A DNA stretch of 64,000 nt, from the NCBI GenBank assembly GCA_000697665.1, contig KL197752.1:25498-89497 (forward strand). The letters run 5' to 3'. The notes beneath the pieces were generated by a model. It ran no database searches. It was not told the origin of the DNA and saw only the letters and a list, made by a program, of their open reading frames with translations. This DNA comes from Jaapia argillacea MUCL 33604 (lineage: Eukaryota; Basidiomycota; Agaricomycetes; Jaapiales; Jaapiaceae). This document shows, in pieces, positions 1 through 64,000 of the stretch. Position 1 is the first letter of the stretch, and every line of letters begins with the position of its first letter. Both the position numbers and the translations under genes were made by a program.

Positions 1-832
1 CTCCTCCTTCCTCCTCCTCCCCCTCTCCACGCCTCTCATTCTCCTCCTATTCTCCTCCTCCCATTCCTCCTCTCCTCACCACCTCCCCTTTCTACCTCCT
101 CCATTTCCTCCCTCCTGTCCCTCCTCCCCTTCCCAACCTCCATATCCTCTCCTTCCCGGCCCTATCTCTCCTCTTCTCTTTCTTAATTACCACCAGCAAC
201 TGTACTGTAGCCAGAGTCTCAATAAACGGCTCCATCCCATCCCTGCTTGATGAATGACATGATAAAAATCGCTTTTTTTGTGATATTTGTGATCTTTTAT
301 GATACATCAACTGGCTACAATACAACCAACCTCTTGAAGTCGAAATCTAAGCCCCCAGCCCCTGGTTGACCCATCAAATGCCAGCACGAGAAATAAATAT
401 TCATCCTGGTTAGGTTCCCAGCCGGGGTCGAACGCGGAATGCTCGACCTGAAACGAATTTGAACCTCGGCCGTCCCGCCTACCGTAGTGGCCGTCCAACT
501 CAAGTCCAACTAGTATTCGTCGCCGCGTTCAAGGAGTTTACGTTTCGGCTAAGTATGCCAGTTCAGCCCGACGGCCGTCGTAAATTTCTTCCTGTTCATA
601 TGCACCCTCCTCTTTGAGCATCTGTCTACCTCCTAACGACGCCCTCGAATCTAAGTTTCTTGTCTATGCTCTTTAACGCTGGTCGATGCCATGTAACGGT
701 TGCATTCACGGCCGGCCGATTCGCCATTAGAAGTCATGTGCCCCAAACACAACCCGGTTATGCTCGCTCCTCCAAACCAAGGTGCTCATAATCAAATGCC
801 TTCCTCTTGCGACTATCTTGACCTCTTCCACT
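1..832. other. Intergenic; pyrimidine-rich tract then no gene seen
   Basis: Positions 1 to about 180 are almost pure C/T on the + strand, built of CTCCTC-like words. The - strand therefore reads as a Gly/Arg/Glu-rich open frame that runs off the left edge without a recognisable domain. From about 180 to 832 I see no coding pattern; this stretch should hold the promoter of the glycerol kinase gene starting at 833. The tract could be a promoter-type CT element or the edge of a low-complexity gene to the left. Confidence 0.5.
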
Positions 833-3086
<2,254 letters not shown>

Positions 3087-3604
3087 GATGATGGCGATTG
3101 GGAGACTTTTATTAGTAAATATACCATCACTTGCATGTAATACGAACTATCCATAATACGAAAGCCTCAGGCTTCACCGAAACACATCAAAATTAGCAGT
3201 GACTCGTGTGGGAGGCGACGACGAGTCAGAACGCTTGTCATCTGGCGGGCATTGCCAAATCAGGTATATCCCGAACACATGTTTTCAAATTGACTCAGAC
3301 GACAGTGCCTTCTCGTCGTCACGCGCTGACCTTGCTCAGCGACCTCCACGAACAGCAGTTGATTATCGCTATGGTGACTGACTCGGGATTCATGATCGGA
3401 GCTTGTGCCTTGGCACGGTTGCGAGTCGTTCTTGGCCTTTCCCGACGGTATAAGTTCGTGCTGGCTTGTCGGCAAACCCAGTAATCTAAACCCTTCACTC
3501 TCCCTGCGTAGGTCAGTGCCAACGTATCTTCGTCCACTGCGTGCAACCCGTGCGTACTCATCTCACCACCGTCTCTCCTCCAAGAAACATACTGCGAGAA
3601 CGCA
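3087..3604. other. Intergenic between two + strand genes
   Basis: About 520 bp between the glycerol kinase stop and the DUF4246 start. It should hold the 3' end of the first gene and the promoter of the second. Open frames here are short, overlap one another on both strands and show no domain. Confidence 0.6.
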
Positions 3605-5445
3605 ATGTCGGGCGGTTCCAGCGACGATGTATACTTCCCATCTCCTTTCGCCCTCATCGACAACATGGATTTCCTTACGTTGAAGGAGTTCCGCATGCGG
3701 ACTCTGGTCTCTCAGATCCTTGAGAAGCCGAACTGGTGGCGTAAGGTCCACGACCAAGATATCGTAGAGAAATGGCGAAAGGAATTCATCCAGCAAGATG
3801 CGGAGCTCGTCAGGAAGGAATGGAGGGAATTGAGTGAAGCGGAGGAAGCCGAACTCTTTGCTGATGGTGATGGTGAAATGAACTGGCGGGAGGCCCAAAG
3901 GAAAAAGTGGCCCAGAGATCCACTCAACGATCTGCAACTCAATTATGTTTTCGACCAGCTGAGGTGGCTGGGGGAACAAAGGGACGTTGATACGGGTATT
4001 CAGGTACGTGTATAATTTTCCTGCTGCATTTCTTCTCCTGACTAACTCTATCTCAGGCGACTGGTATCAACAGCGTGTATCAATCCCTTGAGCTTATACC
4101 ATCCCACCTCAAGGCTGCTCTCATCGGTGGCGCGAGTGTTCTCGAGTCGGTTCCTGAGGAGGAAAAGGATTGGCACCCGGGGACCGAACATCAAGTCCTC
4201 GATCTCATCCACCCCTCCCTTCACTGCTTCCGAATCGGAAAGTCCCTCGTCAAGAAAGATGATGGGACCGTAGATGTTCCGACTTTGAACGACTATATGA
4301 ATCAACGCGATGACATCGACCGTAGCTCTAATTTCTCAACCTCAATCCAGCACCAGTGGCTTCCCACTGATTTTCAAGTATCGTCAACTGGCGAGGTCAC
4401 TCGTCTCGGTTATATCAATAACCTCCATCCCGACTTGCACAAGCCGCTCAACACAACCATAACCTCCATCCTCGAACGATTCATTCCCCTGTGGGACCGT
4501 GTTCTCTCAGCCACACTCAACCCAGACGAGTTGGCTATCACAGCGGACCCATTCAATTGGTATTCGAATCTGGAGGAGAAGGAACCCAATTGGAACGATT
4601 TCTGCAAAGATGGAAAACAAGACCATAAGGCCTACAATCTTGCTTATGACAAGTACCAGAAGGAAGTAAAGTGGCCAGTCGTTCCAGATCCCGCTCCTTT
4701 CACTCCACCTTGGAGCGAGGGGCAGGTCGAATTCACTTTGAAAGGCCGGAAGATTCAAGTTATAATCAAGATGGCCAACATCATCTTGACACCCGAGAAT
4801 CCCAAATATGGAGGTGGTTCGTGGCACGTCGAAGGCATGGAGAATGAGCGAATCGTTTCCACTGGCCTCTACTACTACCATTCCTCCAACATCTCGGAAT
4901 CGAAGTTGGGCTTCCGTAAAGCCATCGGTGACGGCGATTACGGCCACGAAATCCCCTACGAACAAAGCGACAACCAAGGTTATATGGCGGCATATGGTAT
5001 CGATGGAAATGGCGGCCCCCTGAATCAGGAGCTGGGCAGCATGGTCACAAAGGAGGACAAATGCCTTGCATTCCCAAATATTTACCAGCATCGCGTCGCG
5101 CCTTTCAAGTTGGTCGACCCCACCAAACCCGGTCTCCGCAAGATCCTTTGCTTCTTTCTCGTCGACCCTACGAAATCCATTCTCTCCACGTCCCAAGTCC
5201 CTCCTCAACAGTACGCATGGTACTCTAGGGAAATCGGCAAAGCTCCAGCCCTTACAGCCTTACCATTGGAATTGTTCGATATGATCACCGAAAAGTTGGT
5301 CGAAAAGACGGATGGTAATGGTGGAGTTATTACGATGGAACAAGCGAAAGCGGAGAGGCAGAAGTTGATGGACGAGAGGGCCAACTTTCGGGTGGAGCAC
5401 AACAAGGAGATATTCGAGATGGAGTTCAATATGTGTGAGCACTAG
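3605..5445 (+). CDS. DUF4246 family protein, 595 aa
   Basis: A fungal protein of unknown biochemical role belonging to the DUF4246 family. Two exons join cleanly: 3605-4003 and 4057-5445, with a 53 bp intron (gtacgt..ctcag) in phase 0. Family features seen include the early KWPRDPLNDLQLNYVFDQL, LIHPSLHCFRIGKS, and in the C-terminal half the conserved PKYGGGSWHVEGMENERI followed by TGLYYYHSSNISESKLGFR. The segment around LAFPNIYQHRVAPFKLVDP resembles the C-terminal half of a double-stranded beta-helix fold, with RKILCFFLVDP after it, so a 2-oxoglutarate dioxygenase-like fold is possible; that is inference. The C-terminus is charged and probably helical. The ATG at 3605 gives MSGGSSDDVYFPSPF, a plausible start with no signal peptide. 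The gene is intact. Confidence 0.88.
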
Positions 5446-5877
5446 TCGCTGTGAATTGTAGTATACCATTGGTTTTGGATAGATGAACATGCTGGTCAAC
5501 GCTTTGTCCGACTCGTAAAGAAGCTCGATATTCCAGCGTACACCAGAGTGAATAAAAGCTGACATGGTTATAGAATAATCATCTCAAGTGCGTCCAGGTT
5601 GCGAGCATACCGGGGACCGAGATACGTGAAACTAACTGAGTTGATACACAACGAAGACCCTCCCAAAACTCATCCTGGTCCTGCAAAAACCATCCCTTCC
5701 CCAATCCCCACCGACCTTCGAACCCTTGGTCTCGTCGAGGCGTTTGAGGTGGGCCAGAACGAGATGCATTGACCGCAGCGTCAACGAGACTTGAAGGTTG
5801 CGGGCGCACCAGGACCCTAGATCGAAGCGAACCGCCAGTCCGAGGAAGTCTCTCTCCTCATACTCCTGAACCTCACC
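5446..5877. other. Convergent intergenic region
   Basis: A 430 bp gap between the stops of the DUF4246 gene (+) and the small - strand gene. It should carry both 3' UTRs. No coding signal was seen. Confidence 0.6.
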
Positions 5878-6574
5878 CTACAACTTTGCTGTTGCCATCA
5901 CCCGGTTTCCCGCTCGCTCCTCCCTCCACATAACTTCTTCCAACTCTGATTCCGATTCCGGCGGTGAAGTCCCCGAGCTTAGGTCTTTCCACAACTGCAT
6001 AATCTCGTCCCTGAACCCGTCCAAGTCGCTTTCTTCCATCCAAGATAAGAATTGTTGAACACCAACCAGTCTCTGCATCGTTTTTTGTCCGGGATGAGTG
6101 GGAGTGGGTGATGGCGAGGTACATGTTTGTGATGATGGCTTCGGAGAGTAGATGTCGGTGTATGATCGTATTAGACTTTCAAGCAGGGCGACGCCAGTGG
6201 CGATGGTCTCAACAAGACTGAGCATCGAGGGAACGAGCAGAGCGGCGTCGGCGTCTGCATCGGCTGTGGTAGACTGTGGATCCGCAGAGTCCCGGATATC
6301 CGAGAGAAGGCCAGGGAGGTCCAGTACCGCATCTCTCAACGTGATCAAGGATGTATGGAGAGTAGTAACGTTATCGAGTTCGCAGGGCAGGGATTCGAGA
6401 ACTGCCAATGCCCACTGTGTGTGATGTTTGAAACAAGTGAGTGGGCGAATTTGGAAGGCATGGTATGAGGGTACGCACATCGACATAGTCCTTTGTTCTC
6501 TCCCTATCCTCCAGTATCTCCAAAACTAATAATTGGTTGGAAGAAGTCTGAGCATCTTCATCAAGTCGATTCAT
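5878..6574 (-). CDS. Unrecognised small helical protein, 210 aa
   Basis: I do not recognise the family. Two exons fit well: 6574-6479 gives MNRLDEDAQTSSNQLLVLEI and a short charged stretch, then an intron at 6478-6415 (gtgcgt..acacag), then 6414-5878 up to a TAG stop. The joined protein reads KDYVDWALAVLESLPCELDN across the junction, in phase 0. It is rich in Leu, Glu and Ser and should be mostly helical, with an Asp/Ala-rich low-complexity loop (TTADADADAALL) in the middle and a Pro/Thr/Ser-rich loop before the last helix. There is no signal peptide or membrane segment. The composition would suit a small subunit of a coiled-coil complex, but that is only a guess. It is convergent with the DUF4246 gene. 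Confidence 0.7.
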
Positions 6575-7552
6575 TGTCGTTCAAGTATGGATATAAAACC
6601 AGATAATTTGCGTGAATCCACACAAAGCAGGTCTCGAAAATCGAGGTGTATTAAGTCCACTCGGGGATGGGGTTGGCCATTTATATAGGGAGGATGAACG
6701 CATTTTGTTCTGGAGGGGTCCTGGATCCAGCCTTGAATATGTCGAGTCCTGCCATTGTATCCCAAGAACACGGAAAATAGTAGAAGGAAGAGGCGAGGCT
6801 TTGCGATCCTTTGAAAGTCATCGCAAAAGCCGAGATGCATACGGAGGCAAACCTACGCAGATCAATCGATCAAGTCGGCAATGTAACATCTCAGCAAGAC
6901 AACAAACTCGACACCGTTCCCCAGAGCCGAGTCCCGCCCAACACATCGAGGAAGGGAAAGGACGCTTTAGCCCCCAGCAAAAAAAGTGGTTCTCTAGATA
7001 TCTAACATACAACAGCCCCATCTATTCAACGACAGTCTGCGACTTTTGATCTCGCCGCAGCCGGAGCAAAGAATAACCATACCAACTATATGCAACAAAA
7101 CCTCTTGACTGTGAAATTACTCGGAGAATATGTGACTTGATAGTTGCAAGAATGAATACAAGATACATTGAAGATGTCAACGCGGATGGGTGGGTGTCCG
7201 AATTGCTTGATGCGTAGGGATGAGTTCTTGTAGGAGTGGGTTCGCGAGATGAATAATGATATGGGGTGGGGAGGCTGTGCGCGGGGGGTATTCATGTGTG
7301 TTGAAACAGCGATGTGTGATGCGGTGCGATCAGTTGGGTTTTGGATCGGATGGGATAGTGTCCGTAGTTAGGGAAGCGGAGGGAGGGATGACCGAGGTGT
7401 AAGGGCATATATGCGCTTGGGGGGGTTGAATATCCACATCGAAGCGGAAAGCGTCCACGGTGTGCTCGCTCCAACACAAGTGCGCCGAGAGGTAGGCAAT
7501 CGTATCTCCGGAAGCGAACGCAATCGAACAGCGACCAAGGAGGGGGGGCCAA
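6575..7552. other. Intergenic between two - strand genes
   Basis: About 980 bp between the start of the 210-aa gene and the stop of the zinc transporter. It should hold the promoter of the former and the 3' UTR of the latter. Several overlapping open frames exist but none looks like a protein and none carries a domain. Confidence 0.5.
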
Positions 7553-9307
7553 TTACGCCCACTTCCCAAGCAGAGCCATCAACGCACAACCCGCAAACAT
7601 ACATCCCAACGCATACAACAACTTCCCATTCGACGCGTTGATCATTTCCTGACTGAACAAGAATTCATGTGCCAAAAGCTACACATCCCCCACACTCTCA
7701 ATTCCCATCGAGACTCAAGAAAGGCAAGAAAGCTGCTCACCTCGACCAACCCGGTGTAAATCAAGATTCCTGAACTGACGGCGTCCATGACTCCACTGAC
7801 GATGCTAGCCTCCATACTCCCAGGGTTATAACTCGTCCTGATACCCAAGCCGATGGCGATACCAGTTGGAGTCGTGATACCGAATAGCATGGCGGCGTAG
7901 ACGGGTACGTGACGGTAAGCTGGAGGTAGTTGGAGGAAAGCGAGACGCGAGCCGAGACCAAGTCCTTCGAAAAGTTCTACAGGGACGTGAGTATGAGAGA
8001 ATGGTGATGGGGATAGAATGGGCTTACGATGGAAGACAATCACAATGAAGAGAATTTTGAAATCTTCGTCAACTGCTAACGTCATGCCTATCAGAACGCT
8101 GTTGTGAAGAAGAAAAGTGTCAAAGGATCGTTAGGATAACTGAAGATGAACGAATGCAAGAAGTGACGTTTACCTATGCAAAACGATACCAAACTCCAAA
8201 ATCGCAATCCCAACAATCTGAGCTACGGCTGGATCATGATGGTGATCATAAACCGTAGCCGCGCTGCCGATAGTTCCATGGTTATGCAAATGCAAGCCCG
8301 CTGGGGATTCACCCATCTCCACATCCTTGGGTGTGGCGGGGGTGAGAGCACCAGGGGCCAATTCTGGTCCGAGGATATCTCGGTGTTGATGATCGGGCTT
8401 AGGCTCACGATAATGATCAGAACTAGAACTCGCGCGTTTTTCTAAGGCGCCAGTTTCTACGTCATGTTGGTGGTGGTGGTGGTTGTGATGAGGAGATGAA
8501 TGTGATTCGGGTAAATCGGAAGAAGATAATGTCTTCTCCAAGCCTTCTGGTCCATGTGCGGCATGTGAGCCTGCGCCACGTGTTACGGAGTGTCCATGAG
8601 GATCTAACATGGCATTACACAACAAGCATCAGCATTTCTAACTTCGAGGTATCCAAAGGTTAGGGATGAGCTCACCATGATGCAGTCCTAATTTCGCTAG
8701 CCTCGCTGTGCCAAGACGGAAAGCGAACAATTCTGTGCAGAAGATGGCGAATATGCTGGCGAGACAGATCGCGAGGGCGTAGGGCTGTGTTTCAGACAAG
8801 TTAGACATGACGTCCGTGGGGGCTTGATGGGAGGGGAAGGGGATACGCACATATTCACGCCAAGCTGGTGAGAGACAATCTGAACCGAGCTCGTCAAGAG
8901 CAGGGCTGAGTAGATGGATAAAGGCGGTGGCGATCTGAAAATGGAAAAAATCAGTGGTTGGAAGGATCGTCGCGACCAAGGTACGCACGATAACACCAGA
9001 GCCAAAGTATTTCGCAAAACTGAAACAAAGGAAACCTGTCAGAACATCTGATAAAACGGGATATTGGTGGGAGAACTTACTTGAAGACACCTGCGGGTAC
9101 GTTCAACCATGTCGACCTCTTTGCAAGTACGGGAAACAGGGCTCCTGTTGACGAGGCGGCGAGGATGATGAAGATCGACGCAATCCGTAAACTTCGATAG
9201 TTCTCTGCACCTCCTCCCGACCCACAATTTGGAACTCCAAAAGGGGTATCGCTGGGGTCGTATGACGAGGGCGAGGGCAGGGCTGCGATTGTCGAGGATG
9301 CAGACAT
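7553..9307 (-). CDS. ZIP family zinc transporter (ZRT1/ZRT2-like)
   Basis: A plasma-membrane or organelle transporter that moves Zn2+ (possibly Fe2+) into the cytosol. The - strand exons give an N-terminal loop (CGSGGGAENYRSLRIASIFI), TM1-TM3 with FAKYFGSGVIVRT and FIHLLSPALDELGS, a long cytosolic loop with a His cluster (HSSPHHNHHHHQHD) and a second His-rich stretch (LHLHNHG, DHHHD), then TM4 with EFGIVLHSVLIGM. TM5 is split by an intron and reads FHQLFEGLGLGSRLA once joined; this His/Glu motif forms the metal site in the family. The last exons give FGITTPTGIAIGLGIR, VELLAHEFLF and a C-terminal membrane segment ending MALLGKWA with a TAA at 7553-7555. The ATG at 9307 starts a short Ser/Pro-rich extracellular tail. 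The gene looks whole, with about seven exons. Confidence 0.9.
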
Positions 9308-12300
9308 TATTTTCGTCGAGGAAAATAGGTGGCAAGATAGTGTAGGATAGAGAGCGGGGTGTGTAAGTCAGGAAGTTGAGTGTGGAATATAAGGAAACTT
9401 GTGCGAGGTGTGTTGGATTGACTGAGAAGTAGTCTAAAGGAGTGCGAGGAGCCTGCGTGGCGGGGCATGAAGAAGATAACACATCCATTTTGTCCGACCG
9501 CGCAGGTACTCTAACCGAACCAGCGTCATTTCCACCCGCATTTCTCACGAACGAACTGCCACAACTGCACATCCTTGACCCAGATCATCCTAGATCTCCC
9601 TCCTCATCCACGTTCATCCCTTCTCTCTCTCATCTTGCGCACTTCCATACAGCGTTCTTACGTCTGGATGAGGGCCTGCAGTGGTGGAGAGGTTATACGA
9701 CGGCACTGCGCGACTCGAAAAGGAATGAAAAAAAGCCACGGTTGTTCGGACGAGAATGGCGTATCCGGCAACTAACGTCCAACCAAGAATCGATCGTGGA
9801 TTCCTTGCTTACGTCCTTTATTCACCGGCGAGTACCCTCTCGGTCCCAAGACTTGGTCATCCCAACATGGCCGTCGCATTGCTCAATGACGGCCTCGGAG
9901 AGAGAGAGGGATTCGACAGGGCCGGAGCATACGCACTGGAGGAAAGTGAGGTGATCATAATGGAACTTCTTCTGCCTCGCATGCCAACATCTGTATTATC
10001 CAATTGCTCCAGCCTCCAGCAGACCACCGTTCGTGACGGCGATGCAAGATAAGCCCTCATCCATCAAACACACCCTCCCGTTCAACGATAATCTTGTCTC
10101 GCCCTGCACATGCAAATGACAAGGAAGTCCTGTTCGGTCCCAAGATTGGCACAGTTACAGTCGTCATCGAATTCGACCCACCGCACCAGTCAGGCGAATG
10201 AAATGCCCACATTGTTACCGCCGCTTGATTTAGGACATAGTGGGGACTCGGGAAGATCATACCAATTGCGGCGCGCAGTGGTACACGACGACACCACGCT
10301 GGGACCTACTTACCCACAACCTTGTAGCTCTCACGACGACTGTGCTCGTTCGAGAACGAGCCGTAGGCAGATAACCTCGCATCACACTCAGAGATCGTCC
10401 TACATGTCCTTCAAGAATAGACTGACCGAGGATAGGTCGGTACAAATAGTGCATGGATAGGTTGGGTGAGTGCTTAGAATGATCCCGAGACTTGTTGTGG
10501 CTTGGCAAACTTTACAGATTACGCTTATACTGCTCCCATTACAACTTATTAGTGAGTGTACGAGGTGAAATAATACGGAGGCACTCACTTCAACACAGTC
10601 GTGTTGGTTATGCCAAGCTGTCATTAATTCATTCGACCGATCGGACAGGAAATGATCGACGGGTGACTGAAGTGGTACTCACCGTTCCGGGAGGGAATTT
10701 AGACACTACGCCGATGGTGCTTGCTTGGGATTGGTAGGGTTTATGGAAGGAACAAACGTTCCTGTCGATGTCACCCCGCGTCCAACTTGAGCTTGATCCC
10801 CGTGCCGACAGCAGCAACTTGTCAGGCATAAGTGAACCAGCTGGATAATTGGAAGTTGTTCATAAAGAAGAAAACGGCCCTTCACAAGATGATGGTGCAG
10901 GACCCCACAGCTGGCTAATGTTGGAGTGAAGTGGCAAATCAGTCGTCTAATCAGATAAAGCCCCTCCAAGATAACAAATCAGCTCCCGTCTTCCAAGCAA
11001 CTGTGGAGGTAAAAAGAACCTACCTTGATGGTCAAATGAACCAATAAGGTCGATTCTCGACGTTGCTTGACTGTACGGAGGAAACGGCCCGGGTCAAGAC
11101 GAGATTAGCCTTCCAGAAACAAATAGGCGCCAACCCAGGGTGGAGGATTATCATCGGACCAGGAACGTTAAGGTAACCGCGTGCGCAGAGTCCACGAATT
11201 GTCGTTCAGGTCTGCGAGGGTATTGTTTATTATGCTATCAGATAGCGGAGTTCAGGGGAGACCGCCTGCAGTGACATGGGGAGATGCGGCACCGTGACGA
11301 GCAACATTGGCCTGGAGATCAGTGTTCGGTCAGACCTAAGTACCCACCATACCTCCTGTCATTCAAGACCATACTTGGTTGGGAACCGGCGGACAATGGG
11401 AGTCAAGGAGTTGCGCAGTTGAGTTTGATGTGGACTTGGAGTATCGGCGTCCGCAACAGCGAAATATATCGAGTGTCCTCAGGCTGCGTCTAGAGTCAAC
11501 ATGAGGAAACGTTGACTGTGGCAGCCAGTCGTTTCCTCCGAGTCGGTGACCACCGAAAACGACGACAAACCCGTGGAACAACGCGGAAGGAAGAAGAAAG
11601 AGACACGTCCAGGCGGTGGCGTTGGGTGTGTGTTCGTTGCGTCGTCGTTACCTCAATCTCGCTCTCCACTCTCTCATTTGAATATTCTCTACAAACCACC
11701 TCTCTAGTTCTCTGGGGGTTCTCAGGGGCACTTAGACTCCCCATATCGAACTTTCTGGCGTTTTCGACCGCAAATCGCATCTCGACTCCCGCCTTCTGGT
11801 CAGTTGCGGGCATCGATGGCTTCCGTACTCGGGTCCACAATCCCATACGACCTCGACAGTCTCTTCACAGCGCGCCCACCAGTACGCCGTTTGATCACGT
11901 ATGTATCTCCAGGATGTCTGCTATCTCAGACACGTTTGCAATGGCACATGGCAACGAGTCTTCCACAATTATGGGTCCGGTTCTGCTTCAACTTTCAACC
12001 ATGGGTGCTTGGTCAGGCGGAGAGACAGACGAACAGTTCCCGAGTATTAGTGGTGTACTCGAGGTGAGATTTCTTTCCACAACTTCTTCAGCGCTTTGTT
12101 CACAACGCCGACCCAGAGACGACACCAGAGCCCTGCGGGACACAAACCCAAGGCGACGTCATGCACATACTTCCTTCTCGCCTTTGCCGATCTGTCGTTC
12201 CCACTACCGTCACAGCCTTCCACCTCTGTGCCTCAGATTCCCACTGTATCTACCCTGTTATGCCGGAGTCTGGCTTTCCTGACAATCGGAGCCTCCGCAG

Positions 12301-12796
12301 CAGAAACCCATCGTATAAGCCCTGTATGATCTCCCTCGACTGCATATATTCGCGACTTTCGTCGCGCTATATCTTTTGCAGTGCCTAAATGTTCGGTATC
12401 TCGTCAGTAGGGTCGCCCCGAAACAAGGGCGTTTGACACGTCTGGAACTTAAAAATTTCATCCTCTCGTTCTCGCTTCACTCGTACGATATGTAGTGGGG
12501 AAGTGCAACCCCGGTTCAAAATCTTTATGCAGCACTCCCCTGCTTACAACATACAGACCGGAGATGAATCTACGCGGAGTTTATTTTGGTGGGGGTGAGT
12601 GCCACTTGTCGAATATGAGGTCAGGACATTTATCATTCTGCTCTCGTACAGTCTATATGGTGCAGGGATCCCAGTACTCGAAACCAAGAAGAAATTGTAA
12701 GCGACAATGTGGCCCATGTGTATGAAAAAAGGAGCAGTTCGTAGGTCGACAAATCCACACCAAATATTAAACTAGATGTATTTCACTTGTCAACGT
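9308..12796. other. 3.5 kb stretch with no convincing gene
   Basis: Between the zinc transporter start and the first M gene I find only short, mutually overlapping open frames on both strands. The longest (9442-9954 and 11512-12282, both +) have no recognisable domain and no clear splice pattern linking them. A few stretches, such as the frame around 10,100-10,200 (+) reading FGPKIGTVTVVIEF, look protein-like, so decayed gene remains are possible. Sequence at 12,650-12,796 resembles the region just downstream of M2 (16,760-16,898), so the tandem M unit extends beyond the stop codons. Confidence 0.5.
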
Positions 12797-15349
12797 TCAT
12801 TGGGGGAAGGGTTTCGCAGTAGTGGAAGGAGTGTATGATTCTTGATCATCACCATCTTTACCGGAAGTCTGCGAAGGAGTGCGATCAGGACCGCGGTTTG
12901 GAGAGCCGCGCCGTGCGTGGATCAACGCTGGTCCCTCCTGGGTAGGTTGGAGACAAAGTGCCATGTCTTCGTTCCTTGTAAAGTCCTCCCAGTCAAACGC
13001 ATCTGCAAGTCCGCGCCCGGATGATGCTAAGATCAGATGGAGGGGGTGCGTCGGGTCAAATGACTCTGGGAAACCGAGCCTCCCGCGAACGGTGACATCC
13101 TCATGCCCTTTTTGATAAACGATTGAAAGATAGACCATCACGATGGACAAGATACCTATCACAGTCGTGGGGATGAGGGCGAGGAGAGAAGCTGTGGCTT
13201 CGCGGCGTTGCCACCCCATGGTCCCTGCAAGGAATGTGCCATTATAACTAATCGTCATATTGTCGGGGATCTTGTCGTCGGGGAAGACACCGGTGGTTGA
13301 AAATCCCGACCGTAAGACCTACAACAAACCAATCAACTCAAAATCTATCAATTAAGGAGCAAGACAGCCCACCGTTGCTGAGTATTCAACGACTCCCCTG
13401 ATGTAATCCTCCTGCGACGCTGAATGAAAATAGGAAACCGGTAATCATTTGACAATGCTCACCATAATACCGTTCAAGAGGGCGAGCTGCTCTTGGCTAG
13501 ATCCATTCTGACTCTGAGGTTGGCTGAAAAAGACTGTCGAAATATCATTACCAATAGAGTTCCCCCAAAGATACTGTGAGCCGTAGAAAAGGTCCGAAAA
13601 GGTCTCGGCAGTGTATTGTCCGATATCGAAGTTGGATGTGTTGTATTGACTGCCAAAATCACTGGGTGTGTGGGGATAAGAAGCCAATGTTTCGGATACA
13701 TTGACGACGGAGGTGTAATCGACCCTGACTGTCGTGAGCTTCGGCTTGATTGTACACATTGTTGTGTTGATAAAATCATACGAACGACCAACGCCCGAAA
13801 ACAGTACTACTACGGGGTTGAATGGCGTCAAACTTTGCATCGCATGAACGAGCACGGCGGACTTACGATGGGAAGATGCATCGTAACCGCTTGTGTTGGT
13901 TGTACTCATATTTTGGAAGGTGCATATACCGCCCCAGACTATCCCATCAGTACCCTCCATGGTTACGTCGTCGAAATTGTCTGAACAAATAGCTCATTAA
14001 ATTCTAACCAGGATGAGTGGACTGTGATACGAACTCCAAACTGTGCCATCCGGGCAGTTTAAGAACCATATCCACTGTGTATAGTTACGCTGAGATTCGT
14101 TCACGAGTCCGGGACCGGTGGGTGTGATTGAAAAGTTATTTGCAAATGGGTACATTGCCGGTGCAACCAAATCGTCTGGAACTTGTTGGCATGATACGTC
14201 GGCGCTGAATCCTTGCTGATTGAGCGAGTAATTGCTCGAAAAGCCTTCTGCATGAGGTGGATTTTGCATAGAGAAATTGCTGAGGATCGGACCTCCAACA
14301 AAATTGAGACCATTGGCGAAGATTGAATGGTTCAATCCACTCGTTTGTGGTGAACCAGTTGGGAGAATACCACCTATAGACGTGATGCACCATGAGGTTA
14401 ATGGAGGGCAATTCGTAAAGGAGAGACCTTTACCAGTGGATATGTTATAAGTTACCAAATTGTAGTTGATCAGGTTTGGGATGCCAAAGGGACGACCCGC
14501 AGATGCAACACCGCTGATATCGGTAGGAAGGGAGGTTAGATCACCTGCCTCGGATGACGCTACAGCATTGTCAATCAGGATGAGAATGGCCATCAGCGGA
14601 GATAATCAATCAACGCACCAACTCCTGGTTCATAGTCATAGTAGTTTCCTGCAGGGTAACTAGATTCGACGAATTCGCGAAAAGCTGGGCTTCCGATGTC
14701 CAGTTCCAATCCATTAATCGTGCGTTCTACCATTAGCGTCGTGGGTGACAGCAGGGTTGACCATCTACGTTGGCGACATCAACACCGAAATATTGTGAGT
14801 CTGATAATTAACTGACCCAGCTGTTTGTGCGCTCAGTGCGACAACGAAGATGGCCGTTCCCAGTGTCCACCAAGGATGACGTGAGTTTAAGGCGAAAGAC
14901 TTCCTGGACAATTCGATGCCCACAGTCAGGGAGTAGAGGGAGATAGGCCTGTGAGAAATAAGCCGGGAAGCTAACAAGTAACGAACGGCCCGCGAGAAAA
15001 GCCTTCGAGTAGGTCAGCTTCTAGCTGCATGATATTGGTGGATAACGGGTGAAAAAACATACAATGACGAGAGAATGGAGAGGATCGTGCCAATTATTGT
15101 AACAACGGCCGTCGTTGAACGGGGGGAGGTCAATACCATTGTTGCCGATTTATCGGGAAGAAGAATTTGACCATAGCGAATGATGGCACCAAAGAAACCC
15201 CATGCAAAACCCATGAGGGCTAGCTGGCCGATGACAATGGCAAGGTGCCAGCCGAGGATTTTGGTCCGAACGTGGTGGACCTGTGGCGGCATCGCGTTCG
15301 CTTTGAAGCGAATCGTATCCCGAACGGGAAGAGAGGTATATGAAGTCAT
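12797..15349 (-). CDS. M1: multi-pass membrane glycoprotein, first copy of tandem family
   Basis: An uncharacterised protein that I associate with Agaricomycetes; no function is known to me. It starts MTSYTSLPVRD (ATG at 15349), a short cytosolic tail, then TM1 (ILGWHLAIVIGQLALMGF), TM2 (TTAVVTIIGTILSILSSLY), a charged SRAVRYLLASRLISHRP linker and TM3 (LGTAIFVVALSAQTAG). A large, probably extracellular domain follows with many N-x-S/T sites (NFSMQ, NYSLN, NFSIT, NYTQW), an INYNLVTYNISTG motif, GILPTGSPQTSG and FSADVSCQQ. TM4 (LLALIPTTVIGILSIVMVYL) precedes a cytosolic tail with ESFDPTHPLHLILASSGRG and DAFDWEDFTRNED. About ten short introns break the gene, for a product of roughly 650-700 aa. 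The exons line up one for one with M2 and M3, and no damage was seen. The stop is at 12797-12799. Confidence 0.75.
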
Positions 15350-16898
15350 GAACAATTAGGAGTTGCTTCCAGTCGAAGTCATTTTATAGGACTGCCATAT
15401 CTTCCGATCTTGTTGGGAAAGTACCGGTCCACCTGCTGGCTACAGGTGCCCTGAGCTGCAGAAGGCGCGCTGACAAGTCTCACGAAAACGGATGTAATGT
15501 TCTCGTGCAGTGCTTGGGCCAGTAAAGGTCAGGAAAAGGTCCTATTTCTGGTGGCCAAACCACGGTCTTCACGGACCTCGCAAATGAAAGGTACCTTTCC
15601 CTAGCGAGCGCTAGGGTGATGTGCATCATGTGTATGCGCTGAATTAGCCTGACATACACTTGAAGAGATATATACACCCACACAGCGTCCATTAATGAGA
15701 TTTCCCCAAGAGGATGTCCTCATTGGGGTACGGAGGAAGTACGAGCGATTGGTAGGATAATGGAGTCATGTCCAGGGTTGTGGAATTTGAAAATACTTGT
15801 CGGATGGAATGCACGAGGGCACCAAAAGGCGCCCTGCGCTTGAGCTTGAGCCCGACCTAAACTTAGTCGAAGGCTAGGTTGGACCAAGCTCTCGAGAGGT
15901 TGGCGTCCTCAGCGTTGTTCAAGTCCGGTTGTCTGCGGGGTGTTCGACATCCCAGGTGCTGCCACACAGGTCCAGGGTCAGATAGCGATTCGTCAACGAG
16001 TTCAGTTGGTGGAGGAAGACATGAATTCGAGTGCATTGAAGACTAACTACTAGAGTCGGTGAACGCCGCCAGGCACCACGTCCCCACGAGTTCAATACAG
16101 CAGGCACGAGTTCCGAAGCCATCCCGTTCCCTGTCGTGCGCAGTGGGATATCTCTGTCCATTTTGACTCACTATCTTACACGCCCCGGAACCCCTATGCA
16201 TACGGTTAGGGGGAATACTAATGATCCAGGACAGTCGGAGATTGTCGAGACCAATCGCGCGCTCTGTCGTAAGTAGTGGTCAACACGTTCGACCTGATGC
16301 ATCTGTGGCTGAGGGCGGCGGAATCCGTGAAGTGGACCAAAACAGACTACAGAAAGCCTGAGGAGAAAGATGCGAGTTAGGTTTTGCCGAGCCAGACTTG
16401 AGCTGCATAGACAGCGTGGAATATAGAAGCGAAGCTGCGCTGCAAATAACAATACGAAAGCGAAAAGGCATAGATAGCAGAATCACCACCAATGATTTCG
16501 ATGTTTCCATTTTGGGCAATTTGGTTTCCCGAAGGGGTGCAGCAATCCTTTCTTCTCCGAGTCTTATTCCTACGACTATCACCATGACATCAACCTCCGG
16601 ACACACGCAATCGCGATGCTGTGCACATACTTCCTCATTTTTCCTGTCCGACTGATCTGTCCAAGCCACTACAATCCCCTCGGCATGGACTCACTCGCGG
16701 GCGATGGGCATTCCATCAGTCCGCTCAACTGTCCTTTTTGTATGTCTGTGTTTATCGTATTTCGTACAGGGATCCAAATACGCTAAACCGAGAAGAAATT
16801 TGACATGAAAATGTTGTCCATGCGTATGGAAAAAAAAGGCAGCTCAGAAGTCCAACCAATCCAAAGTACCAAACTAGATGTATTTGAAGTGTCAACGT
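15350..16898. repeat. 5' flank of M1 and 3' flank of M2; part of tandem unit
   Basis: No gene seen. This 1.5 kb spacer shares landmarks with the spacers upstream of M2, M3 and M4. One is a GCACGAGG motif followed by a GGCGCC-type word near 15,810-15,840, with counterparts near 19,925, 24,995 and, inverted, near 62,340. Another is the segment at about 16,490-16,580, which resembles 25,400-25,460. The last 140 bp resemble the 3' flank of M1. The direct repeat unit is about 4-5 kb. Confidence 0.6.
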
Positions 16899-19435
16899 TC
16901 ATTGGAACGATTTCAGGGCAGTCGATGGGGTGACTTCTTCCCGGTAATCACCATCATTCCCCACGTAATCGTGCAAAGGAGTATGATCACTAGAGGGACT
17001 GTGCCCCGCTTCGACCAACGCCGGACCCTCCGAGGTGGACTGGAGACGAAGTGACATCCCTTCGTTCCTCGTAAAGTCCTCCCAATCAAATGCATCAGCG
17101 AGTCCGCGCCCGGAGGATGCTAAGATCAGATGGAGCGCGTGTGTGGGGTCGAATGACTCCGGAGAACCGTTCTTTCCACGAACGGTGACATCCCCATACC
17201 CTTGCCTAAACTTGAGCGAAAGGCAAACCATCACGATGGACGAGATGGCTGTCACAGTCATAGGAATCAGGATGAGGAAGGATATTGAAGATTCGCGGTG
17301 CTGCCACCCCATGGTTCCTGCGAACAGGGTACCGTGATAGCTGATGGTCATGTTTTCGGGGATCTTGTCATCCGGGAAGACGCCGGTCGTTGAATATCCA
17401 GACCGTAAGTCCTACAATAACCGAATCAACTCAAAAGCTAACAATCGGGGAGAAAGACGGGTTACTGTTGCCGCAAACTCAACGAGTCCCCTCAGGTAAT
17501 CCTCCTGTGAGGGACTATGATTAGTGGATACAGGCATTGTTTTACAGTACTCACCAGAATACCATTCGAAAGGGCCTCCCGCTCTTGACTAGTTCCATTC
17601 TGACTCTGAGGCTGGCTGGAATAAAGCGACAATATATCGTTGCCAATTGAGTTTCCCCAAAGACTCTGCGAACCATAGAAGAGGGCCGTAAAGGTCCTGA
17701 CGGTGTATTGTCCGATATCAAATTCGGATATGTTGTATTGACTATTGAAGTCGATTGGTGTGTGGGTTTGAGAAGTAATCGTTTCCGAGACGTTAACGAC
17801 GGTAGTATAATCAACGCGAACTGTTGTGAGTTTCGGCGTGATCATGCAGAAAGTTTGGTTGGTGAAATCGTACGAGGTGCCAATACCTGCCATCACCGCC
17901 ACTAGCATGGCCAAGGGCGTCAAAGTTTAATCAGAACCAGACTTGTGGACCTACTTACGATGTGAAGAGGCAGTATAACCACTGGTGTTGGTTGAACTCA
18001 TATTTTGGAAAGGGCATACATTGCCCCAGAATAGTCCGTCAGTACCGTATGCAGCGACCTGATCGTAATTGGCTGAGAAGAAAGCTCATCAGATTCAAGC
18101 AGGACAGATAAAATTCGTTCACTAACATTGTACTGTACCGTCCGGGCAGTACAGAAACCATGACCACTGCGTGTAGTTACGGAGTGAGGCGTTGGTATCT
18201 CCGGGACCACGAGGAGTGATAAGGAAGTTATATGATAAGATATCCAAATATGCTGGCCCAATATAATCCAATGAACGCTGTTGGCACGATACGTCGGCAC
18301 TGAATCCCTGCTGAAGGAGGGAGTAATTGCTCGTAAATCCAGCTGCATGGGGCAAATCTTGCATAGTATAGTTGCTGAGAATTGGACCCCCAGCAAAATT
18401 AAGACCACTAGGATAGATCGCACGGTTCAATCCAACCGTTTGTGGTGAGCCGGTTGGGAGAATTCCTCCTAATCATATGACGCAGCGCAAGTTCAGCGAA
18501 GAACAGTTCGTGAGCGGATGAATTTACCTGTTGAGATATTGAAAGTCACTGAATTGTAGTTGATGGTGTTTGGAATACCAAAACGACGACCCGCAGATGC
18601 GATGCCGCTGATATCGATAGGGAGCGAGATGACATCCCCTGCCAAAGATGAGGCTACAGTGTTGTCAATATATACAAGAATGTACATCGACGAGAATCAA
18701 CCGTCGTACCTCCGCCCACCTCATAGTCATAATAATCTCCTTCAGGGTATGCAGCTTCGACAAAGTCACGAAAAGCAGGGCTTCCAATGTTCAGCTCCGT
18801 CCCATTGATGGGAACTTCCACCGTTATTAGCGTGGGAGTTAGCAGGGTGGTCCATCTAAAACAACATCGGGATTGGATGGTTGTAAGTTTGAGGAATCAC
18901 GAACCCAGCGGTTTGCGCACTCAGTGCGACAACAAATGTGGCCGTGCCCAGTGTCCACCAAGGATGGCGAGGATTCAAGACGAAAGACTTTTTGGATAGT
19001 TCAATTCCCACATTGAGTGAGAAGAAGGAGACGGGTCTGTGAGAAATAAGGCGGGAAGCCAGCAAGTAGCGAACCGCTCGCGAGCAAAGTCTACGAGGAT
19101 ACAAACTGTTAACTACGAAAAATAGCAGGTGACAACACATACAATGACGAGAGGATTGAAAGTATCGTGGCAATTGTTGTGACAACAGCCGTCGTCGCGC
19201 GGGGATACGTCAATATGGTCGTCGCCAATTTATCGGGCAGAGTAATTTGGTTATAGCGAGCGATTGCCCCATAGAAACCCCAAGCGAATGCCATGAGAGC
19301 TAGCTGACCGATAACGATGGCGATGTGCAAGCTCAGAGTTTGGGATTGAACATGGCGGAGTTGACGCGATGGATTCGTTTCAGAGGGACCTGTTTTCGGG
19401 AGGGACGCAAAAGGAAGAGAGGCAGACGAAGCCAT
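16899..19435 (-). CDS. M2: membrane glycoprotein, second tandem copy
   Basis: A paralogue of M1 with the same exon layout and topology. The ATG at 19435 gives MASSASLPFASLPKTGPSE, TM1 (LHIAIVIGQLALMAFAWGF), TM2 (TTAVVTTIATILSILSSLY), TM3 (LGTATFVVALSAQTAG), the N-glycosylated ectodomain (NYSLL, NYTMQ, NYTQW, NVSET) with GFSADVSCQQ, TM4 (LILIPMTVTAISSIVMVCL), and the tail motifs SFDPTHALHLILASSGRG and DAFDWEDFTRNEG. The tail end differs from M1 in sequence and length, which is the most variable part of the family. By eye M2 is the copy closest to M4 at 62.8 kb, including its upstream flank. No clear damage was seen, though not every splice site was checked. Confidence 0.75.
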
Positions 19436-20600
19436 CGACTTGATGGTTCCAGTAGATGTCAGGCAGGACAATAATCAGCCCTCTCCCTCCCCGAATCTTA
19501 TGGGGGCTTGACGGCTGGAGGCCGTGCTCAGGGACTGCGAGAAGACTGACTAGTGACTTTACGCAGGAACGGACATAGCGCCTTCGTTCGGTGCTTGGGC
19601 GACTGATAAACACAGCGACATTTGACTTCAGGTGACCAGAGCACTCCAGAGCGTTGCTTGTTGTTCTTCGGGCGGTGCCTCATCCGCCCCGCGCAAACGA
19701 GTGTTTACGTTTGACTAAGCCAGAGACCGGTGAATCAATGATATGCGAGTGCACTTGAAGCGATATGGGTACGTACATACATCGATCCTCAATAGATCCC
19801 TCTAACTCATGAGCCCGTGATGTCCTCCCCCAATTAATGGATAAGCAACGAGTGTTTGATAGGCTGGTTAAGTCCCAGAGTCAGGGACGAGGAACGCAAA
19901 AACGGGTCGCTGGTTGATGCGAGGACGCACGAGGCCACAAACAGGCGCCCAACGCTCCTAGGGGAATGCTAAACACCGACATGTCATATCCGCATGCTAT
20001 GAAAGTAAGTTTGAATACAGTCAGTACTGGCTCCGAAGCTTTACAGTGCTCATCTGCGTCCTCAGTTTGGTGTTAGGAAATCTTTGAATAGAACCATCCG
20101 ACAAAACACTAGTGGAAGCCGAACGGCGCCGTACCTAAATGTGTAAGTATAGGCAAGAAGGAAACTGATGGAAGTGGCCAAACGAGACGCCGCTTGCCCT
20201 CTCTTGGTCGTGATCCACACACAGTGAGACGAGGGCGATAGAACGCCTTGCGAGAGCTTTTGGGTCGAGGGGAAGGACTTCAAGGAGATTCAGAGACGAA
20301 AATTGCTCCGTTCCGGGCTGACGGTAGACTTGTGACCAGTCCCTATTTACACGCAACGGTACGCAATGTTGATTCCGAGGGCAAATCGGACGGGAAAACG
20401 CGAGGGAAAGAGAAAATCGTCGCAGGCGGCAGGGTAATTGCCTGTATGAGGACTAGTAGGTTCGGAGCAAGCCCTTCTCCGTGCCAATGCGTGGGAACTT
20501 TGACGTGCTTCCAGAGATCGGCCGTTTTCGAGTTATCTTCGTTGATTCATCACGGCGGAGATACCCTTCGCTGTGGCCTGTTCTACCTGTCGCTAGGTTC
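19436..20600. repeat. 5' flank of M2, matched by the inverted right arm
   Basis: No gene seen. The first 900 bp or so have an inverted counterpart at about 62,829-61,950. A shared landmark is the stretch at 20,150-20,300 (coding nothing obvious), which matches 61,950-62,115 on the other strand, including the words CGAGGGGAAGGACT and CTCTCTTGGTCGTGA. The match stops near 20,340-20,360, and the helicase fragment begins a few hundred bases later. Confidence 0.65.
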
Positions 20601-21020
20601 ACCAATCAAAAATCGTGACTCACCTCGAGAGCCTTGAGGGGGTTGATCACTATGACTGCTTTTTTTTGCACCCCCGATGGTAGCCAATCCCTCGAAGATC
20701 AGAGACTTGCCATAACCAGTGCCAGCACACAGAATATTAATACTGTCATAGCCCCGAAGATCCCTTGAGATAAGCTCCAGTTAGCTCCAGTTGCCAAGAA
20801 TCGGACTCAAAGGACAGCTTGAGCTTCTCGACCAGCTTTTTCTTGATATTCTCGGGCAAGAAATTTGGCGAATCGGATTGACACCTTGCAAGCGTCGAGA
20901 GGGAAACTTTCGTTGGCTAGGAGTTCCTGGAGACAGAGGCACAGATCGTGGAGCCTTTCGTGGAGTTTGAGGGGCAGTGGGGGCCAGCGTCGAGGGGGCG
21001 CGTTCGCTCTGTTTCAACTT
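20600..21020 (-). pseudogene. Fragment of a RecQ-like DEAD/DEAH helicase, broken
   Basis: The - strand carries, in shifting frames, NFLPENIKKKLVEKLKLSFE, SDSWQLEL, then ISRDLRGYDSINILCAGTGY with GKSLIFEGLATIGG directly after, and finally a VINPLKAL-like piece near 20,645. The GTGYGKS word is the Walker A motif and the following helix is typical of the RecQ-like helicases that are numerous in mushroom genomes. At least two frameshifts separate the blocks, and only the N-terminal region through motif Ia is present; motifs II to VI are absent. The preceding Ser/Pro-rich stretch (up to 21,017) is probably its disordered N-terminus. It lies exactly where the right arm has no counterpart, so it is an insertion in the left arm or a loss on the right. 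Confidence 0.65.
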
Positions 21021-21987
21021 TCATGGCAAGTCGCGTTAAGTGAGACGCGTTGGGCCTTGTCGACTTGGTCGTTGATCAACACACCGCGAAGTTTCTTGCT
21101 CCCGACAGCATTGTCCGATTGGCGTGCCATATACTTGTTTATTGGCGGACCATCGGACTGTCGAGCTCCAGCAGCATATAGGAAGCTTAGCAAACCATCA
21201 AGGTTGACATCCGCTCTTTTCCTCCTTCACCCAGGTCTTCGGTTGACCATACCATCGAGTCCCGCCCTTCTGCGAAGTTGCAACAATTCGTGCTACATTT
21301 GATATCTATTGCTGCTAACCTTCGACCCTTCTATGGACGACAACGAGCTGCGAAATTGTTCATAGTAAGTCACTCGTCCTCCCTCTCGCGGTCCTCCTTC
21401 GACTTCACGCGTTATCAGGTGTTGTCACCAGATCATGATTCCCTGATCCACCTGCTCAACACAAAATCTGTTCTTATTGAGCGTTGGTCCACCGGCACAA
21501 GCCTTCAAGCTTCAAGTTGAAAGCGGTGCGAACGCTCCTTGGTTGCTACGAAGATCTTCAGATCTTGGCGTCTACTTGATCGGTACGTATGCTCATCCGC
21601 CACCCTCCACCCATAACTACCCGTCATCCCATCGTCCCAACCCCATGCAACCGACGGCCTTGTTGGTGTCCAACCAGGTGTTGTTGCGCCCAGTGACTGG
21701 TGTTTCGCCACCGGCTGATGGAATGCAGTTGCATTAAATCCCTCGCCCACCTGGACAGTGATATGACTAACCTGACGGACTTCGCTGGTGAATGTCTTTC
21801 AACAAATACAACACAGAAAGCTATATCAGTCGCTCATCCGCACGACCATACTCCAATCGGTAGTGTCCCATGTGTAGACTCATGGGTGAATGACCCAACG
21901 AACCAGGGGGACAGTTTATACGAAAATGTCGTCCAGTGCATCCAAAAACGGAGAGAAGGGGTCCCAATATCGAACCCCAAAAGTATT
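21021..21987. repeat. Spacer between M2 unit and M3, related to 25.3-26.2 kb
   Basis: No intact gene seen. Parts align by eye with 25,480-26,200 and, inverted, with 61,870-61,400. One landmark is the CTTCCACTGGCAGGTATCG-type region, here degenerate near 21,225. Others are GCGAAGTTGC near 21,272 and a TATCAGGTG motif near 21,415. The last 80 bp are the 3' flank of M3. Confidence 0.5.
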
Positions 21988-24560
21988 TTACTTGACGAAG
22001 CTCCTTGGGAATGTCTTCTGGGCAGTCAACGGGGTAGATTCTTCCTGGTAATCACCATCATCCCCTATGTAAGCGTGGAAAGGAGTATGATCACCGGAGG
22101 AATGGCGGTTCTGCTTCAAAGAGCCGCGCCCCGCAGGGACCAACGCCGGTCCCTCCAGGGTGGATCGAAGACGAAGTGGTATTCCTTCGTTCCTGGTGAG
22201 GTCCTCCCAATCAAACGCATCCGCAAGTCCACGTCTGGAAGATGCCAAAATCAGATGGAGCGCATGTGTGGGGTCGAATGACTCTGGAAAGCCGTTCTCT
22301 CCACGAACTGTGACGTCCTCATGCCTATGTCGATACTTGAGCGAGAGGCAGACCATCACGATCGACACGATCCCGGTCAAGGTGGAGGGGATGAGGATGA
22401 GGAGGGAGAACGAGGATTCGTGGTGCTGCCACCCCATGGTTCCGGCTAGGAGAGTACCGTTATAGCTGACAGTCATATTGTCGGGGATCTTGTCGTCCGG
22501 GAACACGCCAGTCGTTGAAAACCCCGACCTTAAGTCCTACAGGAACTGAATTAAATCAAATCTAACGATTTAGGACAAAGACACGTTACTGTTGCCGCAA
22601 ACTCAACGAGCCCCCTTAGGTAATCCTCCTGTGACCCTATGAGAATTGAATACATGGAATCGGTTTTAGATGCTCACCAGAATACCGTTCAAGAGGGCCT
22701 CCTGCTCTTGGCTAGTTCCATCCCGACTCTGAGGCTGGCTGGAATAGACTGAGGAAATCCCATTGCCAATGGAGTTTCCCCAAATACTCTGCGAACCATA
22801 GAAAAGGGCCGCAAAGGTCCTGACAGTGTACTGCCCAATATCAAATCTGGATATGTTGTACTGGCTGTTGAAATCCATTGGGATGTGGGGGCGAGAAACC
22901 ACGATTTCTGAGACGTTCACCACGGAGGTATAATCAACGCGGACTGTTGTGAGTTTTGGCTTGATCGTACAAATGGTCGTGTTGATAAAGCTGTACGATT
23001 GGCCTAGGCCTAACATCATCGCCACTGTCATAGGCAGGTGGTGTCAAAGTTCGATCAGAAGAGTAAGGGGTTAGGCTTACGATGAGAAGATGAATCGTAG
23101 CCACTTGTGTTGGTCGAACTCATGTTTTGGAAGGGGCAGATACTGCCCCAGAATATTCCATCTGTTTGTGCCACCGTAACCTGGTTGAAATCGGCTGAGG
23201 CGAACGAAAGTTCATCAGATTCAATGTAAGACGGATGAGATTCGTGCACTAACACCAGAACAAGCCGTCCGCACAGTATAAGAACCACGACAGCTGTGTG
23301 TAGTTCCGTGGTGATTCGACTCCGGGACCATGAGGAGTGATCGGGTATGTATACGAGTACAAGTTCAACGTTGGTGGTCCAAACAAATCCTTTGAAACCT
23401 GTTGGCATGATACGTCGGCACTGAATCCCTGTTGAGTGAGGGAGTAATTGCTCGTAAACCCTGCTGGATGGGGCGGATCTTCCATGGAAAAGTTGTGGAG
23501 GATTGGGCCTCCAGCGAAGTTGAGGCCGTTAACGAAGACCGTACGGTTCAACCCAGCTGTTTGTGGCGAGCCCGTTGGAAGAATTCCTCCTGGGAATTCA
23601 GCGTAAGGTCAGTGAAGAATTATTCGCGAAGGAATGAAACTGTACCTGTGGAGATGTTGAACGAAACGAGATTGTAGTTGATGATGTTGGGAATACCAAA
23701 CCGACGACCAGCAGATGCAATGCCGCTGATATCGGTAGGAAGCGAGATGACATCTCCTGATAGAGACGAACCTAGAGCACTGTTAATCTACGGGAATGGC
23801 CGTGGACAGAGAAAATCGATGAGCGTACCCGCGCCTGTCTCTCTGTCATAATACGACCCAATAGAATATCTAGCTTCAACAAAATCGCGAAAAGCAGGGC
23901 TTCCGATGTCCAGCTCCACCCCGTTGATAGAACATTCCACTGTTAGTGCCGTGGGCGTTAGCAAGGTTGTCCATCTAAACTACCAATGTCAGGATCAGAT
24001 GGTCGCAAGTTTGAGAAATCACCAACCCAGCGGTTTGCGCACTCATTGCGACAACAAAGATGGCCGTGCCCACGGTCCACCAAGGATTGCGAGGATTTAA
24101 AACGAAAGACTTCTTGGACAGTTCAATTCCCACATTGAGGGAGAAGGAGACAGGCCTTTGGGAGACGAGGCGGGAAGCCAGTAAGTAGCGAACAGCGCGT
24201 GAGCAAAGTCTACGAGTAAACGAGGTTAAAATCCATAACGTTGGCAGAACGACAACACATCAACACATACAATGACGAGAGGATTGAAAGTATCGTGGCG
24301 ATCGTTGTCACAACAGCCGTCGTCGAACGGGGAAAGTTCAATATCGCCGTCGCCAAGGTGTCGGGCAGAGTGATTTGGCGATAGTGAACAATTGTCCCAA
24401 AGAAACCCCAAGCAAATGTCATGAGACCGAGTTGACCAAGAACTATCACAATGTGCCAGCCGAGGGTTTGGGATTGCACATGGGAGGGGCGTCGAGTCGG
24501 ATTCATTTCAGAACGAGTTGTTTCCTGGAGCATGGACGAAGAAGAGGCGGGTGAAGACAT
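21988..24560 (-). CDS. M3: membrane glycoprotein, third tandem copy
   Basis: A paralogue of M1 and M2 with matching exons. The ATG at 24560 gives MSSPASSSSMLQETTRSEMN, TM1 (WHIVIVLGQLGLMTFAWGF), TM2 (TTAVVTTIATILSILSSLY), TM3 before the first ectodomain exon, an ectodomain with GILPTGSPQTAG, NFSMEDPP, NYSLTQQGFSADVSCQQ, NYTQLSWFLYC and NMSSTNTSGYDSSSHRK, TM4 (LILIPSTLTGIVSIVMVCL), and the tail SFDPTHALHLILASSRRG with DAFDWEDLTRNEG. The C-terminus is longer than in M2 and ends RSFVK before a TAA at 21988-21990. One tail residue differs (SSRRG instead of SSGRG). It is divergent from X1, about 2.5 kb away, and no clear break was seen. Confidence 0.75.
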
Positions 24561-27079
24561 CAACTTGACGGTTCCAGGACAAGTCGGGGAAGGTTGCAAG
24601 AAGTGCTCCTCCCAAGAAGTCAGCAGAGTCGGAATACCCAGAGACGCCAAGAGGAGCGACTTTGCACTGGGAAGTCATGCCGATGCCGTGCGGTACTTGA
24701 GCGAGCAAAGATCGCGGCGATGTCCGACTTCATCTGACCAAGGCAGTGCACTCCACCCAGCTTCCTCCCTCGCAAATGGGTGGAAGTTCGATGGGAGACT
24801 GCTGGTAGGTGAGTGGTGAAGTAGCTCGCGAGTTGGAGGACCGCAACGATATGAATACACACATAAGCATCGTCGATCGAGACGTCTCTGTCAGTCCACC
24901 TGCGCTAGTCGAAGATAACTTGCGAGTATTTGATGGGATAATCGATCCGAGAGCAAGCAATGAGAACCTCAAAACGTTTCATTAATGGCTGAAGATGTGC
25001 ACGAGGCCACAACGAGGATCCTTGCGTGAGCGCCGGGTGCCCATATCCACGTTGGCTACGTTGGCATCAGGACGCTCTCAAGGCATGCTGTTTCCTGTCG
25101 TCTTCAGTGAGTGCAATGCAGTATCTAGGCCTAAATAGACTCACCATCTGATAAGACCCCGTGTGGTGAAACATCTTTGGAACGGCATCAAGGAAACAGA
25201 TTTGGGACTCAGTCGGGACGTTGAACTGTGTTGGAAACGAATGACCCACGACCTGTCGCGATCTGCGAGCCACTGCTTTCCAGGATGGACAACATTAGAC
25301 CTTCGCGAGGACGTTTGGATTGACGGGAAGGAGAGCCTATGGCTCAAGGGCAACGATTCTTCGGTATGATGAAAGTGGCCTGAGACGCTGACCGTTTCGA
25401 TGTTTCGATTTTGGGAAATTCGGATTCTCAAAGGGGACGACGGTCATTCCTTTTCTGGACGACGTTATTATTGTCGGCACGCATTGCACACTGTAGTACT
25501 GGCATGCAAACCCAACCCATTGTTCATTGGCCGTTATCGAACTTTCGGTCCTTAGCAACATATAAAGGCGTCGAGAAACCATCCAGCTCAACACCATCCA
25601 TTATTTTCCTCTTCCACTGGCAGGTATCGTCGATACAATTGGCACCCACCCTCCGGCGAAGTTGCGAAGTACAGTGCTGCGCTTGACGATATTATGGGTC
25701 ACTGAAATCCGTCGGTGATGTATTTCGACCCCTCGAGTCTAACAATGGGCAACAACTCTGCGTTATGTTGAGAGGGTTTATGGTAAACCACCTTTTATGC
25801 ATTTCGAGAGTCTTTCTCGTTGAACTATCATCACTAGACAGCATCAGTCCACTCTATCATGTACACTGTTGGCCCAAGCCCCGCCCTTTCAATTGATACA
25901 GGTTCATCGTGTTGTTGATTGAAAATGGTATGTTATGTTTCTTCAAATTGGTTTCTTCCAGGCTGTAGCTGACAATATTTCCGGGTTTTACAATGTACGT
26001 AGTGATATCTGCCCACTTGCCCTCCCATCCAGCCTGCGACCGCCTTCACGGGTTTCTATCAGGTGTCGTTCAGTCTAACGCCGACTCGCTGGCCACCTAA
26101 CCGCAAACTACTATGATTTGGCCACCAGCACGGATACCCACCTTACTCTATCCTTCACTCCAACCGACCTCGCCTGATGCCTGGGTTATTTTCTATCAAG
26201 TGCCGTCGAGCCTAGCACCGACTCCCTGACCACCTGATTACGAGGCTGAAACCCAAAATCCTCCGAGTTTGCCCACTTGAATCAGGGCGCCGTTCCTTGA
26301 GCCTCCGAGCCTGACCTCTACAGACCTTTTTGTCTTACAACAACATTTCTGTCAGTACTAACGTCATCGCGTTCATGTTCCTCGCCTATGTGGTTGTTTT
26401 CCGTCTTCGCCGGGACCACTCTTGCAACCTTGCCTTGTCGGGATCAGTATGTATCGTGGATTTGACCTCAACAGCGACTTTGTCGGCGACATAATTTTAG
26501 ATCCCACCCAAATTGCACAGCCACTCTTTCTGCCTTGTGAAGCTGTACCTTACGGCATATTCGTCGAGGAAGCCATTGTCTTCATTCTTGTCACCTTCCC
26601 ATCACCCTGCCGGTCAGGTGTTCCCGAGTGCGTCGTCGTTCCTGTATCAGTAGCGTCCGGGCCGTCGTCCGGGCTTTACATCGACCGTCATCAAAGGGCC
26701 AAACTACAAGTCTGAACTACTGCATATGTCAATGCGACACGGTGATCCTCTTCCTCTGCACTCTCGACATGCAGACGTCCGCACTTCGCGGTCTTTCTGT
26801 CCCTGTTTCAATGCTCAAGTGGTCGCAACGGCTTTGGACTTCACTTCTTCTGGATAGTCACTCGACAGCCATCTCGTTCCTCAGCCCCGAAACTCACGGC
26901 GGTGAAGACAACAATCCACCAGATGCCACAGTGGGGGCTTTGCGTTCCTCCCCTGGTTAGGTCAATCCACCGCAAATCGCGGAGAATGTTGGGTATAAGT
27001 ATGGTTGATAACTTTGAGTAGAGGCATCTCAAACCACTCGACAATCACCCACATCCTCAGCAATCTCAGTCTCGACAAC
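24561..27079. repeat. Shared 5' region between M3 (-) and X1 (+)
   Basis: A 2.5 kb divergent spacer. From about 25,480 onward it matches the inverted sequence 61,870 down to 60,427 in the right arm, with only small gaps. Landmarks are the CCCATTGTTCATTGGCCGTTATCGA region, split here at 25,515-25,540, the GGGATCAGTATGTATCG word at 26,438, and the ATGCAGACGTCCG stretch at 26,770. Around 26,050-26,250 a segment of about 130 bp is present twice in tandem (TTTCTATCAGGTGTCGT and TTTCTATCAAGTGCCGT). Open frames at 26.4-26.96 kb overlap each other and look like shadows; no gene is called. Confidence 0.6.
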
Positions 27080-29273
27080 ATGGGCTCCACGATCTCCGCA
27101 CTCAAGAAATCCCTTGAAGATCCAGAGCAAGAGAAGCAGGCTAACGACGCCCTCAATGTGCTCACTCAAGTCGCCCAAACTCGCATCGACACCTTCTATC
27201 AGAGGGTCAACTCGCCTCAATTCGATCCGGGTCTGGTGCCGATCAGCAAGGTGATCTACAAATACCAGTATTTCCAGTGTGGCGTGTCCAACAACGCAAG
27301 CGACGTATCCAAGGCCATTTCTGGTAAGGAACGCTCCTACCCTCGTCACCTTCCCTGTACTGAAGTGTACCTTTAGATTCCCTTGGGGCATTCATCAGTG
27401 GAGACGTGGTATGTTTCTTAACGGAGCACTGATTGACGCCGCCCCCTTTCTGACTACATTCTCCTCCATTACAGCAAAAGGGGGTCAACACCATAGTTGG
27501 ATCCGCTTTGGGATATTTGTTGGGCAATTACTCTGCCAATGCATCTTCCACTTCGATATATGCTCTCACCACGGGAGAGCTTGGTGGCCTTTGCCGCATT
27601 GACGCCGACTTCTATTCGTACGAATACACTTCCAAGTCGCTCACCTCGATCACGAAGAACGTCGTGGTTTGCTCGCTCGTCATCTCATCGGCGAAATTGG
27701 ACAACCTTACGCTCAACGACATTAATGGCATCGTTCAGACTCTGTACGGCGGAGTGGACATAGGGACACAGCGTCGCATCCGTGATCAGTTATGGGAGCA
27801 GGTTCAAGGCAACAACCATCTCTTGGAATATCGTAGCCCCCTCGAGACCGCGAACCTTGGGGCGATATTCAAGGGCGACCAGGACTACGATCCTAACGAC
27901 ATCGATATCGCGGTTCCCCAACCAGGCCTCGACAAATATAACACGCATAACTTCCCTACCTCGAATCTCCAGCTTATCGTCACGAGGTACCCGGTTAATG
28001 ACGAGTCGGCTAGGCGTGGTCATGGAGAGGGTAAAGTTTTCGCAGAGAGTTTGAAGTCGTTCCTCACCGCTTGGTTGGTCGCGTACTCCCGAACCCTTAA
28101 TCGGAAGGAGAAGTGCCCCGATGTCAGCATCACCTACCAATGCGACATCGAACGCGACAGCCAGGTCTTCTTCGATATCCGCGTCTTGAATGTGGAAGAA
28201 GATGGCGGACGCGTCCTTGACCTCGTTCAGCACGAGGCTGAAGAAGGCTTGCGTTACCTCCATCAACACCCCAACGTCGAGCCCATTGCCAGCAAATTCG
28301 ACTCGTGGCGTTTCGAACGGCCCGTTTTCGGGCAGCGCAGGGGGGAGTCTGACCGCTTCGGGGTCAAGGGTGGCTTACCCTTCAACAAAGACACGGTCAA
28401 CGCCGTTCTCAGCATCTTGAGGATCGACAATCCATTACTTTGTGGCGAACAGCTGACTCAGTTGGTCATCGAATCGGCCGATGCGTTTGAGAATCCGGGG
28501 CAAAACATGGCCAAGTTGAAAGCCTTCGCCAATGCTTTCGCAGAGAACTTTAATGATCCCGATCGTCACACCAGGCAGTGGTTCGAAGCTTTGTATACTG
28601 TCCGTGAGTGCAGCTCTCTTCTCCTCTCTCACGAAGGTCCTCTTTGACACGATCCTCGTCAGTCAGACTTGTGATCGCCGGTATCAACTATTACGGTGTC
28701 AACCGTGTTCAATTCCGGAGCGATAGTTTGTCCCAGTACTGGCCATGGGCGGCGCCGAACAAGATGAGGGAATCTTCCACCGTGCTCGTCAACCTCGCAA
28801 TGCCGATGCCTTATGCCATGGTGCGCCGTTTCTTTATCACTCTTGTTATCCACCATACTCATTGACATGTCGAGATCAGAAGGAGAACTTGCGGGGTGAT
28901 GGGATGGTTTATATGATTGGAATGCTCTATTTGGATCAAATGTTCGTAACCCCTCATTTTTGCGATTCTTTGCTCGAATTAATTGACACTCTGCGACTGC
29001 AGTCTCTCCAAGCGAACTCTGACCGGAAATTACCCGGACCTCGTGAGTACCTAGCATTGTGTTTCTTTGCACGGGACGTTCATCGGTAACCTCCTTCTCG
29101 CTAACTGCAGTATGATTTCATCGCTCAATATGCCACGAACGGTGCTGATCCCGATTGTCGTGGCCTCGCCATTGTACGTATTTGCACTTCATTCTCAGTG
29201 GTATGGTTTGGATGCTCACAAGGGTGCCATCCTAGGGACTCCGGGATGGTCCACTCGACAGTTGAATTATTGA
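27080..29273 (+). CDS. X1: unrecognised protein of about 600 aa, left-arm copy
   Basis: I do not recognise this family. The ATG at 27080 starts MGSTISALKKSLEDPEQEKQ, a charged helical N-terminus without a signal peptide. Exons 27080-27323 and 27377-27408, then one from 27475 to 28603, join in frame. Across the second and third is a Gly/Ala-rich hydrophobic stretch, LGAFISGDVQKGVNTIVGSA then LGYLLGNYSANASS, which could enter or cross a membrane. The body reads LCRIDADFYSYEYTSKS, NVVVCSLVISSAKLDNLTLN and YGGVDIGTQRRIRDQLWEQV. Four or more short 3' exons follow, with AGINYYGVNRVQF, QYWPWAAPNKM, GMVYMIGMLYLD and YDFIAQYATN, ending LNY and TGA at 29271-29273. It is divergent from M3 and has a near-identical paralogue, X2, on the opposite strand at 58.2-60.4 kb. 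The gene appears intact. Confidence 0.7.
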
Positions 29274-29399
29274 TGGATCCTGCAAACTGCCTTTGGTTGT
29301 GATTTCTATTGATTGATTTATTCCTTCTACTATCGTTTTAGTGGAATGGACTGTTGTGTACGAGATATAGTAGTACGAGCGAATGTTTAACTCGTTCTG

Positions 29400-29780
29400 A
29401 ACCCAAACTTCTGGTGGGACTCTGTGCAAGCTTGGGAGTGAACGAGGAAGTGCTGATGAACGACAACATCAAGCTAACTCTACAATCTTCGTTTCCTCTC
29501 CACCACGCACCTTCTTAACCTCCCCACGCACCTTCTTAACCTCCCCACGCACCTCCCGCTCTTCCAATATCATCCTCTCCGCCCGAACTTCCAACTCATC
29601 TGCTGGGACACCATACAAGCCTCGAAGAGAACGAGGAAGAGACGATGAATAATAACATCAAGACAACTCTACAATCTTCACTTCCTCTCCACCACGCACC
29701 CTCTTGACCTCCCCACCCACCTCCAGCTCTTCCAATACCATCCTCTCCGCCCGAACTTCACACTCGTTCGCGAGGGCGTC
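29400..29780. repeat. 190 bp tandem duplication covering the 3' end of ZNHIT2
   Basis: Two units of about 190 bp, roughly 29,400-29,590 and 29,590-29,780. Each holds AACGAGGAAG, then AACATCAAG.TAACTCTACAATCTTC or its variant, TCCTCTCCACCACGCACC, and CATCCTCTCCGCCCGAACTTC. The right unit is the real 3' end of the ZNHIT2-like gene; the left unit is a downstream copy. Inside the left unit a 21 bp word (CTCCCCACGCACCTTCTTAAC) is itself repeated about 2.5 times near 29,510-29,570. The M-X inverted repeat ends inside this area. Confidence 0.7.
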
Positions 29781-31257
29781 GAGTATGAAAGGAGGCGTGG
29801 AGAGGATTTGGGAGGCGTAAAATGTTAGTTTGTGGGCTATGTGTGTTTTAGGGGTGTGTGTGCGCGAGATTTGTGGGGATTTAGGTATTGGTGGATCGGA
29901 AGGGAGGGAAGGGGAGAATAGGGAGTAAAGATCTGAAAGAACGAGAAGGATTTTTCGGGATGGGTGCGATGTGAAATCTTGGTTCGAAGTGGTCGTGTCT
30001 TCTGGCGTTTTGGGGTTCTGAGTACTAGGTGGGGATGTGATTTTAGTGATTCGGGATGGTCGGATGAGGTTGGCTGTATCTTTGAGGAGGGTTGAGAATG
30101 AGGACGGTGATATCGTCCCCTGGAAGAAACGAGGTGTGGTTTAGGTTTAGGTTCAGAGATTATAGATGGATGGATGAGACTGACTTGGTTGAACCGAGCC
30201 CATAGATCTGCGATCGCACTTTCTAGAGTCCCGAATCTGATTGTGGATTTCTTGTCGAATAGGAATGGGATGAGGGTTGATAGGAGTTTTGTTGGTTCTT
30301 CGTTTTCTTCTGAGGGGGATGAGAGGGGAGAGAGGGAGAGATGGCGGGATGTGTATGCATATGCGATGCTGTAAAATATTAGTATATTGGGGTGAGGAGA
30401 GGGGTGGGTGAGCTTACGTGATTGCGCAGGCGTTGTAGAGGAGGGGTGAGCCGAGAGGGAGGGGCTTGATTAGGTTGGTTGGGATGGTTATGCACATTTG
30501 TGGTTCCCTGTGGTTAGCACCGATTTCATCGAGATCCGGTTCCTCTTCTATTTCGGGGGCTTCCCACCAAGGTTCTACGAGTTCTCTTTCGAGAGCGGAG
30601 GAGGAGAGGAGTTGTTGGGTTAGTTCGGATGAGGGGTTTGTGAGAGCTGAGAGAAATTTGGTGCGTTGGGAGGGGGTTAGGAAGGACCAGAGGTTTTCGG
30701 GTGATGCTGAATCTGATGAGTTGGGGCAAGGGTTATTGGCGAGAAGGGACGGGAGGGAAGGGGGACGTACCGAGGTCGATGTTCCTCATTCGTTTTGCGA
30801 GATCGTTCTCCTCGTCCCCATCTGCCTCTTCATGTTCATCTTCTTCATCTTCAAGATCATGTTCTCCCTCAAGTTGGTCTTGCTCGAACCGTCTAAGAAC
30901 CTCCATCATCTTAAGTCTTTCCTCTGCGGTCTTGGAAGGGGAGGATTGGATGTCCGTTTCGAGTTCTTTCCGGTAGAACGATTCGGAGCATTGGTTGTGT
31001 GACTTTATGATTGATTTAAATTAGGATACGCGGAGGAAGGAGGTAGACGTACCTCTGAACGGAAACAAGTGAGGGAACAGTAAGGGAGATTACATGTCGG
31101 GCAGTTGTATTTTGCGAACTGTCTTCGACAGCTGGGACAAGGGTGATTGTTAAAGGCATTGTAGGCGATTGATAGAGAGGGCTTACATGCCACAGGGTAG
31201 CTGATGCAGAGGTTCGACGAGCGGAGGGGAAGATAAGGAAACGGAGGAGGAAGCCAT
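29658..31257 (-). CDS. HIT-type zinc finger protein, ZNHIT2-like
   Basis: Zinc finger HIT proteins of this kind work with the R2TP chaperone in assembling RNPs such as U5 snRNP. The ATG at 31257 gives [20 protein letters not shown] then PCGI, and after an intron [20 protein letters not shown] and TCFRSE, the treble-clef HIT finger. The next exon continues [15 protein letters not shown], which supplies the last zinc ligands, then [20 protein letters not shown], an acidic stretch, [20 protein letters not shown], and [12 protein letters not shown], as expected for ZNHIT2. The C-terminal part covers [37 protein letters not shown] and [20 protein letters not shown], ending EEVKIVELS with TGA at 29658-29660. 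The HIT finger could in principle fit another HIT protein, but the long helical C-terminal half favours ZNHIT2. It is divergent from DBP9 with only 111 bp between start codons. Confidence 0.85.
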
Positions 31258-31368
31258 GGAAAGTCAAAGTTGTGGCTGTGCTCGCGATCGTCGATTCCAA
31301 GTCCGATCATTTTTCGACTTTACCACGGTCGATGCTTCACTGACCCTCCTACTACTCCTCCTCAAATC
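31258..31368. promoter_or_regulatory. 111 bp shared divergent promoter, ZNHIT2-like / DBP9
   Basis: Only 111 bp separate the two ATGs, so both genes must start transcription within this segment or inside each other's 5' ends. No TATA box is apparent. The pairing is notable because both products act in RNP assembly (snRNP and ribosome). Confidence 0.6.
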
Positions 31369-33825
31369 ATGGCAAGCACCTCCGCGCCGACATTCTCGTC
31401 GCTGTCCCACCTCCTCGACGCCCGCCTCCTCAGAGCTCTCTCAGACCTGTCATTCGCCCGTCCGACCCTCGTACAACAAAAAGCCATCCCTCTAGCCTTA
31501 GAAGGCAAAGACATCCTAGCAAGAGCACGCACCGGCAGCGGAAAGACCGCTGCTTACTGTTTACCTGTCGTCCAGAAGATCCTCGCTGCCAAAGATGTCC
31601 GTATCTCTCAAAATTTCGGCTGGAGCACTGAGTTGATTCTTTGTGGTGGCGATGGTTAGAATCTCACTCAAGAAGATGAGAATTGGCAAACGACTCGAGC
31701 GTTGATCCTGGTTCCTACAAGAGAGTTGGCTGAACAAGTCACCAGTCAGCTACGCGCTCTCCTCACATACTGCGAAGATCAAATTACACTGGCAAACGTC
31801 ACATCAGGCACTACCACCCATCTACAACGGTCCGTCCGCCTCATTCCATCCTAGCGCCTAAACCTCACACCCATTTTATCAGGACTCTCCTCGCAGATAA
31901 ACCAGACATAGTAATCTCAACCCCCTCCCGCGCACTCTCCCTGCTCCAATCAAAGGCTCTCTCCCTTCCATCCCTAGACTCCCTAGTAATAGACGAAGCA
32001 GATCTCGTCCTATCCTACGGCCACTCGGAAGACGTCAAACAAATCATCAACCGGAATAATAATGGATCGTATTTACCGAAAATCTTTCAGAGTTATTTGA
32101 TGAGTGCTACTATGAGTGAGGACGTTGAGATGCTGAAGGGGTTAGTTTTGAGGAATCCGGTGAGTCGATATTTTCTTTTGAGTGGTCCGGATTTATAGTC
32201 CGCCTCTGATTTTTTTTCACAGGCGATTTTGCGACTGGAGGAAGATGAAGATGAAGCAGCTTATCTCACTCAATACTCCGTCCGGTAAGCCCCCATCCCT
32301 TCCTCCCTCTTCTCACCCACCCCGACCCCCAAAAACCAGCTGCTCAGAAATCGACAAATTCCTCCTAACCTACCTCATCCTCAAACTCCACCTCATCAAA
32401 GGCAAAACCATCATCTTCGTAAACTCCGTCGATCGCTGTTATCGCCTCAAGTTATTCTTGGAACAATTCAGTATCAAAGCTTGCGTGTTGAATTCGGAGT
32501 TGCCTTTGAATTCTAGGTGAGTTGAGTTTTTCCGGGTGGAGGGAGGGTTGTATGCTGATTGGGTTGGGGTTAGGTATCATACAGTGCAGGAATTCAATAA
32601 GGGTGTTTATGAGTATATCATTGCTGCTGATGAAGGTGGGAAGGGCGAGCAGGATGAGGAGGACGAAGAGGGAGAGGATGATGAAGATGAAGATGAAGAG
32701 GACGCTGATGAACAAGGCGACGATGATGAATGTGAGTTCTCCCCTCCATATTCTCCGCATATACTAACAGACTCCTACGACATGCAGTCATCTCAACCCA
32801 ACGAGCTCCAACAACACAAGACCCAGAACCCCTCGCTTCCACCTCCTCCCTAAAACGTAAACGACCCACCCCGCCATCCCCCTCCAAATCTTCAAACAAA
32901 AAATCCAAACTCTCTTCCTCCACCCCGAATCCCAAAAAACCAAAACCAAAACCAAAAGATAAGGAATACGGCGTAACCAGAGGTGTAGATTTCATCAACG
33001 TATCCGCAGTGCTCAATTTCGACTTGCCTCCTTCCTCTCGTTCGTACACGCATCGAATCGGGAGGACGGCAAGGGCAGGTCGGACTGGGATGGCTCTTTC
33101 CTTTATCGTTCCTTCTTCCGAATTCTCTTCATCCTCTTCCTCGGGTGGGACTGCGATGAACAAAATGAAAGCGATCGTGCATTGCGAAAGTGCTCGTACA
33201 GACGAGAAAGTGTTTAAGAGGATAGAGAAGGAACAGGGCTCTAGGGGGAGTAAAGTCAAAGAGTATAAATTTGATATGGCGCAGGTTGAAGCTTTTAGGT
33301 ATAGGATGGAGGATGCGCTTAGGGCTGTTACTAGGAGTGCGGTTAAAGAAGCTAGGATCAAAGAGCTGAAAACGGAGATTTTGAATTCGGATAAGTTGAA
33401 GGTACGTTCTCCTCCCTTTCTGCTCTCCTTTTTTCCTCACACCATTCTTTCGTCCGAACGTCGATTCACCTCGCTGACCCTTTTGTTGACAGGCCCATTT
33501 CGAAGATAACCCACTAGATCTAGAATACCTCCGTCACGACAAACCTCTCCATCCAACTCGTGTCCAACCCCACATGAAACACGTTCCTAAATATCTTTTA
33601 CCGAGGATCGCACCCGTACCTGGTGCTGCCGTACTTCCTGATGGGGTTGAACCTTCGGCGACGGGGAAGGTGTTGAAGGAGGGCGATGCTGGGTTTGTGC
33701 CGTTTAGAAAGCCGGGGGTCAGAGGGAGGGGGAGGGTTGGGGCGAGAGGTGGGAGGGGTGGTAGGGGGGGAAGAGGGGGGAGAGGGGGGAAGAAGAGTGA
33801 TCCGTTGAAGAAGTTTGGGAGGTAG
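31369..33825 (+). CDS. DBP9: DEAD-box ATP-dependent RNA helicase DBP9 (DDX56 type)
   Basis: A nucleolar helicase for 60S ribosomal subunit maturation. The ATG at 31369 gives [20 protein letters not shown], the Q motif ([16 protein letters not shown]), Walker A (ARTGSGKT), [19 protein letters not shown], the DEAD box in [13 protein letters not shown], and MSATMS. The second RecA domain has [20 protein letters not shown] and [20 protein letters not shown] followed by [10 protein letters not shown] (motif VI). Between these lies the family's acidic insert, here a long run of Asp and Glu (32,640-32,730), followed by a Lys/Pro/Ser-rich basic part. The C-terminus has KYLLPRIAP and a Gly-Arg repeat tail ([20 protein letters not shown]) ending KKFGR. 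At least six short introns are present, and the reading frame seems whole. Order and motif spacing fit DBP9 better than other DEAD-box proteins. Confidence 0.92.
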
Positions 33826-34182
33826 GAGATGGAGGGGTGCGTTGGGTCAGGTGTATTCTGGTTGTATCGCGCAATGCATATTTCGGACGGCCACATCTCC
33901 GATGAAAGAACTTGTCGTTGTCACCAAAAGTCTCAGCAGCCCCGTTGCGACTGAGGGATCCTACGAAATTTTATGGGAGAAGTTCGGTCAAGTGCTTACT
34001 ATTGGGAGCAACATCGCGAGAGGATGCATTCGCTCGTGGGGTGTCCCTGAAGTGGAGACAAGAAAATTTTCCGGAGCAATTTATCGTATGGGGAGTGGGG
34101 GTTGTACAATTCAAGATACAGTGTGAGGAGATAAATACACGGGAAGACAAAGGAGGCTGCGCCATCGATGGAGATACAGCCA

Positions 34183-36419
34183 TCATGCCGGAGCAGCAGA
34201 TGACACCAAGGACTTGATCAACGCCACCGCCGCAGGAGAGCGAGGGGTAATGTCACATTCAACCCACGGCAAGAAGAACCTGGCGTAATGTATCTCGGTT
34301 AACCGGCCAACGCGTTCATAAGGATTAAACATACTCTGCCTGCTCATAGTCATAATCCAACTCAACTTCGCGCCCTTCGGCGTCCTTTACCTTCCTGACA
34401 TCGAAGACCGCCATGATGCAGGCTACGACGATCCAAAACGAATTGAAGGCCAGATGACGTCCAGGGCAGATTCTAACGATGAAGGTTGTCATCGAATCGA
34501 AATGGTGTCGATTGATAAGTGTAAAAATACCTTCTGTTGAAACCAAAGGCAAACTTTCGCGGGTCCTTGGCGTCTGGGAATCGCCCGTCCCATCGTTCGG
34601 GCCAAAACCTACCTGGGTCGGGATACATTTTCTCGTCGTGCAGAATTCCCCTAGCGAGACATAGATTGAATTGTAGAGCCAGTGGAGTCAGATTTCAGGC
34701 CCAGGCGTCTCTCGGAGAAGTCTCTCACCATACGTTGGCCATCACGACAGTGTCCTTTGGGATAAACATACCCTCGTAGACATCGTCCTTCGCAAGAGAG
34801 TGCGGAAGACCTATGATCGTTTCACTTGTGTAAATGGATTGTTGGCGCCCAAGAATTCGAATGCGACATACCAACAGGTGCGCCTGGCTTCCAACGGAGA
34901 CTCTCCAGAATACAACTATGCAGATAGGGCAGCGACTCCATGTCCGCAAAAGTCGGTGCTCGGTCGGGACCGATCTCGGTATCAATCTCTTTCTGGACTT
35001 GCTTTTGGACGTCGGGGTACAAGAGCATTGCTGAAAGATCCCATATAAGCGAGAGACTGGGTGATCCCTCGGTTAGACTCACCGACTAAGAATGTCTTGA
35101 TCGCTACCAAAGTCTGGAAAAAGTTAGTCCCATCCACAAATAAAAAAAGGCAGGGACATCTCACAGTATCTGACCCTGCTCCATACATTAGACTAGCAGT
35201 TACTATAGTTCAGTTTCAGTTCGACGATTACGTTGGGAAAGAAAACAGCGGCACATTTGATAATTTTTTCCTCGTCTGCTTGCCCAGTGATCGTCCCATT
35301 CTCTTCAAGAAGTTGAGTTACATAGCATGCTGGTGGGGATCCTGCAGCCTTTGAAATTGCACGGTGATGAAAAATACCCTGCTTAATGTGGTTGAGCTCA
35401 CCACTTTATCTTTGATCTCTTTGAATGGTATATCTGCTGTCTTCTTCAAATAATCCATGGATATTCGTGCGTACTCTTTAAAGCCGGCTCCTGGTGCCCA
35501 TGACGGCAAGAACCTCACTGGAGACATACTTCAGCAAGGAAGGGGGATGAATATTGTAGACCTCACAAATCGGAATAAAATTCACGATGAAGTTGGTGGG
35601 ATCGATGATGGGGATGTTATGTGCGATTGCCTCCTCATTTAATTTGACCAGGTCGTCGTCGTCGGTTATGACCTCATGCCCATACGTGACGCGCAAGATA
35701 ATAGCTCCAGTGGTTCTAGCGAAGCATTTGCCAGTTTACCGGCAATTGTGAGTACCAAGATCATAACTGGCGATAGATAGCCTTACCTCCTCAAATGGGT
35801 GGAATATCTTGCCGGGCTATCCAACAAGCGACCCAAAAGTGCATGAGCTTCCCTTTCCTGGGAGGGTCGATAGTCGCGAGACGCCGTTATGCTGAAACCT
35901 AAATTAACAACTTTCCGATGGAGGGAAAATTCTGGCGTGTTGTTCATCTGGGAAAATAATTCAATCTTTGAACCAAAGACCCTGTGTATGATTGGTGAAT
36001 AAACCAACTCAAAGAGTGAACGAAGAAAACTAACTCCTGTTGCATGGGAGTCTGATTCCGATCCGAGTATATTGCACCTCGTTTCTCCATCAGATCCACA
36101 GTTGCTCGGGCGGAGTTGAGGATGAGAACGCGAGTACCACCAGCTTCAAAACCCACAACGTCGCCTAAAAAAACCGAATGAGCTTCGAACATGATGAGAA
36201 GAAACGAGATGACGAACCATAGGTTCCCCGCCAGTCCCAGTAGGTTATCCACTGTTTGCTACGTGGAATCTGGAGAAGATTTCCGATTAAGAAGGCTGGT
36301 TTTGGCCCAGGAGGGTATGGTAACCCGCCAGAACGCTTTCGGTGCCTTCGTTTACCGTAGATATACAGCGAGACAACCAGAGCGACAGTCAAGAGAAGTG
36401 GTCGCGGACAGACACCCAT
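34183..36419 (-). CDS. Cytochrome P450, tandem copy A
   Basis: A membrane-anchored monooxygenase of a basidiomycete P450 family; the substrate cannot be read from sequence. The ATG at 36419 gives MGVCPRPLLLTVALVVSLYI, an ER anchor, a basic turn (GKRRHRKR), then the Pro-rich hinge GGLPYPPGPKP. Exons follow with SARATVDLMEKRGAIYSDR, FSLHRKVVNLGFS, AIILRVTYGHEV, FIVNFIPILRFLPSWAPGAG across an intron, and MYGAGSDT then TLVAIKTFLVAM (I helix). The K helix ESLRW, the PERW motif and the haem loop FAFGFNRRICPGRHLAF with its Cys ligand are all present. The last part of the tail, FFLPWVECDITPRSPAAVAL, lies in a frame that the visible last intron does not reach cleanly; an alternative reading stops just after that junction. 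The junction before the I helix is also unclear. Confidence 0.8.
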
Positions 36420-37076
36420 GTTCACTGTTGAGAAGTGGGGGGACGAAACAAGTGAACCTCTGAGGTAAAAGGTTCTGTCCTACCGTACATATAGTACCGG
36501 GGGATTTTTTTTTTGGACTTCACTACTGTATGGTTTCATGGGATCCTGATCCTACCCAGCGTAGCCGCGGTTCGGCGTTGGGCAATGTCGGGCTAGGTTG
36601 TCCAATCACGGAGCAGACGGAACAGATGTTGTCAAGGCTTCTTGTGAAGAATACAAGTCATATAGATAGATAGTGAACATCAGGACAAGTGAGCCAGTCG
36701 ATCAGATTTCAGGCCCAGGGGACTGAGCAGAGGAACGAAACAAGGGAACCTCTAGGTAAGGTTCGGTCCAACCGTACATATTATATGACCAGAAGATTTT
36801 GGATTCAACATGGTTTCATGGGATCCTTGACAAGTCCAAATTACGCAGCAGGTTCCCAAATTCCAAGCACAGCCGCAACTCGACGTTTGGTTGGGCAATG
36901 TCGGGCCAGGTCATCCAATCACGGAGCAGACGGAACAGATGGCTTCTTGTGGGGGAATACGGGTCATACGCAGATAGTTAATGTCGGTACAACTGGATGT
37001 GGGGAACTGGGAGAATGAATCAGAGGAGCTTCGAGCTGCAAGCCTTTCATCTTGCCCCCAAATTGAACATCCTGAG
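36420..37076. repeat. Duplicated P450 upstream repeat, two copies here
   Basis: No gene. A block of about 260-300 bp (GGAACGAAACAAG.GAACCTCT, CATGGTTTCATGGGATC, GTTGGGCAATGTCGGGC.AGGT, AATCACGGAGCAGACGGAAC) occurs at 36,430-36,690 and again at 36,715-37,030. A third copy is at about 39,885-40,200, upstream of copy B. The second copy is preceded by CAGATTTCAGGCCCAGG, which is also found inside copy A at about 34,688. Confidence 0.75.
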
Positions 37077-37311
37077 GGGGATAACTTTTTCTTTGACTGT
37101 CATCCTGATCTTAGCATCTCTTTCTCGCCCGGTTGACTGGGCAGCCCAAGTTAAAGTTGATGCTGGGCGTATGTCAGCGTCGCTGTTGAAGCGACTCGAC
37201 CTTGGCAAAGTAGACAAATGGGATTCAATGTTGCAAGGTATCTCCGACGTTGCTGCACTTCCCGATCCAAGTGGAAAGTCACCTACGCTTCCGAACTGGA
37301 GGTGGAGGGGG
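37077..37311 (+). pseudogene. Broken 5' exon fragment of PRO2 at the duplication junction
   Basis: Matches 40,563-40,795 of PRO2 almost base for base, covering the end of intron 1 and the start of exon 2 (GRMSASLLKRLDLGK, KWDSMLQGISDVAALPDPS). Exon 1 is missing, the intron acceptor has changed from TAG to TGG, and a frameshift follows Ser before the sequence turns into the post-DBP9 sequence at about 37,312. It is therefore not a functional gene but the scar of the tandem duplication. Confidence 0.85.
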
Positions 37312-37634
37312 GTCTGGTTGTCATCTCGCAATGCATATGTCGAACTGTCACATCTCCGATTGAAGAACTTATCGTTGTCACGAAATGTTCCAGGAGGCCC
37401 GTTTCGATTTAGGGATGCTTCGAAATTTTATGGAGAGAAGTCCAAGTGCATATTTGGGAGGAATGTCGCGAGCGGATGGATTTACTTGTGGTCTGTCCCT
37501 GAAGTGGAGACAAGAAAATGTTCTGGAGCAATTGATCGTATTGGGAGTTGGGGTTGCACAATTCAAAATACACTGTGAGGAGATAAATACACAGGGAGAC
37601 AAGGGAGACTACGCCCTCGACGGACATACAATCA

Positions 37635-39868
37635 TCATGCTGGGCCAACAGATGACACCAAGGATTTGATCAACGCCACCGCTGCAGGAGAGCGAGGGGT
37701 GATGTCACATTCAATCCACGGCAAGAAGAACCTAGCATAATGGATATCGGTGAACCGACCAACACGTTCATAAAAATCAAACATACTCTGCCTGCTCATA
37801 GTCATAATCCAACTCAACCTCGCGCCCTTCGGCGTCCTTTACATTCTTGACATCAAAAACCGCCATGATGCTGGCCACGACGATCCAAAGCGAATTGAAG
37901 GCCAGATGACGTCCGGGGCAGATTCTAGCGATGAAGGTTGTCATCGAATCGAAATGGTGTCAACTGCAAGATGTGAAAATACCTTCTGTTGAAACCAAAG
38001 GCATACGTTCGCGGATCCCTGGCGTCTGGGAATCGCCCGTCCCATCGTTCGGGCCAAAATCTATCAGGGTCGGGATACATTTTCTCGTCATGCAGAATTC
38101 CCCTGGAGAAGACATAAATTGAATCGTAGAGCCGGTAGGGTCAGATTGCAGGCACAGTCATCTCTCGGAAGAGTCTCTCACCATACATTGGCCATCACGA
38201 CAGTGTCTTTTGGGATAAACATGCCCTCGTAGACATCGTCCTTCGCAAGAGAGTGCGGAACACCTAGGACCATTTCACTAGTGTGAATGGATTATTGACC
38301 CTCAAGAAATCGAATGCAACTTACCAACGGGTGCACCTGGCTTCCAACGCAGGCTCTCCAGAATACAACTATGCAGATAGGGCAGCGACTCCACGTCCGC
38401 AAAAGTCGGTGCTCTGTCGGGACCAATCACGGCGTCGATCTCTTTATGGATCTGTTTTTGTACGTCGGGGTACAAGAGCATTGCTGAAAGATTCCATATA
38501 AGCAAAAGACTGGGTGAGCTCTTGATTAGACTCGCCGACTAAGAATGTCTTGATCGCCACCAAAGTCTGGAAAAGGTCAGCCCCGTCCACAAATCATGAA
38601 AATGCTGGGGCATCTCACGGTATCTGACCCTGCTCCATACATAAGACTAGCAGTCACTACGTTTCAGTGTCAGCTCGATAGGTACGATGTGAAAGAAAAT
38701 GGCTGCACATTTGATAATCTTTTCCTCGTCTACTTGTCTGGTGATCGTCCCATTCTCTTCAAGAAGTCGACTAACGTAACATGCTGGCGGGGATCCTGCA
38801 GTCTTTGAAGTTGCACCGTGATGAAAAACACCATGCTCGATGTGGTTGAGCTCACCACTTTATCTTTGATCTCCTTGAACGGGAGATCTGCTGTCCTCTT
38901 CAAGTAATCCCTGGCTATTCGCGCGTACTCTTTGAAACCGGATCCTGGTGCCCATGATGGCAAGAACCTCACTGACAACATGCTTCAGCAAGGAAGGGGA
39001 ATGGAAATCGTAGGCCTCACAAATAGGGATGAAATTCACGATGAAGTTGGTGGGATCGATAATGGGGAGGTTGTGTGCAAGTGCCTCCTCATTCAGTTTG
39101 ACCAGGTCGTCATCGTCGGTTACGACTTCATGCCCATACGTGACGCGCAAGATAATAGCACCAGTGGTTCTAGGAAACAAATGGCATTTTACCGGCATGA
39201 GTTCCAAGATTGTGACTGGTGGTAGATGGCCTTACCGCCTCAAATGGTTGGAATATCTTCCTGGGCTGTCCAACAAGCAGCCCAAGAGTGAATGAGCTTC
39301 CTTTTCCTGGTAGGGTTGATAGCTGCGAGACGCCGCTATGCTGAAGCCTAAGTTAACAACTTTCCGATGGAGGGAAAATTCTGGCGTGTTATTCATCTGG
39401 GCAAATAATTCAATCTTTGCACCAAAGACCCTGTGTATGATTGGTGAAAAAACTAACTCAAAGAGTGAAGGAAGAAAACTGACTCCTGTTGCATGACAGT
39501 CTGGTTCCGATCCGAATATATTGCACCCCGTTTCTCCATTAGATCCACCGTTGCTCGGGCGGAGTTGAGGATGAGAACGCGAGTACCACCAGCTTCAAAA
39601 CCCACAACGTCGCCTAGAAAAATCGGATGAGCTTCAAACATGCTGAAGAGAAACCAGTTGACGGGCCATAGGTTCCCCGCCAGTGCCAGTATGTTATCCA
39701 CTGCTTGCTACGTGGAATCTGTAGGAGATTTCCAATTAAGAAGGCTGGTTTTGGCCCAGGAGGGTATGGCAACCCGCCAGAACGCTTGTGGTGCCTTCGT
39801 TTACCATAGATATAGAGTGAGACAACCAGAGCGACAGTAAAGAGAAGAGGTCGCGGCCAGACACCCAT
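37635..39868 (-). CDS. Cytochrome P450, tandem copy B, possibly impaired
   Basis: A paralogue of copy A in direct tandem. The ATG at 39868 gives MGVWPRPLLFTVALVVSLYI, the basic turn, GGLPYPPGPKP, then DVVGFEAGGTRVLILN, NFIPI joined to RFLPSWAPGSGF, MYGAGSDT, the K helix ESLRW, the PERW motif and the haem loop with RICPGRHLAF. Exon layout follows copy A. One difference matters: at the end of exon 1 copy A has TATG then GTTCGT as a normal donor, while copy B has TATG then GCCCGT, so the first intron may not splice normally. The C-terminal tail shows the same unresolved frame as copy A (FFLPWIECDITPRSPAAVAL). Either copy B uses another donor or it has lost function; its coding exons otherwise remain open. 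Confidence 0.7.
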
Positions 39869-40389
39869 GTTCACTGTTGTGAAGTGGGGGAACGAAACAA
39901 GTGAACCTCTGAGGCAAGATTCTGTCCACCCGTACATATAGGACCGGGAGCTTTTGGATTCAACATGGTTTCATGGGATCTTTGGCAAGTCCTACGCAAC
40001 AGCTTCCCAAACACCAACTTGAAGCACAGCCGCAATTCGGCGTTTGGTTGGGCAATGTCGGGCTAGGTTGTCCAATCACGGAGCAGACGGAACAGATATT
40101 GCCAGGCTTCCTGTCAAGAATACGAGTCATAGATAGATCGAAGTCAATGTCATTGTTGGTACAACTGGACATGAGGAACTGGGAGAACGAATCAGTGGAG
40201 CTTCAAGCCTTTCATCTTAGGCTGCCCTCAGCTTAAACTTCCATCGGAAGTGGATCGGAATTGCAAATTGAAGTCCGAACATTGTCAGAAGTTAGAAGAA
40301 CAGGTCACAGATTTCGCGACCACAATCCTGACCACTCACCATACACACTCTCGCCTGCGTCGGTCGCCATCGCTGTCGTGACGGGTAAA
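39869..40389. promoter_or_regulatory. Divergent region between P450 copy B and PRO2
   Basis: About 520 bp between two divergent ATGs. It contains the third copy of the P450 upstream repeat (39,885-40,200), so the P450 and PRO2 promoters share this region. In unit A the matching upstream repeat is present but the PRO2 start is gone. Confidence 0.6.
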
Positions 40390-41949
40390 ATGTCCGATCA
40401 TGAGACAAAGCCTGCCGAAACCATCGCGAGAGCCGCAAAAGCTGCTTTTGAAGCCTCGCAACTAGTTCCTGCATCGGAAAGAGTAATAGCCCTGCAGGAG
40501 ATCAGGAAGGAGCTTGAGGCGTCTAAAGATGCGATCTTGTTGGCGAACAACAAAGATCTCGAGGTGGATAACTTCTTCTTTGACTATCATCCTGATCTTG
40601 GAACCTCTTTCTCGCCCGGTTGACTAGGCAGCCCAAGCGGAAGTTGATGCCGGGCGTATGTCAGCGTCGCTGTTGAAGCGACTCGACCTTGGAAAAGCAG
40701 ACAAATGGGATTCCATGTTGCAAGGTGTCTCCGACGTTGCTGCACTTCCCGATCCTACTGGAAATGTCACCTACGCTTCCGAACTGGATGACAACCTGGA
40801 TCTGTATCGGGTATCGTGCCCAATAGGCGTTCTACTGGTCATCTTTGAATCACGACCAGAAGTTGTCGTCAATATCGCCGCTCTGGCCATCAAGTCTGGT
40901 GAGTACCTTTCCCCGTTCTCTGAACACAAACGCTCAATCCCCGTGTTGCATCCCAGGCAATGCGGCCATCTTAAAAGGTGGCAAAGAGTCCAACCAAACT
41001 GCCTTGCTGCTGTCAAAAGCGATACAAACGGGGTTATCGAGAACATCTCTCCCCGACACATACATCCAAACCATTCAAACTCGAGCAGAGGTTTCTTCTC
41101 TGCTAGAACTGGATCAATATATCGACCTCGTAATTCCCCGAGGTTCGAATAGTCTCGTCCGAAATATTCAAAATAACACCCGGATTCCGGTAATGGGACA
41201 CGCAGATGGATTGTGTTCCATCTTCCTGGACGAGACTGCTAATGTGGAGAAGGCTGTCAGAATAGTAGTCGACTCCAAGGTGCGTTATATTTGTGCACGA
41301 GGTCAGAATGAGACTCGAGCCTTCAACCCAATAGACCGATTACCCAGCGGCTTGCAACGCCGTCGAAACTCTGATTGTCCACGAATCCCTCCTCAACACG
41401 GTATGGCCGGTTGTTGCGAAGGCCCTCCTAGCAGCGGATATACAGCTACTCTGTGATCCTCCGACGCTCTCCGTTCTGCATTCCCTCTCTCCCCCTCCTC
41501 AAAATCTATCAAATATCGTCCACCCATCCACTCCCGAATCTTACAGCACCGAACACTTAAGCTTGACGCTCTCCGTCATATCCCTTCCCTCCCTCCAATC
41601 TGCCATTCAGTTCATAAACTCCCACTCCTCTCACCACACGGATGCCATTGTCACCGAATCCCAAGCCTCCGCATCGACCTTCTGTCGGGGCGTGGATTCG
41701 TCGGGTACCTTCGTCAACGCTAGCACGAGGTTCGCAGATGGGTTTAGGTATGGCTTTGGCACTGAAGTTGGAATCAGTACCGGCAGGATTCATGCAAGAG
41801 GACCTGTAGGTTTGGAGGGCTTGGTGATCTACAAGTATATGTTAAGGAGTAAAGGGGACAAGGGGCATATTGTTGGTGAATTTGGGGTAGGAGAAGGGAA
41901 GAAGCAGTACAAGCACCAAAAGATCGACACCGACCATGTACCCTTCTAA
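40390..41949 (+). CDS. PRO2: Gamma-glutamyl phosphate reductase (PRO2), 460 aa
   Basis: Second step of proline synthesis: reduces L-glutamyl 5-phosphate with NADPH to glutamate 5-semialdehyde. Four exons join in frame: 40390-40563, 40628-40898, 40957-41279 and 41335-41949, with short GT..AG introns. The protein reads MSDHETKPAETIARAAKAAF, LLANNKDLE then AAQAEVDAGRMSASLLKRLD, PIGVLLVIFESRPEVVVNIA, LAIKSGNAAILKGGKES, LVIPRGSNSLVRNIQNNTRI, and across the last intron DSKTDYPAACNAVETLIVHE, which includes the catalytic Cys of the family. The C-terminal part has NASTRFADGFRYGFGTEVGI and GRIHARGPVGLEGL, also typical, before a Lys-rich tail. The length matches the family. The stop at 41947-41949 faces the NASP gene 137 bp away. 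Confidence 0.93.
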
Positions 41950-42086
41950 GGAGAGCCCGTCATGTAACACGCAGGTCGACTGAAAAAACGAAATCGACAC
42001 CGATTCAAGGAGAGCAGCGCGAAACAATATGAGGATTATAATCTATGGCTACAGTTCTGGCTGGGTAACAAATGGGAAGGGCATGA

Positions 42087-43707
42087 TTACGCATCCTGAA
42101 CCTTCGGTTTCTTGTCCACTGGTCCACTGCTACTCGATCCACCATCGTCTGCTTTCCGCTTCCCTGAGCCATTCACCCCATTGGCCGCTGGCTTCTGCTT
42201 CTTTTTCACCATGGACGTCAAATCGTGGACAGGTGCTGGGCCAGACAATGCCGAAGTGAACGTTTCAGCTTTGACATTCAACTCCTTGTCGAGTTCCTTG
42301 GCCACTTGTGCAGGGGCAGATTCTGCTGGGTCCGACGGTGTCGTTTTGAGTTCGTCAACCTGTGTTGTGAGAGCTGATGGGTATGGCGTCAATGGGCGAA
42401 ACCTGATTACGACGTACCTTCAAACCCAGATCTTCTTTTAACCCCTCCAAGTCCTTTATCTCACTTTCAATTTGCGCATTGGTCATATCGCTGAATGAAC
42501 CATCCTTCGAAGCACCACTGTCCTTTGCCTTCCCCTTCGCATTCCCTTCTACTTTTCCCTGACCCGTCAGTGCCAACCTAGCCTCCATCAATCTCGCATC
42601 AATACTCTCCAAAGCTTTCTCTGCATGGACGATAGCGTCTGCCAGTCGGCCGGAAGTCAAATCGAGTACCATACTGAGCTTGTAGTGAGCTTCGGCGATT
42701 TGACGAGATGACAGAGGTAGAAGGGAGGTTTTGAGTGCTAGACCTTCCGAGTAATCTGTGATAGCTTGGTCGAATTTCTCTGGATTTAAAGGAGATGTTA
42801 GCGGGATTCATGACAATGATGATGAACACCAACCAGTCTCCAGCGATACATCTCCTAGCGCAATATAGGTGTCCGCCAACTTCAGCTTCACCTGATCGCT
42901 CTCGTCTTTCCCTTTGTCATACAACGCTCTGGCGAGATCGAGCACTTCCCAAGCAGCGTTGAAGTCATCTTCTGGCTCAGCTCCATCGTCTTCTTCGTCT
43001 TCGTACCCGTCTTCATCTTCATCATCATCTGCTGCTTGCATTCTGGCTGCCTCCGCAAACAAATCGACTGCTATGTCCTGACCACTCCCTGCTCCTTCCT
43101 CATCTTCATCTTCAGCATCTCCGGAGAATGACAAAATTGGGCCATTCTTGTTGGATCCGCTACCAGACGCTATCGAATGCCCGTCAGATGTCAAAGCGTG
43201 TTGTTCATATACGGCAACACTGACCCTCGTTTGCAGGACCTGCCTTTTCTTGCTCTTTCTTTCCCAACACTGAACTCTGAGCGATAGCATTCTCCAATAA
43301 AGCCCTTCCATACGAAAAGTACAGATCCGCATTCTCAAACGCGTTATCACCGAATTTCTTCGTTCTGTGTGTTCCAGGGGTCGAGGTGGAGAGATGAGCG
43401 CGAAGAGACGCGTCCAGCAACAAAGCAACGGATGAAAATGAGCATGTTAGCGGTCAGAGGACCATAGTAGCATCGCTATCGAGTCCACGCACTGAAATTC
43501 GAGAGCAATAGCATAGAACTCCACTGCCTGCTCATATTTTTGCAAGGCAAAGGCTCGCTTGGCTTGGTCAATGGCAGATTCGATGGTCATTTCGGGTTCC
43601 TCAGATGTTCCACTTTGCGTTGGTCGTACTGCACTTGAATGGAAGAAAAGGCGACCTCAGGCCACTGAATCACATGAAGGTGAAGCAGCTTACCTGGATG
43701 CGACCAT
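42087..43707 (-). CDS. NASP / Hif1 / Sim3-type histone chaperone
   Basis: Binds histone H3 (and H3 variants such as CENP-A in fission yeast Sim3) and passes it to nucleosome assembly. The ATG at 43707 gives MVAS, joined across an intron to SAVRPTQSGTSEEPEMTIES, then the first TPR helix pair AKRAFALQKYEQAVEFYAIA. Later exons hold FENADLYFSYGRALLENAIA, an acidic insert with runs of Asp and Glu (QAADDDEDEDGYEDEEDDGA) as usual for NASP, DFNAAWEVLDLARALYDKGK, LKLADTYIALGDVSLE, and EKFDQAITDYSEGLAL, then SLLPLSSRQIAEAHYKLSMV, the SHNi-TPR core. The C-terminus has a coiled coil (SEIKDLEGLKEDLGLKV) and a Lys-rich tail with GSGKRKADD and VDKKPKVQDA, a likely nuclear signal. The stop is at 42087-42089. 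The overall order fits NASP and no damage was seen. Confidence 0.87.
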
Positions 43708-44128
43708 GATGATGTCGTTGAAGAGTTTCGTTGCAGGTCAAAGCAGGTGGTGGTTGCGAATAGAGGTCGATTGCACGCGTTTGTGGCTCCGACGCGTCCT
43801 TCTAACGCGACTGTTTAGGGGAGGGACTTCAAGCACAAGCGGCGGAGACAAAGGGAGGATGGAACCAAAAAGAGTGTGCTCGATATTACGGGGGATACTA
43901 TACATGACATAAATCCAAACCCAATGCTGTGGAACTGCTAACGTGTCCGAAGGGGAACTGTAAATTGAGACGGTAGGGAGCGACGTGACTTATGATCGGG
44001 ACGGTAGATACAGAGACAGGACGGATAGATCTGACCCAAAAAGTGGTATCATGACTCGTGAAGGGGAAAGGAAAGATGAGACGGTGGGTGAGACATAAAA
44101 AAATAAGGAAAGGGTAAATGAAGGAGAC
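43708..44128. other. Intergenic between NASP and AP180 (both -)
   Basis: About 420 bp holding the NASP promoter and the AP180 3' UTR. No coding signal was seen. Confidence 0.6.
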
Positions 44129-47100
44129 CTAGATGAGAGAAGCGAACCCATTCTGATGTTGCTGAGGTTGAGTCTGCTGCTGCTGTCCAGGGGAGGAAGC
44201 AAACGAGGAACCTCCAACTCCAAACAAACTTGCACCAAAGGATGGTGCGGCCCCTTGACCAGCACCAGTCGGCTGAGAGAACATCGATGAACCACCAAAC
44301 GCTGGCGTCGAGGTCGAGCCGAGGAATTGAGATCCACCGGTACCACCAAAGGCGGGTGAGCCCGCTCCAGGGGAACCCGTAGTCGTAAACATCGAAGCTC
44401 GGAAAGGGTTTGCACCTCCAGCTCCTGTCAACTGGGGTCTCAACCCAACGCCAATCGTCGACCCTGACCCTCCAACCCCACTAAACGGTGAGAGTCCAAC
44501 TCCAAACGCACCAGTCGGTTGCGCATTCAAAGCTCCTGTCCTCTGAGCTCCAAAGCCACTTCCCAACCCGTTCGTCGAGGGTGGCGGACTCTGCGTGGAG
44601 TTCCCATTGAGGTTGGCGTTGGGCTCGGAGATCCCAGGCGTCGTAGGCGCAGACTGCGGGATAGGTGGTAATGACTCGAGTAATGTCGCTCCAAAAGATG
44701 ACGAAGGTTTGAATTGCTTCAACCCTGAGAATCCGCCAGTCATATGTGGTTTCAACCCTCCCGAAGGCCCCGTTGGTGACGTCGATATGGACCCAGAAGC
44801 GGACGTGACCGTCGCACCCGTCGGCTGACTAGACAACGAAGAAGAGAACAACGAATCAGAAAACGTCGATCCCGAAGATGTCGTAGACGTGTTCTGTGAC
44901 AAAAGTGGTTGAGAGGAGAACCCAGAAGAAGGCTGGAACCCAGTCTTGCTCTCCCCGACTTTCGAAAACGACGACGCTATACTCGACATATCCGCCTTGC
45001 CCTGATCCCCACCAAACCCACCAAACCCATTCAAACCCCCAAACCCATTCTGCGATTGTCCACCTTGCTGCGGCTGCTGACCATTCGTCGCGCCACCATC
45101 GTTCCTTCCACCTCCCATCATCAACTCCATCATAGTCGGCGGCTGAGGCACAGGTGGAGGCGGCGTAACAACCGGCCCAAACGGATTTCTCGATCCAGTC
45201 TGATGCGTCTTCACAGGCTGAGGTGTCCCCGACCCCGACCCTGAATGAGGAATCGGTGCCGTTCCAGGCCGAGGAGGTAGATTCGATGAAGACGCATTGC
45301 CAGCGGAAGCGGTCGGTTTGGGAGCAAACGGAGAAGTAAAAGACGAAGATCCAGCAGTTGAAGGTGACGGTGAGAAAGAAGACCCAGAAGTCGCAGATGA
45401 AAATGAGGACGACAACGATAAGGAAGGTGCGGTGGCGTTAAACGAGGGCTGCGAAGGTTGCCCAACCCCAGTCGGTTGCGGACCAAACCCACCGACACCG
45501 CCGGCGCCAAAAGGTTGAGGGGAACCCTGACCCTGACCCTGACCCTGCGGTGAACCCAACCCAAACGGCGATCCCGTCGACTGAGGCATCAACATACTTT
45601 GCCTGAACGGATTAGCAGCACCCGTGGCCTGAGGCTGCAAAAACCCTGCAGCCGCCTGCGGTCGTAAGAAACTCGGGGCGCCACCCCCAGGTGGCTGAAG
45701 TCCGAATGGATTGGTAGGTGACTGTTGTTGTTGAAACGCCGTTTGTTGTGGTTGGATGAACCCGGTTTGTTGGATTTGAAGTTGGGGAGGGGCACCAAAT
45801 GGTGATGGTTGTTGGGGTGGCGGCGCTCCGAAAGGCTGCTGCTGTTGTGGAGGGATACCAAATGGTTGGGTTTGTTGTTGGATAGGGAAAGCGCCGGTCA
45901 TCGTTTGTTGTTGGAAGAAAGGGTTGTGAGCGGCTTGTTGCTGGAAGTAATTCGAAGTCGGGCTAGGAAAGAAAGAAAAGAAGGGTCAGTCCATTCGTAC
46001 CCCAAACATCCGACACCCAACCACAGGCCAAGAAAGACCGCCAACTCACCTTCCAGTCTGAGGATTAAACATATTCTGTTGTTCCTCTTCAATAGCCGAG
46101 AAGAAATCCACAATAGCCTGTTTCGGCTCAGCCTTGGTAGTATCCATCGAAGACGAAGACGACGCAGAAGCCGGTATCGTAACCTTCGGAGTGGGAGTCG
46201 AAGTGGATGCCTTGCCCAAACTCGAAGCTGTCGTTGAAAACAATCAGGTTAGATTCGGGACCTTGGCTACTCCAAGAGAGGCAGAGCCAACCACTCCAAG
46301 AGAATGTGACAGACCAACGCACCATCAGGTTTCTTAATGATACCTTTAATACCAGCCTTCGTATTCTTCTCAGCAGCATCCTTCTGTGTCTTATACTCAA
46401 TCCTATTCTGTTCAAAATTCGGATCCGTGAGGTACTCTTCCAGCGCGCCCGCCAACGACACCGGTGCCTATCACATCGAACAATCCATCAGTACTTGGAG
46501 TAAAACGACCAGCCGAAGTAAAGATAGGCGCATAACAGATAGAAATAGAATCAACAACACAACAAATAGAAATAGAACCAGACAAAAAAAAGCGTAAAGC
46601 AAAACAAAGAGAGAGAGAGAGAATACCCCGAAAACACAACGAAAGACTCACATGTTTCATATTAGGCACCGGCACACTCAACAAATTCTGCAACTTCTTT
46701 GCCACACCCAAATACTCGACAACCCTCTCGGTCTGTTTACAAAAATGGCGATAGAGAGAGAGGGCTTGTTCGGCGTCCGTATGTGACATTTCGAAAAAGT
46801 GTTCTGTGGATGGGGGGTTAGTCGTAGTTGGACCCATACATTGAGGGGTTAGTTAGACCATAACCAATGGTAGAATGGGATGGCATCGAATAAAAGGGGG
46901 GAAGAAAGCGAAAAGCCCATAATCCAGAAGAGACACTCACCCAAAACATTAACCATCCCTTCGTTCCCGGCTTGGAACAAAATAATCAAATCCTTGACAC
47001 ACATCCTCAACGCAGTAACCGTCAACTCGTCTTCCAGATCATCGAGGTAGAACTGTAAGCATTCATCGTCAGTCGAATTGGGAACTGAAAAAGAGATGCG

Positions 47101-48331
47101 AAGGGAATAGTGATAGGGAGACACGAAAAGGGGGTTCGATTTTAGAAGACGAAGGCTCCGACGAGACTCCATCAGAAGCGAACCCAAACCGAAACACCCA
47201 ATCATCTCCGAACCTGTGCTACCTCATCCAAAAAAGCACCCACTCACCCTAGCCTCAACAAGCGCATCAACCTGTTTCTGAACAGCCTTAGTCTCCCTCA
47301 ACAACCCCTTCTCAACACTCATAACCCTCAACTTCCTCCCCATCATAGTCTTACTTCTCTGCACTCCCTTCCCTCCCCCATTCCCTCCCCCACCACTATC
47401 ACTGCCATCTTCACTTATCCCCCCAAGGCCTCCACTTCCTCCACCCCTTCTTTTGGATGAAGAGGAGGATGGTATGGGTATGGAAGCAGAACGCGTACGA
47501 TGAGCTGAAGCGTCATCTTCGATTGATTGGGATAGTCTGTGATCGCGGTTCGTCTCGGCTTGAACGCGGATCGCATCGTGCTTTGTGTCTCTGTAGGCAC
47601 GGATGCGGGAGTCTAGGTAGATGGCGTAGTGTTGGAGGTTTTGAGGGGCTGCGTAGCCTAGGAGATGGGAGGTTTGAGATGATGTGCGGATCAGACCAGA
47701 GTGGATGTGTTGGGGGGTGGGAAGAGATGAGCAAGTAGGCGGGGAAGAAGGGTGGGAGAGGGACGTACCTTCCCAATGACCCCCACCGACGTTTCGTAAT
47801 CGTAATACATCAGTTGAGGAGAGGTAAGCTAGGACGTTATCTGTTGCTCCGTTTCTAATCATTGTGTGGAGGACTATTAGGGCTTTGAATACGACCTGTT
47901 GTTGGGGTGGGTGTTAGTGATGTGGTGATGGGATATGTGGGGGAGCATGGATGCAGAGGGATTGAGAGTTGGGAATAGATGGTGATGATGGCGGAGGAGA
48001 GGAGGGAGGAAGAGACTGACGATAGCGTTTGGTTCCTTGAACTTTGGGGAGAGAGCTTTACAAACATCACCAACGGCACCATCTTCGGACCACGTAGCAG
48101 CCAATATCGGGTCAAGGTACTGTAAACAAGAAGCCCCATATCAGATGGGACCAAAGAAACCAAGAAACAGCGAGGAAAAACAGCCAGGGTCAGATGATGA
48201 TGATGATGATCAAACACATGAGAAAGAGCGAGGATTGAGCTGGGTACGGGGATTGAATGCAGACCTTTGATTTTGGAGGGGCAGCTTTTGGTTTACAAGC
48301 GCCTTTTATAATCTTGTCGAAACCAGACATT
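44129..48331 (-). CDS. AP180/CALM clathrin assembly adaptor (ANTH domain)
   Basis: An endocytic adaptor that binds PI(4,5)P2 through its ANTH domain and recruits clathrin. The ATG at 48331 gives MSGFDKIIKGACKPKAAPPK, the Lys-rich lipid-binding loop of ANTH, followed by YLDPILAATWS. Further exons read VVFKALIVLHTMIRNGATDN, YLDSRIRAYRDTKHDAIR, EKGLLRETKAVQKQVDALVE, DLEDELTVTALRMCVKDLII, LFQAGNEGMVNVL, HFFEMSHTDAEQALSLYRHF, and EYLGVAKKLQNLLSVPVPNM. An insert rich in Ser, Arg and Gly sits within ANTH near 47.35-47.5 kb. The long C-terminal part (from about 46.4 kb to 44.1 kb) is Gln/Pro/Ser/Gly-rich and has several NPF motifs (NPFFQQQ, NPFGLQ, NPFRQ, NPFGPV, NPFRAS) that bind EH-domain proteins. 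The product is about 950 aa and is divergent from the mannosidase gene. Confidence 0.88.
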
Positions 48332-48922
48332 GGAGTATGACGGGCCTCACGAGGAGGGAGGGAGGAGGAGATGGAGGTTTGTGTTGTGTGGGACAGCTGA
48401 GCTTCGACGGCGCACTGCCGGAACAGGAAGCCGCGTTTGATGCCTCCAAACTGCGCTAACTCCGATTCTCCCTTATCTTTCAGCTGTATATACGAGGCCT
48501 GCGATAAATGCTACGGTACACATGATGGTTGCACGTTGCACGATGGCGAGGATTGAATGTATCGTACTTATTCACGCTAGAAATTCGTACATCCACCGGA
48601 TTTTCTGCCACGAAACGCTGGTGCCAAGCGTGTGCACGTGGGATCCTTGAATCAGAAAAGTAAAATTAGCCCCTGTCGGGCGTCGCGTGTGCTGGACTCT
48701 CCCACTGCCATCTGCGAGCTTCACTGAAATCACCGTCTCGCTGGGATCCATCGTACCTGCTGCCAAGCCAGTGCCAGTGCCAAGTCTCGTGGTCAGAAGC
48801 CCCTCCTTCCGAGGTTTCGACACCGCGGCAAGAAGTACATAGCGGCAGGGAGCACTAGTGTCTAAAAGTATATCAACCCTGTCTCATCTCCACCTTTCTT
48901 TGCCTTTTCCCTCTCCACCCCC
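48332..48922. promoter_or_regulatory. Divergent promoter region, AP180 / GH47 mannosidase
   Basis: 590 bp between divergent ATGs. No coding signal was seen; it should hold both promoters. Confidence 0.55.
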
Positions 48923-51382
<2,460 letters not shown>

Positions 51383-52898
51383 ATCGGTTATCTCTTATAT
51401 TGGACATTTGGGATCGGTGGGAGTCACCTTGGCTTGACGTGTGGGGAAGCTTCTTGGTTATACTTGTACGTATGGGTTGGAGGAAAGGATTTTTGTGGAC
51501 TTGGCGGGTGTGGTTTGGTGTATGGATTACTTACGGACATGTTGGAGGGGACACATCTTATACCATATATACTTACGTCTTCAGCTACGCACTTCGCAAG
51601 TTGGATTGCCTACGGTGAATGTGTCAGTGGTATGGGCGGGGTTTTGGTGGATTGTGTCCCCCAAGGACGACAACGCCCCATCATTATTGGCTGAGTACTT
51701 ATCTCAGTTCGGTGAAGTCGCGAAGGTTAACTGGGCATCACCCGTCAGTCGATACATAACTCAGCGAATTGGGAGGAAACCTGTAACGTTGTCTGAGGAT
51801 GGAAATTAAATCTCTGTGAAGAATGTGTTCCACGAGGAAATGAACGAAGGCGGGAAAGATGAGAGACTGTTGGTTGGAGAACACGCGAAGATATGATCGT
51901 TGACGAGCCCGGGAGATACATGCGCTGAAGAACGAGGTGGAGGAAGTATTGGTGGGCGACTGAGAACATGAGGGCTAGTTGGGATTAACGACGAGTGGGC
52001 CTCGGTGTTTCTGGTCAAGTAAGAGATCAAGGAACGATCCCAGCACTTCCCAGCAGGCGACATTTAGCTAGCAGAGACACCAGGAAGCGCACCACAGCCA
52101 CGTTGACGGAACCACAATTCCTTGGCCATTTTTGGCAGGCGACCTTCCATAATAGGCAATGCGATGAACTCTGTTTCGTTGTGTCCGATGTCCTGCCCCC
52201 ATCAACCTTGTTTTCGTCTTGTGTCTTTCCAGCTGGATCGACTGTCTGTCCCAGATTCACCAATATACCAGGCAGTGGTCTATTCGCCAACGGGCGACCC
52301 AATATCCTCTGGCCAGTCGAGAACTTAAACTTACCTTCATCCGAGATTCCATTTTCAACGGGTCCATCGCCCTCCTCGACGCTCGTCAGCTTGCGAACCG
52401 AGGACTGGAACTTATATCGTCAAAACCCTCTCTTTCTCCTCCACTTACCATACCTCCCTCTTTCTCGGAGAGTGGCGTGTTTGGCTGGACCCTCAACCTT
52501 AGGCTTGGCAAGAACTTTGAGGGCTCAATTTGATGGCGTTCATTTGCCGAGTCAGATCTGCCATCGCTACTGAATATCTTCTTGTCCTTGTCACCACCAT
52601 TTTTACCGGCGAGTCAACCACTCCGAGTCTCGACATTTAATCATGCACAGCAATTCCGCCTTGTCTCCGCAACCTAGCAGATGATATTGTTGTCTAACTC
52701 TAATCCAACGCCCATCTTACCCTTCTTGAGACCTCTCAATATCCACACATGGTTCAGCCTTTTTATCGGTACACGAACGTTCGAGTCCGCTCTTTCGATT
52801 GGTCTACACCTACTTGCATCCTCACCAATTTGAGTTGGGCAAAATGATCCATGCATGGTATATAACCTCTTGGTAAGTGGTACCCATCTTCAGACAAG
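51383..52898. other. 1.5 kb gap, no gene recognised
   Basis: Between the mannosidase stop and the RNase T2 start. From about 51,995 to 52,573 several + strand frames are open at once, and a - strand frame is open at 52,027-52,302. None has a domain I know. The frame ending near 52,533 contains FGWTLNLRLGKNFEG, which looks protein-like, so a small or decaying gene cannot be excluded. The last 300 bp should hold the RNase T2 promoter. Confidence 0.4.
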
Positions 52899-54109
52899 AT
52901 GTTCATTCCAGGAGCGAACCTCATTCCTTCCCTGTTGATTCCTGCTCTCGGTATCTCAGGCCTTTCTGGCTTGCAAGAACAGCTCTCTCAATGCCCCAGG
53001 CCGCCCGTCACAAGCTGCTCTGCCGACGCTGGAGGCGCCGATAGTTGCTGCGTGAGTTCTCTCTGCTTCGCCTCCATTGCTCATTATGCTAACCGCTCTC
53101 TGGATTAGGTCGTCACACCAGGAGGCGTCCTCGTTCATGCCCAATTCTGGGACTTGGGCTACGGAGTCGCAGATTCTTGGGGAATCCACGGTCTTTGGTC
53201 AGCTCAAGTTCTTCTCCCTACTCTACTCTACTCCTACTAACCAGCATACTCTCCAATTCTCTCCCCAATATCTCTTGTCACATTACAGGCCAGACAAGTG
53301 TGATGGCACCTTTTACGAGAACTGCGATAGTTCGCGAGCATATTCCGGCGGACAAATCACCCAGTTGTTACAAGATAGCGGTAACCAGGATCTACTCGAT
53401 TATATGAACACGTACTGGATCCCGAATAATAACAATCCCGAAGCGTTCTGGGCGCACGAGGTGAGCTTGATGCCCGCTATCCCGACCCAAATCTCAATCC
53501 ACTTATACACCTCTCGAAATTTTAGTGGGCGACTCACGGTACCTGGTAAGGGATTTCATCCGCGTCCTCCTTGTTTTGGATTTGTGGCTCATTCCTTCAA
53601 CGTAACATGTAGCGTGAGCACCTTGGAGCCCAACTGCATTGCCAACTACCAAGAAGGGGCGGAAGTCGTCCCATATCTCAAGACTGTCGTTGGCGTATTC
53701 CAAGGGTTGGATACCTACAAGGCTTTGACCAGTGCTGGGGTTCGTGTCTATTCCCAATCGGAAGATCGTTCAAACCGTTCACCTGATTTTTTCCCGTCGT
53801 GTAGATCACCCCATCCCATACGAAAACTTATAGGCTCGACGAGTTGTTGCAAGCCGTTGAATCTGCGACGAGCTACGTTCCCGACGTAAGTCCCTAACCA
53901 TCCCTCACTCCGTATCCACTCGTTCAGTCCTGATTATCCTCTATCTTTTCTAGTTTGTTTGTAAAGGAAAGACTTTATCAACCGTCCAGTACTACCTCAA
54001 CGCGGTAGGTCCGCTTCAAAATGGGCAATTTTTACCGTCCCATGCAACTCGCAAGTCCAGCTGCCCGAGCACTGGCATCAAGTGGCCCCCCAAGGAGTTG
54101 GGTAACTGA
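52899..54109 (+). CDS. Secreted ribonuclease T2
   Basis: A base-nonspecific endoribonuclease, secreted or vacuolar, that cuts RNA through 2',3'-cyclic phosphates. The ATG at 52899 gives a hydrophobic leader (LIPSLLIPALGISGLSG), then the Cys-rich N-terminus with CSADAGGADSCC. CAS1 reads WGIHGLWPDKCDGTF with the first catalytic His, and CAS2 is split by an intron and reads FWAHEWATHGTC with the second catalytic His. Later parts are LEPNCIANY, VPYLKTVVGVFQGLDTYKAL, FVCKGKTLSTVQYYL and a C-terminus with KSSCPSTGIKWPPKELGN. About seven exons are joined. The family length of roughly 270-290 aa fits, and there is no extra C-terminal domain like that of yeast Rny1. The stop at 54107-54109 faces Paf1. 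Confidence 0.9.
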
Positions 54110-54383
54110 ATGGCATCGGAGGACGAATGACGAATTGAGTTTGATGGATGGAGCTTCGGGATTGTCGATTTGTCGTGATATTTCTCCCGGTTGATGTTTC
54201 TACGTTGGACTTTGTCCATAGTTTATCTTGCAATTCATGCACTAGCGAACGTATTGTATCGAGAACAACCGACGTCCAAAGATGAAGCACAGCTGAGGCA
54301 GACGGCCAACAACGACGGGAAAGCGGTCTTATGGTGCCACAACATCCAAGAAATAACACTAACACCAATCACGATACAACGAC
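54110..54383. other. Convergent 3' region, RNase T2 / Paf1
   Basis: 274 bp between facing stops. It should hold both 3' UTRs; no coding signal. Confidence 0.55.
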
Positions 54384-56078
54384 CCTATGCCATAACATCT
54401 ACATCCAAACCTCCATGGCCCTGACCCTGCCCGGGTAACAGCGAATCATCCGCCTCACCCTCCGCATCCACGTCCGCTTCACCTTCCGGTCGTGCAAGCA
54501 AATACATAGGGTCCACAACTTCCGCCAACATCTCATCTCGCTCGTCTTCTTCTTCTTTCGTCATGGGTACGTGGGAGACTTTGACGACGTGCCATTTGTC
54601 TAGGTATGCTTCGTGGATCTGAGGGGTGAGGTACGGATCGGGGTCAGTGGCCGGGGTTACGGACAGGGTGTGAATGGAGGAGAGGGACTGACGTTTTGAC
54701 GTTTCTTCTTCAGCATCATCTTCCGCTCAATATTCTTATAGTAAGCTCCCTTGGGTCTCCTTGGTGCTTTGGACTCTTCGCCTCCAAACACGTCAGGTGT
54801 TGATGACCTATCGATATCAGTCCCATCATCCAACACAAGCAAAAACTCATTCGGAACATCTTGTTCGACTTTGGTCACTTCGTAATCTCGGACAAAGTGG
54901 AATGATGTCGGCTGTTTATTTATTAGATTAGAGGGGGAGTTGCGGTAGGTGAGAGTGTTGAGAGGGACGTACGTCTGAGTCTTCTACTATGGAGTAGGGT
55001 TCACGTTCGAGCCTTGATTGTTTGAACTGAAGCGCCGAATCATCGTCTTTGGTTAGATAGTAGGCCAAGAAATGATCTCCGTCCGATTCCATAGGTCTCA
55101 AAATCGCACAATCTAATCGAGGATCTTCAACCTATCAAATCCCGCAACAAGTTAATTCAAGTCCAGCAATGCCAACCACTCTCACAATGAATAATGGCAA
55201 TAAGACTCACGTCGACGGGTCTTTCACCCGGCCGTTCAGCGAACCTGAACAAATCATACGCGTTGGCCCAGATATCTGCGTCTGGAAGGATTTCGTAAGA
55301 ATCGACAGCGGTCACTCGGGACTTTGTTGGGTGTTTGAGGGATTTGAGATCGAGCTTGTCGTTGGCTGATGCGAAAGATGCTTCGATGTCTCGTATTTGG
55401 GCCGCACGGGAAATGTCTACTATGTTTTCCATTTGCTTCCTGTCATAATGCCACTGGTTAGTTTCGGGGAATTCAAAATGAAGAGCCGAGAGAGGAGACG
55501 AAGTGGGGAGGGTGAGTACAGTACGCACGGTTCTTGTGACAGTGAAGCTTTGGAAACACCCTCCCGACTGAGATATTCAGTTTTTCGAAGCCAGGATACG
55601 TGTGCGGGGAGTGCTTGGGGTGTTGCAGGCGTTGAACCAGAGAAACCACCGTTCACGTAGGGTGTAGACGTTGATGCTGGGTCTCCCAGTAGGAAGTGGT
55701 CCTTTGGATGGAGTTTGGGCAGATTATTTGGGTCAGGGTTCAGAGCTACGCATTGAATTCAATCAGCCTACACAGTCTCTCCCTTCCGTAACGTTTGGGC
55801 CACTAATCAGTACAAGGTGAGGGGTACTAACCTGAATCATCAGCTCCCTCCTCCCACAAACACTCCCACTTTCCCAGATCCAAGGGCATACCAAGCTCGG
55901 CGTCTACTACCATTGGTAAAGGTGTAGAGTCTGCTATTGAAGTCATAAATTCTGGTTTGGTATAACGCATTGGGTTTGTAGGTATGTCGAGGAGTTTCGG
56001 TGGGCATGGTGGTGCTGGGAGGGGGTTGGAGTAACGGACGCGAACCAAGAGGTCGAGTTTGCTCTTTTTAAAGGACAT
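54384..56078 (-). CDS. PAF1: Paf1, subunit of RNA polymerase II PAF1 complex
   Basis: A scaffold subunit of the Paf1 complex, which travels with RNA polymerase II and supports histone ubiquitination and elongation. The ATG at 56078 gives MSFKKSKLDLLVRVRYSNPL followed by PAPPCPPKLLDIPTNP, the conserved N-terminal segment. Further exons read LHPKDHFLLGDP, HVSWLRKTEYLSREG, IEASFASANDKLDLKSLKHP, VDSYEILPDADIWANAYDLF and EDPRLDCAILRPMESDGDHF. Then come FLAYYLTKDDDSALQF, DYEVTKVEQDVPNEFLLVL, and YYKNIERKMMLKKKRQNI, all typical of Paf1. The C-terminus has the usual acidic region (KEEEDERDEMLAEV) and ends in a Gly/Asp-rich tail with TAG at 54384-54386. The reading frame appears whole. Confidence 0.9.
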
Positions 56079-56348
56079 ATTGGGTTGAATTGCTGGAGGA
56101 GTGATCGGCAGGCGCGGGAGGGGGCGCTAGTCTGCTGGAGACTTGGCCTCTGGAGGTTCAGAGAAACAGGCGTGGGAGAAACCTACTTATAACCAAACGG
56201 AAGTGTAGCGAATCGCCACGTGTGAGAATTTATCTGATAAGATTACAGCAGCAGGCGTTTGTCGTCCCACCGTCGCCAAGCAGGGTCCATTCCCGTAGAA
56301 CAGTCCAACCAGCTAAGCGTGCGCGAACACTCTTCCACCTCAACCATC
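56079..56348. promoter_or_regulatory. Divergent promoter region, Paf1 / Sec14-like gene
   Basis: 270 bp between divergent ATGs, so the two genes share a short promoter region. No motif was identified with confidence. Confidence 0.5.
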
Positions 56349-57735
56349 ATGTCCTCTGATCCCACTACCACTCCATCCACTACTGTTCCTGCTGATTCTA
56401 CCGCAGCTTCAGCTGAACCCTCCGTGACCCCAATATCCCCACCCTCCGAACCTGCTCAACCTTCCGTAACTGCGCCTCTGGAGTCTGAGACCGCGCCAGC
56501 CGCAGAGGCTGAGAATAAAGATGAAAAACCTAGTGATGTTGAAGAGGAGGAACCTCAGAACGCTTTGACAAGGCAGTTCACGGAAGAAGAATGGAAGGCG
56601 GTCAAGGTGTTCAGGGTCAGTTCACCTGAACCTAGCTTGACAAATGGCTCATCTGACATGAAATCCCGTTTTACCTTTCATGCTAATAGAGAGAGCTGTC
56701 TCAGACGTTCGCAGAGGCTTTCCCGGATACGCCGGATGCTGCGACGACGCCTGTCACTTTCTGGGGCGTTACTCTCGATCCTAAGGGACCGAAGAATGCA
56801 CGAGCGACTGTTGTCCTCATGAAGTTCCTTAGAGCGAGGTGAGATTCCGCAACGATCCTTCTACGGCACTTTGGTTGATCAAGTTTCACTGGCCCTGCAG
56901 GAACTTGAGCGTGTACGAAGCAAAAGAGATGTTAATCTCCACTCTGAGATGGCGCCAGTCCTTCAATGTAGACGCAGCGAACAAAGAAGAGTTTGATGAA
57001 GATATCTTCGGATCACTTGGATATATCTTCGGCAAGGACAAGGAGGGACGACCCATTGTGTACATTCCGTTCCATGTGTCTCTAACATCGAACATTAATC
57101 TCTCAATGACAGCTACAACTTGTACGGAGCTAACAAAGACTTGAAAGCCGTTTTCGGTGACGTCCCTCGGTTCATTCGGCGAGTAACTCTTCCTCGCTTC
57201 CACTCCATCTGCTCTGTCTAACCTTTCGACGATCGTGTCTAGATGGCGAGTTGCATTCATGGAGAAATGTGTTTCCTTCCTCGACTTCGAGACAGTCGAT
57301 CAGATGATCCAAGTTCATGGTGAGTCATCCTCCTCCACCATTTAATTAGCTTGGTACTGACATTAGGTCGTGTGGAAAGATTATGAAGGAGTGAGCTTCA
57401 CGAGTCGGGATGCCAACTCCAAAAACGCCGCTTCAGAATGCTCGAGTATCTTCCAAAACCACTATCCCGAGCTCCTAGTACGTCCTCCTCCCCCTTCTTC
57501 CTCACCCACCCCCTCCTGACACCCCTATCCCTCTCAGTTCAAGAAATTCTTCGTCAATGTCCCCTCGGTCCTCGCCTGGGTATTCTGGATCTTCAAACCT
57601 CTCATTAGTGCCAACACTCTCGCTAAAATGAGTGTGGTGGGTTCCGGATCAAGTGCGATTGGCAAGGCGATTTTGCCGTTTGTGGATCCGAAGGAGCTGC
57701 CAAAGGCTTATGGCGGTGAGTCGGAGGGGTTTTGA
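56349..57735 (+). CDS. Sec14-like CRAL-TRIO lipid transfer protein (SFH5 type)
   Basis: A lipid transfer protein, most likely for phosphatidylinositol between membranes. The ATG at 56349 gives a Thr/Pro/Ser/Ala-rich disordered N-terminus (MSSDPTTTPSTTVPADSTAA), then EEEWKAVKVFR. Across introns follow AEAFPDTPDAATTPVTFWGV, LKFLRAR and NLSVYEAKEMLISTLRWRQS (CRAL-TRIO N-domain), then the lipid-binding domain with GSLGYIFGKDKEGRPIVYIP, YNLYGANKDLKAVFG, RWRVAFMEKCVSFLDF, VHDYEGVSFTSRDANSKNAA, FQNHYPELLFKKFFVNVPSV, and FKPLISANTLAKMSVVGSG. The C-terminus FVDPKELPKAYGGES is the usual end of Sfh5-type proteins. About seven introns. The stop is at 57733-57735. Assignment to SFH5 rather than another Sec14 paralogue is likely but not certain. 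Confidence 0.83.
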
Positions 57736-57967
57736 TGTAAGGAATAGGCTTTTGGCTTTGAGGAAATTCTGGTGCTTTCCCATATCACCTATATACCTAT
57801 GGCCGCTTTGACTGTTTTTCTCTGGCGGAACTTGATGCTGGGAATGTACGTTATGAGATATAGAATAGAAATGCCCAATTCCCTCGTCCATAATGTCGGG
57901 TGGGGATCAGCTTTGTTGTCCGTCACGATGCTGTCGAGGTGACCTCGAGCATCGGGCAAGTTACAAA
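57736..57967. other. 3' flank of the Sec14-like gene
   Basis: No coding signal seen. It precedes the ZNHIT2 relic and the boundary of the right repeat arm. Confidence 0.5.
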
Positions 57968-58068
57968 CCTCCCTTCACATTGGACTCCCTCGTAAACTTA
58001 AAGCGGAGGTAATAGTGGAGAAGAGTTGGGAGGATGAGGATTGTGGAGTTATCTTGACGTTACTACGA
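57968..58068 (+). pseudogene. Relic of the ZNHIT2 3' end at the right arm boundary
   Basis: Sequence CCTCCCTTCACATTGGACTC and onward matches the last 40 or so codons of the ZNHIT2-like gene on its coding strand ([11 protein letters not shown]..., then GGAGTTATCTTGACGTTACT against GAGTTGTCTTGATGTTATTA). Several indels and in-frame stops make it non-coding. In the right arm it is joined to the X2 3' flank just as ZNHIT2 is joined to the X1 3' flank on the left, so it marks the breakpoint of the inverted duplication. Confidence 0.75.
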
Positions 58069-58248
58069 TGAAGATTGTTGATCAGCACCTCCTCGTTCGC
58101 TTCGAGACCTCCGCTTGAGTTATTATTATGAGTTTAAAATTCACTTGCACTAAAATATCTCGTACACGATGGTCAATTGCGCCAGAAAATGATAGCAGGA
58201 GCCGGTCAATCGAAAGAAATCACAACCAAAGGCAATTTGCAGGATCCA

Positions 58249-60426
58249 TCAATAATTCAAACATTTACGCCGTCTCGGAGGCGCTGGAAGGGTATCCTTG
58301 TGAGCATCCGATCCAGATATCTGAGAATGGAGTGAGAATACGTACTATGGCGAGGTCACGACAATAATCGGGAGTATTAGCGTTCGTGGCATATTGGAAG
58401 ATAAAATCATACTGGATTTGAAGTCAACGATGAGCGTCCCGGCGGAAAACCCAACACTAGGTACTCACGATTTCGGGGTATTCAGCGGTCAGGTTTTCTT
58501 TGGAGAGACTGGAAGGGATTGAAAGTGCACAAGGTCGGTCACAGCCGAAGATTGCAAAATGACAATGACGGACAGATGATCCGTATAGAGCCTCCCAATC
58601 ATATAAACCATCCCATTATCTCGTAGGTTAGCATTCTTCCGGTCTCGACTATCAGTATTGTGGGTCACAAAAGCGTCAAAGAAATCACTCACCAACACAT
58701 AAGGAATCGGCATTATGGCGTCAACGAGCATCCGAGTGGCATCCATCATCTTATCTGGCTCCGCCCATGGCCAGTACTGGTCCAAATCGCCGCGGAGCTG
58801 TCTACCGTTAGCGACGAAATAGTTGATGCCGGCAATCGTAAGTTTGACTTAGGGCGATGATATTGGTCAGGCTCCACAGGACAGGAGACGGGAACTGCAC
58901 TCACGGACAGTGTACATGGCGTTGAACCACGGCTGCGTTTGACGGTTGGCATTGCCAAAGTTGTCTGCGAAAGCCTCAGCGAATGCTGTCATCTTGGCCA
59001 CCTTTCTCGAGGGCGGATTGAATGCCTCTGCACCGTCGATGACCAATTGAGTCATCTGCTCGCCGCAAAGCAATGGATTGTCCACGGTTAACATGCCGAG
59101 AACGGCATTGACTGTAGCTCGGTCAAACTGGATAACCTTGACCCTGAAACGGTCGGGCTCCCCTCTCCTGCGCTGCTCGAAAACGGGCCGCTCGAAACGC
59201 CAAGCTTCAAATTTGCTCGCGACGGGCTCGACAGTGGGGTGTTCTTGGAGGTAACGCAAGCCTTCTTCAGCTTGGTGCTGAACGAGGTCAAGGACGCGTC
59301 CGTAGTCTTCTTCCACATTCCAAACGCGGATATCGAAGAAGACTTGGTTATCACGCTGTGGGTCACATGTGTAGGTGATGTTGACATCGGGGCACTTCGC
59401 CTTCCAAGGAAGGGTTCGGGAATAAGCGACCAACCAAGCGGTGAGGAACGACTTCAAACTCTCTGCGAAAAGTTTCCCCTCTCCACGACCGCGCCTAGTC
59501 AAATCGCCAGCGAACTCTTGGTACCTAGTGACGACGAGCTGGAGAGTCGAGGGAAGGAATTTATGGCGGTTAGAGTGGTCGAGGCCTGGTTGAGGAACGG
59601 CGTTGTCGAGATCGGTAGGATCATAATCCTGGTTGCCTTTGAATATCGCTGCAAGGTCTGCGGTCTCGAGAGGGTCGCGATATTCCAAGAGATGGTTGTT
59701 GCCTTGAACCTGTTCCCATAACTGATCACGGATGCGACGCTGAGTCCCTATGTCCACCCCGCCGTATAGAGTCTGAACGATGCCAGTAACATCGTTGAGC
59801 GTAAGGTTGTCCAATTTCGCCGACGAGATGACGAGCGAGCAAACGACGACGTTCTTGGTGATCGAGGTGAGTGACTTGGAAGTGTATTCGTACGAATAGA
59901 AGTCGGCATCAATGCGGCAGAGGCCACCAAGCTCTCCCGTGGTGAGAGCATATATGGTGGTCGAGGATGCATTGGCAGAGTAATTGCCCAATAGATATCC
60001 CAAAGCGGAACCAACTATGGTGTTGACTCCCTTTTGCTGCAAGGCAGGAAGTTGGTGTCAGACGGGGGTGTCAATCGATGCTCAGCTGAGAAACGTACCA
60101 CGTCTCCGCTGATGAATGCCCCAAGGGAGTCTAACGGTACACTTGAGTACATAAAGACGGCGAGGGTAAGAGCTTTCCTTACCAGAAATCGCCTGGGATA
60201 CATCACTTGCATTGTTGGATACGCCACACTGGAAATACTGGTACTTGTAGATCACCTTGCTGATCGGCACTAGACCTGGATCAAATTGAGGGGAGTTGAC
60301 CCTCTGGTAAAAGGTGTCGATACGAGTCTGTGCGACTTGAGCAAGCACATTGAGGGCGTCGTTAGCCTGCTTCTCTTGTTCCGGATCTTCAAGGGATTTC
60401 TTGAGTGCAGATACGGTGGAGCCCAT
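58249..60426 (-). CDS. X2: unrecognised protein of about 600 aa, right-arm copy
   Basis: Paralogue of X1 on the opposite strand. The ATG at 60426 gives MGSTVSALKKSLEDPEQEKQ. The long exon (from QKGVNTIVGSALGYLLGNYS to the 3' donor near 58,905) is open throughout and matches X1 at nearly every residue: over about 118 residues from LTTGELGG I count eight differences by eye. Differences rise toward the 3' end, where the shared pieces are AGINYFVANGRQL, QYWPWAEPDKM, GMVYMIGRLYTD and YDFIFQYATN; both copies end LNY before TGA (here 58249-58251). The splice donors and acceptors sit at the same places. The first hydrophobic Gly/Ala stretch (LGYLLGNYSANASS) is kept. Like X1 it has no signal peptide and stands divergent from an M gene, here M4, 2.4 kb away. 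No function is claimed. Confidence 0.72.
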
Positions 60427-62829
60427 GTTGTTATCGCCGAGATTGCTGGTGGATGTGGGTGATTGTCGAGTGGTTTGAGATGCCTCTGCCCAAAGCCATC
60501 AACCATACTTATACCCAACAGTCTCCGAGATTTGCGGTGGATTGACCTAACCAGGGGAGGGACGCAAATCCCCCCGCATGCTATCCGTGGGTTGTTGCCT
60601 TCACCGCCATGAGTTTCGGGGCTGGGGAACGAGATCGTTGTCGAGTGACTATCCAGAAGTAGTGAAGTCCAAAGCCTTTGCGACCTCTTGGTCATTGAAA
60701 CAGGGGCAGGACGGCCGCGAAGTACGGACGTCTGCATGTCGGAAGTGCGGAGGAAGAATATCACCGTGTCGCGTCGACACAGACTTTGGACTTGGAGTTT
60801 GGCCCTTTGATGACGGTCGATGTAAAGAATCGGACAACGGACCGGACAATGCTGAAACAGAAACGGCGGCGCATTGGGGACACTGCGAAGGTGATAAGAA
60901 TCAAGACAATGGCTTGCTCGACAGATTTGTAACTGAATGCCGTAAGGTACAACTTCGCAATGCACGAAGGCTGGCTGTGCAATTTGGGTGGAATCTAAAA
61001 TTCTGTCGCCGACAAAGTCGCTGTTGAGGTGAAATCCGCGATACATACTGATCCCGACAAGACAAAGATGCGAGAGTGGTTCCGATGAAGACGGGAAATA
61101 ACGAAATAGGCGAAGAACATGACGATGATGCTAGTACTGACAGAAATGTTGTTGTAAGACAAAAGATCTATAGAGGTCAGGTTCGGGGGTTCAATGAACG
61201 GCGCCCTGATCCAAGTTGGCAAACTCGGAAGAATGTTGGTTTTCAGCCTTGACCTCAGGTGGCCAGGGGGTCGGTGCTAGGCTCGACGACACTTGATAGA
61301 AATGACCCAGGCATCGGGCGACGTCGGTTGGGGTAAAGGGTAGAGGAAGGTGGGTATCTGTGCTGATGGCCAAATCAGGCCACTTGAAGGACCATAACTG
61401 AACGTTTTTCAATCAACAATTCTGATCATGATGAACCTGTGTCGGTCGAAAGCCGCGGGGCCTATGTCAGAGGTGTACATGACAGAGCGGACTGATGCTG
61501 GTGAGTGGTGAAATTAATTGAGAAAGACTGTCGAGATGCATAAAGGGTGGCTTACCATGAACCCTTTCAACACAACGCAGAGTTTTTGCCCATTGCTGGA
61601 CTCCAGGGGTCGAAATGCATCACCGACAGATTTCAGTGACCCATAATTAATATCGTCAAGCGCAGCACTGTATTTCGCAACTTCGCGGGAGGGCGGGTGC
61701 CAATTGTATCGACGATACCTGCCAGTGGAAGAAGAAAAGAAGGGGTGGTGTTGAGCTGGATGGTTTGTCGACGCCTTTCTATATTGCTAGGGTCCGAAAG
61801 CTCGATAACCGGCCAATGAACAATGGGGATTGGGTTGCATTGAGTTTGTATGCGCAATGCGCGTGAAGAATGTCGTCCTAGTCTCGTTCTAAGTCCGTCT
61901 CGCGTTCAAGCTCCGCGTAGGGCCTCTTGGAACGTGACTACCCGGAACGGAGCGATTCTGGTCTCTGGAGTCCTTCCCCTCGACCCAAAAGCTCTTGCAA
62001 GGGGTTCTATCGCCCTTGTCTCTCCGCAAAGCGACGTGTATGTAGGTCACGACCAAGAGAGGGCAAGCGGTGTCTGATTCACCTTTTCACCACTTCCATC
62101 AGTTTCCTTCTTGCCCAACCTTACACATTTAGAGACGACGCCCGGCCGTTCAAATTCCACTAGTGTTTCGTCGGATACTTAGTCAGTTCTTATGCCAATA
62201 TTTACCTATCCCAAACTGCAGTCACTGATCAAGGATGTGGATGGGTTCTGCACAGCTTCGGAGCCAGTACAGACTTTATTCAAACGTTTGGCATGCGGAT
62301 ATGGCCACCTTTCGGTGTAAGATGGAGCGCTGGGTGCCTGTTTGTAGCCTCGTGCATCCTCGCATCAATCAATGACGTGTTTTTGAGATCCTCTTCCCTG
62401 ACTTTTGGAGAGTTGATCAGCCTATCAAACACTCATTGTTTATCTCTTGATCGTGGGAGGACATCATGACCCATGAGTTAGTGGGATCCATTGAAGATCG
62501 ATATATGTACGCATCCCTGTCGCTGAGTCGAGCGCACTCGCATATCATCAGTCTCCGTCTCCGTCTTTGTCGAACTTAACCGCTTATTTGCGCAGGGTGG
62601 ATGAGGAATCGGGAGAAGAACACAAAGCGACGCTCCGGTCACCTGAAGTCAAATATCGGTGGTTCTCAGTCGCCCAACCACCGCACGTTGGAGCTATGAC
62701 CGTTCCTGTGCAAATTCACTCCTCTCGCAGTCCCTAAGCACTGCCTCCAGCCTTCAAGTCCTCACAAAATTCGGGGAGGAAGAGGGCTGATTATCGTCCT
62801 GCCTGACATCTGCTAGGACCATCAAGTTG
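60427..62829. repeat. 5' region between X2 (-) and M4 (+), inverted copy
   Basis: Matches 27,079 back to about 25,480, then, past about 61,920, the M2 flank 20,350-19,436. The switch occurs within roughly 61,870-61,950. Open frames such as 61,046-60,270 (-) overlap shadows of the left arm and show no domain; no gene is called. Confidence 0.6.
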
Positions 62830-64000
62830 ATGGCTTCGCCTGCCTCTTCTCCTTTTGCGCCCCTTCCCAAAACAAGTCCCTCTAAAACGAATCCATCGCG
62901 ACAACTCCGCCATCTTCAAACCCAAACTCTGAGCTGGCACATCGTCATCGTCATCGGACAACTAACTCTCATGGCATTTGCTTGGGGTTTCTATGGGGCA
63001 ATCGTTCGATATAACCAAATCACTCTACCCGATAAATTGGCGACGACCACATTGACATATCCACGCTCGACGACGGCCGTTGTCACAACAATTGCCACGA
63101 TACTTTCAATCGTCTCCTCATTGTATGTGTTACCATCTGTCATTTATCGTAGTTGGCGTTCTTATCCTCGTAGACTTTGCTCGCGAGCGGTTCGCTACTT
63201 GCTGGCATCCCGCCTTATTTCTCATAAACCCGTCTCCTTCTTCTCACTAAACGTGGGAATCGAATTATCCAAAAAATCTTTTGTCTTAAATCCTCGCCAT
63301 CCTTGGTGGGCCCTGGGCACGGCCGTCGTTGTTATCGCACTGAGCTCGCAAACAGCTGGGTTGGTTAGTCCTCAAACTTGTAATCATCGATTCTGATGTC
63401 AATTTAGATGGACCACCCTGCTAACTCCCACACCGATAACGGTGGAACGCTCCATCCATGGGACGGAGCTGAACATTGGAAGCCCTGCTTTTCGTGAATT
63501 CGTCGAAGCTAGATACCCTGCAGGAGATTATTATGACTATGAGGCGGGCGCAGGTACGACCGTCGACCATCTCCTCTACGGATATTTTTGCATGGATTGA
63601 CAACGCTGTAGGTTCATCTTTGGCAGGGGATGTCATCTGGCTTCCTACCGATATCAGCGGCATCGCATCTGCGGGTCGTCGCTTTGGTATTCCAAACATT
63701 ATCAACTACAATTTGGTGGCTTTCAATATCTCCACAGGTAAATCCATCTGCTCAAGAACCGTTCTTCGTCGACGTTGACCTTGCGCTTCGTCTCATGATT
63801 AGGAGGAATTCTCCCAACCGGCTCATCACAAACGGTTGGGTTCAACCATGGCATCTATGCTAGCGGTCTTAATTTTGTTGGGGGTCCAATTCTCAGCAAC
63901 TTTACTATGCAAGGTCCACCTCATGCAACGGGATTTACGAGCAATTACTCCCTCCTTCAGCAGGGATTCAGTGCCGACGTATCGTGCGAACAGCCCTCGG
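62830..64000 (+). CDS. M4: membrane glycoprotein, inverted copy, cut by window end
   Basis: Paralogue of M1-M3 on the opposite strand, incomplete here because the window ends within its ectodomain. The ATG at 62830 gives MASPASSPFAPLPKTSPSKT, closest to M2. TM1 (HIVIVIGQLTLMAFAWGF), TM2 (TTAVVTTIATILSIVSSLY), CSRAVRYLLASRLISHKPVS, TM3 (LGTAVVVIALSSQTAG), then WTTLLTPTPITVERS, the ARYPAGDYYDY motif, LPTDISGIASAGRRFGIPNI, INYNLVAFNISTG, GILPTGSSQTVGFNH, NFTMQGPPHATGFTSNYSLL and FSADVSCEQ follow through joined exons. No break is visible in the part shown. Confidence 0.75.

Follow-up and report, generated by a model that had tools for sequence, protein, structure and literature searches.

The locus considered here raises the question of whether two inverted sets of genes, one on each side of a 26-28 kb block, are the arms of a repeat that still turns the block over, or whether they are parts of an older gene cluster. 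The window, i.e. the whole stretch of 64 000 nucleotides of Jaapia argillacea MUCL 33604 DNA that we analyzed, is C44:25498-89497, C44 being one of the 95 contigs of a 43.7 Mb genome; coordinates are window positions unless prefixed. The short introns and the set of genes also suggest a mushroom-forming fungus. A first-pass annotation had described two genes, M and X, as an inverted pair (left 18.2-20.35 plus 25.5-29.5 kb, right 64.0-58.03 kb). Self-BLAST of the window placed the pair at just these positions, and the self-alignment that the annotation had named as its own check recovered inverted matches of several kilobases with 81-84% identity. The three inverted matches within the window, given below with the segments that they define, are far beyond chance level.

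16420-20282, unstranded: M part of the left arm, holding M2 and its flanks (downstream ~0.5 kb, upstream 0.85 kb); matches C44:91379-87463 in reverse (83.9%), seen in the window as 18277-20282 against 63994-61966 (82.8%, 2070 columns)
20283-25503, unstranded: left-only piece of 5.2 kb holding M3; a gap between collinear inverted matches, with no counterpart at this place in the right arm
25504-29393, unstranded: left arm, X part with 5′ flank; inverted matches of 25504-25946 to 61840-61384 (84.3%) and of 26114-29393 to 61377-58130 (81.2%, 3329 columns, bit score 2555, E 0)
29604-31508, unstranded: ZNHIT2 and the first helicase codons; inverted copy, in broken form, at C44:91468-93379 (83%, genome DNA search)
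58130-61377, minus strand: right arm, X1 with 5′ flank; open in exons 1-3 (60426-58906) and in the exon after them
61384-61840, unstranded: right arm, X-M spacer; 84.3% identical to 25946-25504
61966-64000, plus strand: MR and its upstream flank in the right arm; truncated at the window edge, with homology running to C44:91379; model start 62830

The arms stood as annotated; the homology, however, is longer, reaching past the window and taking in ZNHIT2 and the helicase start (in the self-alignment of the extended contig, only matches >150 bases were listed). Global alignments of the arms (n = 3) gave identities of 86.5, 82.6 and 83.0%; overall the arms differ by 14-19%, with many indels. An inverted pair longer than 1 kb and including non-coding sequence is present, as the term inverted segmental duplication implies. 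The usual identity threshold for segmental duplications is ≥90%, and the long aligned pieces, at 81-86%, fall below it.

One arm could be a misplaced allele or the product of a chimeric join. A run of N (a gap or withheld sequence) is located near the left window edge, and beside it, just left of the window, stands a 99.7% identical inverted copy (369 aligned bases) of 117-486; the assembly may therefore be imperfect nearby. On the other hand, misassembly would hardly yield arms 14-19% apart with many indels, copies with different fates (ZNHIT2 whole in one, broken in the other) and dN/dS well below 1, nor would it leave 51300-57300 of the block single copy; we consider such an artefact very unlikely.

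Beyond its edges, the window turned out to belong to a larger cluster. The inverted pair is there, but it is no simple pair, as C44 carries at least five near-complete X copies (XL, X1, X2, X3 and X5) and one fragment, X6. X6 and X5 are located left of the window; they are followed by M1, M2 and M3 (minus), XL (plus), ZNHIT2 (minus), the helicase gene (plus), the block and a Sec14-like gene, after which come X1 (minus), MR (plus), a helicase stub with a broken ZNHIT2, X2 (minus) and X3 (minus). The rest of MR, the stub, the broken ZNHIT2 and the last two X genes are beyond the window edge. The name of the Sec14-like gene was given by the annotation; its frame 56833-57141 has a weak CRAL/TRIO Pfam match below the cut-off (E 0.052), and a genome search with the spacer that separates this gene from X1 gave no match other than the spacer itself and 45 bases adjacent to X3. 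A window edge can thus make part of a multi-copy cluster look like a two-armed inversion.

The genes of the left array were modelled as follows; the M and X models were predicted from splice-like ends and alignment.

12797-15349, minus strand: M1, membrane-protein-like; open 9-exon model (four-copy alignment, tblastn)
16899-19435, minus strand: M2, left-arm partner of MR; open 9-exon model, 86% DNA identity to MR
21988-24560, minus strand: M3; open model, frame running on to a stop at 21988, start approximate
27080-28602, plus strand: XL; exons 1-3 open, the next exon in the model meeting a stop near 28960
29661-31319, minus strand: ZNHIT2-like gene, zf-HIT (Pfam E 1.1e-8); unbroken copy, limits being the outer ends of open frames
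31369-33822, plus strand: DEAD-box helicase gene (Pfam DEAD); end taken from the open frame

For M, a genome DNA search gave at least four copies, all on C44 (the query, 86, 76 and 72%), and the 18 matches of a protein search, also a minimum, were all on the same contig. The three left M genes are direct repeats of one another (73-78%, self-BLAST of the window). All four models are open (that of M3 continues to a later stop), and GC would be the first dinucleotide of intron 5 in M1 and M3. Synonymous divergence (Nei-Gojobori) was 0.247 for M2-MR, 0.619 for M2-M3 and 0.904 for M1-M2, while dN/dS was 0.19-0.34 in the six pairs; the introns of M2 and MR are 18% different, a distance of 0.207 beside the dS of 0.247. 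MR is closer to M2 than M3 is; M3 is thus probably older than the arms, and since the right arm lacks it, loss on that side is an easier explanation than insertion on the left. With the 704 aa M model, no Pfam match was obtained at E up to 0.5. By eye, the models show hydrophobic segments close to either end and numerous N-x-S/T sites.

In the genome search, the left-only piece of 1.8 kb that precedes M3 gave a single partial relative, on C47 (75%, 499 bases), and short matches on six other contigs. The latter are pieces of 35-110 bases in 20319-20491, at the end of the left M arm, which recur on C1, C3, C4, C7, C16 and C40 (80-94%), possibly a small repeat near a breakpoint. No intact mobile element that could be the cause was identified. 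A dispersed unit, TCAGGTGGC...GACACCTGA, is present upstream of XL, X1 and X2, the cores having two to three mismatches; it also occurs in arrays, and a dispersed repeat lies beyond X3 (places noted: 26059, 61279 and C44:101994-102994). Its core has 26 genome matches with at most one mismatch, on C1, C4, C13 and C44, against none for the reversed control.

The search with X DNA found at least six places on C44 (the query, 81, 78, 77, 77% and a 69% fragment) and two weak ones on C4; with the exon-3 protein, at least five C44 matches of 79-100% and a 63% fragment were found, along with a distant relative on C4 matching in two pieces (59 and 42%). The C4 relative, in L049 (C4:48001-57000) at ~3513-5315, has a proline-rich insertion and starts with MGSTIS. 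The start MGSTxS is common to this relative and the five near-complete copies; it resembles an N-myristoylation signal. In the models, X1, X2, X3 and X5 all read through the place of the XL fourth-exon stop. Nei-Gojobori dS was 0.43 for XL-X1, 0.26 for X1-X3 and 0.28 for X1-X5, and dN/dS was 0.08-0.27 in the ten pairs of the five copies (exons 1-3; X6 and the C4 relative left out). Between XL and X1, a difference of 14% is seen in the 5′ flank and one of 25% in introns 1-2. Judging by pairwise dN/dS, both M and X appear to be under purifying selection.

The 560 aa X model matched no Pfam family at E up to 0.5, nor did exon 3 match any entry of NCBIfam, a prokaryote library. Sorting nexin-15, the sole PDB sequence match, was rejected as a relative (E 0.067, not significant), and a structure predicted for X1 exon 3 (377 aa, single sequence) was too poor for use (mean pLDDT 37.3).

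The neighbours of M and X tell more about how the copies arose. ZNHIT2 had been annotated as a single-copy gene of the interior; it has a counterpart in the right array, the unbroken version being that of the window. The DNA search found at least three places: the query, a short piece (75%) adjacent to it, and the 83% copy at C44:91468-93379. In the right copy 44 alignment columns are missing within the first exon of the model, and there is a shifted frame in the zinc-finger region as well as an in-frame stop; the left copy is free of such breaks. The helicase stub (C44:91610-91467) matches residues 1-47, with one extra residue, and then ends, while the left gene continues beyond that point. 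Both genes are whole on the left but damaged in the right array, which makes the left unit the probable source. For the ZNHIT2 pair dS was 0.226 over 389 codons in four chosen segments, with codons at gaps or stops dropped.

Duplication of M and X gene by gene, with no segmental event, would fit those copies that stand outside the unit context (X5, X6 and M1); homology spanning flanks, intergenic sequence and the neighbours ZNHIT2 and helicase start makes it barely credible.

Read in reverse, the right array runs X3, X2, ZNHIT2 copy, helicase stub, ~90 bp of filler, M 3′ flank, MR and X1; the left unit runs M2, (M3), XL, ZNHIT2 and helicase. The stub thus stands head to tail with the M 3′ flank, end of one unit against start of the next, as in a tandem array, and this is the arrangement given by head-to-tail duplication of the left unit. 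We consider it likely that the locus is an old, locally expanded paralogue cluster of tandem origin, whichever step inverted the copies. A unit of M, X, ZNHIT2 and the first ~47 helicase codons would have been duplicated head to tail, a step deduced from how the right array places the stub next to the M 3′ flank; the redundant copy of ZNHIT2, whose breakage is observed, would then have decayed. The extra copies are seen in inverted place beyond the 26-28 kb block, and the simplest step to put them there would be an inversion that had one of its breakpoints within the tandem array and so separated both the block and the intact unit from the extra copies. The X genes would since have been shaped by losses and by limited exchange, presumably gene conversion judging by mosaic sites.

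Where the right array now lies could be accounted for by one past inversion or, equally, by an inverted insertion. With the latter, the tandem origin is shared, but a piece with the tandem junction would have been copied once in reverse beside the Sec14-like gene, e.g. by template switching, and the block would never have turned. The helicase stub and broken ZNHIT2 of the right array fit this route equally, as does the ~90 bp junction filler; it also needs, however, loss of the extra tandem copy at the left locus, and we see it as a possible though less probable course of events. Inversion may have come before or after the copying.

Whichever step inverted the copies, tandem origin leaves some points that call for more events. 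The parts of the unit agree in divergence (M2-MR dS 0.247, ZNHIT2 pair 0.226), and with dS of 0.23-0.25 for M and ZNHIT2 and 0.43 for X the arms are old. As the XL-X1 value exceeds that of M2-MR (0.25), a single date for the arms requires that X coding parts were replaced by exchange. Furthermore, the right ZNHIT2 piece is on the outer side of MR and adjoins X2 instead of X1, which calls for an additional loss or for three or more M-X sets; X3, X5 and the fragment X6 require further events as well.

Exchange among the X copies left traces along the gene. For the X region in five copies, a PHI-like index was 0.459 as compared with a permutation mean of 0.576, and for the coding part alone 0.412 as compared with 0.540; in each case none of 5000 permutations was as low. 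At the 231 sites where two copies stand against three, the preferred pairing shifts along the gene: in one bin XL pairs with X2 at 15 sites, in the next with X3 at 9. Windowed identity pointed to one tract in particular:

28346-29117, plus strand: possible mosaic tract of XL, ~63-77% identical to X1 and X2

Most bins on either side are at 79-94%, but one lying farther upstream is at 72%. These sequence patterns are likely to reflect ectopic conversion among copies, of which some are in opposite orientation, though rate variation along the gene could produce a similar signal in part.

Does the block still flip? The annotation had supposed that the inverted repeat could drive inversion of the whole 28 kb block. 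Recurrent inversion needs uninterrupted identity of a few hundred base pairs; such identity is absent between the arrays, the longest exact inverted match being 58 bp. A population with both orientations of the block, produced by arms that recombine now, would fit with the two inverted arms of several kilobases and with the mosaic X genes, which point to a degree of exchange between copies, also between those in opposite orientation. With arms 82.6-86.5% identical, dS of 0.25-0.43 and the 58 bp limit, this part of the annotation was not borne out. Divergence between repeats was called a potent suppressor of recombination in the accessible part of a study of mouse cells (PMC9881173). Given low identity, short exact matches and such suppression, frequent present-day flipping is unlikely, and we regard a population polymorphic for the block as quite improbable.

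The block itself had been taken to hold ten or more single-copy genes. That description suits 51300-57300, which found only itself in the genome search (a ribonuclease T2-like gene is located there at 53056-53886, Pfam E 2.1e-8); it does not suit the copied ZNHIT2 or the following feature:

33857-40788, unstranded: separate tandem duplication within the block; P450-like pair with a copied piece of the adjoining aldehyde dehydrogenase-family gene

The P450-like pair (33857-36508 and 37313-39955) is in direct orientation and 88% identical by self-BLAST; its name comes from reading the translation and from a Pfam match below the cut-off (E 0.013). The copied piece (37074-37300 and 40561-40788, 92%) is from a gene with a Pfam match at E 2.7e-6 that by reading resembles gamma-glutamyl phosphate reductase. 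The search with 31509-44500, in which six of seven candidates were scored and its own place was missing from the table, gave eight genome matches at 65-78%, of which seven fell within the P450 pair; the other, 67 bases long, was in the helicase gene. Like the M-X unit, this duplication also copied a piece of a neighbouring gene; unlike the M-X arms, its copies are direct and still adjacent.

Compared with known systems, the locus shares with the inverted segmental duplications of polymorphic inversions (human examples: PMC6748972, PMC4591017) two arms of several kilobases around a block of genes; it differs from them in that its arms are 81-86% identical and have no long identical tract. For basidiomycetes, our literature search on segmental duplication found no paper. 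Tandem multigene clusters are known to evolve by birth and death together with gene conversion. The M-X locus resembles such clusters in its adjoining paralogues, whole and broken copies, mosaics and dN/dS below 1: the paralogues are at one locus, the broken members are X6, XL (with the fourth-exon stop in its model) and the ZNHIT2 copy, and the rest appear to be under purifying selection. It is unlike them in having part of the array inverted 26-28 kb away, and in M and X being without a Pfam match.

The inverted duplication is real, fairly ordinary, and older and more complex than the window shows; tandem duplication and one inverting step probably explain it. Gene stubs such as the broken ZNHIT2 and the truncated helicase can reveal, from one genome alone, the direction and the mechanism of a duplication. 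The most interesting part of the locus is the putative M and X families. One could speculate, with little confidence, that they form a fast-changing recognition pair, e.g. for self/non-self, with variants made by conversion within the split inverted array: M would be a membrane protein with a large N-x-S/T-rich region, X its soluble, possibly N-myristoylated partner, and X residues 371-467 would be shuffled between copies in both orientations. Among the five copies, pairwise identity is 92-99% for X residues 1-200 and 62-92% for residues 371-467; with a near-frozen N-terminal part and a mosaic C-terminal part, the X family is a candidate for functional study.
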